From positions 7,173,501 through 7,237,500 of the forward strand of contig CM007989.1 of NCBI GenBank assembly GCA_002189035.1: 64,000 nt of DNA. The letters run 5' to 3'. A model generated the notes under the pieces. The model was not told where the DNA came from, searched no databases, and saw only the letters and a program-made list of their open reading frames with translations. The DNA comes from Utricularia gibba. Lineage: Eukaryota > Streptophyta > Magnoliopsida > Lamiales > Lentibulariaceae. Both the position numbers and the translations under genes were made by a program. Shown in pieces: positions 1 through 64,000 of the stretch (the stretch's first letter is position 1; each line of letters starts with the position of its first letter).

Positions 1-1471
1 GCGATTTAAGTTGATTAATTCGGATTGGAATGTTAATTCAACAAAATACCAAGGAATACAAAAACTGGAAAAATCGGGTATGTTTTCAAGGGATGGCACC
101 TAGTAAGAAAAAGTATTGTGAACTGGCTGACTTCCTTCAATGCACCTTTGGGCGGTTTCTTTTTTAAATAATATCAAATATTTTAAATGGTTTTCATTAT
201 TATAGTTAATATTTCACATTTTTTGAATATTCGTATTATTCAAATAAAAACACACAGCATGTCTAATTTTGAAGATTGCGGCGTGTAATAAACCTCGACG
301 TCAACAACCCATGTACTAAGCTGAAATTCAACAAATAATGGTGTGATGTATCTGGACGCTTTTACGGTACAGGGAGGTGTAGTTGCCTTGTATCTGGACG
401 GGTTGATCGTACACGGAGGTGATGTCGCCTTGTATCTGGACGGACACCCCTGCAATCAGAGAGGAGATTGATTTCGTGGCGTGGGTGGCCCGAGCCTCTA
501 AACTCAGTCCGGGCTCCTACGTTGCCCGGTTCGTGGGCAATCACGCACGGATTCGCGGATTGCATGCAAGATGCGCAATTTTTAGTTGTTGTATTTGATA
601 AATTAATTTTATTTATTTATAATTGTATTAATTTATATAATATGTGTATATTTTAAAATAATACATTCTTATGGCACTCTAAAAATCGGATTCATGAAAT
701 TAATGAATCTCGCGCCCATGCACCTCACTCCGAATCTCGCTACTCGCACCCATTTCGCGAGTGTTGAAGTACATTGGGCCGTAGAAAATACTATTGGCCC
801 ATTATAAAGTCCATTAGGCCCAATTATGAGTGGCTTCCAATAAAATAGAGCATCGACTCCAAAAATATTATCTAAAAGTATTTTACAAAAAATATTTTAA
901 TAAAATAAAAACTGATTATCAACTGTTTCTTATTAATTATAACAAATGCTTATGTATAGATATATTATGTTTTCTTTGATATAGAAATTATTTGTATTTC
1001 AAAATAAAACTATTTATTAAATCGATTTTTTAAATGAAGAAGTTGTTCCAAACAGATAATTAAATTTTGTTTGACATAATTTTTCAAAAAATATTCTTCG
1101 AAAATTGATTCTGATCAAATATAAAATGATATTTTATAGTTTTCAAAAGTTAAAAAAATATTTTTGGAGTATAAAATTAAAATAGTGTGAGATGGCCTAT
1201 GGCAATTGGCAACTTCCCGGCTGATGTTGTAAGACTATTTTACCCCCAACGTGGCGGGTGTTTTTTTTGGAACGACTGACGGGAGAGATCGGGAACTAAC
1301 TGGAGTCGCCGGGGCCTTCGCACGCGCTCCGTTTTCTTTTTTGCATTGGTGCTCTCGAATACCAGTTCATTTGTATCTTGAATGTTGTTCTTCTTGCATG
1401 TGTTTTTTTCTTCGTCTGTATCAATTTCTGTGGTGGTGAGAGAGGGTTTTTAATTGATTGGCGGGAGAGCG
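1..1471. other. AT-rich intergenic region upstream of the DSK2-like gene
   Basis: No coding region is supported here. The stretch is AT-rich apart from an imperfect 42-base tandem repeat at 348-443. Three GGCCCA/TGGGCC-type motifs lie at about 776-820, the kind often found near plant housekeeping promoters. The ORFs in it are short and look like no family I know. The last 200 bases probably hold the promoter and 5' UTR of the gene starting at 1472. Confidence 0.5.
348..443. repeat. 42-base imperfect tandem repeat, about 2.3 copies
   Basis: The block beginning GTATCTGGACG recurs at 348, 390 and 432, a period of 42 bases. Each full copy also holds a similar GGTACAGGGAGGTG or CGTACACGGAGGTG segment. 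An ORF on the minus strand reads through it as a repeated PSRYKAT peptide, but it is short and not obviously a gene. Confidence 0.7.
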
Positions 1472-4212
1472 ATGGGAGGTGGAGAAGGGGTGAGCGGGGG
1501 AGGGTTAGTGAATGTGAATGTTCGATCATCAAAGGGCTCTGTGTGTTTGGTAAAAACGAGCGTGGAATCGACGGTCTGGGAATTCAAATGTTTGATAGCA
1601 CAGAATTGCGATGTGCCGGCTGAACAGCAGCGCTTGATTTACATGGGTCGGATCTTGGAAGACGAACAGACTTTACTCAGCTACGGTAATCGTATTTTTT
1701 TTTGTTCTCTAGACTTCCTTTTTTTTTCGAATAATGTGGTATTTGGAATTCAACTGTAGTTTTGTGAGTACTTTCTTGCTCCTTTCTTTGGAAAGCTACC
1801 AAGTTTTTGGGAGTTTTGTGATCTGTTGAAACGGTTGAAGCTGAGATTGAGAACGTAATTGTATGGAGATTCCTATCGGGAATGTGAAGTACAATGGGAT
1901 ACAGTAGATGCTTGTTCAAAGATGGAATTTAGTTTCTCGAGGAGAGTTCATAATAGTATACTGATTCGTATAGTTTCTTGGTAAACAGGTCTGCAAGCTG
2001 ATCACACGGTTCATATGGTGCGTAGCTTTGCACCATCGTCGGCCACCGCGTCTAATCCTACACCAAGTGAAGGGAATACTATTGCTAATGTTCATGTTGC
2101 TTCGCAAGCTACTAATGCAGGTTTATCTGGTGGAGCTCTATATCTATTCCCAGGCCTCGATTTTGGTGCATTTGGTGGAGCTGGATGGTATGCATTCGTT
2201 GGAGCTGGACTTCCTGATTTCGAAGAGTTGGTACAACAGCTAATTGAGTATCTTGTGAGCAATCCTGAGATCATCCGCTGTTTAATTATGAATTACCCTC
2301 AGATACATGAGATCATTGACCGAATCCCTGAGCTTGCTCATGTCCTTAATGATCCTAGCATTCTTCAGCAAACACTAGAAGCTGCTAGTAACCCAGAAAT
2401 AATCCGTGAGATGATCAGAAACACTGAGGGGCAATGAGTAATCTTGAGTCCTCTCCGGAGGGATTTAACATGTATAGATCCATGTATGAAAATGTCCAAG
2501 AACCTTTTCTGAATGCAACTACTATGGATGGCTTCACGACTACCAGTGGAACAGATCAGTTTGCTTCTGTATCGAGAGGTCAGTTGGGATCCCAAGCCAG
2601 AGATGGTTCTGATTCTATAGCTGCTGGACGTGAAAACAACCTATATGAAATTCTGACCCAATCCCCAACCCATGGAGTAGTAATGGTATACCTAAAAGTA
2701 TCCCTGCAGTCTCATGTCCGAGTCATGTTTTTTTTTTTTTGATCTCTGCCTTTGATCCGTATTTATGGTACAAAAATTATTTGAGTTTAAATTTGCATGT
2801 GATTTTCCTAGTGAATTATTCTGTATGATCTGAATGCTCATCGGCCTGAACCTGTAGTATTGGTGAATTTCCAGTTAACATTCCATTATACTACTAGCTG
2901 TATGTTTCCGATATACTGCCTGCAATGGCTTTTTATTGGAGTGTAAATCTTTCATGCATTAACAGCTTGAATGTTTTTGGTATGTTTTTAGGGACTCCTC
3001 AATCACGCAATGCTACTAGAATCAGCTCAACCGACAACACAAGGCGTCACTCAGCTGCGGGAGTACAACCACTTGTTCTTCCTCAATTCGGCGCCAATGG
3101 AATGCTAGACACGGCTTCAGCTCGTCGGTTCTTACAAAATCCTGCTGTGTTACAGATCATGCAGACCTTGCTCCCCGGCACTGACTACATTGGTCAGGTA
3201 AGCTTCAGCTTTCGTGGATTTGGCATTTATTTTGAAGAAGGCCAATGATTACTTTATCTCAGGCTGTAGCCTGGAACCCTCAGATCCGGAATGTTCTGAC
3301 ACTGAACCCTCAATTAAGACATATTATGCAAAACCCTGAACTTCCGCACGGTTTCCCCTCCTCAGCCACTTTGGAGGTTGCATATCATATCCTTTTTTCT
3401 CAAAAGTCAAAAATAAATTTGACGCTCCGCTGGATGTTAATGTAAACCATGCTGTGCATTCATATACTTACACTTTTGTTGAATTTGTTGTCTCAGCAAG
3501 TACTAGCTTTTCAGGAAATGCTCTCTCAACTTCGCCAACCGCAGCCAAGCGTGTGAGTACAAATTGTTCTTATGTTTGTTCGAATTGCTGTTCCTTTTCT
3601 CTCTTATTTTGAATTTGAAGTTGAACCCAAATTTTGGGATCCAGTTCCAACTTTTCCCCAATGGCTTGCTTTATCAGTGATACATTCTATCACTAGCGCC
3701 ACCCATGAGCACGATCAATGTTCCCACTTCCTATTCAGTTTGTATCCCACCCAATTCTAATCCCCAAAACTGCTCTTTTCAGGGGTGGAGCTCAGGCGGA
3801 TCAAAATAGAGGTAAACCCACGCCACCCCAAGTCAAACGTGTTGTGCATGCAATCTCTCTTGATGCTCCTTCACTTTCTAAGGTACTCAAAACAGTTCTC
3901 CCAGTGTGGAGACTCTAGTGAACATGTTCGGTGCGCTTACCGCCGGTAGCCTGACCCCGCCTGATCCCAATGGTCTGCCCTGCCCTCCCTACTTCGCAAT
4001 TTCATTCAGCCTTTTCCCTTGACATGATGATCAACTAACTCCACATCCTTGTTGCCTCGGTTCCCCCTGAAGAGCTCTATGCAACGCAGCTAGAACAGCT
4101 TCAGGAGATGGGATTCTCGGATATGCAAGAGAACATGAGAGCCCTGCGTGCTACCGCCGGAATCGTCCACGCCGCAGTCGATCTGCTCTTGGGGACCCCT
4201 CATCAACAGTAG
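1472..4212 (+). pseudogene. DSK2: DSK2/ubiquilin-like ubiquitin shuttle protein, disrupted
   Basis: DSK2 proteins carry ubiquitinated cargo to the proteasome, with an N-terminal ubiquitin-like domain, central STI1 repeats and a C-terminal UBA domain. All three are visible. The UBL is encoded from 1472 (exon 1 to 1685, then 1989 onward); STI1-like NPEI/NPQ segments lie in 2200-2685, 2992-3197 and 3263-3376; a clear UBA ([16 protein letters not shown]) ends at 4212. The frame breaks at a G run at 2428-2431 (reads NTEGQ-stop before a good [11 protein letters not shown] continuation) and again at a C run at 2663-2666 before NPWSSN. Each break is mended by one extra G/C. The acceptor before the UBA exon (about 4060) also lacks an AG. 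The protein is more diverged than usual DSK2. I infer a decaying duplicate, although the two base losses alone could be sequence error. Confidence 0.75.
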
Positions 4213-4478
4213 CGCGGTGCCATCGGCAACATCTGCAACAGCTGATGCAAACCAACCAGGTTCTGCTGCTTCCCTCCCTGCAAATATATGAATCTTGTGC
4301 CACTAAAAGCCGTCCGTCTGTTTCACTGGGTGTTATGTTCATCTTCCAGCATTTAACGAAAATAGATAATAATGATAATAATAGTAGCCACTAATTTATT
4401 AAAGAGTATTCATTTCGGAGACTGTAACACTGCTCCTGACCAACTTATAACACGATTATAAACATCTTGTGATCTTGT

Positions 4479-4727
4479 CTAGGCGGCGCAGGTGGCGCAC
4501 GCGCAGCCGGAGGCGCACCGGCAGGCCCCTTCCGCTTCCGCGCCCTTTTCACAGGTGCATGGGTTGCAGCTGCAGTGTTGGCCGCAGGAGCACACCATAT
4601 GCTCCACCTCCACCGCGCCGCCTTCACCACCGCCCTTTGAGCACTGGCACGCGGCTCCGCCGGGGCACGGTGTGGGACAGCCGCACCGGTCATCGCAGAC
4701 CTCCAGTCTCCCTTTCGGTTCCGCCAT
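4479..4727 (-). CDS. MT4: Type 4 (Ec-type, seed) metallothionein
   Basis: This 82-residue Cys-rich protein starts at [17 protein letters not shown]. It has three cysteine clusters separated by Cys-poor spacers, the signature of plant type 4 (Ec) metallothioneins, which bind zinc mainly in developing embryos. The clusters are [11 protein letters not shown], then [15 protein letters not shown], then [13 protein letters not shown] at the C-terminus. I chose the start at 4727 because the upstream in-frame residues resemble nothing conserved. It appears to be a single exon. A TATA-like element, a G-box/ABRE and an RY repeat lie 35-130 bases upstream, fitting ABA- and seed-regulated expression. The gene is convergent with the DSK2-like gene, whose stop lies 267 bases away. 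Confidence 0.88.
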
Positions 4728-4761
4728 GGAAGCCTGAAAAGCTGAACATTCCCTGTCTGCG

Positions 4762-4852
4762 TACATATTTAACGGCCGTAGGCGAATCCACGGAAGATGA
4801 CACGTGGCAGACGCGGCGTACACTTGTCATCTGCTCCACCTCTTCATGCATG
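4762..4852 (-). promoter_or_regulatory. Seed/ABA-type promoter of the metallothionein (TATA, ABRE/G-box, RY)
   Basis: Reading upstream from the minus-strand start at 4727: a TATA-like TTAAATATGTA at 4772-4762, a G-box/ABRE core CACGTG at 4801-4806 in the context GCCACGTGTC, and a palindromic RY repeat CATGCATG at 4845-4852. A further CATGCA lies near 5170. ABRE plus RY is the classic bZIP/ABI5 plus B3 (ABI3/FUS3) combination in seed-maturation promoters. Confidence 0.7.
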
Positions 4853-4863
4853 GAGGCGGTGGA

Positions 4864-4887
4864 TATCTATCTATCTATCTATCTATC
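4864..4887. repeat. TATC microsatellite, six units
   Basis: Six perfect TATC units, just upstream of the RY element of the metallothionein promoter. Confidence 0.95.
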
Positions 4888-6067
4888 AGTCTATCTGATA
4901 AAGTGCAAAAGGGGGGAAATAAAAATAATTAGGGATTTGTTTCCATCTAAAAACTGGCCACGTTTCATTTATCAGGATGGAGTGCGACGCATGACACCGA
5001 ACCGTGGCTTTCGTTGCGGCAAAGAATTAAATCTGGAGAGTTACTTTTTTTCTTTCCTGGTAGGCGGTAAAAGAGAGAGAGAAAGTCAGTCACACTGCAG
5101 TTGTTGTTGTGGGTTGTGGGGCTGCCGGCGGCCATCTCCATTTAAGGGTATGAAGGCAGAGAGGGGGGTGCATGCACCCGACCTCAACGTGCACTCCAAA
5201 TCAAATATTGAATGTGTGTTGGAGATATTTTGGATATTTGTGGGGCAGGAAACCAGAGAGTAATCAACGCTGGTCCCCCCCCCCCCCCCTCCGGGCTGCC
5301 CAGTTACGCCGTTTGCTGGAAAGGTGTCCGCCACTTCCATCATACTCCCTGTTTGGTGTTGAATCCAAGATTCCAAAATTATAAAAGAATATAGTCGAGT
5401 CCATGACTGTTAAATATGGTATGAACGGTTTTTTTTGAATTGTCGGTTTATGAATTGTGATTTACTGTTGATTTCAATTTAAAATCAGAATTTTAAACCT
5501 TAAACCGAACATGAACTGAAACTCTATAGTTTTTTAGGAATTAATTTTCAAATACCCACATGAAAATGCTTACAAAATGCATCATTTTTTTCAAAGATTT
5601 TTCTAGTTCTCGTAACAATTATTCATAATATCTAAAAATGATTATGAAAATAAAAAATATTTTTTAGATATTCGCATGAACCATTAAGAGTGTCTATAAA
5701 ATGTATCATTATTTTAAATGTTTTTTCAAACCTTCATAATATCTATTAATGATATTTGGAACCATAAAAAATGAGTTCCGCATTGATAGGAACCACATAT
5801 TTTTCAGTTTCAAATATCTCAAACCTTCATAATATCTCTTACTCACCTTCTATATATTATTCGAGATAAAAGAATTTAAAATAGTTTTTACTTTTGAAAA
5901 TATTTTAAAATAGTAGCGGCTTATACGTTTTTAAAAAATAGATTTTTCAAAATATGGAGGGAGAAGGTTTTAAAAATGGATTATTTTACGTGAAAAAAAT
6001 AGTAAGTAGGACGGGAAAAAAATGCATTTATGTAGAAAGAAAAATGGAGCGTCTCTTGGAGGTTCGT
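4888..6067. other. Intergenic region between metallothionein and EXL5-like gene
   Basis: No gene is supported. It contains a run of 15 C at 5275-5289 and, from 5400 to 5940, an AT-rich stretch in which CATAATATCT and its context recur near 5628, 5738 and 5828, suggesting a degraded internal repeat. A 264-codon plus-strand ORF over 4469-5263 is the antisense shadow of the metallothionein plus noncoding sequence. Confidence 0.5.
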
Positions 6068-7084
6068 TCAGTCGAGGGAGTTGGGACCAGAGCAGGCTTT
6101 GATCAGGGGGTTCCAAACCCACTGGACCAGAAATTTCCGCCCTCTGCGGCCGTTCATATTGTACGTCCGCCCGCCTCCGTCTTTAATCACCTCACCGATG
6201 TATCCACCGCCGCCTCCGGTACCGTACAGTCCCTCGCAAAGATCTGCGATCTCCGTGGGAGCGGTGGGATCCTCGCCGGCGTACCAGGCGTTAACGAGTG
6301 GATTGGAGGACAGTTCCGCGAGTTCGTGTCCGATCACGCTTATCATCCCGTCGATTCCGACGTCGCCGTTAGGGGGCTTTAGCTTCCCAGGCCCGCCTCC
6401 GGTCATGTACTCCGGAACGGCGAAGGGATAGGCGCAGATCTCGGGGCATTGCTTCCCGGAGTTCCCAATCCAAGCGTACGGCAACGTGTACCCTACCATG
6501 GAGGGGAAAGTGAAGTAATGGAAGCCGCAAACGGCGCGGCAGAAGTCCTGTACCACGACGTCCGTGGAGGTGAGGACCAGGTAGATCCCCTTCTTGTGGT
6601 CGACCGCGAAGGGTTTAGATCTGACGGCGTTAGCGATGACCTGTTGAATCGAGAGGCGCGTGAGGCTCGCGCCTTGGGAGCATTCCCGATCTGAGTACTC
6701 GCCTGCGATTACCACAGAGCGTGAGATGTTCGCGCCGGTCTGATCCGTGTACAGCGACACCGTACGCCACCACTCCGCAACAGAAGGCGACGGCGCGACG
6801 CGGCGGCTAGAGGCGGAGATGGAGAGGATGAAATCCTTGATGACGAGTTGCTGCGTAGCCGTCCAGTTACCGTACCACACAATGTAGATATTCACCGGCG
6901 ACGAGAGGACGGGTCCCATGTGGTACCGGAGATTGACGATGTCCGAGGAACCTTCGAATCTCTTCGACTCCAACAAACCGCCTGCAGAGCCTCGGACGGC
7001 GGCGAATCGGTGCGACCGAGGAGGAGCCGCGTGTACCAGCGCAGAACAGCAGAGAAACAGGAGAAAACTCTGAAGCCAAAACAT
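6068..7084 (-). CDS. EXL5: EXORDIUM-like secreted protein (EXL5 type, PHI-1 family)
   Basis: This single-exon ORF of 338 residues starts with a signal peptide ([19 protein letters not shown]), so the protein should enter the cell wall. The body matches the phosphate-induced PHI-1/EXORDIUM family. It has [19 protein letters not shown] near residue 55, [17 protein letters not shown] near 100, [14 protein letters not shown] near 180, a [17 protein letters not shown] segment near 250 and a C-terminal [22 protein letters not shown]-family proteins influence cell expansion and carbon-starvation growth responses; the biochemical activity is unknown. The longer N-terminus and these motif variants fit the EXL5 branch rather than EXO itself, and gene order next to DSK2 and CPK6 agrees. 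No frameshift is present. Confidence 0.87.
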
Positions 7085-8129
7085 GGCGGTTTGAAAATTG
7101 AAGGTGCGAATCCGAGAAGAAGAAGAAGAAGCGTAGGAAGGACGATTCTCTTTTTATACAAGGGAGCAATGGCCAAGTGTGCTGGCAACAGCTGCAATGC
7201 AACCGCTTATTATTTATATGGCCTCCAACCCCGCTTTTATTATTATTTATTATTCCGTGTAATGCTGAGGTAGTATATACATAAAACGACGTCGTACCCC
7301 TACCCAAATCAACACCTAGCGTACGGTACACCACCCCTACAGAATCATACACTGCTAGAATTTAGAAAATGGAATTTTTTATTTTTATTATTTATGATAA
7401 TAAAAATTATTTCAGATACTATTTAAGAAAATTCTGATGCTCTGAAATGTCTGAATGACAGCAGTGGCTCATCATTTCTCGTATTAAATTTTATTCGGTT
7501 AATATTTTAATATTTTTATAATTAAAGAAATAAACATAATAATTCTGATGCTTTGATCCGTACCCTCGTGAATCCTCGCCATTTTTACAGGCAATCATGC
7601 AGAAGTGTCACGGCGGGGCGGGATTTCAGTTGATTTTTATCCTGAAAGTTTCCCATTTTCTGCCTTCTTCTTCGGCTGAATGCATCGGGTGGAAGGAATT
7701 TGCATGTAATTTATATGGCTCACACATGCGCGGATTCAGAAACACACATACTTGCGTACGTTTATACGCTCCACGGAGAGATCTGCTTGACTCAGTCGTG
7801 GGGTTAGTTTTGTTTGTAACTGTTTGTTTTTGGAGATAATTTGAAAGGTTTCGCTTTCACATTTCCTTAATTCTACTGCATTGGGGGCACCCTTTTCTTT
7901 AGCGGGTCTTTCATTTCTCGTTGACGAGATTTTTATGGGCTTTTCTTGTTTGTAGTTCTGGACTGGTTTTGGTTTTTTTTGTTTGTTTATGTGTTAATTA
8001 GGGGTGATTGTGTGTTTTTTTTATCTTTGATTCCAGAGTTGAGTGATGGTGATGAGGATATACGGGATGATGAAAGGTTTGTGACAATTGGGATACTGTG
8101 GGAGAAGCGAAGAGGGATCTTGTTGTTTC
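7085..8129. other. Shared upstream region of EXL5-like and CPK genes
   Basis: The EXL5-like gene (minus) and the CPK gene (plus) are divergent, so this kilobase holds both promoters and 5' UTRs. A TTTTTATAC TATA-like element lies around 7150 on the plus-strand text. The T-rich segment 7800-8040 could be the CPK leader or a 5' UTR intron. No other gene is visible. Confidence 0.45.
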
Positions 8130-10815
<2,686 letters not shown>

Positions 10816-11284
10816 TCACACTGAGAATGCACCAGGTAGACGGCAGACTCCCCTGCAGTGTTTCTTTCTTGTTCCTCTGGAAGCTCCCTGACCAGTTGCT
10901 TCTTGTAGTTTCATCCATGGAGTGAGTTATGAACTCACTGCACTTTTCTGGGATCTCAGAAATTTCCTTTGCAAGAAAGAAAAAAGGATGGAAGATTCAG
11001 GTTTATTACGATCAGCAGTTGCAGAGGGTGGAAGGTTTCATCTTTATGGTGCTTAGTTCATCTGGGGTTGTGCTTCCCCTCTTTTGAGAGGTTTTACTTT
11101 TAACTGTAGAAGCAGGCAGTAAAAAAAATTCCCAGAATGAGCATGACAAGTGTTTCACAGCAATCTTCACATACACGAATAGGTAGATGATGACGATCTT
11201 GTAACAGAGTTTCAACAAATATAAAAATGAAGAAATAATTTAATACTTTGTATGTATTCATGTTTGGTACGCGCTGATACCAGA
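10816..11284. other. Convergent 3' region of CPK and small unknown gene
   Basis: This holds the 3' UTR of the kinase gene and the 3' flank of the minus-strand gene at 11285. I see no further gene. Confidence 0.5.
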
Positions 11285-11722
11285 TCAGTGGATGTTGCGG
11301 CGCTGTTTCTGGCCGGAATCGGGGCAGAACGTGTGGGGAAGGACGAGATCGTCGGCGCCGAGGAGTTTCCGGCTGAGCTGTGAAGTGACCTTGTAGAGAA
11401 TATGGCGCCAGCTGCCCTTATTGTGAGTACCTAGGGCGGCGGTTTCCTCCTCGTTCATTTCCAGATCCACGGCGAAGGAAGGCTTCCGGGAGAGGATCCA
11501 GCCCCATCCGAGGTCCCACCACTTCCTGAGAGAGTTCCCGGCGCACTCTCCAAAGGAGGAAAGCGAGGTGGAGCGGCGGAAGGCCCCAATGGCAGCGGCG
11601 GGATGAATGTTGAGATTGAGGTCGAGGGAGGAGAGGCGACGGCGTAGGCCGCCGGTGATCTCGGATTGGGAGTGTGAAAGCGGAAGCGAGTGGCTGCTCC
11701 GGCGGCGGAAGACGGATGCCAT
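11285..11722 (-). CDS. Small uncharacterised plant protein next to CPK
   Basis: A single-exon ORF of 145 residues if translation starts at MASVFRRRS (11722); an in-frame upstream Met at 11818 would add 32 residues of low-complexity Pro/Ser. It has a Ser/Arg-rich N-terminus, a conserved-looking core (RKWWDLGWGWILSRKPSFAVDLEMNEEE, split here as RKWWDLGWGWI and KPSFAVDLEMNEEE) and a basic C-terminus. There is no signal peptide or clear membrane segment. From memory, Arabidopsis has an unknown gene directly after both CPK6 and CPK5 (At2g17300, At4g35320), and this occupies the same place. The function is unknown. Confidence 0.65.
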   Translation of the reverse strand: MASVFRRRSSHSLPLSHSQSEITGGLRRRLSSLDLNLNIHPAAAIGAFRRSTSLSSFGECAGNSLRKWWDLGWGWILSRKPSFAVDLEMNEEETAALGTHNKGSWRHILYKVTSQLSRKLLGADDLVLPHTFCPDSGQKQRRNIH

Positions 11723-12547
11723 CGCCGTCGGTGGCGGTGAAAACGGAGGAGGAGAATGTGAAAGCGGAGTTGTGTCGTTCCCAGCTGCAAGACACCCTGT
11801 TCGATTTGTAGGCCACAACTGGAAGAAGTTTCACGTAGGCCCCACTGAGACACGTCACTCTCACTCAGTGGTTTGATCCACCGACATGATAACTAACCTT
11901 TCCCATAATATTCTTTATAATAAAATAAGAATATTTGTATTTTTTTAAAGAATAAATATTTTTGATAATAAAACTATTTTTTATCATATTTTTCAATTTA
12001 CGGTAGTTAACAAAAGAGGAATTAATGATGAAGAACAAAACGAGCCACAAAATATGAAAAATCCGCCACCTCAATAATTATTTGATTGTAATAATTGAGG
12101 AGAAATGGAGTTGGGCCGGGTCATGCGAGAGCTATAATTGGGCCAACTTATGGGCCTGGATTTGTAACGGCGGGCGTTACCGGGGACCCCAGGATCCAGC
12201 CGTCCAACTCCAACGGCTCAGATCATTCCAAGTTCAAAATTCTTTTGAATGAAAGGAAATCTCTGTTGTGTGTTTCGACCGTTGGAAGTTTGAAACCATT
12301 CTTCTCAGTTTCTTCTCCTCTGAGTTCAAGAAACTATCGTTTCTCTTCTCAGCAGTCTAAGGCTCCATGGATGGTACTCCTTTTTAGACTCTCATAATCG
12401 TTTCAGGCCAGAATTGATCTCAACTTTCTTCGGAAAGGACAAGTGTAATTGATGGTTTTGTTTTGTTTTGTTTTTTTTTTTTTTTGTGGGTTCTTTCCAG
12501 ACCTTGCTGTAGAAAGTCTTTGCTTGGATTTCGATCGATCGTTGACT
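11723..12547. promoter_or_regulatory. Divergent promoter region with site II and MSA-like elements (KIN-14)
   Basis: Three TGGGCC site II-type motifs lie at 12112-12117, 12139-12144 and 12151-12156. Two near-consensus mitosis-specific activator elements (core AACGG) follow: TCCAACGGCTC at 12209-12219 and its inverted form CGACCGTTGGA at 12276-12286. MSA elements bind three-repeat MYB factors and drive G2/M expression, fitting the kinesin that starts at 12548. The region also lies upstream of the minus-strand gene at 11722. Confidence 0.55.
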
Positions 12548-15500
12548 ATGTCTCCTGGAGATTGTGGTGAGTGTAAGTAAGATTAATTTTGCTTTCCTCA
12601 GACTTAATTGGGATGATTTTGCGCTACTAGATCTGAAGGTTGAACTACGTGTCATGAATCAAAGTATGGGTTCCTGGTAGATTTCGAAATCTTCAATGAG
12701 AAATACCGTGGAAGTTTGATTGCATTCAACGTTGCTGTAGGTGAGTTAATTGTTAGTTTGGGGCTTGTTTTCAGGGGCGTACGAGGAAAATAGTGGTTCG
12801 AACTCCAGTTCTCCTTCTGATTCTAGTCAAGAAACACGTGATGTTCAGGGTGAGATGCTTCCGGTCTTTTTCAAACTCGAAGACATCAGTAACAAAGTTA
12901 GGGTGAGTGGATGGTGTTGACGCACTTCTATTTGTGGACCATTTTTTCTGGTATTTTGAAGGTAACCTTCGTTTTCCTCCAGCTTCTTAGAAAGGAACAT
13001 GAGAATTTATGCAGTGAAATCAAAGGTGTAACACTTGATTCTTTGATCGGTTCTGAATGCTCCACTGCCCTATATGATATTTGTGAGTAATCTCTATTAA
13101 AAAGATCTTTAATAGATGCATGGATTGTGTTTCAGTTTGTGATCGCTTCACTTTTGCTGTGTTCTAGCCAAGAAATACGTTGCGGATTCAGAGTTACTGA
13201 AGAAGAAGTTCCTTGAAGAATGCACAGAAAGAAAGAAACTCTACAACAAAGTGATTGAGCTCAGAGGGAATATTAGGGTCTTCTGTCGGTGTAGACCAAT
13301 GAAAGAAGATGAGATTACCAATGGTTCCACGTCAGTCATCGACTTTGACGCATTCCAGGAAAATGAGCTGAACGTCATCTGTTCTGATTCTTCCCGAAAG
13401 CATTTTAAGTTTGATCATGTATTCAAGCCTGAGGACAGCCAAGGTAGAATGGGTGCAAATTCTTCAATTTTTTCTGTCATTTCATGTTTTTATTATTTGT
13501 GGCAATGCTAAATGATTTCACTATATTGTTTTCCAGATGATGTCTTTGGTCAAACTCTGCCGTTGGTGACCTCTGTCTTGGATGGCTATAATGTGTGCAT
13601 ATTTGCTTATGGGCAAACTGGTACTGGAAAAACTTACACAATGGAAGGAACACCAGAAAATAGGGGGTAAATTACCGCACTCTCGAAGCGCTCTTCAAAA
13701 TATCTGAAGAGAGAAGCAAATTTGTGAGATATGAGCTGTTTGTCAGTATGCTAGAGGTCTACAATGAAAAGATTCGAGATCTTCTGGTAGACAGCTCCAA
13801 ACATCCGGAAAAAAAGTAGGCTTCTATTTCTGATTGCCCTTTGTATCCTTTAAGTCGTTGTTGGTGAGCTATTTTTCTTATAAGAAAAATGTTGATGCCT
13901 CCTATAAAATGCAGGCTGGAGATAAAGCAGTCAGCTGAGGGTACCCAGGAAGTACCTGGACTTATTGAAGCACGAGCTTATACCACAAGTGATGTTTGGA
14001 GTTTACTACAATCAGGAAGTCACGCAAGATCTGTCGGTTCAACTAATGCAAATGAACTCAGCAGCCGCTCTCACTGGTGAGTGTGAGGATATTCTGCTGC
14101 CCAGATACTTTACTCAGGTTATTCAAGGTTACCTATCACTGTCGGTACTGTGTATAAAACTCCTTACTCCTCCCACCTGCAGCTTGTTAAGAGTGACTGT
14201 TGTTGGGGAAAATCTGCTTAATGGGCAAAGAACGAAAAGCCATTTGTGGTTGGTCGACTTGGCGGGAAGTGAGCGTGTAGGAAAGATTGAAGTTGAGGGT
14301 GAAAGGCTGAGGGAATCTCAGTTCATTAATAAGTCGTTATCAGCTCTTGGAGACGTGGTTTCTGCCCTTGCATCGAAATCATCTCATGTACCATACAGGA
14401 ATTCCAAGCTTACTCATCTACTCCAAAGTTCGCTGGGTGAGTCCTGTGTCATTATTTATTCTCATTGTAGCTAGACAACAAAATGAGATGTAAAATGAAA
14501 CTCGTTTGCAGGTGGTGACTGTAAGACTCTCATGTTTGTTCAAATCAGCCCCAGCTTAGCTGATCTTGGAGAAACTCTTTGCTCCTTGAATTTTGCAAGC
14601 CGCGTTCGAGGAGTTGAACATGGACCTGCTCGACGGCACCCAGATCAACATTCCGAACTCCTTAAATACAAGCAGTTGGTATGAAGCGAAATTCTCGTCG
14701 TTGTGAACCATTCATTCGCCTGCTGGATTTCATTCTTGAATGTCTTGATTGTAGGCTGAAAAAGCAAAACAAGAGGAGAAAGAAACGAAAAAGTTGCAAG
14801 AAAATGCTCAGTCTTTGCAGCTGAGACTTGCTGCTAGGGAACAAATTTGCAAAAACCTTCAAGAGAAGGTACTTCAGTGCGAATTAGTTAGTGAAATGAT
14901 TTCAATTTCTTATACCCTCCTGTTCATCATCATTATTATTGTTATCTATCAGGTGCGTGATCTCGAAAACCAGTTGGAGAACGAAAGGAAAGCAAGAATG
15001 CATCAGGAGAACAGAGCTCTGGCCGCAATCTCTACTCAACCGAAATCCATACCAATGCCAAACATGTCAATGGACAAGAAGCCACCGCTAGGACCATCAA
15101 AAGCGAGGCTTCCCCTCAGAAGAATCTCAAACTTCATGTCACTTCCTTCTCCTGCTGCAGCAAAGAAAACCCGGATGCCGTTCCTCCCTTCTGTAAGTGA
15201 AGGGAAGGAGAACGCCTCATCAAGACCAAAGCTCACCATCACAGCAAGAAGAGGATCGATTGCAGTAAGGCCAGCTACGACAAAAACCTCTCAGGTGGCT
15301 ATTCAGCCTAAAAGAAGAGCCTCCATTGCAACCCTGCAGCCAGGTTTAGCAACTCCACTTTACAGCTCAAGGCCTCAACGGAATGTAGGCAGGCAATCTT
15401 TTGTTTGGGATCCACAGAGAGTTTGGAGAACCTCCAGGTTATCTTCACCCAAGATGATCGAAGCAACCCCGCTTGGCGGCTCAATCAAGTTCAGAGAAAG

Positions 15501-15621
15501 CCCTCCTTCCAAGCGAGACAGTGCTGCCTCATGGAAGCTGAAGCATCCAACAGTCGTTGCATTGCAGAAGAAGAAACTGATTTGGAGTCCCTTCAAGTCA
15601 AAGGGCTTGAAGAAAACATAA
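12548..15621 (+). CDS. KIN14S: Kinesin-14 (KIN-14S/R-like) with internal motor domain (one frameshift)
   Basis: A microtubule motor of the kinesin-14 family. Ten exons: 12548-12566, 12775-12902, 12983-13082, 13168-13443, 13537-13815, 13915-14076, 14183-14436, 14512-14678, 14755-14868 and 14953-15621. A short N-terminal region and coiled segment precede [14 protein letters not shown], the kinesin-14 neck and motor start. Then come the P-loop [16 protein letters not shown] (switch I) and [10 protein letters not shown] (switch II). The C-terminal tail is basic and Ser/Arg-rich after a coiled coil. The frame breaks at the G run 13663-13667 ([12 protein letters not shown]); one added G gives 722 residues with all exon phases agreeing. 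Subclass assignment (KIN-14S/R) is from overall resemblance and is less certain than the family. Confidence 0.88.
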
Positions 15622-16936
15622 TATTTCCTATCTCTGATGTTGTCCCTCCTCCTCTTTCATTGGCATTACTTTCTCAACTCTGGGAACACACTTGAATTCA
15701 GTGCTAATGTTGTCTGCTATGATGGAGAAATGGATCTTCGCACTTTCTTGCAATCACCGGAGACTTTGAGCCGTACAGATTCCGATGATGAGGTGCGGGA
15801 GATGGATTCGGAAAGCACACCGACTTTCTTCTCCTACTTGCAGCTGAAGAATCTCCAAATTTGGACCAATTTTGTCAAATTCCAAACTCTACTCGAAACG
15901 CGTGTCACTCGGACAACTTTAGAAATTAACGAATTAAATAAAATCGGATTTAATTCATTTTCCATTTAATTATAACTTTGTTTATAATGGATCAAATCAG
16001 TTTCCACTTATTATTTTTACAATTAAAAATGATTCTAAAAAATACCAAGTTTCAATTTTGGACGGTCCCACACGTGTGTTGACCTCAGTATTCAAAGTTT
16101 TCGGTCATCTCGCCTAACTTTCTGGTTGTGTCTGTGTGTCGTTTCAGTTGTCGGGATTTTATTTACTTGGTCGTTGGTCTGAATCCAGTCTTGTCCTGGC
16201 ATTTGATTCCTTGTTATCGAACAATGCCAATGCCAATGCCCCACAAAACATCAGCCATCACTTCATACCATACAGCTATCTTCTTGGAATATTTGCCCAT
16301 CCACAGTGAAGTTTGCGCAAGCTGGGAGAGGATGCTGGCGTGTGTGTGTGAACTTTTTGGCAGCTGGAAGCAGCGAGGAGTAGGGACGGGTCGCGTCAAC
16401 CCAGACTCAAGTGCTGTCGGTGTGACCACGAGACTTTAAAGCCAGGGCGCTAGGACTTGGAGAAGAATCCAAATAACGAAGAAAAGAAAAAACCCAAATA
16501 CGGAGAGACAGAAAGCGAGAGAGAGAGACAGAAATATCATAATAATTATCAACGAATCAAAGCAAAGGTGTGACCGTTGCTGGTGTGAAGATAGAATTTC
16601 CAAGTATGTGTATTGTGTACATTGGCTCATTCCAGCCAGAAATAATGTGTTTGTTTGTGAACATCAATTACCCAGACTTCCAAGTACGTGTATTGTCATA
16701 GCAGCTGGTTGTAGTTTCTGGTTAGAGAGTGGGAAATAGAGGAACACTGGGGTTTCCTGGTTCACACATTTGACCATGTAAACTGCCATCTTCTTCATTT
16801 GGAACAGCAAAAAGACCAAGACCGAAGATCCTGTCTAATACCAAGACTCGTGCCTATAAAAACCCCTCTTGTTCATCCATTTTCATAGCATCAACTACAA
16901 AAAAAGAGTTTCCTTTTTTGCTGTGTAATCAGAAGA
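15622..16936. other. 3' flank of KIN-14 and upstream region of small gene
   Basis: The first 350 bases are probably kinesin 3' UTR. They include an open stretch (about 15730-15860) reading DLRTFLQSPETLSRTDSDDEV in another frame, which I cannot place. Towards the right, TTCCAAGTATGTGTATTGT at about 16599 recurs as TTCCAAGTACGTGTATTGT at about 16678. A TATAAAA lies at 16855-16861, 76 bases before the small ORF at 16937. Confidence 0.45.
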
Positions 16937-17113
16937 ATGGATGGACCAAGGAGAAACGGCAGCAGCAGCAGCAGCAGTTCAGGGAGCAAAGGAAGCGTTT
17001 TTCCTAAAAAGCAGGACAAGGTGATCACAATGGTGGTCAAGAACATCGCCAAGGGGGCCTCCGATGCTTGTTCCAAACCAAAAAACAATGGCAGGGTGTC
17101 CAACCACCCGTAG
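16937..17113 (+). CDS. Tiny poly-serine protein, tandem paralogue 1
   Basis: A 58-residue ORF, MDGPRRNGS followed by a serine run encoded by AGC repeats, then GSKGSVFPKKQDKVITMVVK, NIAKGASDAC and a short basic tail. The core from GSKGSVFP to IAKG..SDA is nearly identical to the ORF at 19014, and so is its DNA (about 47 bases around GTGATCACAATGGTGGTC differ at only a few positions). A TATAAAA box lies 76 bases upstream. There is no signal peptide or transmembrane segment; the core could form one amphipathic helix. I do not recognise the family. The shared, mostly synonymous-tolerant core between two copies argues that it is a real gene despite its size. Confidence 0.6.
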   Translation: MDGPRRNGSSSSSSSGSKGSVFPKKQDKVITMVVKNIAKGASDACSKPKNNGRVSNHP

Positions 17114-19013
17114 CAGCGTCCTGCGGGAATGGATTGGTGTAGAAGACGTCTGCTGTGGTTGTTCATATGAGTTCTCATCAGGTTCTTTTCAGTATAGAAA
17201 ACGTGTGATACTTGTAACCCTCTTCTTACTACTACTAAGGCTGCCTATGTGTGGTTTGTCCATTTAAATTTTCATGAGTTTAAATTATTTGGGTTTAGAC
17301 AAATCCAAATATATAGATATACCTATATCATTACAATCCCTTGTGCATACATGAGAATATAATTATACTAAATAATCATTATAGTCGTATAATTAGTATA
17401 ATTATAACTACATATCAAATAACGTAATTTATTAAATCTACTATAAACCAACCTTATAATTTCGTATTAAACAAGACTTAAGTTAAAAAGTTAAATTGTT
17501 GAATAGAATCTTGGCATCTGCTACAAACCCTAAATCTCATTAAATAAAAAACTCACTATAAAGGTTTTCAAAACACATCCAAGTCAACCTGTCGGGTTAT
17601 ATTTCTTGAAAATAGCTTTTCGATAATATTATTGAAAAGTAAAATTTTTTTTAATATTTTTATTATTTTAGCAAACAACAAAACCAATATATAATTGGAT
17701 TTTCATTATTTTCGATTTCAAAGTTAGATATGGGGTGGAAGCACGTCATCAAGTCTTATCTTGAATGAGATCCCAAAACATAGAATAAGAAGGATTCAAT
17801 GCCACAAAGCTCAAATAATAATATTATATTATTAAAAGAGAAGAATATTCCAAGTCAGCGTAGAGTCAAGATTCGTCAAAACTTTCGACTGTGAAGAATA
17901 AACCGACTTTGGACACGTATACAGAAAAAAAGAAAAAAAAGAAGAAATCGACTTCAATTTCTGATTTGAAAGAGAGTAGTGGGTACGTTATATAACTTTA
18001 ATTTATTAAAATGATTTTATTATAAGGATTTCAAATTATATTTATTATTTAGTAAAATAAAAAATTCAAAATCTTAAATAAATATTGTATTGATTCCAAA
18101 TTATATTATTTAATTTCTAAATATTTATTTTATTAATATAATCTTAAAATTGATTTTTTATTCATGATATAATACACATACATAAGGACAAGGATCTTCA
18201 AGGTTTTACATGTTGAAATTATTGCAATTTCTTATTGGATTTTTTTTTCATTTTCTTTGGTGAAATTGTTTCTTGGTAGTTTTTTATTATTATTATTATT
18301 TCGAGCCATTTATTGTTTTGGAAGTTGAATTGGTCTTAGTGTGGTTCTAGGGTATGAGACATAGTAAAATATACATGAATAGTACATGTAAATATAATAA
18401 ATAATAGTAAAATATACAATTTATTAATATTTCTCTTTTTCCTATATATAAAAACACTCAATTAACCCTAATCTACTCTACCTCATACTATAAAACTCAA
18501 TTTTTCAATAATATAATTTAGGAAAATTTTATTATATAATAAATAAATATTATTATTAAAAAATACGATACTTATCCTAAAATAGTATATTTTATAACTC
18601 GAGATAACCCGTATTCCATATCCACATATTAACGTGTTTTCATGTACTGTACTTGTACTCTTCCTTGGTGAAGGGCTGGAGAAGATGCTTGAGGATGAAG
18701 CTAAAGAAGAGCCAGCAATGCATTCATTATTTCCTGGTCTACTCCAAACAATGACTGACTTTGAACTTTGCGTGGGGGATCAGAGATATTCCTTCCTCGC
18801 CCTCCTCCTCACCTCCCACACACAGACCAGACTGCATGCTTCTTTGACCAGGGAATAAAAACACCCCCACCCACCGCTGCTCTGCAACGGAACCTTGGAA
18901 CAGCAGCGGGATGTCTGAGTGAAGAAGAAGATTGTAGTGCTTGTTCCTCTTCCCTCTCCCTCCTATAAAAGGCTCTGCGCCTGCTCTCGCCTTCTCAGAC
19001 CTGACAGACAGAA
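17114..19013. other. AT-rich spacer between the two tiny paralogues
   Basis: No gene is supported. Most of it (17270-18600) is very AT-rich. The last 350 bases are more balanced and end in a TATAAAA at 18964-18970, 44 bases before the second small ORF, so this end is its promoter and leader. Confidence 0.5.
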
Positions 19014-19271
19014 ATGGAGGCACCACCCAGCAGCAGCAGCAGCAGCGCGGGGAGCAAGGGAAGCGTCTTCCCCAAGGAGAGGGAGAAGGTGATCACAATG
19101 GTGGTCAAGAACATCGCCAAGGGGGTCTCCGACGCCTACTCCGAGCACAAGAACAAGGGGAAGGTGACCCAGAACAGCCCTGATTCGGTTCGCCTTCTTC
19201 GCAAAATAACTTCATCTGGAGTGGAGCAGGCGACTGCCCCATTTAGCAGTGATCATAATGGTCCATGTTAG
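19014..19271 (+). CDS. Small poly-serine protein, tandem paralogue 2
   Basis: An 85-residue [23 protein letters not shown], then KEREKVITMVVKNIAKGVSD, AYSEHKNKGKV and a variable tail ending SSDHNGPC. It shares its Ser run and GSKGSVFP-VITMVVKNIAKG core with the 58-residue ORF 2 kb upstream, but its tail is longer because the reading frames diverge after the core. A TATAAAA lies 44 bases upstream. It has no known domain, and I assign no function. An intron after NKGKVTQ or a shorter true product cannot be excluded. Confidence 0.6.
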   Translation: MEAPPSSSSSSAGSKGSVFPKEREKVITMVVKNIAKGVSDAYSEHKNKGKVTQNSPDSVRLLRKITSSGVEQATAPFSSDHNGPC

Positions 19272-20655
19272 GAATTAGGATCTTCTCATCCAAACCCTTT
19301 TTGTTTCTAGGAAAACATTTAATAATCAAATTTATTACTAAATATGGACCATTTTTATTTTTAAGAAATTATAAAGTCTCATCTTTCAGAATTAATTCTT
19401 GAACATTGCTCTTTTAAGAAGATATATTAAACAAAACCCTAGATTTTTCGAAAAAGATTAAATGGAATAAACCATACATATGAGATATTTCTATATTACA
19501 TTTTAGTTGCCTTATATCCCACAAAGTCTATCCAATCTGATAAAAAGAGGTGAATAACATGTTGCAGAATTTATATGATGGTAAAATGATCATTTAAAAT
19601 TATATATATATGGTATCCATTTTTCTCATATGCTTAAAAAACAGTGTCTACTTTTATAATACAGCATACATCACCAATTTGCTCGTCCACAACAAAATGT
19701 AAGAGTGGAACGAAAACACAAATACTTAGTTGAAGTGACAAAGGGGTTCTTGCCACATACAGTTTGGGGAGGCAATATTAGCAGCGACATAGATTATCAT
19801 ACTGATGAATACAGTTTCAGAAGGTGAAGGCATGAGGGTGTTTGGTTACTTTTCCGGCGGATATTGAATGTTTTACTATCTCTGTTCGGTCGGAGCCACT
19901 GACGGCCCTCGCTCAACGATCACTCCTCCCTCAGTACGCTGTCGCAATTTTCCAATTTTGTTTGTAAAATGCGCGCTGCTTGAGTGGATAGAGAGATTAG
20001 GGTTCATTTGATGAACAATTTCTACTTATTCCTGGTAGGGGATGTATTTAAATAGATAAACCTCTTCAATTTAGTATGGGAACTTTTTATTGAAAGAAAA
20101 AAATATAAAATTATGAGGATTGAATGTTCGAAATAGACAATATAATGTAATGTGAACGTAAGGCGTGACATTTTTTATATTAGATCTAAATTCATACTTA
20201 TGCCATGTGGAATAAGATGACATTGGGTGTTTAAAAAGGATAGACTATAAAGTTAAGTATGTTGTTATGATATATCACATTAGTTACGGATAGTGGAGAA
20301 GATGTAATTAAATAGAGAAGTTATTCTAACTTTACATGAAATTTTTTTCTAAAAAAAATGTAAAATTATAAGAATTGGATTGTTAGCTCATGACAACTTC
20401 TAGTTAGATTTCCCTACTTGGTTTCAAAAAACTGAAAAAAATGCCTTCTTTTTAAGGTTGCCATAGCAGCAGTAGGGAGTCCTGGGTGGGCTTGTTGTGT
20501 CGATCCAATTCTGTTGCTTTATCCAAAGATGTGAAAAGAACACAGACGTGGCTTGATATCAATGAAGGAACTTTGCATGGGTGCAACGTGTAACTACAGC
20601 CAGGGTCCTTTAAGAAGTTGCTCCCATGTTTCACTCTTACGCAGCTTAGCATCAA
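19272..20655. other. AT-rich intergenic region
   Basis: No coding region or RNA gene is visible. The right end is the promoter and leader of the GPI-anchored protein gene. Nothing else can be supported. Confidence 0.5.
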
Positions 20656-21289
20656 ATGGAGTTCGCCGGAGCACGATCAGCCCTCGTTCTGGTTATCATC
20701 TTCCAGTTGTTGGCTCACCCCGTCGTCTCCGATGGTAAATTCTGTGTCTTTGAATCCTTGTCTTAGTGCCGTCAAATGAATGATTGCTTCCCTGTTGTAA
20801 ACAGATGAAGAAGACCATCTGCTCCAAGGGCTCAACAGTTTCCGGCAATCGGCAAACGTCCCCGCCCTGTCGAAACACGCCAAGGCGAACTGCATTGCGG
20901 ATGAAATCGCCGACGATTTCGAGGACCAAAGATGCAATTCTTCATCAGTCGGGGCGAGGACGGAGCCGCTGGCGAACCATCCCAACGCCCTTCGGAAGTG
21001 CAATGTCGACGCCAGCACCACTGGGGGCGCCGTCGTGCTCCCCGTCTGCGTTCTGGATCGGGTCGCCACCCTCGTCCTCACCAACTACACGCAGTCCGCA
21101 AACTCACGCTATTTGAATGACTCGAGGTTCACCGGAGCCGGAATAGGAACGGACGACGACTGGACCGTCCTCGTCTTGACGACGAGCACACCGGGTGGCA
21201 GCCTCGCCGGCTCCGGCGGCTCCACCATCGCCACGTCCGCCGGATTCACGGCCCTCTTGATGTTGATCGTGCTATGGAGCTTGATGTAA
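20656..21289 (+). CDS. GPI-anchored cell-surface protein (At5g19230/At3g06035-like)
   Basis: Two exons, 20656-20734 and 20805-21289, encode 187 residues. The N-terminal hydrophobic segment (GARSALVLVIIFQLLA) is a signal peptide. The C-terminus (small residues GSGGSTIATSAG, then FTALLMLIVLWSLM) is a typical GPI-attachment signal, so the mature protein should sit on the outer face of the plasma membrane. The middle has DEEDHLLQGLNSFRQSANVP, paired cysteines (NCIADEIAD, QRCNSSS, LRKCNVD, LPVCVLD) and NYT and NDS glycosylation sites. This matches a plant family annotated only as uncharacterised GPI-anchored proteins. The coding part is GC-rich compared with its AT-rich flanks. Its molecular role is unknown. 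Confidence 0.83.
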
Positions 21290-21954
21290 AATAAATTGTG
21301 TGGAACTTCAACGAAATAATAGAGTTCAAATTGTTAGAATCTCTTATTAATTAATTTTGTTAATATAATAATGAGGATCAATTATTGCATTTGACGTTGA
21401 TTTTTAATTATATTTTGTTTAAGATTTGTGTTTTGTAATAGTTTGATGTAAAATAAATTAAAATTTATTGAAAGTATATAATATATTTTATATTAAATTA
21501 TATATTTAAACCAAACTTTTCTTTTTTCTTCATTCACTTCAAATAATTATAAATTTAATAATTTAAAACCGTAATACAAATCATTTTTCATTATAAAATA
21601 CAATATATTTAAATACCACTAACAAACATATTATACATGTAAAATTATGAACTACATTTTATCTTAAATCATATATTTAACATCTTAAATTACTTATAAA
21701 AAATCAGCTTAATATTTAAAAATATTAACTTCTTAAAAGAATCGATTGTATTTACAAATAAAACTACTAGTTTTTTTTTATCCTAAGTTTTAGAAACAAA
21801 ACTGTTAAAATTATATTGAATATAAATATAAGTAAATTAATATTCACACTTAAAATTGTTGTTCATTCGCGAAATACAAATAAATCAAAATTCACTCATA
21901 AAAAACCGGTACAAACACATCCCGTTCTTGCGCTAGATACAAGTAAATCAAGAT
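21290..21954. other. AT-rich spacer between GPI-protein and PP2-B genes
   Basis: This spacer is between two converging genes and holds their 3' flanks. CAAGTAAATCAAGATTCACAC-like motifs near 21865-22015 recur three times (AAATACAAATAAATCAAAATTCACTC, split in the text), a weak short repeat. No gene is seen. Confidence 0.45.
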
Positions 21955-23211
21955 TCACACACAAAAAAACCCACTCAGAAAGTGTACATTGCGATAAATA
22001 CAAGTAAATGGAGATTCAGACACAGTAAATTCACTCATTACCGTGTTCTCCTTGGGCCTGATCTCCATCCCCTGGATAACCAGGCCTCTTTTCCAGTTCC
22101 CTCCTTCCACCTCCTGAAACACCATCTCCAAGTCTCCATATTCATCATTTCCAACAAAGTGTTCTCCCAACTCAACCTCCATCCACCCGTCATCTCTCCT
22201 ACGTGGTCTCTGAATCCTGGTGTTGTTCGGCCGCCGCCCCATTGGTGTCAAATAGAAGAGACGTTTGGGGGACTCCTGGCCGTTGACAAGCAGGTGGCCT
22301 TTGGTGGGGTTCCGACGGCCAAATCCGTCAGCGGAGGGGGATGTGGTAAAGACCAGGTAAACAGCGTAGTTTGTGGAAGGTGAGAGCATGGTGAGACTGA
22401 TCCTCCCCTTTATTTCCAGCCAGCAAACATTCCGGAGCTCTGCTACCTCCGGGAACCTGAATCAAAATGATTGCCATAAGTACGGAAACCATGAACACTT
22501 GTTAGTTTGCCAAGAGGGTGGAATGACGAATACCTAGAGGCTGATGTTGAGTTCCATTGCCAGTATTGTGGAGTATCCCCCAGCAGATGTAGAGTTGATA
22601 TCATAAAGCACTTCTTTCCACTTGCCTTCTCCAGGGAAAAGCTCTGTCCGCAAAAGGAAAACAGGACACGCCATGACAGAAAGGTGAGACTTTGCTCAAT
22701 ATCTACATCATGATCAACACATCAGTGCCACTTCAAAGCTAGAAGTCAAAATTCCAAAACCAAAGGAACTTTTACACGGAATGCTTTGCATAGTCCATAA
22801 AGTTCCTTTAGAAAGAATCTAGATGGTTCAAATCATTCGGGCCAACGTGGATCTTGATATTGAAATGATAACGAAAAATTCAATTAGGGAAAAAATTCAA
22901 TTAGGGCTCCATACATTGCGTCCAGCGTCGAGGAGGACAGGGTGATCACATATATGAAGATAAAGATCCTTTTTCTTCCTCGACTCGAAACGTTCCATAA
23001 GCGACGCGTCGTCGGCGCGGGAAAGGATTCGACGATAATCCGGTGGGAGGAAGCGCTCCCAAACGCCGTCCGACTTGGCGGCGTCGCGGAACGTGGAGTC
23101 AACCGCCGATAAGCGGCACGCATCTTTGGGAGTCGTGAGCGGCAAGACTTCGGCCCACACGTCCTTCGGGAGCAGTTCGCCGGACGCCGTTGAGCTCGTA
23201 TTGGAACCCAT
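21955..23211 (-). pseudogene. F-box/phloem protein 2 (PP2-B) gene, copy A, disrupted
   Basis: PP2-B proteins join an N-terminal F-box, which docks to SKP1 of an SCF ubiquitin ligase, to a C-terminal PP2 lectin-like domain. Exons 22915-23211, 22533-22643 and 21955-22456 give the F-box (LPKDVWAEVLPLTTPKDACR, ..VWERFLPPDY), then SFSLEKASGKKCFM, then the PP2 part (VCWLEIKGRISLTML, GWMEVELGEHFVG, LEMVFQEVEGGNW). Compared with copy B, exon 2 lacks eight bases after ATATCA. It also has an extra G in TACTGGGCAATGG (22559-22561), so the reading frame ends at CTC TAG at the exon border. The C-terminus also runs about 27 residues past the usual EIRPKE end. With several independent changes, this copy is probably a pseudogene, or it makes an F-box-only product of about 135 residues. 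Confidence 0.72.
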
Positions 23212-23555
23212 CTCTGAAGAGAACCATCTCCCCCGACGGGGCTAAAGAGATGGGACTCCCTTCGGTTTCTTGACCACTTCAAACCTTTCTAGCCAATCAA
23301 AAGAAAAGTCGCCCTTCCCATTCACCAGGAAGCTTCCTCATTTTTTTACATCCAAAATTTAAAAATTAATTATCTCCATGTCCAAATCATATTAAAAGTG
23401 ATTAAAGAAATTGAATTAAATATAATACAAACACTACCTGGCCCAAATAAAATGGGCTGGATCATGGCTTCCCAGCCCACAGGCAGGCAAATAGACACCT
23501 ACGAACAGTAGTAGTAGTTCATACCAATCAAAATTTACCACGAGGCTTCTCTGGT
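23212..23555. other. Spacer between the two PP2-B copies
   Basis: This is the promoter of copy A (minus strand) and the 3' flank of copy B. It contains GGCCCA and AGCCCA-type motifs around 23450-23490. No gene is visible. Confidence 0.5.
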
Positions 23556-25118
23556 TCACGTCTTCTTCTCCTTGGGTCTGATCTCAATGCCCTCCACCAC
23601 AAGGCCTCTTTTCCAGTTCCCTCCTTCCACCTCCTGCAACACCATCTCCAAGTCTCCATATTCATCATTTCCAACAAAGTGTTCTCCCAACTCAACTTCC
23701 ATCCATCCGTCGTCCCTCTTCCTTGGTTTCCCAACGTTGTTCTCAGTGTCATCCTCTGTGTTGGGCTCAACGTGGCGCAGGTGGCGGAGGATGGGATGCC
23801 GGTACCTGTGAATCCTGCCGATGCTTGCCCTCCTCTCCTCAGGGTTCAGACACAAGAGGCGTTTCTCGCTGTCCTGGTTGTTGGCGAAGAGGTAGCCTTC
23901 GGCGGGGCGGAGGCCGAAGCCGTGGGCGTCGGAAGCGGTTTGGAAGATGAGGTATGCACCGTAGTTTGTGGAAGGTGACAGCATGCTGAGACTGATCTTT
24001 CCCTTTATTTCGAGCCAGCAGACGTCTAGAAGCTCTGCTACCTCAGAAAACCTGAATTAGAGGATGGGGATAAGCAATGGAATGGCATGGACTTTGTACT
24101 TGAGCAAGAGGGATGGAATCATTGCGTACCGAGACTCTGCACTTGAGTTCCATCGCCAGTATTGTGGAGTATCCCCCAGCAGATGTAGAGTTCTCTTGCT
24201 GATAACATGAAGCATTTTTTTCCACTTGTTTTCTCTAGGGAAAACGTCTGTTCACAAAAGAGGGCAGTCAAACTGAGATATTGTCAATAACGTGAGGATG
24301 AATAAGCCAAGTCCCCTCCCTCATCTAATAAAATGATTCTTCGCAGATGGAATGGTCAAGAAGCAGAATCATTTCCAACACAACTCTTTGCTTTTGGCTA
24401 ACAAATCATATCACACATAAGACAACAACACTTCCCCAACGCAATGAAATGAACACTATGAAATCAGAATACCAAACATGTCAATGAATTTAATGGGGGT
24501 TTGTATCACTTTACAGATTAACTTTTTTTGCTTCTCGAAAGGAAAAATCAAAACCACTTTCCGGTTTTATTAGTGAGTTTTTTTTCCTAACCAGAACTAG
24601 GTTTAATCATATCATCATCAAAATCCATTTTGTGTTTAAAAAAAGTTGAAGAGTAAAGTGTAGGCGCAGCTTCAAACGAACGAAACTGAAAGCTAAGGGG
24701 AATCTAGAATCCATAAAGTACATTTAGGAAAAATCTAGATATTTCCGTCCATACACAAAATCCTAGGGGCAACTTAAATCGAGATAATTCAAATTAAGCA
24801 ACACAATGAACAAGTTGCTGGAAAAAAAAATCGTACCATTCGTCCAGAATCGAGAAGAACAGAGTGGTCACAGAGATGAAGATAAAGATCCTTCCTCGAC
24901 TGGAACCGTTCAACAAACGATCCGTCATCGGCCGCGCGTGATAGGATCTCGCGATAATCCCCTGGGAGGAACCGCTCCCAAACGCTGTCCGCTTGAGAGG
25001 CGTCGCGGAACGTGGAGGCCACCACGGATAATCGACAGGCGTCTTTGGGGCTCGTGAGCGACAGCGCGTTGGCCCAAACGCCCTCCGGCAACACGTCTCC
25101 ATATTTCTCTACCGCCAT
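23556..25118 (-). CDS. F-box/phloem protein 2 (PP2-B) gene, copy B (one frameshift)
   Basis: Three exons: 24837-25118, 24130-24247 and 23556-24051. The F-box is near the N-terminus (MAVEKYGDVLPEGVWANALS, TSPKDACRL, FRDASQADSVWERFLPGDY), with TFSLEKTSGKKCFML following, then the PP2 domain (QYWRW, EVAELLDVCWLEIKGKI, GAYLIFQTA, GWMEVELGEHFVGNDEYGDL) and the typical end GIEIRPKEKKT. Exon 2 breaks frame at the C run 24173-24177 (a G run on the coding strand, in CWG-DTPQYW); one added base gives 298 residues with consistent intron phases. I start at 25118; an upstream in-frame Met at 25172 is less like the family. It is likely a functional substrate adaptor of an SCF ligase that binds N-glycans or other ligands. 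The 3' exon is very close to copy A. Confidence 0.83.
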
Positions 25119-25932
25119 TTCTTCTCCTGATGCTTCTCGAAACAAACACCGTACCCCTCCCCCTCCCGGCATTTATAAGTTGTTCATCCTTCCATTATTT
25201 TTAAATAATTAAAATAAACAAGTATTATATTTTCTTTTTTAAAAAGTATTATTTGCATACTTTTATTAAAATAAATAAATAAATAAATATATATCTAAAT
25301 TTTAATTTTCCAAAAAAAAAAAACCTTTCCCCCTAAGAAATGAAACTCCCAATATTTTTAATGTGAAAAAGTCAACTTTTTAGCAAGCTGCTAGTCTCCC
25401 TACGAATCCAAGTGGCGAATCAAAATAAAGTGATTATTAATATTATTATTATTCAAACTTAGCCATGAAGGGTTGCCGAAATTCGCTTCTTTTTTGCGTA
25501 TTTTATTTTATTTGCATCACGGCCCCCGGGGAGCAAATAATAAATACGAAAAGTTCATACTTTGGTCCCAGGTTGCAATTCGTAATATCTAAGAAACCCA
25601 ACCTGCAAATATTTTTGCCTTTATGTAAAAGCAAAAGTGGAGGAGGTGAAAGTATCTCAGAGAGATGGAGATGCATGAGTTTTCATGTCTAATTCTCCCA
25701 GGAAGGATGTCGCCGCAGTAAGACAAGGCGAGGAGACAGACAAGAGGATGATGATGGAATATGAGATAGATGTATTTTCAAGATGGGGCAGTTTGCTGTG
25801 CTCAGAAAGGACAGGGATGGTAATAGCGCCATAATCCAATGGACATCATATGATAGAACATGTTATTGGGATAAAAGTAGGAGACATGGAAAGCATAAAG
25901 ACGCACCCATTATTGAGTTCTTCAAGGCTAAG
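25119..25932. other. Intergenic region between PP2-B copy B and mevalonate kinase
   Basis: Promoter side of PP2-B copy B and 3' flank of the mevalonate kinase gene. AT-rich with A-runs (25310-25322); no gene is supported. Confidence 0.5.
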
Positions 25933-27741
25933 CTATGAGGAGCCGGTAAAGGAGATTTCCAGGCCTCTTCCACCGATTCCAGCGATGAAACATTTGAATC
26001 CAGTGGACTCCAGCTCTGCGATGACTTTATCCACCACTGTCCCTGATAGTACTTTCAGCATGTAGTCAAGGAATTGCATATCTCAGTTACTATAGCAGAG
26101 CAAGCATGGTTAAAAGAGGAGAACATCAAGTTTAGAAATGAAAATGTGGAGGATACATGTTGGCAGTAGTGTTAAGACGCAGCCGCCACCGCCTGCTCCT
26201 GTTAGTTTAGTTGGGAGCTTGTATTTGGAAGTAGTCCGTATCACGGTTTCGATTGAGGCATGGCTGACTCCCATACAGTTGAGTAATCCATGATTCATTT
26301 CCATGAGCTCTCCAAACTTGTCCTCTTTCTCTGTTATGGCAAGATCATCATGAATGGGAGACTGTATAATGTCAGCAAGCTCGTTGCTGATGGAATCAAC
26401 CGCGTTGAACACAGAAGCCATGGTAGCTGGATGTCTCAGAGCCCGTTTAGAGACACTGGCTACCAAAGCTTTTGTATTTCGTCCAACGTTTGTGTTGGTG
26501 ATCAGCATTTTGATGGGCATGTTGCTTTTGACATGTGTGAGCTCACCGGATCTGAATTTTATCATGTTCCCTGCCAACATAATCACAAAATCAACTGTTC
26601 TATATGCTGTGCGAACTCTTTTCCCTACCCAGAATCAAAGGATCATAGACAGTGTAGAAGTTTACTTACCGTAGGTGCTCACTGTGTTGTCAATGCCGGA
26701 TGGCTTCCCATGGATTATCTTTTCACCTTCAAAGGCCCATTTGTTCACCAGATCCAGCTCACTGTTTCCTAACGTTTGCCAACCTTGATGACTGAAATCT
26801 AGTTGAACTGAATCCGATAGGGCAAGGAGGGCAGCAGAGAGTGCAACACAGAAGGCAGCAGATGAACCCAAGCCAGCACCTAATGGAAGCTCAGACGACA
26901 CTGATGCAGTAGCTGGCTTATGACTGGTAAACAAGAAAACAATTTAGGCAGTTGCATCGAATATTTCCAAATGAGAAAGCACAAAACAGTTAAAATAACA
27001 TACCCATGAATAGAAGTGTAAAGCCAAAGAAAAGCTGAGAGACCTGAAACAAGTCCACTCTTATTTTCAGGGATAGTTTTTTCCTCAACTAGAGAAGCAA
27101 TTGCTTTCATTGCCTCTATTGAATATAATGGAATTTCAGTAGCACTGAATCCAAGTTCCGGCATGACTTCCTTGAGTTTTCCAACCGGCCAAGAGAACTC
27201 CAAGGCCATATCCTTGAGTTGGAGTTTGAGCTCATCATCATTGTCTATTACATGGATTTTCAAAGAACACAAAAGATTAAGAGTATCCATTTCTGTAGCA
27301 TATTACATGGCATCAAGTTGTAAATATCTCTACCAGACAAGATCCAATTTCAGTACAACCAATCATAGCATTAAATGTGGTGAGGGCAATTTCATTAAAC
27401 AACCGGTACTGAAAATCCGATATAGCATCAGACAATCAGTCTCAGATAAATCAACAAGAAACAGCTAAACTGTTCGCCATCAAGCCGTTCATACAAAAAA
27501 CAACACTCATTTAGCCATCAGGAACAAAAACCCAACAACTAGAACAAAATTATGCATTTGATCAACCAATCGCAATCACATCATTCCAACGATTATCTAG
27601 AACAGCACCTTCAGGTGTCGGAAACCGAAGGGAAACGTAAGTGTAAAGATCCACAGCGGCTGCAACTGCTGCTGATCCGTGAACAACCGCGTGCTCGCCG
27701 GCTAATATGATCTTCCCAGGCGCTCGAGCTCTGACCTCCAT
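25933..27741 (-). CDS. MVK: Mevalonate kinase
   Basis: It phosphorylates mevalonate with ATP, giving mevalonate 5-phosphate in the cytosolic isoprenoid pathway that leads to sterols. Five exons: 27609-27741, 27004-27244, 26670-26923, 26157-26570 and 25933-26051. All phases agree and give 386 residues without a break. The start [20 protein letters not shown] is the GHMP-kinase N-terminal motif. The ATP-binding glycine motif [12 protein letters not shown] sits near residue 145, [13 protein letters not shown] follows, and the GHMP C-terminal motif [17 protein letters not shown] ends exon 4. The last exon begins after CTGAAAG, which restores the family's [11 protein letters not shown]. Length fits plant enzymes (about 380-390). 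Confidence 0.94.
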
Positions 27742-28421
27742 CCTTCTCTAGGAGCCAAACGAGAATGCCAGTGATGCACAAGACTGATACGAACAGAGTC
27801 AATGAAATCCGCAGCAAAACCCCGTCAACGTTGTGGAATAGTATACCATATAATTGCCCGTGGCAACCTAACCAGCGTTTCTCCGGTTGAGTGGACAGCG
27901 GCAGTGGAACGTTAACGTTTCGTTGCCCGACTTGTACCCGAATCACCTGATCCACCTTTTATCAGCCCTGGGCCGGGCTTGCTGAACAGCTATGTCCAAG
28001 ATAGATGCCCATCTGATGAACACGTTATTTTGAGATTTTAGTACTTGCAAAATTCAACCATGATCTTGTCGCTTCTTGTTAAATTCCTCCAGTGTCTCTT
28101 TTCTCTCTAAAGTCTTTGCAAGTGCTCATCTTTTTATATCATGGTTGAATCTAGCAACAAGAAGAGACAAAACAGAGAAGAAGGAACTCAAATGATCAAT
28201 AGGTGAAATCCCTCAACAACAGCTTTCTAATCCCCACAAAAAGGCAAATCAAAGAACTCCAAGAAGTCATTGAACTCAAAGTCACCCCACAACATCTAAA
28301 GAACCAGATTTGACAAGAGGGGCACTGTTATTTCACTGTGAAATAGCAACAGAAACATCAACTCGCAGAGAAAGAACAAATAAACAATGTGAGCAGCGTC
28401 AATAGGTAATACTCAAGCAGC
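27742..28421. other. Upstream region of mevalonate kinase
   Basis: This holds the promoter and 5' UTR of mevalonate kinase and the 3' flank of the membrane-protein gene; both are on the minus strand. The 114-codon minus ORF at 27611-27955 is a different frame from the kinase exon. No extra gene is seen. Confidence 0.5.
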
Positions 28422-29003
28422 TCATCTTCTTCTCCTCCCATTCTTCTTCATCCCCTCAACACTCCATACAAGCTCCTTACTTAAAAGCAAACTCACCAAG
28501 CCTGCACAACAACAGAACCCTAATACCCAGTCCATGGATCTGCTTGTCCAGCTTCCCACACAAATTCCAAACAAAAAAAACACCAAATTTCCCAACAATC
28601 CATCATCAACATTCGAACCCAATGATTTTTTCATAACAAATATTAAAAAAACCGTAGAGATTATCAAAAAACCAATCACCCATGATTTCATTCTCATCCC
28701 TCTTCTACTCCCATCGGAATCACCCCTCCCAAACCCACCCCAAACCCCTTTACCGCCTCCATTTCCCCTCCAAGTATTCGAAATATTAGGTCCAATGGCT
28801 CTGGGAGAAGCTTCAATTTCGAAGCGAGGATGTAAGCGGATTCGATTATGATTTTCCCTGAACGCGCAGTGCCGATATTGCTCCGTTTCGCTCCACATAG
28901 AACACGTCTTCTCACGCATAATCCCCAAGGAGTAAGCCCTGGACTTCCAACGTGGATTAGCGAAGCCCTCATCATGCATTCCGAACAAAGAGCTCAAATT
29001 CAA
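28422..29003 (-). CDS. Small uncharacterised membrane protein
   Basis: A single-exon ORF of 193 residues. The N-terminal half is rich in Arg, Gly and Ser and has few acids, which could be an organelle-targeting peptide. Three hydrophobic segments follow: SWVIGFLIISTVFLIFVM (about 108-125), LLGNLVFFLFGICVGSW (about 136-152) and WVLGFCCCAGLVSLLL (about 159-174). The C-terminus is basic (MKKNGRRRR). I recognise no domain. It shares a 217-base divergent promoter with plastid RPL24, which makes a real transcript likely. A plastid or ER location is inference only. The start could be one of the internal Mets. Confidence 0.6.
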   Translation of the reverse strand: MNLSSLFGMHDEGFANPRWKSRAYSLGIMREKTCSMWSETEQYRHCAFRENHNRIRLHPRFEIEASPRAIGPNISNTWRGNGGGKGVWGGFGRGDSDGSRRGMRMKSWVIGFLIISTVFLIFVMKKSLGSNVDDGLLGNLVFFLFGICVGSWTSRSMDWVLGFCCCAGLVSLLLSKELVWSVEGMKKNGRRRR

Positions 29004-29220
29004 GATTTGAAGTTGGGGAAAATTTCATCATTGCTGCGAGCCTGCAACTGTGCCGACCGTTACGATACATTAATGTTATTGGGCCTCAAAAGCATGATAG
29101 GCTTTTTCTGGTTAACTGGGCCGTGAAGAGGCCATTTCATTTACGGAGGGGGAGGAAACCATCTTATCGTCTTCCTCGCCAGACGTCGGAGTTGAGGAAA
29201 TCTGTAGTTCTACAGTAAAA
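29004..29220. promoter_or_regulatory. Short bidirectional promoter with two site II elements
   Basis: Only 217 bases separate the minus-strand membrane-protein gene from RPL24. TGGGCC motifs lie at 29080-29085 and 29117-29122. Such site II elements, bound by TCP factors, are frequent upstream of ribosomal-protein and organelle-related genes and often occur in divergent promoters. Confidence 0.55.
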
Positions 29221-30462
29221 ATGGCGTCCTTAGCGACTCTTCAGGGAAATTTGGCTTCTCTGAGTATTTCCTCAAGTTCTTTCCACGGCCAGACTTTCCT
29301 TCCTTCTTATCGACTTCCTTCGGTTTGTCCACTTCTCGTTTGTTTTGCTGAATCTGTCGATGTTTCGCAGCGTTATCTTGAATTGTTGTTCATTGGAGGG
29401 GTTTGGAACCGTTTTTGTATGTTGAGTGTGGCGGTTTCTGTTGCGTCGCCTTAAGATTAGGTTTTGTGTAGCAGACTGTGCTTACAGAATCTCGAGTTTA
29501 AAAACACCCTCATTGCGTCTTGAATATAGCAGTTTCTTCGCGAGTTGGCTCGATAAATGGAGCCTGTAAGATTGAAGGCGGATACGTGGAGATGATGACC
29601 TCTCCTCGAGCAATTCTTTGTTGAACTAGAACTTTTAATCTTTCTATGGAACTATGATTAGACCAGGAAGCTGTGGCATTAAGGATAGGTGCAATGCCCT
29701 TTTAATTTGGCAAATCTAGCTACTCGGGCTTCCAATCAAGGAAGCTTGGCTTTGTTTTCTGTGTCATGTTTGTAAATGACCGATTTCAAGTGCTGAAAAC
29801 CTTGCTGAAATCAGCGTTTTTTTTATCAAGTTAGGTGTAATCTTTTTCTCTAAAAGCCATGGTGGTGTATGTGTATTGATATATCCTTCAACTGTAAGCA
29901 GGTTAAACCGAGAGAACCACCGAGTCACATTGTCTGCAAGGTAAAGAACTCTTGGAGCATTCACATTCACATTGTTTTCCTCTCAAAACTTATGAAATGC
30001 CATGCCCTGCAGGTTAAGCGATGGGAGAGGAAAGAGTGCAAGCCCAACAGCTTACCGGTGCTGCATAAAATGCATGTAAACGTTGGAGACACTGTGAAAG
30101 TCATTGCTGGAAAAGATAAGGGTAGAGTGGGGGAAGTCTCCAGGGTTATAAGGCACAGCAGTACGATCGTCGTCGACGACATCAATCTAAAGACTAAGCA
30201 CGTAAAGAGCAAGGGAGAAGATGAACCAGGGCAGATCATCAAGATAGAAGCACCCATCCACAGTTCAAATGTGATGCTTTACTCCAAAGAGAAGGATGTT
30301 GTGAGCAGGGTCGGCCACAAAACTCTCGAAAACGGTAAGCGTGTTCGATACCTGCTGAAGACGGGAGAAATCATTGATGGCCCGGAGCAGTTTCAGAAGA
30401 GGAAGCTGAAAGAAAAGAAGAAGGAAGTGGAAGTGGTAGCTACTCCTGCTACCACTTCCTAG
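29221..30462 (+). CDS. RPL24: Plastid ribosomal protein L24 (nuclear-encoded uL24c)
   Basis: Three exons, 29221-29322, 29902-29940 and 30013-30462, encode 196 residues. The Ser/Leu-rich N-terminus MASLATLQGNLASLSISSSS is a chloroplast transit peptide. The mature part contains KRWERKECKPNSLPVLHKMH, the KOW motif (VGDTVKVIAGKDKGRVGEV), the VKIEAPIHSSNVMLYSKE-like segment (here IKIEAPIHSSNVMLYSKEKD) and a Lys-rich tail. These are features of the plastid uL24 that helps assemble the 50S subunit. The first intron is long and its donor (TCG|GTTTGT) is not strong, so the exact exon 1 end could shift slightly. Gene order with FH5 and ATK matches Arabidopsis At5g54600. Confidence 0.92.
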
Positions 30463-30629
30463 AAGAGTTGAGTATCCTTCGTGCTATCTGTTGTAAGTGT
30501 TGAAATGGTCGACCATGTTTTAATTAATTTATTTATAATTTTAAATAAATAAAATTATGATTTTAATATATAAATGAATAATAAATAGCAAGTTTTTGGA
30601 AAACGTAAGTCCCTCGGATCAGGTGTATC

Positions 30630-30962
30630 GGAGGCGCCGTCGAGGAGCAGTGCCCAGTTTCGGGTCGGCCGTATTGCATGTTTCCATGTTTCCTCAAAAC
30701 TGGAAAGTACGCTGATAGCGTCGGCGCCGGAGCTCCGGTTAGTCTCGCTGATGTTTTCGAGTACCTTGCCGCTGAGGTAGCTTTGCGTTTCCGTGAAAAT
30801 ATCGCCTGCTTTTAAGTTCTGGTGTGAGTTTTCCTGGATACAGATCAATTCAATTTCATATTCTCTGATTCCACATTTGAGGTGCGTGCAGGTTCTTGAA
30901 TTGGCTGGAAACGCCGCCCAAGACAACAAGAAAACAAGGATCATTCAGAGACTATCTGAATA
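30630..30962 (+). pseudogene. Histone H2A gene relic
   Basis: Degraded H2A histone-fold sequence in two pieces with the H2A intron between them. Piece 1 (about 30634-30777) reads [15 protein letters not shown], then after a 7-base insertion [27 protein letters not shown]. Piece 2 (30892-30960) reads VLELAGNAAQDNKKTRII and then loses homology. Intact plant H2A has FPVGRIARFLKAGKYA and VYLAAVLEYLAAE at these places. The ATG end and the C-terminal third are missing. The kept intron shows it is not a retrocopy. In Arabidopsis, from memory, an H2A gene (HTA1/RAT5) sits between RPL24 and FH5, so this is probably the remains of that gene in place. Confidence 0.83.
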
Positions 30963-31050
30963 TGAGGCGATGTGCATCCTTTTTTTTTCGCAGGGAAAGG
31001 TCTGGTTTCAGTTTTCAGACTTCCGAAGCTTGGTTTGTACAGAGACGCTT

Positions 31051-34000
31051 TTAAGTATCTGAATCATCGTCGGAACTTGAATCATTCCTTCTCTGTTCGG
31101 CGAATGCTGGTATCAGCTTCTGCCGGATATCGTTGGGGACCTTCGGCGTAGGTACGGAACTTGTATCTATAGATTGATCCTTTTTCGGCATTGACCTAAT
31201 TGGTGCATTCCTCACTTCTTTGCATGCTTTGTCCAGCATGATGAGGAAATCACGAACAATGCTGAATAGTCTCAGGCCTTCCTCTTTCCCGGCGTTGCCA
31301 TGGAAGTAATCGGCCGTGTTCTTAACCAAGGCGGTTATTCGCTTCTCTTCGTCGAGCATCCGTTGAACATCATGTTCAGCGCTCTGCACAAAGCTCCTCA
31401 ATGCTTGGTGAAAACCATTGTCTTCTGGGATGGTTGACATGTCGGAGTTTAGAAATTCTTTGGCTTTCCTTAAGCTGTGGTCAAGCCTGGCGACAATTCC
31501 AATCATGCCATCAGCGTCGATAGCTGCGGCCTTCCTGACGTTCTCGAGATCGATACTTAGGTTTGAGACAACCTGGAGACCAAGGCTTTTTATGTCTTCT
31601 TCGGATTCATGGGTAGAATCGAGGGAAAGGTCCTCGGACTTGAAGCTGGAAATGCTCCTCATTTCCTTGGCTGCCCTGGCTACTCGTAGCCCTTCTGTAC
31701 GGATTACTTCTTGAACAACAAAGTGCAGAAGTGTTGTTTTTCCATCTACCCCCTTGACGTCTGCTAACTTTAGAAGTGTATCCAGCTTGAAAGCTTGCGC
31801 ACCGCCACGGTATGTTCCATCATTCATCCTGTTTCCAGTCTTGAGAACAGCTTCAAGAAGTTTGAGAAACAACCTGCTTTTTCGTAATTCAGTGCAAGCA
31901 GCCTGCAAGTACAGTTTACTGCATGACAACCCGACATATCACAGAGCAGAAATGGCATTTAATGAGAACACATTTTGACTCGATTTCCGAAGACGACACT
32001 TTTGATGCACTAGGTAATAAAGAACTCATCTCATTTACCTCCAGTGTTCTAAATGACTCCTTCAGGACTGAGGTTTCCTCCTGTAGAGTGCACATGAGGA
32101 GCAGAGATTCTAGCCTCTTAAAAGAGAATGGAATCTCTACCAACTCTTTTAGAAAGCGGTCAGCTGAACCCAGAAGAGATAAGTTGCCATTGAAGAGTCT
32201 TAATTTTAATTCTTCATCTGTTGTTGGCGCCATTTTTATCAAATTCTGAATAAGTTCATGTGGTAGCTCGTTACCTGATTGATAAAAAAATGGTTAGAAG
32301 TATTTTCACATGACATCTCCATCTATGACATAGTTCATGCTTGAGAAGGAAAAAACCTTCTTCAAGGGCATCACGAACTTCTTCAGAGGTAACATTTAAT
32401 GCCTTGAGTAGAATCGACAGATTCTGTGCCTTCTTGGGATGGATAATTTGAATAGCTTGATTTGAAGAATTCTTGGATGAAGATTCATTGGGGGTACCAT
32501 TCTTGGTTTTCCCAGCAGCAGTATAGCCAAACAGGCTTTCAATCATCTCCTCACTGAACCTGTTTCACAAACGCAAAGCTATTCTAAATACAGTGATATA
32601 TTCCTTGTTGAAAAATGCATGTTGCTAGAGGACTTACTGGAATGATCCACCTTTTATCTGTTGCCAGACCATCGCATCATCAGGTTCAGCTGAAACCTTA
32701 TCCCAGAAGAAAGGTTTTAGCTTGGTTTTAGAAGCACCAGCATCACTGCCTTCTGATGCAGCAGATTCTGATGTGTTCTTCGTTCCTGACAATCTGGACC
32801 GGGGCCTTGAACCCATCGGGGGTGGTGGGTGTGGAGGAGGATCACCACGAAGTGGCGGTGGTCGTGGAGGAGGAACACCGCGGACCGGGAGCGGTGGGGG
32901 CGGTGGTCCAGGAGGACGAGGCGGCGGTGGCACACTGGGAGGTGGAGCCAAAGGTGCTAGAGGAGAAGCCACACTCGGAGGAGGAGGCACATGAACAACT
33001 CTTCCAGGAGGCGGCTTTAGTGGCGGAAGGCCATGTAAGGCAACAATCGGAGGTGGCATGCCAATGGAATCTTCAGCAGATTTTGGAGCAGCCTCAGCAA
33101 TTTTTCCTTGAGAGATGACTATCTCTGAACTGCTAGGAGGATCTGAATCGACCGATGAGCTTCCACTGTAGTTCATTTTGCTTCTGAAAGACAGATTATC
33201 TTGCTTCTGTTTTTTCATTGAATTTTTTTGACTGGATGACTTCAATGAAGACCCTACAACACAAAAACACAGATTAAAGTAAACTCAAAAGAGTATCTAC
33301 AACAATGCAAAACCTTTTTGCAATGAAGAAAACCATCTACAGGGTAAGAACTTCAAAATGACAGAAAAGAGAAGAAGGTACCTGCGGAGCTGTTGCTTAA
33401 GCTTAAGCTAAGAAGGGGATTGTCATCGTATTTTCCCTGTGGAGAGCCACGCCTACAGCAGCAACAACAGAGAATCACCAGAAGAACAACGGTAACTGAT
33501 CCTGATACAACAATGGGAATAAACATTTTTGGCAACTGGTTCCACTTTTTCTGATGCTTCCCGCTGGATTTTTTTCCAGATTTCCGTTTAGCTGTTTCAT
33601 ACAATCTGTGAACTCTAGAATTGAAATGTTGGGGCAATGAATATCCCATGTATCTGTCATCCAACCCATCCAAATCCTCTTCGTCGTCTGCACTTGGAAG
33701 TCTGAGTTTCTTTCCCCCTGTACACTTGAGAAGAGTTTGCTTGACATCAGAGCAAAAAGAATTGAAACCACCGTCCATTTTCCTATGCAGAGAGCTTTCA
33801 GGCAAAGGTCCTTTGCAACAACTTCGCAGGTAGGAATGAAATTCTACGTCCTGCATAATATTCTTAGATTGCAGTAGCTGAAGCCGGCAGTCGGTCTTCA
33901 CAAACTCGGCCTGCAGAAATACTTCTGATCAATCAAAAAGTGCAAATAAGGAGAAATTTTAAAACTTGAATACGCATTTACATAAACAGCAGCAACTTTT

Positions 34001-34203
34001 GAACATTGCTATATAACAATACAAAATTCTGAAGTTAATCAAAAGTCTTTTACCATCTTCTTATCGATGATTCCAGAATCAATCAAACAAGCAAGTAAAG
34101 ATTCTTCCTCCTCTCCATTGCTTTCGAAGCTGATAACCGCCACGACCAAATGAACAAAAACAAGAGTCACGCAATGATAAGTCCCCTTCATAATTCTATT
34201 CAT
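31051..34203 (-). CDS. FH5: Class I formin, FH5-like
   Basis: Formins nucleate and elongate actin filaments; class I plant formins are anchored in membranes. Six exons: 34054-34203, 33382-33910, 32638-33253, 32357-32559, 32039-32274 and 31051-31902, all in phase, about 861 residues. A signal peptide follows the start (CVTLVFVHLVVAVISF). There is an extracytosolic region with Cys pairs, a transmembrane segment near residue 180 (MFIPIVVSGSVTVVLLVIL then CCCCCRR), a proline-rich FH1 (repeated PPPPRPPGPPPPP) around 270-370, and an FH2 domain starting LKPFFWDKVSAEPDDAMVW and including LKALNVTSEEVRDAL, FRTLE and GNRMNDGTYRGGA. The C-terminus is acidic (DSSSDDDSDT). The start could instead be the Met at 34191. 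FH5-type formins act in cytokinesis and tip growth; FH5 identity rests largely on gene order. Confidence 0.9.
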
Positions 34204-35202
34204 TCGAACCGTCGTCCCCCACATGCTTCCGCATCGCATCAGACCAAATGCAAGATATAATATGGAAATCAACTACGATACCAAAATTCATCCATTTATT
34301 CCAAGAACAGCTTCCGGAGCTTCGACAGCACACGCCAAACCACCAACCCGCGAAGCATTTCCCGAGACGATTGAAATTATTCCAATAAAAGGGGGACGTC
34401 TGCATGCACCCAAAATTCCTGCTCATGCATGAAATTCATAAATCCTTCGATGGCGAAGCCACTCAAGAGCACGATCCTGGATGGCGATTTCCATGCGTGC
34501 ATAGGAATTTCGAAGGTAGAAGTTTTACCCAACGGCGGAATTCCGGCACCTTCATTCCCGAAGAGCAAATTCCTATTTTTTTATTATCAAAAATTGTTTT
34601 ATAAAGGTACTTTAATTCAGCTGGTGCTATCGAAGAAGTATCATTATCATGGGGCCCACCACTGTGGGGTCCCTATCCGTGCCCGTGCGGAACCAGAGTT
34701 ATGGTCCACGGGGACCAACACCTAACCCTGGTTAAGAGCAGGCTAACTCGTGTAATTTTGAGGGGAGCGCAGGGGCATAAATGCCCAGAGATTCACTACA
34801 CTGGAATTTTCCAACTCCCAACGGAAACTTTTCAAAAAATTTCAAAACCCTCCTCCCCCCTCCTCTCTCTCTCTCCTTCGCAGTGGCCGCTCCCTTCTCT
34901 CCTCAATTGAATCTCTGTCAACGGTCGTTCTGAGTTTGGGGGTTGTGGATTTTCTTCATTCGTTTAACAGTTTTTTCGAATTCTTGAGGTCATAGACTGG
35001 TGGGAATCACAATTTTTTTTTTCCTTCAGCTTCATCGTCAGTGATTCATGTCGTCTTTGTGGATGCTGGGATTCAAGAATAATGGATACCTGTCTGTGTC
35101 TTATCTTCCTTTGCAATAAACGCTGGTCCCACCAGTAAACTTTTTCAAACTTTCATCTCTTTCGCTTCAGCAACTCTGTTACGCAAGACTTGCTTCGCTT
35201 CC
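34204..35202. promoter_or_regulatory. Divergent promoter region of FH5-like and ATK-like genes
   Basis: One kilobase between a minus-strand formin and a plus-strand kinesin. AACGG cores of MSA type occur at about 34819-34823 and 34919-34923, the first in a CCCAACGG context. A CT-rich stretch at 34850-34880 is probably in the kinesin leader. This hints at, but does not prove, shared mitotic expression. Confidence 0.4.
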
Positions 35203-38200
35203 ATGGTTTCGAGGCAGACAACCAAGGCCGGTGTTCCTTGTGGGACTCAGGTGTGCGAGCTTTTATTTCTTTTGAAAGGGTGTGGTTTGGAGCATCTAGG
35301 CTTGTGCATTGAGCATTGTGGGCGTTTAGAGTTCGATTTTAAATTTTTTGGATACTTGACTTGCTGGTGGGTTAATGTCTTGCTTAGTTATTCGTGTAGA
35401 TCTGTCGTAAAGGGAGTGATTATTCTTCTCTTTTACTTTTGATTACCGTGACTTATGTTTCGATTTGTCTGTTTATACAGAACAAGCTGGCTGCTAATGA
35501 GGTTCCGGGAGAAAAAAAGAGAAAAATTGGGAGCGGTAGAATGCCTCCGTTGCCTCCTATGAATGGTAGAAAAGCGCAAACGAGACAGGCATTATCAGTA
35601 GTTAATGCGGGCCAAGATGGGTCTGTGAGTAGCGGTGGTAATTCTGCTTCCGATTGTATTGCCATGGATTTCACGGCCGAGGACGTTGAGGCACTACTTA
35701 ATGAGAAACTGAAAACAACCAAGTTTAACCATAAGGTGTGTGAGTAAAATTATGAATTTATAGGAAGCGCCTCGATTAGCTTTGAATATGTATCATGTTT
35801 TTTGAGCAACTAATTAATGTGATGCGAGTGTGGGATGTGGTTTTCCTTTTGCAGGAAAATAGTGAGCAAATGGCTGGATCCATACGACGTCTCAGGATCT
35901 GCATAAAGTGGTTTCAACAACGAGAAGGAAACTACATTTTGGAACAGGAGAAACTAAAGAATCTGTTAGAATTGGCAGAAAAGAAGTGTGACGATACTGG
36001 TAATTGTTACTTCCGGTTCATTGCATAATTATATTCTCTTCCAGAATGTTTCGCAAGCTGGGTAAGTTGGCAATGTTCATTCAGAGGTGGCATTGAAGGC
36101 CAAGGAGGATGAGCTGAATTCAATAATCAATGAGCTTAGAAAGAACTTGCAGACTTTGCAAGAGACCTTTAAAAAGGAGGAGCTAGATAAATTGGTATGT
36201 TCCAATGGGTATTTGTTTTATGATTTTCTTCTCTATTTATTTTTTGCACCAAAAAAATATTGTGAAAATAAAATTTCCAGGAAGCACTAGATTTGTTTGA
36301 GAAAGAGAAGGAATCCAGGCTTGCAGCGGAGAAACTGCAAGCGTCCATTTCAGATGAGCTCAGGCGAACTCAAGAAGAAGTGTCTAGTGCCAATCAAAAG
36401 GTAAGTGAGATTATCTATATGATTGCAAGCGGATACATGCATTTCACCAATTCCTTCCTATAAATGAATGTCGGAAGCCTCTTTTTCCATCCGCAGCTGA
36501 ACTCCCTTAATGACATGAACAAGCGCTTGCATGAATACAACACAAGCTTACAGGAATATAATAGTAAGCTTCAGTTGGATTTGAATGCAAAAGATGAAAC
36601 ATTGCAGCGTGTTGAGAAAGAAAAGGCTTCTATTTTGGAAAGTTTATGCACTGCAAGGGGGGAAAAGAGATCCTTACAAGAGCAATTGGCTTCAGCACAA
36701 GTACACATTTTGCTGTTACTCTATTTTGCTACTCCACGCCACAGTGGATATAAGAATAGATTTGACTTAGCAGCATTGGTTGTTATCAGAACTTGATATC
36801 TGTACATTTTATGCATGTAAGGTCATGCGGGAAGAGGTTATTAGAGAGAAGGAAACACTTCGCAATGAAGTTGCGTCCATTAGAGGTGATATGCAACAAG
36901 TAAGGGATGACCGTGACCGCCAGCTTTTGCAAGTTCAACATTTGTCATCAGAAGTATCGAAATACAAGGAATGCTCGGAGAAAACAATGTCTGATTTAGA
37001 TCGCATGACTGTCACATCAAATGAGCTGGAGGTTTGTTTCTCAGGGGCCCTTTCTTATCATGCAATCCAACTTACTTTATTGAATTTATTTTTCCTTTCA
37101 TAGTCCAAGTGTGCATCTCAAGGCGATGTAATAAGAAGATTAACAGAACAACTTGCTGCTGCTGAGAGGAAATTGCAGGTTGGAGTTGGAATGCTCATTT
37201 AAAGTTTAGGGAAATACTGTCTGCTAATAGTGTTCTATCTGTCACAGTTGTCGGATGTGTCAGTGACTGAAACAAGATATCAGTTTGAAGAGCAGCATGC
37301 ACTGGTCGTTGATTTAAGAAACCGCCTGGCTGAAGCAGATTCAAGAATTTTCGAGGGAGAGAAGCTTCGAAAGAAATTACATAACACAATCCTGGTAAAA
37401 CTTAGATCTGATCTTCAAAATAGCCATCCAATCAAAGTTCCACTTTTTTTTCCGTTAAAGAAAAGTTGAATGTGGATTTCATTGGTTATCTGTGCAGGAG
37501 TTGAAGGGAAACATTAGAGTGTTTTGTAGGGTGAGACCCTTGTTGTCTGAAGACCGAGATGGAAATGACGCAAAAGTTGTTTCTTTCCCGAGTTCAACTG
37601 AATTACTTGGTCGAGGTATCGACTTGATTCAAAATGGTGAGTGTCCAATCACAGCTTAAAAATATTTTCCAACTGAATTTAGTTCTTTAAACATATGTTT
37701 CTGCCTGCTGACAAATAGTTTCTCTATTTAGGGCAAAAACACTCATTCACTTTTGACAAAGTTTTCGTGCCGGATGACTCTCAAGAGGGTGTTTTTGTGG
37801 AGATATCACAGCTTGTTCAGAGTGCTCTCGATGGATACAAGGTCATTCTTGACTATAAAGTCCAGTGCTATTTGAGATGATTATTGGCTTGGTTGTTTTC
37901 TTCGGAAATTTTTTAGAAATCGGTTCACCAGATCAAAAAGTTTTGTATTGCCCAACAACGTTTTTTTTTTTAAATTACCAAGCACACTGATATGACTAAA
38001 AATTCTATCAGGTTTCCATATTCGCTTATGGGCAAACAGGTTCTGGGAAGACGTACACAATGATGGGCAAACCAGTGCCATCAGATCAAAAAGGGTTGAT
38101 TCCCAGGTCACTGGAACAGGTCTTTGAGTCAAAACAAATTCTAGAAGCCGAAGGATGGAAGTATGAAATGCAGGTATGGCTAAGTTTCCTGTTTCCCTAC

Positions 38201-39235
38201 TCTGCACACTCCTCAATGTTACTTATGAATCATCATTTCCAGGTGTCAATGTTGGAGATCTACAATGAAACAATAAGAGACCTCTTAGTACCTAGCAAAT
38301 CAAATGTTGATGGAAAGCAGTATTCTATAAAGCATGATGCCGGTGGGAACACTCATGTCTCTGATCTCACCATTTTGGACGTCCGGAGCAGCAAGGAGGT
38401 TTCGTATCTACTGGAGCGGGCAGCACAAAGCAGGTACCATTCTCTATCTTCTGCCGTCAATTTTCTGTTTGAATTCATCACTAACTTGGGTGATATTGTT
38501 TTCTCATCGCCTTCAAATGCTTTTGTGCAGGTCCGTTGGAAGGACCCAAATGAATGAGCAATCCTCAAGGAGCCATTTTGTTTTCACATTGAGGATCACA
38601 GGCGTTAACGAGGTATCGCTCCTTCAATGGAGATTATGATTCCACGTCTTGCAGTCAGCTGACATGCCTTGGCATATCATTCCAGAGCACCGACCAACAA
38701 GTTCAAGGTGTTTTGAACTTGATCGACCTGGCTGGCAGCGAGCGTCTCTCCAAAAGCGGGTCTACTGGAGATAGGCTAAAAGAAACTCAGGTATCCCCCC
38801 GAAGCCTTTTTTATTTCTTCAGGAAGCTATTCTATAAGCTCGCATTGCTCCTCTGTTCAGGCCATCAACAAAAGTCTATCCTCCTTAGCCGATGTCATCT
38901 TCGCTTTGGCTAAGAAAGATGAGCACGTCCCTTTCAGGAACTCAAAACTAACCTATCTTCTCCAGGTAAGAAGAAAATAATCACCCCCTTGGCGAACACC
39001 CGTATTCCACAACCCACATCGGAGCTCATTCTGTTTCTTGTTCCGCTTTCAGCCATGTTTAGGTGGCGACTCGAAAACGCTGATGTTTGTGAACATCTCG
39101 CCGGACCCTTCATCAGTTGGTGAATCACTGTGCTCACTGAGGTTTGCGGCGAGAGTAAACGCTTGCGAGATCGGCATACCACGGCGGCAAACCAGCCTGA
39201 GATCATTTGACAACTCCCGCCTGAGCATGGGATGA
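35203..39235 (+). CDS. ATK3: Minus-end kinesin-14 of the ATK1/ATK3 family
   Basis: A C-terminal motor kinesin that organises spindle poles and the phragmoplast. Seventeen exons (first 35203-35250, last 39053-39235) join in phase to 796 residues with no break. A basic N-terminal microtubule-binding tail ([16 protein letters not shown]) is followed by a long coiled coil (residues about 90-430). The motor begins at [15 protein letters not shown] and shows the P-loop [41 protein letters not shown] and the end [16 protein letters not shown], all hallmarks of ATK/KatA kinesins. The final [13 protein letters not shown] resembles ATK1. Gene order (after FH5, before ILR3) points to the ATK3 locus, so the paralogue name is tentative. 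Confidence 0.92.
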
Positions 39236-39644
39236 TCGGAGCTCCTGAAATCAATCACTGCTTGTGGTAAATTACTCCCATTTCGATCAGCTGTGTGTTT
39301 TTCTTCAGGGGAAAAGAGTGTATTTGTTTGTACCACTCACTGACGCAGGAAGAGCATTTGGTTGTACTTCTGAGTTAGGTTCATATGAATTTGGATTTTC
39401 CTCTTTTGTGTTCGTTGTGACTAATTGGACAGGACAAAAAAAGAAGTCTTTTCAGACAATTTCTATTTCACAATTTAAGAAAAGGAGACATTTTTCAAAA
39501 TTGCAATTTTTTATTTGAGAAAAATTTCCGATTGGCAATTACTCTGTCAAACGCGGCGTCTCCCGGATTCTCGGCTTGATTTCCGGCGGGAGGAGGAGTT
39601 TTCCGTTTGTTTTCGTTTTTTGCTGTTCCTGCTCGTTACTGGGA
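39236..39644. other. Spacer between ATK-like and ILR3
   Basis: The 3' UTR of the kinesin and the promoter and leader of ILR3. No gene is visible. Confidence 0.5.
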
Positions 39645-40769
39645 ATGATTAATCTGGAAAATACAAGCGTCAATTGGCTGTACGATTACGGGGTCGAGGA
39701 GATTCCGGATTTTTCTGCTCAAAATTCTGGGTTTTTGTGGTCAACACAAACTTTGAATGCGCCATCAAGTGCAGGGTACACGTCTGATCTTGTTTAGTTG
39801 ATCAGTGCTTCTATTGAATTGTTCCTTGTGATTCTTTTCGAAACCCCCCCGTTTTAGGGCTATGATGAATTGATAATGGATGTTCTGATGGCGTACGGAA
39901 ATACATGCTGTTCTTGATATACGCAAAATCAACTGATCCTTAACTGTTATTTCCCTCATCTAATAGTGCCGAAACTGATGGAACATTTGGAGAATCAGAT
40001 GCATCGAGAGAAACTGGGTCGAAAAAAAGGTATGTGTTCTTTATTTACTCTTGCAAGTTTGAAAATTTTCTGGTCGTTATGTATTGATGATGTATTCACA
40101 GAGCTAGAAATGATTCGCTTGCTTCCTCAAGCTCAAAAGCATGCAGGGAGAAGCAACGAAGAGATAGACTAAATGATCGGTAATGATTCTGTTGCTTTTA
40201 CTATTGTATGTTGATGTTTTTGGTAGGTCTCTAGAGGCTTTTGACCTCTGCAGGTTTGTGGAGTTAGCTGCTATTCTTGAGCCTGGGAAGCCTCCAAAGA
40301 CAGATAAAGGTTCTGTTTTGGTTGATGCAGTTCGGGTGATAACCCAGCTTAAGGATCAAATTCAGAAGCTGAAAGACTCAAAACTCAATCTCCAGGAGAA
40401 GATCAAGGAGCTGAAGGTAACAAAGATTCATCATATAGATTTCATGCTGACTGATGATACAATTTCCTCTGTTTTTTTTTTTCCTCTCCATTTTTGCAGA
40501 CTGAAAAGAATGAGCTTAGAGAAGAGAAACAAAAATTGAAGGCTGAAAAGGAAAAGCTTGACCAGCAGCTAAAAACATTGAGCGCCCAGCAACCCCACAT
40601 TGTACCAGCCCATAATCCCATTCCGGCTGCATATGCCAACCCAAGCCAGCCTTCTCACAACAAACTGGTGCCTGTTATCAGTTACCCCAGTGTCGCCATG
40701 TGGCAATTCATGCCACCTGCAGTAGTCGATACATCTGAAGATCATGTGCTTCGCCCACCTGTTGCCTAA
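39645..40769 (+). CDS. ILR3: bHLH transcription factor ILR3 (bHLH105, subgroup IVc)
   Basis: Five exons, 39645-39775, 39967-40029, 40102-40179, 40254-40416 and 40500-40769, encode 234 residues. The basic region ACREKQRRDRLNDRF contains the H/E-x-x-R-like KQRRDR contact residues. The helix-loop-helix follows (FVELAAILEPGKPPKTDKGS, VLVDAVRVITQLKDQI), extended by a leucine zipper (NELREEKQKLKAEKEKLDQQ). The C-terminus VISYPSVAMWQFMPPAVVDT and DHVLRPPVA is the conserved end of IVc bHLH proteins. ILR3 controls iron homeostasis and metal/auxin-conjugate responses, both activating and repressing, as a heterodimer with related bHLHs. The reading frame is intact. Confidence 0.94.
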
Positions 40770-41353
40770 TTTGGCTGCTAATTCCTATGATTGCATGTTT
40801 GTAGGGTGTCCCTTGTCAGACTAGTTATTTTTACTTCACAAGGTTAGTCTTTATCTGAATGTTGTAACCTGATGTTTGATGGGTTATGGAGATTTCGTTG
40901 TTTTCCTGAGAGTCGAATTCATACTCTCTAGATTATGCTTGTTCGTAGCCTCGTAAATTGCTAGAGGTTTGTTTCACTATGGGTTTCATTTACTTGGATA
41001 GGAGGTCCTTGACTTCCAGAATTCCTGTACAAAAATGGGAACCTCAAATGCTGTGTGAACTATCCTAAACTAACTAGAAAGTTCATGAAGGTAAAGCATC
41101 TTAAATACAGGTTGGAATTTAATGACCCCCATGCTGGACCGGTACTAGTGTTTGAGGGCTACTTTGCATATTTTTGGGCATAGCAATTGTGATGATACAA
41201 AAGCTGTGTGGTGCATAGGTACACTGCACCTGCATAGCTAATGAGAAAGCATGCTCCTTATGCTGAAGATGAGGGAGGTTGTGATTGGAGTGATGTTTGA
41301 GGTGTATACTGATCATTTGCAGGCACAGATTCTGAAGCAACTTTTGATTCTTC
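40770..41353. other. Convergent 3' region of ILR3 and GAUT12
   Basis: The 3' UTRs of the two converging genes. No additional gene is seen. Confidence 0.55.
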
Positions 41354-43438
41354 CTAGGAAGATTTAATGTGGCAGCTCTGAATGAATCTATCAGAGAAAT
41401 CCACATATTTTGTCCACAGAGGTTTAAGATGAGGGAAAGCTATATCTAGCCAAGGCTTTGCTCGGCCATTGAAATGAATCACACCTGCACCTTCAGCACT
41501 TGCAGCAGTTGAGTTCTCTTGGTAACCGAGTCCGAGCATGTGCCAAAATGGATCAATAATGTGGACATAGCCGTGGAATGCTATAAGCCCTGGTGGTAAT
41601 GTTCCCAGCTGCCACAAACTCAGGTCTGATCTTAGATTCTACAGATACAATGAGAAAAGCTTCATTAGTAAACCATATACTTTTTTGCCTTGTTTTATTT
41701 TACAGCTTGTTTTCTTCTAGTTTTGTGTATTTGAGCAAAGGATGACTAGTGATCTGATAATCTGTAGAAGGGTTACCTCGTCAATCCAGTGATAATATGT
41801 CTGTGTTATATTAGATCTCTTCCAGGCTTCAAGATCGAAAATATTCATGCCGTAAGCCCATGCACATTCGTTAGGATCAAAGTTCTTTGATATCAGGGGA
41901 TGTGAAAAGTTAAGGTAACTTTTTAGCTTCTTGGACATCACGAATTTATCCTGTCCTCTACATGTTTCAACTGCTCCATTCACTTTCCCATTCATTTGAA
42001 TGTTCCAAAGAGGGGAAAGATCTGTTTGAACTACAATGTCATCATCCAAAAAAACCACTTTGTTAAGACTTGGAAACAGCTGCAAGAAGACAGTCGCAGG
42101 GTTGAATCAGTAACGGTGGATGGACATTTGTTAAAAAGATGTTATCAATGAAGCTGACCTCAGGCAAATGGATCCGAATGTGATTCATCAGAGAATTGTA
42201 TTTGGGGCTCAGTGCTTGCAGGTTGGCTGCAATAATATGAGGCTTTTCGGTGTTTTTCGCGACTATATGGGATGAACCTCCCCTGTACACTGAACGAACT
42301 CGCTGGTCCTTCTCCATAGCCTCCAAGACAGGGACTTTCCCCTTTGTGAACCAGTCAAAATGGTGCAATGCTTTCACTTCTATGATTGCAGGTGCTGAAG
42401 GATGCAATGAGAACCATGCCTGCATCGATGAATAGGTCTTTCCATCTGTAATTACATGCAAAACAACCTTTTCAGGGCGCAATGAATTTTGAACAAGTGA
42501 TGAGGCGACCACTGATGCTGCAAGGACATTATCAGATGCAAGGATGAAGTGAAAGAACGAGTTATCGACTAGTGCAGGGACCAGCTCTGCAGAAGGAAGC
42601 TGGTTGCGAGCATTTGCGTTGATCGTGTACTCATTTGCTAGCTTTAAAATGAGACAATGGAGCTGCTTCGGGATGCTGCTTGATGCCACATGGCGATACA
42701 GGTACTCCTGTATCTTAGCTGTTCTTGTTCTTTGCTCAAAAAGTGTAACCTGTAAAGCCAATTTGAAGCTATAGCTATTGCATGAACATTAGGAGAAAAA
42801 TACATGTACCATTTCTTTGAGCTCAGTGGCAAAGGTTTTAGCATCAGGCCTTCTGTTTTTCATTTCAGCCACGAAATCCTCCAGTGTCTGAGGGATTTCC
42901 CGGTTCGGTTGCGGTGAAGTTTGATTCAGGGGCTCTTCAAGTACACGATATATCACATCTGGAACCTGTCACAAAACCAGGTATTACTTCTTTATATTAA
43001 ACTGAAAGTATAATGCATTGGCTGGGTATGGGAAATGAGAAGAGGATGTCTCTTACAGTCATTTCTAGCCTTCTTTCTAAGAATCTTGGTCCTAGTTTCT
43101 TCCCTAAGCATCCTGCATTGAATCCAAATGACACTGTAAGTAGAAATCTACATGAAATTCTCCGAAGAGTGATTGATTCAGCATCCCATCTGCAGTGTTG
43201 TGAGTATTAACAAGAGGCAAAGACCTATCACAGAGCATTTCGTTAAACCATCAGATGTTTCAACTGCAGTCAACACAAACATGAACCGGAAGAGGAACAT
43301 GAAGAACAGAAGAGAGTAAAACATTGCTCCATAGGACCATCTCCTTGAGCCAGATTTCACTTTCAGGAACTCCTGGAAGCTTTTCGCGTGCATCACGGTG
43401 ATTCGTTGCAGTTTTGGAGATAAATGTAGCTGGTGCAT
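41354..43438 (-). CDS. GAUT12: Galacturonosyltransferase 12 (GAUT12/IRX8), GT8 family
   Basis: GAUT12 is a Golgi type II membrane glycosyltransferase needed for xylan and secondary-wall formation. Six exons, 43225-43438, 43057-43112, 42810-42965, 42159-42749, 41777-42079 and 41354-41638, join in phase to 534 residues, the same size as IRX8. The start MHQLHLSPKLQRITVMHAKS is followed by a single membrane anchor (MFYSLLFFMFLFRFMFVL). The GT8 domain shows the metal-binding VVFLDDDIVVQTDLSPLW, CAWAYGMNIFDLEAWKR, and the C-terminal HFNGRAKPW and LGLGYQ. The N-terminal CLGKKLGPRFL segment is typical of the GAUT12 branch. No disruption is seen. Gene order after ILR3 matches Arabidopsis At5g54690. 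Confidence 0.95.
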
Positions 43439-44101
43439 CTTTGAATTTTCCCCAGGAAGAAGCAGCAGCAACTGCCTTTGGCTTGAAAGAGCAAGAAAGT
43501 GAACCCGGGAAACAATATGCTTTTGATGATGCCTGTGAGTTGCTATCCATCACCTAAACTTGCTTTGGATTAAGGCTACCAATGGAGCAAGAGCAGTTCT
43601 GTAGAGGGAACGTTGTTTCAAGGAAAATGACAGTCAGCTGAGGGGCGCTTCTCACATCAGTTGGCTTTCTAAGGATTAGGTGCTGGTGTTGCTTCACTTC
43701 TCCTCAACATCATGTTTGTCAAAAACTAAAAATTTTACCAATATCAAGATGCAAATTATCTTCATTTCATGCAAAATACCTCATGATCCAAACATCAAAA
43801 TCAAAACCATCAAAGATTTAATGTTGGATTCTCTAAAGGTTGCGTCTTTTTTAAACAATATCAGAACATACAAGAAAACTCCACATATCACCAAATGTAA
43901 CTGTAATGAATGGAATGGTTGAGGGGTTTATTTTAGGAGAAAATGAGAATAAATCAAGTTACTTGATTTACAAAGCACCAGAGAGTAAAACCCTCTCACG
44001 GCTGCACACACTAGAATAACCACTACCCCAAACCATAACTGTTTCCTGGTTCTCCAACCAGAAACCTGCGCTACGCCAATCAGCAACACCAGAAGGATTG
44101 C
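43439..44101. other. Upstream region of GAUT12
   Basis: Promoter and leader of GAUT12 and the 3' flank of the ATG18f-like gene. The 97-codon minus ORF over 43260-43553 overlaps the GAUT12 start in another frame and is a shadow. Confidence 0.5.
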
Positions 44102-47100
44102 TCATTTCCAGAGATAACGAAGGGAAGGCAAGCATGTAGCAAGCTGCTTACAGTTTTCATGGCCGTGGATTGATGACTGTTCAGTGGAAATCATCATCCT
44201 CCCCAACTTATTTTTGATATCTGTACTACGTATATTATGTACAGTGGTCAGTGGACTGTCCATCCCGGCGTCCCCTCTAGTATTTACAGTCTGCATAACT
44301 GGGGTATCTTTAGTGCTATTTACATGGCTCCCCAGGCTTGGCCAGTTTTCATCAGTACTATTGTCCAATGCGCCGTTTAAACAACCATTGGAAGTGGAGC
44401 TGACTGAACTGGAACTGCTGCAGCCTTGGGAAAGCTTGTTGATTCCGGAGATGAAGCCTAGTCTGTTAGGCTGAAATTGTTCGTTGAGTTTGCTGTGTGT
44501 GACAGGGACCCTGAACACAAGAAAAACGGTTTAGCTTGGAACGCAGTTAGACACTAAACACATCCGATCATATCCACAGTACAGACAAAAATTGAGTAAA
44601 CTTAATTTAAACGATGTAGATAGCCACTGTGGCTGCTGTCTTTGTGCATTCTTTAGTTCACATAAAACCAGCACAGGTTTCAAAAAAAAAAAAAAAAGTG
44701 AGAAGCATATTCAGAACAACGCCAATAAATCAAGTGTATGCATACGAGGAAAACACAACAATTTCTTTGCAGTTGTTGTTGTGAACATACCTCCCCTGCT
44801 GAAACTTTGATGTATGTAGACAATTGTAAACTGGAATCAATTCTTTTGACCTTGCTTCTAACGTACGGATGGGGAACTTTTCAATTTCAAGTTCTCCCCT
44901 GAATAAGCTTCTTCATCTTCATCAGAGCCACTAGTCAGCAACAACTGAAAGTATACCTACCAGGAACCCAACAAGCGTGAGATGCAAAATTCTTGGTGAT
45001 AAGTAGAACTATTTCAATTTCCTAATCATAACGAAGTACCTCTGATCTTAACCAAAGGGGATTAGTGTTTTGATGCATTTGAAGTTCAGCTTCAGATATA
45101 TGCATATTATATTTTTCTTCAGTGATGATCTTTTCTTCAGAAGTTAAATCAAAGTTGGAGGATGAGTGATTCTCATTTTCCTTGCTTGAAGAATATACTC
45201 TTCCGTTAACACAAATACCATCCTCTTCATACATGTCCAGGTTACCAACACCTTGATCCTTGCGTGTCTGCTTCTGGAAAATATTCCATTTTTGCAGTGC
45301 CTCTACCATCGATTTTCCATCACAACTGAGACTTGGCTCATTGTCAATATTAACTCCTGGAGAGATCATCTTACCATCACAAGAAGCAAAATGCAATACA
45401 TATTGCATCAAACATCCAGGTGTCGAAAAAACAAGAAGATAGTAGTTCCTCTTCAAGGAATTAATGTCATTTTGCAACTCATTGCCTTTGCACTTGTGAA
45501 ACACTGATGCAATTGCCCCAGAAAAAGAGTTTAAACGCCCTGCTGTAGCTGCAGCGGCGCTACTCACACTGCTTATCCATCCATCACTTCCATTTCTTAT
45601 TCGGCTAACAGCTGGAAGGGTGATTGGTGAACTGGACTCACATAAATTTTGCGGGGTTAGCAACTGCAGCCCAGAATTCGATGGCCTGTGGATAGCAGGC
45701 TTTCCCACAGTGCAAGGTCCACTGCCTCTACAGTCAAGAGAATCATCAGCAAACTGAAAACTAGCCATTCCACCTGATGGACAAATGGCAAAAAGGTGGC
45801 TTGTTCCTCTGGAGGTACTCACCATAATCCATTGGCTATCACTACTAAAACTTATGTCTTGTATCACCTGTGGAAGCAATTTGAAAAATATCAGAATGAA
45901 ACATTGTAAAAAATGCGAGTCAGTAAACAATAATCAGTAGCCTTACAGCATCTGTAAAACCCCGTTGTAGACTATAAAGATGGATATGAGACGGTCCTGA
46001 AGTTCCAGTGGAGTTAGACAGCCCTGGCATTATCCGGAAGACATTTATATTATGACCTTTAACTGAGGCTGTGACTAAAAGCATCCCGCTTGGATCAAAG
46101 CATAATGCTGAAATAGGACTTGAATGTGCTTTAAATTGTGCAACCACACTTTTGTTTATGATGTCCCTGACAATGACCTGAAAATCGAAGTAGAAACATC
46201 AGAGGGTCAATAAAACATGAAACCATCAAGACAAACCTAGCAGAGCGACAATCAGGAATACTAAGGATACCATGCACTTAGACAAGCTGCATACAAATAT
46301 GTGATAATGATAAATATAGATACCATGCCCACATTGTCTGCATCTGCAGGATGCCCACTGGAGACTCCATTTATCTTAGTAACCGACGTTCCAGAAAGAA
46401 CATCCTTGCCATCAGGCAAAAGACCAGAACAGTATCTCAAGAACTTCTTGCATCCCATATCACCTAAAGTAGCAATTCCAGCTGCTATCTGCTTGCTGGT
46501 CTCTTTTGCATAATGAGCAACAAGGCTACCATTTGACATTGAAGAAGGGAAACTGCATGAAGAGGTGGGGTGCTGCGGATTAACACGGCCTGAATTTGTC
46601 ATAGCAACCAAACTTCCACTGTATGCCATCCAACGAGGTCCCACTGCAAGTGGCCCTAATCCCATATTCAAAGGTCCGTAACATCCAGGGGTTACAGTAT
46701 TTGTAAGGATTGTATACTCTCTTTCCAGTGTAGCAGCATTCAGACAATGAATCTGTAAAGATTGCGTAAGGACAACAATAAATAATGAAACATACCATGA
46801 GAGTCATATTGTAAGTTTATAACTGAAATCAATCATACCTGTGTCGATTGCAAAACACAGACAATGCGGCTGCTAGAACGTACTAAATGTACAGCTGATC
46901 TAAATCTCAAAATATGTATGTAAGACTGGGACTTTAATGAATAAAACCAAACTACAGTCGGCACATGACTCCCGTTGATTGACAGATTATAGGGCCGCAC
47001 GGAACCATTGTAAGGAGCAACAATCCCTTCCTGAGGACGATGAGTATCTTCAGAAACAGATACGTCTGCACAGATAATCAACAAAGGTCGACTATCTGCA

Positions 47101-47883
47101 AACTTGTCCTCAGATCTGGCAGAAGTCAAGGGTGCTGGTTGCATTTGCATGAAGGAAACAGCACAATCCTGCCTTGTGGCTAGCTTACAAACTTTGTCTG
47201 CTGCTTCGACATCCCAGACCTGAAACCCATGGCTGAACCCAAGCAAGAGAACCTGCCTTGTCACACCTTTTTCCAGTTCTAGTTTGTCGAACCCAGCCCA
47301 CAAAACCTTCAAATTTGGAAATAGAGAACATAAAAATAGTAACTAGGAGGCACCAAATGCATGAAAATCTGCGTTTCATATCAAATTAACAGTAAAAGCA
47401 TAAAGGCACTGATTAAATCCCGCGTCCCGTGACATTTGCTATCAGTTGCACAGTACATATTCAGTTTCAAAACTTTACAGAACACAAACAACTTAAGACT
47501 GGCACAAAATATTGCATACAATAATACAGGTGGATTCAAAATTAATAGAGACATTATTTTGCTATAGTAACTGAATAAAAAATACAGCAAACTAGAGGTG
47601 CAAATACGAAAAACAGGCTAGCTCAAAGTTACACAAGCAATGCATAATTATTCTTTCATTGTTTCACCTGATCATGATGAGTTTCCACATCTCTCTCCAT
47701 AACAGCTGAAGCTGCAGATGCAGCAGACCGCATGGTAGAAGCAACGGATGACGCACCTGAGGAAACTATCCTCGAAAGTGTCTTGAAAGAGTGCGGAATA
47801 AGCCCCGTATTAATTCGGCTAGACCGAGCCACCAAAGCTCGGTCACCGCTTTTCTGGCCATCATTCCTCATTCCCATGGCCAA
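44102..47883 (-). CDS. ATG18F: ATG18f/g/h-type WD40 autophagy protein with BCAS3 domain (one frameshift)
   Basis: ATG18 proteins are WD40 propellers that bind PI3P during autophagosome formation; plant f/g/h members carry a long BCAS3-like C-terminus. Seven exons: 47668-47883, 46839-47306, 46324-46752, 45947-46177, 45040-45867, 44791-44956 and 44102-44510. The propeller begins at VLWAGFDKLELE and includes LLLGFSHGFQVWDVE and AQFKAHSSPISALCFDPSG, then TASVKGHNINVFRIMP. The usual FRRG motif region here reads RGFTDAVIQDISFSSDSQW. In exon 6 the frame breaks at the C run 44896-44899 (SG-GELEIEKFP); one added base gives 915 residues and in-phase exon 7. The start could be the Met at 47877. The sequence resembles ATG18h as much as ATG18f; position after GAUT12 favours f. 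Confidence 0.87.
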
Positions 47884-49046
47884 GGAAGGTGCAAATTATT
47901 CCGCACCAAAAGCGCACACTGCAACCGCTTCTTATCTCCTTCACCACATTAATTAACATAACATCCACCAAACTATTGTTTCTACGGTATCTACAATTCA
48001 ATAACCCCAGCTAATCTGCCTCTGGTTCCATTTGTAATCATCCAAAGTTCAAACTTTAGCAAAGCAAACCTTCAAATTATGCACGTTCGCCACCGGTCAA
48101 GAAACCCATGAGCTCACGAAAGAATCCCAAACCGAAAGAAACAATACCCCTTCGGTGGGTTATCAAACGATAGGGAAAAAATTCCAGAAAAAAATAACCC
48201 CTTTTGTTTGTATATCACCTCGTGGGCTGAATCTCGATCAGCAGCCACCTCTACTTTATCAGCGAAACAACTGCTGACTAATCCAAGAAAAAGAATTTAC
48301 CGAAGCTAATAATCATACATTAACAGGAGCATGTACAGATTGAATCAAGAATCGAAGGGTTAGAGATTTGGAGTTCTGAATGCTAGATAGTCAAACATGA
48401 GAAGCGCCTAATTGGGCTGAAAGAGAGAACGAAGAGAAGACGGAGAGGTAAGGCATATACCGGTGATTGCGGACGAAGAAATGTAGAACAAAAACATTAC
48501 ACCATCCCACTACCTCCCCTCGATCACGACTCTCCCCCCGAATTTTCTCCAGTCTTTCTCCTTTATGAAACCCCACGAGTCGTCCACTACCACACGTCTT
48601 CCTTTACGCCGCCGTCAAAACCCAGTTTTCACCGTGGCCGGTAACGGTGAAACATGAGCCAGCCAGAATCCCCAGTGGAGTTCTGTACACGTGGGCTGAG
48701 CGAAGAGGAACGCGAGTAGGTGGAGAATAGGAGAGATGTTTCGTATGGATTTGATCGTGCGGCGGGCAGTGGAGGAGCACGGGAGGATATGGACCCGAGA
48801 AGCACGTGATAACTTTTTGTCATCACCCTGGGGGTATCCGATGAGAATCTGCAGGGCATCTTCGCATTTCCCTTCGAATGTCTCGCCGATTGCAATGACA
48901 ATGCAATCCCTTTTCCAGGTGGTATTGCGGAGTTTGCAGGCCCGGCCTCGGATCAGTGTTTCCGGTGCCATCGCCGGAGATTCCTTCGGAAATTGTTAAA
49001 ACGAAGACTGCATAACGCAGCGACGCAAAATGGAAGGAGAAATTTG
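47884..49046. other. Upstream region of ATG18f-like gene and uncertain ORFs
   Basis: 47884-48570 is the promoter and leader of the ATG18f-like gene. A minus ORF of 118 codons at 48615-48971 (MAPETLIRGRACKLRNTTWK) resembles no family I know. It may be the tail of the disrupted gene at 49047-49560 read in another frame, or chance. Confidence 0.35.
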
Positions 49047-49560
49047 TTACCGCGACCCCGGTGGGCACGCACCTGTCTTCAACGCAATCTTCTTCGTCTT
49101 CTTCTTCGGTGTCCCACCGGAGGCTTCCACCGTGACATTTCCGCCGACCGCAACTCTACAGCGTTTGACGTGAAACGAAGCATCCGGAAAGGCTTGGCGG
49201 GCATTCAGTAGCCTGGAGCTGTTATCGAAGTAGAAGCAAGTGAGATTTGCGGCGGCGTAGTCGACGAGGCGGCGCTTGCTGCTGTTCCTTTGACCTGGAG
49301 ATCGAAGACTGTGGAGTGGTTGCTTTTTTCGTTGAAGGATCGGAGTCAGTGAGGGCAGAGACGTCGAATTGATTGATTGAGAAATGGAGATCCGAAGTAC
49401 GAAGGCTGAGGCCCAATATCTGGGCGATGAGGCCACTACGAAGTATGAGGAAGAAGCAGGACCTGCAACAGCAACCACAACCGGCGTCACCGCCCTCCGC
49501 CGCGTCATCACGAAAGGTATAGTTTGCGTGACTAGTGTTGCCTGTGCATTGTATTAACAA
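49047..49560 (-). pseudogene. Possible LEA_2/NDR1-like membrane protein, frame-disrupted
   Basis: Three overlapping minus-strand frames together resemble an LEA_2 (NDR1/HIN1-like) protein. A Cys-rich hydrophobic segment (CGCCCRSCFFLIL) leads into LHFSINQFDVSALTDS in one frame. SFNEKSNHSTVFDLQVKG follows in a second, and DYAAANLTCFYFDNSSRLL, FPDASFHVKRCRVAVGGNV in a third. LEA_2 proteins have this order: membrane anchor, then a beta-rich domain with FDL and NLTFYYFD-like motifs. Each switch could be mended by one extra G near short G runs, but I cannot prove it. It may be a pseudogene or a real gene with sequence errors. Confidence 0.38.
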
Positions 49561-49744
49561 ATATCAAAGTTCACATTTTGAATCAAACCCATGACTTGAA
49601 AATTTAGATGGCAGGTGGGTAAGTTCAGACCAACAAAGAAGTACCCGGGGCACTACAAATAGAGTACTCTGCCTAGGAAGAGCTTATAACGATGAGTAAT
49701 AATCTCAAAGTATCACCATACGCGCCCTTAATGAGACAGGATGG

Positions 49745-51031
49745 TTACTCATCGTCTTTGTAGGGATACTCCTCCGGACTTGTTTCAGTAACTTCACCTG
49801 CAACTCGAATACATCGTCCCCTCTAAGCATGTCACGCAGCCATGTGACCTCCGTTTTCATGGAAACCTGATGTTCAAACACGAACTTGGATTAGAATGGT
49901 GGATTAAACTGGTTGAGGGAGGGATATGGAAGATGTCTCACCATTTCAAGTGCTCCTCTGATGACTCCACTTAGAATGTTGCAGTAATGAAGGCCTTGGC
50001 AAATATCAGGGAGCTCCACAAAATCTACAAGAGGATTGTCCTCCAGAATGAGGCTGCAGGTTGTGCCCTCAGCATCCCAGTTTGTCACAGATGCTGTCAC
50101 TCCAAGGAACAACTTGAATCCCACCTAGCATTAACATGAGGATACTAGATTCAATTTTGATTCAAAAGATAAAGTGACTCGCAATATTATGATGAACTTG
50201 AGCATCATGATTCTGGGTCTAATTCATCAACAAAACAAAGCATACTCATAAAGATTGCATCCATGACCTGTGAGGATGGATTCATTTCTTTTCTGCAACC
50301 ACTCTATAGGCGAGTAGATGAGATGATCGACACACACACTGAATGGAATTGTTTCTTTGATGCAATTTAATCCATACGCAAACGGCTAGAGTAACAGAGG
50401 GCAGAAGTTCATTTCTATGCAGGAACTTAGTTATTCATTTTCAGGGCTAATAGTGATCAGCATAACATTAAAATAGCAATTTACTGTGCAAAATTCAAAC
50501 AAATAAATTCATTCAAGAGTAAAAGAAAAACACACTGATACAACGAGTAATAAATACCGTGTACATATACCTTGGCAATGACTTCAGCAGTTTCTCTAAA
50601 ATCAACACATCTGGAGACATTAGATTTAGCTAGAAACTCGTCCACTAACCGGATACCGATATTATAACCCCTGAAACAAGACATTAATCAACGGATAAAA
50701 AAACCAACTTTACAAAACCAAAGAAAAACACCCAAAAGAGCAACTGAGTACATTTGGTCTAGCTGCTTATTAACCTCCTCCACCTCCTCTAGATCCGTCA
50801 GGAGCTGGCGTACCATTGCACCGTAGGTAAGTGTAAACAACTCCGCATTCTACGAAATCGAAACCAAATATTACACAATTACCCGACCAGATCCATCAAA
50901 TCTTCAATAAAAATTGGGGAAAACGAAAAGAAAACAAATATATTAGCCGACTTTTAGTTCTATACACTACTTACCACGCGATCAACACTGGCGAAAATTG
51001 CATCCCCGGACTTAGGAGCTGCGGGAGCCAT
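49745..51031 (-). CDS. BET3: TRAPP complex subunit TRAPPC3/BET3 (frameshift in last exon)
   Basis: A core subunit of the TRAPP tethering complex and Rab-GEF in ER-Golgi traffic. Five exons: 50975-51031, 50752-50849, 50571-50670, 49942-50124 and 49745-49866. MAPAAPKSGDAIFASVDRV starts it, followed by ELFTLTYGAMVRQLL, GYNIGIRLVDEFLAKSN, CVDFRETAEVIAKVGFKLFL, and LPDICQGLHYCNILSGVIRG, which carries the Cys of the hydrophobic channel that is palmitoylated in Bet3. The expected end is KLLKQVPEEYPYKDDE-stop at 49745. The present sequence lacks one C after GTC at 49776-49777, so the frame runs on to an unrelated tail stopping near 49672. With one C added the protein is 186 residues, as in other plants. 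Confidence 0.9.
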
Positions 51032-51759
51032 GGCTATGGAAAGGAGTGCGGGAATCGTCGGATTTGTGGAGCCGGCTACAGATGCAGAACCAAATCGGGA
51101 GAAAAACGGCCAATTTTGTTCAGATGAAGGCTTACAGTTTTTTTATATAATGTTTTATATTTTTAATTATAAATTTACATAACATCATTTTTAATTCAAA
51201 ATATTTATACATAATATATTTTTTAAAAAATAAAATAATAAATGTTGAATAAATAAATGTGTAAATATGTTAAAGATACTTGAAAGTATAGTATTATTGA
51301 ATATTTTTAAAAAATAGTTACTATAAATTAAATATTATATTTGAAAAAATAAAATAATAAATGTTGAATAAATAAATGTGTAAATATGTTAAAGATACTT
51401 GAAAGTATAGTATTATTGAATATTATTAAAAATAGTTACTATAAATTAAATATTATATTTGAATTTTTTAACGTGTAATCTCGGCCGTCGGATTTGAATG
51501 ACTATGGTCGTTTATATGTAAATTATTTAAATAGGTACGTCGCCATTAATTTTAAATATATTAATGGTCACGTCAACTTGCACAAAACGACAAGTTACGT
51601 TGCGTTTCGTATTTGATTTCTTTATGCTACGTGGAAACGTTTCATTGGTTGAAGACATAGGCGATTTTTCCGCATTGTCGGTGCCCTTGGCCTATATGAG
51701 GGGAGCTCCTCGCCTAGAATCCTCATCCTGAAAATTCTAGTGCGTTTACGTTCGAAAAG
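51032..51759. promoter_or_regulatory. Divergent promoter region of TRAPPC3 and polyubiquitin
   Basis: This holds the TRAPPC3 leader, an AT-rich tandem repeat (51225-51461), and the polyubiquitin promoter. A TATATGAGG element lies at 51693-51701. The polyubiquitin leader exon ends at 51759, just before a 5' UTR intron. Confidence 0.55.
51225..51461. repeat. 119-base AT-rich direct tandem repeat, two copies
   Basis: Copies at 51225-51343 and 51344-51461 are almost identical; one short difference is in the A/T run after GAATATT. They abut with no spacer, which suggests a recent tandem duplication. Confidence 0.93.
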
Positions 51760-53347
<1,588 letters not shown>

Positions 53348-53864
53348 AACTCCTGATCTCTATCTTCTACATCTGTAATTCCCTTGCTCGCTCGTGTATG
53401 GATGGACAGGACAGGCCTCTTGCGCTTGTGTTGGGGCGTCTGTTCCCCTTTTAATAAATCTCTTTCAACGTATATTCATGAATTACTGACGGATAGCTCA
53501 AGGCTTGCCCATTCGATAATTCGTTATATAAAAATAAAAAAGTTAAAATTTAAATGACTATTTATATTTTTTTCATTTTATTTTTACAATCGATTAAATT
53601 CAATTTAATAATGTATTCTAAAAAATTTCAATTGAAAAATCATTAATAAATCAAAAAATAGTTTGAATTCAATTTTTCTAAATAAAAATACTAAAAAAAT
53701 TATAAAATACAATAAAGTAAAAAGCCCAATGGAAATCCTCCGGCCATTAGACGTGAGGGATTCTCTGGTTTGAGACCGGCCGGCCGGCCACAAGGGGGTG
53801 TCGACGGTCGACTTGGTGCGGGACAGTTCTGTCTGATTGTCCTCGGTTTCTGCGTTAGGTGGAT
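53348..53864. other. Spacer between polyubiquitin and NEPRO-like gene
   Basis: The polyubiquitin 3' UTR, an AT-rich stretch, and a GC-rich CCGGCCGGCCGGCC block at about 53776-53789 just before the next gene. No gene is seen. Confidence 0.5.
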
Positions 53865-56052
53865 ATGGGTTCAGAGATGGAGACCGTTGAACAGAGGCTT
53901 AAGTCCTTCGTTTCTCAGTTGCGGACGGAGTGTGGGATTTTTGAGAGACTCGTGTATAAGCACAAGAATCAACATAGGAGATCGTCCTACTTTCAGTATA
54001 TTCTAAAGGTTTTGGTGGTTTTCGTGAAAGATTGAAGCTAATCTTACGTACCTGTTTGCAATAGTTTTGCTGCTTCACGCGCAGGTTAGAAGGGACCTAA
54101 AGCTTCTGAAATTGGCCAACTTGGGGGAGATTCTAGATTCCTGCTTTATCGTCATCAACGGGAACAAGCCAAGGCAGAAACTTATGACTTTGGAAACGTA
54201 TTTTTCCTTCTTTTGCAGCATTACTTTACTCTGCAAGTATTTTTTATGCTTTGTGCATGTACCGCGTACTTATTCGCTGTGCATAGAGCAATATTTATCA
54301 AATTGATTTTGTAACTATTGAGGGAATTGAGTTCTGTAGTATGGCATTGAAAGAAATGACATCTTGGGAGATGACTTAAACCAAATGCACCATTATTGCA
54401 GGAGTTTCTTGCTTGATATCTTGGATCACTTGGAAATCGGCTATGTATCATGAAAGTAAAGAATATGTGATGCCAGTTTCTTGTCTGTGATGTTTTCATC
54501 TTAGTCATGAATGATTTTGGGTCATAGTTGATAATATTCACATGGATTAGATGGTTACATGCTTTGTATTCTGTGGTACTATATTCATTTGTTCATTTTT
54601 TGACAGTTTGAAAAGAAAACGATGTGGTCGCCTCAAATATAACTTTTTAGAGAGGCTTGTGGGAGTTATGCGGCTGTTGTCTGAGGTTGGATCATGTTAC
54701 CTAACTTGAAACTGTTATGGGTTGAATGCATCTCATAGTGACTTAATTGCAGATGGTTGAACCTTTACTGAAGGCAGCTATGTATCCTTACTTTTGTTAC
54801 TTTTCAGTGGTGCTGTTGATGATACGCAGTTCGAAAGTGTGTTATGTGAAGTTCTTGCGTTTTCTTGATTATTTTTGTGTGTGTGCATTTGAGTTTTGAT
54901 AGTTCATGGTGTAAAATTTCTCTTTGACTCGGCAAAGGCAGATATCCACACTGTTTGCTCAGTCATTTTTCATGAAGTTTTCTGTAACAATTTTGGCTGT
55001 TCTTGGACGTATTAGAGTACTGATTCAGCAGGTAAGTTTCGCCTTCGGTAAACCATATTGATATCTTGGTTGCCACCGTTATTTTGTTTTTTGACGATTT
55101 CTTATGCCTGAGTGTTTTGCGTTTAGTGCTAAAATTTCACGTTTCTTCTACTTATAGATACTTCATGATGGTGTCCTTGTGTACAACACCGTGAGTTCAC
55201 TTTCTCAAAAGCATCATGCAATTAAACTTAATCAAGATGGCATTGAGGTGGATTCTCCAGTTCTAGCTCTAGCATCAAATATCTCTTTAAGTATTGCTCA
55301 TTTTCACTGAGTGGCTATCATTTTCATATAATGCAGGTATTCCGAGAATACTTCCCTAGCAAAGAAGCTAGTACTACAGTACTTGAATGTGTTTGGCAGA
55401 CTGATAAATATGTGCTAGTTGAGAAATCACACGAGTCTGACTCTAACGACCAAAGCAAGAATGACCAAGATGTCATGCCATTAGAGGAGCCAAAAATACA
55501 GTATGACAGCATGGATGTTGTATTGGGAGGTACATTCTGATGCAGCAAATATTCACGTTTCCTAGTTTTGTTGGTGATGTAGAAGGTTTTGCAGGTTTTG
55601 AGTCAGAAAATGTCGGATTGGATGTTAAATTAGAAGATCCGGACCTCGCTCATGACAATAAGGTGGATGCTCAGTTGAAGATCAATGACACGCAAGTTGA
55701 AGACACCGGGAGTGGAGTTGAAACCTCATGCATGAAGACACCTTCCCCGAGTCATATTAGCACACCATTATTTGGTGCTAACGATGGGAAGAACATTGCA
55801 GATGCTTCGTACAGTTATGACAAGATTCCAGAGAAAACAAGCACTTCCATGCACAAGAACTTGACTGCCAGTTCAAGAGGCGTTACGCATTCAAAAAAGG
55901 AGAAGAATAAGGTAGCTTTCATAGCTGTTCAGCCACAGCCAACTCCATCAACCAGAAATGAACCCCTGTCCTCTTCCATTGAAGTTGAAAGGAAGGAGGG
56001 GGGTAATCAAGATACAGTTTTAGATCTTTTGGCGAGAGTTAGACCCTTGTAG
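53865..56052 (+). CDS. Nucleolus and neural progenitor protein (NEPRO)-like
   Basis: Eight exons, starting 53865-54008 and ending with one that stops at 56052, all in phase. The N-terminal part (RLKSFVSQLRTECGIFERLV, YKHKNQHRRSSYFQYILK, VRRDLKLLKL, SLKRKRCGRLKYNFLERLVG) matches the plant family annotated as NEPRO-like, formerly DUF4477. Animal NEPRO is a nucleolar protein linked to RNase MRP and rRNA processing. A helical middle (VTILAVLGRIRVLIQQ) and an acidic, low-complexity C-terminus rich in Ser and Lys follow. A role in nucleolar RNA processing is inference from the family name. Boundaries of the small exon 4 (MVEPLLKAAM) are good GT-AG sites. Confidence 0.75.
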
Positions 56053-56351
56053 AATGTGACTGAATCCAGGACCACAATAGATATTTATTTAAGTATCACA
56101 TTTCTATTCGTTTTCAATTCCTCGTTTTCTCTTACTCGAAGCCAACATGATGAACATGGAAACGACAATTCCCACAGTTCATCTGTGTTTGCAACATGGT
56201 TAATTGTAAAGAAGTTTTCAAACAAAACCTGAATGCATAAACCACCATGAATCTCGGAGTAAATATAAGAAAGATGAGAGATTCACTCTGTTCCTATGGC
56301 TGCAGAAAGCAGACAAATTTCTCAAGTTAGGAGAGTTTTCATGGGATGGAA
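56053..56351. other. Convergent 3' region
   Basis: The 3' flanks of the NEPRO-like gene and the minus-strand gene at 56352. Nothing else is visible. Confidence 0.5.
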
Positions 56352-56813
56352 CTAGACAGCACCTTCAGATAGTTTAGAGAATCCAAGCTTCTTCAGCTTG
56401 TTAGCTATGGGATTCACCCATGCCTTGTCAGGATGTCCGCATTTTATGTCAACAATCTCAACAACGCCGGACTTCTTCACAGGCTTACCTCGCCTCTGAG
56501 GAGTAGCATCCAGTGAAACATTATCACCTTTCAGCATTGGGATTTTGTTGCTACTTCTTGATTGTCGCCTGGTTCTCTTATGAGTCTCTTCCAGCACTTT
56601 TGGATTCTTACAACTGCTTTTGCTGCTGCTTGCTTCATCAGACGCGGGTCTGGTTTTCGTTTTTTCAAGCATTTCTGCCCCAGCAATTGAAGAGGAGGGG
56701 GGTTGTGGTGCACATGAAGACAATTCTCTGGACATGAGGGAACTGATCGTCCCTGTGGTTCCAACTTTAACAGATCCCCCACCACCCCTTATCTCTTCAA
56801 GTGACTGAGCCAT
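56352..56813 (-). CDS. Small basic uncharacterised plant protein
   Basis: A single-exon ORF of 153 residues. The N-terminal two-thirds is low-complexity (Gly, Ser, Pro, Lys); the C-terminus GVVEIVDIKCGHPDKAWVNP and IANKLKKLGFSKLSEG is conserved in a plant family of unknown function, as I recall. Basic clusters (HKRTRRQSR, RRGKPVKK) suggest a nuclear protein, but this is inference. The leader upstream (56814-57900) may include a 5' UTR intron. Confidence 0.66.
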   Translation of the reverse strand: MAQSLEEIRGGGGSVKVGTTGTISSLMSRELSSCAPQPPSSSIAGAEMLEKTKTRPASDEASSSKSSCKNPKVLEETHKRTRRQSRSSNKIPMLKGDNVSLDATPQRRGKPVKKSGVVEIVDIKCGHPDKAWVNPIANKLKKLGFSKLSEGAV

Positions 56814-58117
56814 TCTACACTATCAGTCCTAAAAAAGAAACTAATCTGGTAACAGATCCTGCAACAGGAAAGGAAAGCATCGCATCAGCTTCAAATTAAG
56901 AACATTGCTCCCCCACAGAGGATTCTAGCTAACATTTTTCACTTTCCTCCTTACTCCCAATATGAAATATTTCTTTCTCTATGGGTAGGAGTTCACTTAT
57001 GTTTCCTAAACGCATACATGAATCTACACAACAAACAGAAGGAGCATCGGAAAGCCCAATGCTAGTTAAGTCCTAGGACCATCTCAAAACTATTTGGTGA
57101 AAAATTTGCCTACTCATTCTGTTAAAAAAACCAAGACCCCTCAAACAAGAATCCCACAAGGAAACGAGAACCGAGCACAAAAAATTGAGCGTTACCCACA
57201 AAACCCAAAAACTCCAGTTTCCGAGGAAAGACGTAAATCCAATCTTCAGAACCGAAACTTGAAGCCAATAACCAGAAATGAGGAAATGAGAAACGCCCAG
57301 ACGCCAAGCAGAAAAAAAAATGTGAAAGAAAAAGCTTCCAATCCGCATTGCTACTTCAGGTAAGACTGATGAAATCTTGCACTAAAAACCAACCTTTTAT
57401 GCGAAAACAACCAATTCAGCAACCACCCAAAAACGAGATCCGTCCGCGTTTGGTTCTCCGGTGTGTACTGTTGGGTGGTATTTTCTCTGTAGCCTCTTTC
57501 CAGTTTCCAATCAAAAAGCCTGGCTACCGTTCCCTATACGATGTCTTCAGGTTCACCTTTTTCAGCAGGAAAGCAGAAACATCAAATCCCAAATTACTAT
57601 TTTATCCCCTCCAAAAAACCAGAAAAAGAAAGTCAAAGCCGGCACGTGACTCCCCAGCCAATAGGCCTCCTGACGCACTATACTTGTGGGCCAACTCGGG
57701 CCCACACAGTCCCAGTCGGCACAGGCCGGGATGGGTCAACTGTAAGTATCCGGCCCGCCCGAAACGTTTTTCCAAGCCGGGCCGAGTCACAGCACTTGGA
57801 CCCAGGGCCGGGCCTGACACATGAACGGTGGGACCCGCGCCCTGCGGGCTAAATAACATTTTATTTCTTGCAATAAATATATATATTAATTATTCTCTTT
57901 TATCCCAGAGCTGTTTTCACATTCCTTCTCATCGCTGCAAACCTTTTGCCCTTGGCCCTGAAAGGTATTTGTAATAAAAACCGTACCACAGACTTCAGAT
58001 AAAGAGTGATTAAGATTCAAAATACAAAATCTGATATACGAGAAACAGGGCCTAGTCTTACAAAATACCACAGATTAGCGTTTGAAGGGTAACAAAATCA
58101 GCTCTTTGGTCCACAGT
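56814..58117. other. Upstream region of small basic protein gene
   Basis: The promoter, and perhaps a spliced leader, of the minus-strand gene at 56352. The segment 57660-57850 is GC-rich with several GGGCCC/TGGGCC-type motifs, and 57850-58110 is AT-rich. No gene is supported. Confidence 0.45.
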
Positions 58118-59213
58118 TCAGGTGTTGGGGTGAGAGGCTGAAGTCCCCAATCCTTTGAAGTCTAGGTTGGAAGAGGATGGCATCTGGGGTTCAGAAATTT
58201 GCATTTGTTTGTCTTTGATGTCCTCCTGCACAGCCTGAAACAAAAGTATCCATGGTTCTACTCTTTGAAAGCACGGTCTTGGTAAGCAAATGCGTGGATG
58301 AGTATGGTGTTTTTCAAAATACCTGTAGGAGTTGTGTCATTCTCCCAGTTCCATAACTGAACAATGGATTTGAAGGAGAGTTTGATACAGGAGCATGTTC
58401 GGCCGGAAAGGCTACTCCAGAGTTGCTGGTATCTTCATTAGCTTCATTACCTGAATCATCATCGTCTCCAGAAGATTTAGACTCATCCTCCCATGTTTCT
58501 GAAGACATCAGATCATCAGCATCAGTAGATTCTGTTGATTCGGCCTTTTCTCCAACTACAGTGTTAGATGTGTCTTCATTGACATGCATGTTGGCATTTT
58601 GATGGCTTCCCTGGTGAACTTGGTTGCTAATAGGCCCAAGAAATCGTTGGCCAATGGCTTGATCTGGAGGAAAAACAGACAAAGGCTCGACATGGTGCAC
58701 ATCTTTGTCACCTTGAGGGGTCTGAGATGGATCTGGAAGCAGACTGGTTGAGCTCAGCACCTTGAAAGGAAAATCAACAGGTTGAAGCATGACAGGAAAT
58801 ATATTACCAAATGGATGAGCACACGCAGTTGGTTGTGGAGTTGCATTTCGGGGTTTCGTAATCCCGAGCTTTCGACGGCGAGACAGGCCTCGTTTTTCAG
58901 CTGGGAAATAGACATCATCCCTTCTGATCATTTCTAGGTGTGGAGCAATGTCATTTTCGGCAGTAACGGGAGAAAGATGTCCTGGCTTGAAAACAACACC
59001 CCTCAAACTTGTGGCTGAGTTGTCAATTCTAACGGCAAGCAAATAGCCATCATCAAAGGAGGCCTCTACAAAACCAGCTACAGTCCGGCCAACAACACAC
59101 TCTGTTTCATCAATTCCTTTCAGGTTAGGATCTTTCCGTGGATGGCTCCGCCTACGCTTTTCAGGAGGAACTAGCGGATCACTTGAGCTCTCACCTTGAA
59201 TGAATGGATTCAT
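58118..59213 (-). CDS. MNM1: MNM1-like nuclear protein (METABOLIC NETWORK MODULATOR 1)
   Basis: Two exons, 58323-59213 and 58118-58234, encode 335 residues. A basic motif near the N-terminus (KRRRSHPRKDP) resembles a degenerate AT-hook. The domain that follows (VVGRTVAGFVEASFDDGYLL, AVRIDNSATSLRGVVFKPGH, LSPVTAENDIAPHLEMIRR) matches what I know of MNM1 and related AT-hook proteins. The rest is low-complexity, with an acidic Ser/Asp/Glu stretch (MSSETWEDESKSSGDDDDSG). MNM1 was linked to metabolic regulation in the nucleus; DNA binding is inferred. Frames and splice sites are intact. Confidence 0.75.
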
Positions 59214-61686
59214 TTCAAGAGTACTAAAAGGAACCTGCTAGTCTCCAGGGAAACACCATGAAATTATTCACTTGTATCCCAGATCTTTATATTCCTGCCA
59301 AAGAAATTAGAAGTTATCCTACAACTGCAAGCACAAAGGGATAAATACCATGGAGGAGGACACAGGAGATCTCTTCCACATAGCTACTGAACCAAGTGTT
59401 CATAAAATTAGGAGATCAGACTCTCAGACAACATCCTTAGAACATTAACAGACAAAAAAGATCTTGGAAAATTCTAACAAACCAGCAAAGAAAATAACAG
59501 CGTCGTAGGTACTGAAGTATACAAATCAGCAATGCCTTAAAGAGGAATATGTGCAAAGAACAGCCAGAAAACAGCGGATTAGAAACCTTATGTTCATTTT
59601 TGCGAAGCAAATGGATAGTCCAATTAGACAGCAGCAATCAGAACTTTGCATAAAAACTGTATCCAGTCACTGCCCCTAAACCCAAAAGACTGATCTAGCT
59701 TCACAAAAATAAATAGAAACTTATTGCAAGAGCTCAAGGAAGCTTATCCTGAATACGATCTTCGTAGATATCTGGCATATGCATACAATTGCAACGTACC
59801 ATGTTTATCATATGGTCAACACAAAAGCAAACTTTCAATTCAACAGAAACCAATAGCACACCTACAAAAAAATCCCAAGTACAATCATATGTTCATTTCA
59901 CTGAAGGAAACCAAATTTATAAAGAATTTTCAGGAATTCAGCTCGTCAATATTTTCATTCTGGGTGCACACACTGATCGCAAAACCTCATATTTACAAGG
60001 CTTAGTGCAATAATCCAAACTATTAGCGAAGTTTCAAAAATTAGACAGATCTCTCAACACCGTCAACGATCCAGAAAATACGCCATATATTCCAAATCAT
60101 ATAACAACAAACTATTCCCATCAGTTGCACCCACCTAGAATACTCCACGACATCTAGAAATGACTGTGATCGGTATCCTTCCAAATCTTTCAACACAGCT
60201 AGGATTACAATAGCACTGAAATCACAAAGAGGGAAAACCAAATATTAACCCATTCCCCTTCAGCGCAAGTCAGGGAAAGGGAAAATTACCCAAGAAAACG
60301 CTGAAGCTCATTCATTCCCCCAACACATAGCTTAAACCCATAGCAAACCCAACACTACCCACACTCTAAACCTTAAATTCAAGCATCCACCCGTAGAAAA
60401 CGAGAAAATAATCACACCCAAAACATTACAGTAAACGACAAAACGCCAAAGAACTTGCAATACCCAAGGCCGAGAATGCTTTGTCTGATGTAAGTAGCAA
60501 CCGTGCAAACAACCCCATCACCTCCTCGACGTGTAGAAGTGAAGCATCTGAAAGAACAGAAATCCGGCTGCGGGAACAGAAATCAAGTCGCCTAAAATTT
60601 GGGGAAAACACTTGCTATAAATATTTTCCTCTCCTCATAGAAATGTAATAACGGTTAAAAAAAGTTGTCATAATTCATTTCATTAGTTGTAGGAGAACTT
60701 TTTCTAAAAAAAAATAATAATAATTATCTAAATTTATATATTTTTAAATTCTAAATTTTGTTTTTAAAAAAATTCTTGTACACCAACCCAAAAATCTTAG
60801 CTTCAATTTGAATGAATTCAACCCTGAATTTTAAAACAATGAGGGCGTAAAGAGCATGGATTGGATCCAACTTTATGATGATGCAAGCACCGAGCAGAGG
60901 CTCGTTTGAGCGCAGGAGCGCAGGAGCGCAGCCTTCTCCGCCGACATCACCGAGCATGTGGTTCCCCTAATCAACTACGTTTAGATCAGTGTTGTTACAA
61001 GGGTGAGGGGTTTCTACTACAGTATCATCATGTAATCATCAAATACTGGTTGGGGGTTTATGGGAAGCAACCGTCATCAACAGTGTAGAAAAAAAGTAGG
61101 AGACCTTTACCAAGGCCAACAAAGCTAAAACCCAACCCGATGCAGCAGCCTGTGCTTTATCCAGGATTCCAGGAGTTGATGCAGAGCTCTTGCAGCAACA
61201 GCCTTTCATCCCAGACTTCCTTCTTCCTGCGTGTGAGGTTGTCTATCATCTTTCACAAAATACATGTAAAAAGAACCAATGGGCAAGCCACTCAGCATTG
61301 GTGCACACAGAGAGAAGGGATTTTTTTTAAAGAATTGAACTAAAAAAAAAAAGAGCAAGGAAGACCAGTGTTGCTGTGTGGAAGGTGTGTTGATGAAACT
61401 ACATTTCATCCACAGCCACAGCAAAATAAAAGGTTTTGGTGGCTTTCTAGTTGTCTCCCACAAAGAAGTTTTTGACTGAGCCACCGGCATCAAGATTCAA
61501 AAAGAAAATCACGACAAGGGTTAAGTTTTTGTTTCACTTGCATTAAGGCTATCCAAGACAACGGATTTTCAACCTACAAGCTGAAAATCTCTAGAATCCA
61601 AATCCTAGTCTCTCAAACTAGCAAACAATCATGATGTATATCCAAGGGTTTGACTCAACAGCATTTCTTGGCAATGGTATTCCACC
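59214..61686. other. Long gene-poor stretch upstream of the MNM1-like gene
   Basis: The part nearest 59213 is the leader of the MNM1-like gene and may contain a 5' UTR intron reaching to about 60.6 kb. At 60880-61240 there is more GC-balanced DNA with a GCGCAGGAGC tandem (60910-60930) and short open stretches (for example DAAACALSRIPGVDAELLQQ), which look like remains of a coding sequence I cannot identify. No intact gene is supported. Confidence 0.4.
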
Positions 61687-62013
61687 TCATTCAACACAAG
61701 AACCAAAATACTGACTCATACGAACCGCAGATGAAGGTGTGTCAGCGGTAACGACTGATTCAAGATTCGCAACGCGAGTATCCAACGACCTGAACCTCTT
61801 ATTCAGCTGCATCATCAAATCAACAAAAAAGGAGCATTATAGCGACATGTAATGGACGAAAACAGCATGTACGTGAGATCCAGAGTAGATTGTTACACTG
61901 GAAGCCATAGAATCGCGCTCGATCCATAGATCTTTGACGACGAATTGAGCAATTGCCGCAGAGGCGGAACCGAAACCTAAACTGAACCAGAATAACCTCG
62001 TTCGAATCAACAT
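61687..62013 (-). CDS. Small mitochondrial-type single-pass membrane protein
   Basis: Two exons, 61897-62013 and 61687-61806, encode 78 residues. The N-terminus MLIRTRLFWFSLGFGSASAA is basic then hydrophobic, a likely membrane anchor. LWIERDSMASS LNKRFRSLDTRVANLESV follows, a short coiled-coil-like helix. The layout resembles a small plant protein annotated by some as ATP synthase subunit e-like, but I am not sure of that. The start at 62013 is the first ATG in the frame; the acceptor and donor are canonical (TCC AGT|GTAACA, GATGCAG|CTG). Confidence 0.55.
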
Positions 62014-62731
62014 CGCCGTTCCCAATCTCCCTTCTCCCTCGGTATCCCAATTGTTCCCCCTGAGACCTCTTCATAAGGCTTATATTGCAGATTTTTTTAG
62101 TATTTTTCTAAAAAAGAAATTTATTTTACTATATAATAAGCAAAAACCAAAAAGAAAAAAAAAGAAAGAGAAAAAAAAGGTTTAATTTCCATTTGATTTT
62201 TTTTATTTGGTTTTGTAACGTTTAAACGTTTTGAAATGAACTAGAAGAGAAGAGCCCCCGCCTGCGCTACTCAAATCAAGCCCGTACTCAGCATCTTGGA
62301 TCTCTCTTCGAAATCAAATTCATCGTGATCCGAGGTCGTGTATGCGATGCTTTTTGTTGTTATTTTGGATTCTCGCGTTCACTTGGAATTTGGTGGATTC
62401 TATTCAAAATTGTTGATGGCTCTTTTTTTGTTTTAATCTGCAACCGATGGGAGATTTTTGAAAATCTGATGATCATTTCTTTTGTTGTTAACTTCGGTTG
62501 AGTAGAAGTTAAGGCTATGGAAGGGGTACTCGTGATCTTGGATTGATTATTAATGCCGGCGTTTAGTGTGTTCTTCATATTTTCGGAGGACTTTGTTGCT
62601 GAAAACGGTTACATTGCTTGTTGTGCTGTGTTCGACAATCATTGAGATTTGATCTTATTTTAAATGGCAGGCTCCGCAGTTGCTATCCAGCCATAGAATC
62701 CGCTGCTTGATTTTATTTGGAAGTCCTAGTC
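62014..62731. other. Divergent promoter region of small membrane protein and MKK6
   Basis: A 718-base region between divergent genes. It contains A- and T-rich runs and, from about 62260, the leader of MKK6, probably with a 5' UTR intron ending near 62670. No other gene is seen. Confidence 0.5.
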
Positions 62732-64000
62732 ATGAAGATTACCAAGCCGCTCAAGGAATTAAAGCTATCTGTTCCAAAACAAATTTCACCCATCTCAAGC
62801 TTTCTGTAAGCAAACCTTAAAAAGCAGCTATTTTTCCCAGTTGCAGTAGTGTGGGAGCTGATTCATATGTTTTTTTTCGTCTATTGTGTTGATAAAGGAC
62901 TGCCAGCGGTACCTTTCAAGATGGAGATTTATTGCTGAATCAAAAGGGTCTCCGACTCATGTCACAGGAGAAAGAAACCACTGTAGGTTTTCCAAATGCC
63001 TTGTACACTTGCTCAAATCTAATTATTTTATATAGAGAATGGTTATCTAAATCAGTCAAGCAAGAGCTGTTCGGTTTCTGATACATCTCTTGTTTATGGT
63101 TTATTAGCAATCAGGGAAGCCTCTAGATATGCAGTTCTTGTTGGAAGATCTTGAGACCGTCAAAGTTATTGGGAAGGGAAGTGGTGGCATTGTACAACTC
63201 GTTCGCCATAAATGGGTTGGGACCCTGTTTGCCTTGAAGGTTAAACCGGAGAATCCTTGTAGAGTTTTCGTGTGCGTTTGTCTGTGTGTTGATGTCGACC
63301 TTTTTGCGTGCGCTTCCTTGTTGTACTTTTTTGAAAAAAATGTCACTTCCAGTTCAAGTTCCTCTGCAGGTTATTCAGATGAATATACAGGAGGATATCC
63401 GCAAGCAAATTGTTCAGGAGATAAAAATAAATCAAGCATCACAATGTCCACATGTTGTGGTTTGCTATCATTCCTTTTACCATAATGGAGCAATTTCTCT
63501 TCTCTTTGAATATATGGATCGTGGATCGTTGGTTGATGTTGTCAGACAAGTGCACACAATTCTAGAGCCTTATCTTTCTGTTGTCTGCAAGCAGGTTATT
63601 TAATATCTCTCGCTAAAATTCAGTATCTTTTTCCTATTTATCTCCATTCTAGCTTTCTGGTGCTTATTTTCAGGTTTTACAAGGTCTGGTGCACTTGCAT
63701 CACGAAAGGCATGTGATTCATAGAGATATAAAACCTTCAAACTTGCTTGTGAACAGTGAGGGGGAAGTCAAAATTGCCGATTTTGGAGTGAGTACAATGA
63801 TGGCTAGTTCCATGGGCCAGAGAGACACATTTGTTGGGACTTATAATTACATGGCCGTGAGTACTCTAAATTCTTTCTCTAATGGAGGTTCACCTTTTAT
63901 AAATCTGTATCCTTAACAAGATCATGAATTACAACGCTCTTGTCCTTTTTCCTTGTGAAAAGCCTGAAAGAATAAGTGGGAAGACTTACGACTACAAAAG
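62732..64000 (+). CDS. MKK6: MAP kinase kinase 6 (MKK6), 5' part, runs off the window
   Basis: A MAPKK acting with ANP/NPK1-type MAPKKKs and MPK4/MPK13 in cytokinesis. Exons 62732-62805, 62898-62982, 63108-63239, 63370-63594, 63674-63856 and 63963 to the edge are in phase. The start [20 protein letters not shown] and [19 protein letters not shown] is characteristic of group A MKK6. The kinase domain shows [11 protein letters not shown] (loop), FALKV (catalytic Lys), [21 protein letters not shown] and IADFGVS (DFG); the activation-loop residues [12 protein letters not shown] fit MAPKKs. The last piece reads [13 protein letters not shown] and the gene continues beyond 64000. No break is present. 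Confidence 0.95.

Follow-up and report, generated by a model that had tools for sequence, protein, structure and literature searches.

The stretch of DNA analysed here (the window, 64 kb in full) corresponds to C1:7173501-7237500 of the Utricularia gibba assembly, which was examined across 100.1 Mb in 516 contigs. It carries a DSK2/ubiquilin-like copy, a calcium-dependent protein kinase (CPK) gene, a KIN-14 kinesin motor exon, two tandem PP2-B copies, an ATG18f/BCAS3-type gene, the last exon of TRAPPC3/BET3, and a polyubiquitin gene. Smaller features are present as well. A small cysteine-rich ORF on the minus strand (4440-4728) resembles plant metallothionein, and two related small ORFs (16936-17115 and 19014-19275) both contain GSKGSVFPK and KVITMVVKNIAKG. 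A run of 15 Cs is retained in noncoding DNA at 5275-5289, indicating that a long C run can escape collapse in this assembly. A sequence-only reading of the window had listed seven single-base losses in these genes. Three-frame translation of the break regions revealed clean -1 changes without an intron at five of the seven, exactly where they had been placed, in CPK, KIN-14, PP2-B copy B, ATG18f, and TRAPPC3.

The CPK gene (8130-10815, plus strand) consists of seven exons (8130-8840, 9090-9233, 9306-9458, 9659-9774, 9855-10022, 10335-10559, and 10693-10815), and all of its introns are GT/AG. As assembled, the frame reaches a stop after 186 aa. The break lies at 8625-8628 (plus strand), where the G run is one G short: the window reads GGGG, whereas both of the closest homeologues (C3 and C414) read GGGGG. 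As had been proposed from the sequence alone, addition of one base and joining of the exons restores a protein, which is 546 aa long, has a complete Pkinase domain, and carries four EF hands. Neither relaxed constraint nor further lesions were found when the region past the break was compared with the closest homeologues, and dN/dS is 0.07 over 415-431 codons. CPK is the sole site in the window at which close homeologues pin the lost base as a G or C.

The remaining clean breaks allow more than one reading of the missing base. In KIN-14, the break lies at GGGGG (13663-13667, plus strand) and the homeologue reads AGAGGAGTG, such that the lost base may have been a G (G6 to G5) or, equally well, another base. 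The GGGGG is followed by the splice-site-like GTAAAT, and we considered a mini-intron at this position, but rejected it as the coding sequence runs on directly behind. In ATG18f, the break lies at a coding GGGG (44896-44899, minus strand) and the homeologue on C255 has GGTGG, so that either a G or a T may be missing. The dN/dS of ATG18f is 0.41 before the break and 1.1 after it, the latter value being a weak test of constraint over 113 poorly conserved codons. The TRAPPC3 break, at a coding CC (49776-49777, minus strand), fits CCC, and the restored C-terminus aligned across the break to solved TRAPPC3 chains. The identity of a lost base is ambiguous without a close relative because a wobble base lost between Gs (GG[N]GG) also lengthens the run. 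We therefore do not take a remaining run as proof of a G or C loss everywhere, given that the ATG18f and KIN-14 homeologues allow other bases. The original statement that the losses always fall in G/C runs is accordingly too strong; the five clean breaks fit such runs, but the lost base is ambiguous in ATG18f and KIN-14, and neither break in DSK2 arose by loss from a run.

The tandem PP2-B copies require separate consideration. The break in copy B lies at a coding GGGGG within W-G-D-T-P (24173-24177, minus strand) and fits a G6 to G5 change. The same five-G run is common to both tandem copies (window 22500-22720 and 24100-24300), and copy A (22575-22600, minus strand) combines it with an 8-bp deletion, a pairing that had escaped the sequence-only reading. 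The five-G run may thus represent one inherited loss common to both copies, because copy A carries these five Gs too and owes its open frame solely to the 8-bp deletion; one PP2-B copy may really be broken. Confidence in an assembly error is greatest at CPK, good at KIN-14 and TRAPPC3, moderate at ATG18f, and low at PP2-B copy B.

The DSK2/ubiquilin-like copy does not belong with these cases. The -1 break at 2428-2431 (plus strand) had been taken for a G-run loss, but the DSK2 paralogues have GACAGGGCA at this position and the best single-base repair inserts an A or C rather than a G. The second break had been ascribed to loss from a C run at 2663-2666; the frame instead changes near 2650, at a 13-bp deletion relative to both paralogues (2643-2666, plus strand), and the C runs are comparable in length. 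The window copy has accumulated 12 private changes in 55 residues, whereas the two paralogues differ by 3, and its dN/dS is approximately 0.3. Its lesions are not of the run-error type, and the copy is a fast-evolving one, truly diverging or decaying, and apart from any assembly-error cases.

Frame breaks were sought across the assembly as adjoining exon-wise protein-family matches in which the frame changed with no intron between, and further ones were drawn from homeologous regions. For family-search matches (HSP70, P450, CesA, and EF), the short pieces around the frame breaks were examined rather than full loci. For each of 17 breaks, all one-base insertions that best matched a related protein were tabulated, and the same question was asked of random single-base deletions simulated in approximately 30 kb of homology-supported coding DNA. 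Kin breaks, such as two in one HSP70 gene, were each entered separately in this count, and for PP2-B and TRAPPC3 the joined frames of the window itself served as reference proteins. On C151, the EFL1 break was scored against a presumed EFL1 family sequence, and a human EFL1 chain matched weakly (E 0.74). Among the EF-family matches, four with equal scores are closely spaced on C1 (2666923, 2668764, 2673808, and 2677149), for which recent amplification or assembly duplication is possible.

All 17 classified breaks are -1 changes, and apparent +1 changes were seen only in visibly decayed copies. A G/C run of at least 3 bases fits 14 of the 17, compared with 11.6% among the simulated deletions (p ~4e-11), and a run of at least 4 bases fits 11, compared with 3.3% expected by random deletion. 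When only the breaks outside the window are considered, 9 of 11 fit a G/C run of at least 3 bases (p ~2e-7). This bias holds despite the wobble ambiguity because the test scored all best-fit insertions. Runs of at least 4 bases in coding DNA number 382 for A/T and 155 for G/C, and an A/T run of this length fits one break only. A/T runs are thus more than twice as common in coding DNA, and therefore the preference for G/C is not due to opportunity. The off-pattern breaks comprise two of the 17 that lie outside runs and one that fits a T run; the CesA break on C244 is a change from T4 to T3. About five run-type breaks were seen in 35 kb of HSP70 matches, and the 64-kb window contains five clean -1 breaks. 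New clean breaks were also sought in the match tables for P450, kinase, and tubulin, and none appeared, the P450 and kinase tables consisting of the best-scoring candidates listed and thus giving no error rate.

The same signature separates near-identical copies within the assembly. Over 2400 bp, C251 and C244 exhibit 0 substitutions and one difference, a coding TCGGGGAGC versus TCGGGAGC. The four-G copy of this LRR kinase (C244) is intact and encodes 579 aa, whereas the three-G copy (C251) is broken and encodes 455 aa. A pair on C317 was chosen for unequal open frames (663 versus 439 aa) at equal domain score; its members are identical over 455 bp but for CCCCC versus CCCC, and the copy with the shorter run is the broken one. 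A third pair (C377 and C321) is identical across 2301 bp. These internal pairs show that such differences exist in the assembly; they do not prove the individual window sites, and the pairs may in principle be very recent true duplicates with a true slip.

Polyubiquitin provides a further case. The window copy (52202-53326, plus strand) has five intact repeats and serves as an in-genome control for its broken homeologue on C255 (C255:2235001-2275000, local positions about 17735-18929). All repeats of the C255 homeologue encode perfect ubiquitin, yet the gene contains two frame breaks, in repeats 1 and 5, both at the same C-run motif ATCCCCCC. The change in repeat 5 is an unambiguous C6 to C5. 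A -1-only, G/C-biased signature is present genome-wide, and also between otherwise identical copies.

It could be argued that the breaks are true and mark young pseudogenes formed by fractionation after whole-genome duplication, as truly decaying copies do exist in this genome. Besides the DSK2 copy, the TRAPPC3 homeologue on C255 (joined region ~20240-20680) has a diverged end as well as -1 and +1 changes that lie away from G/C runs, and looks truly decayed. An alpha-tubulin relic (C1:5059600-5059940) contains in-frame stops and a frame change. An HSP70 copy found on two contigs (C241:17740-17850 and C304:2236210-2236330) has a one-base loss outside any run that is identical in both. We considered a G-run loss at this HSP70 copy and rejected it, as comparison with the intact tandem paralogue identifies the missing base as a T in each of the two contigs; the loss is probably a true mutation, which its sharing by two contigs would suit. 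However, the true relics (the TRAPPC3 homeologue, alpha-tubulin, and HSP70) have multiple stops or indels away from G/C runs, and such mixed lesions, often accompanied by stops or further damage, differ from the run-type breaks. The latter are single, occur in constrained genes, including a polyubiquitin that still encodes perfect ubiquitin, and separate copies with 0 substitutions. Pseudogene formation is therefore a very unlikely explanation for the clean breaks.

A germline bias toward single-base deletion in G/C runs, caused for instance by oxidative damage, would match the observed -1, G/C-run spectrum. Deletion-biased repair has been suggested for Lentibulariaceae (PMC11688529), and oxidative damage has been suggested for bladderworts whose cytochrome c oxidase is altered. 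If true, such a bias would act fast enough for near-identical duplicates to be split by it and for numerous expressed genes to lose their frame. However, HSP70, polyubiquitin, and kinases would be hit without visible relaxation, two copies would have to be left without any substitution, and A/T-run and multi-base deletions would be predicted as well. We regard a germline origin as highly improbable. Programmed ribosomal frameshifting or transcriptional slippage at G/C runs, by which the frame of the product would be restored, has in its favor that the runs sit exactly where the frame changes. The affected genes are nevertheless unrelated and share no common motif beyond the run, and their relatives elsewhere in this genome have one base more and an unbroken frame. 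The sequence-only reading had already considered slippage the weaker option, and on these grounds we agree, granting it almost no probability.

We conclude with high confidence that the clean breaks at CPK, KIN-14, TRAPPC3, and ATG18f, and probably that in PP2-B copy B, are incompletely corrected long-read consensus errors, with DSK2 standing separate. The earlier proposal, that the breaks stem from a systematic error and not from the separate death of several genes, is thus well supported in that the signature is genome-wide, affects essential genes, and distinguishes identical copies; it fails for DSK2, and PP2-B could be decided either way. This distinction matters since the U. gibba assembly underpins claims of gene loss and genome shrinkage for a plant famed for its small genome. 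Pseudogene counts, truncated proteins, and the deletion bias derived from the assembly could be inflated. Such errors may be filtered as -1 changes in a G/C run with no other lesion and an intact homeologue, and redundant contigs within an assembly can reveal run errors without reads. The truncated DCL3 of U. gibba was considered as a casualty of such errors and set aside, as its authors confirmed the missing domain via transcripts and RACE.

With regard to mechanism, the long-read consensus step would call G/C runs of approximately 3-7 bases one base short, the shortened run would break the frame of an intact gene, and the undercalled runs would be left uncorrected by short reads. We infer that PacBio sequencing with HGAP/Quiver is the source of the error. 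According to a review, U. gibba was assembled with HGAP, which polishes with Quiver, and the contig N50 is 3.4 Mb (PMC5793159). The Quiver-polished azuki bean assembly contained 38,889 deletion conflicts versus 8,611 insertion conflicts, mostly in homopolymers; all 91 of 91 Sanger-checked indels were assembly errors, which would have disrupted more than 1,000 genes if left in place (PMC4663752). In E. faecium, 561 single-base homopolymer deletions were left after three rounds of Quiver (PMC4888979). In the Xanthomonas tal genes, Quiver was reported to be weak at a nine-G run, and a false frameshift resulted (PMC4853030).

The U. gibba breaks resemble those of the azuki bean and E. faecium Quiver assemblies in that deletions of one base are far more frequent than insertions, cluster in homopolymers of more than three bases, and disrupt many intact frames. 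Those two reports concern homopolymers in general, whereas G/C runs are favored over the commoner A/T runs in U. gibba, a preference that neither of them describes. The nature of the proof differs as well, as Illumina and Sanger sequencing were used in azuki bean and E. faecium, whereas duplicate copies inside the assembly serve this purpose here. The Xanthomonas tal case is similar in that a G run, an error at the consensus stage, and a false frameshift occur together, although that run spans nine bases and the runs in U. gibba span about three to seven.
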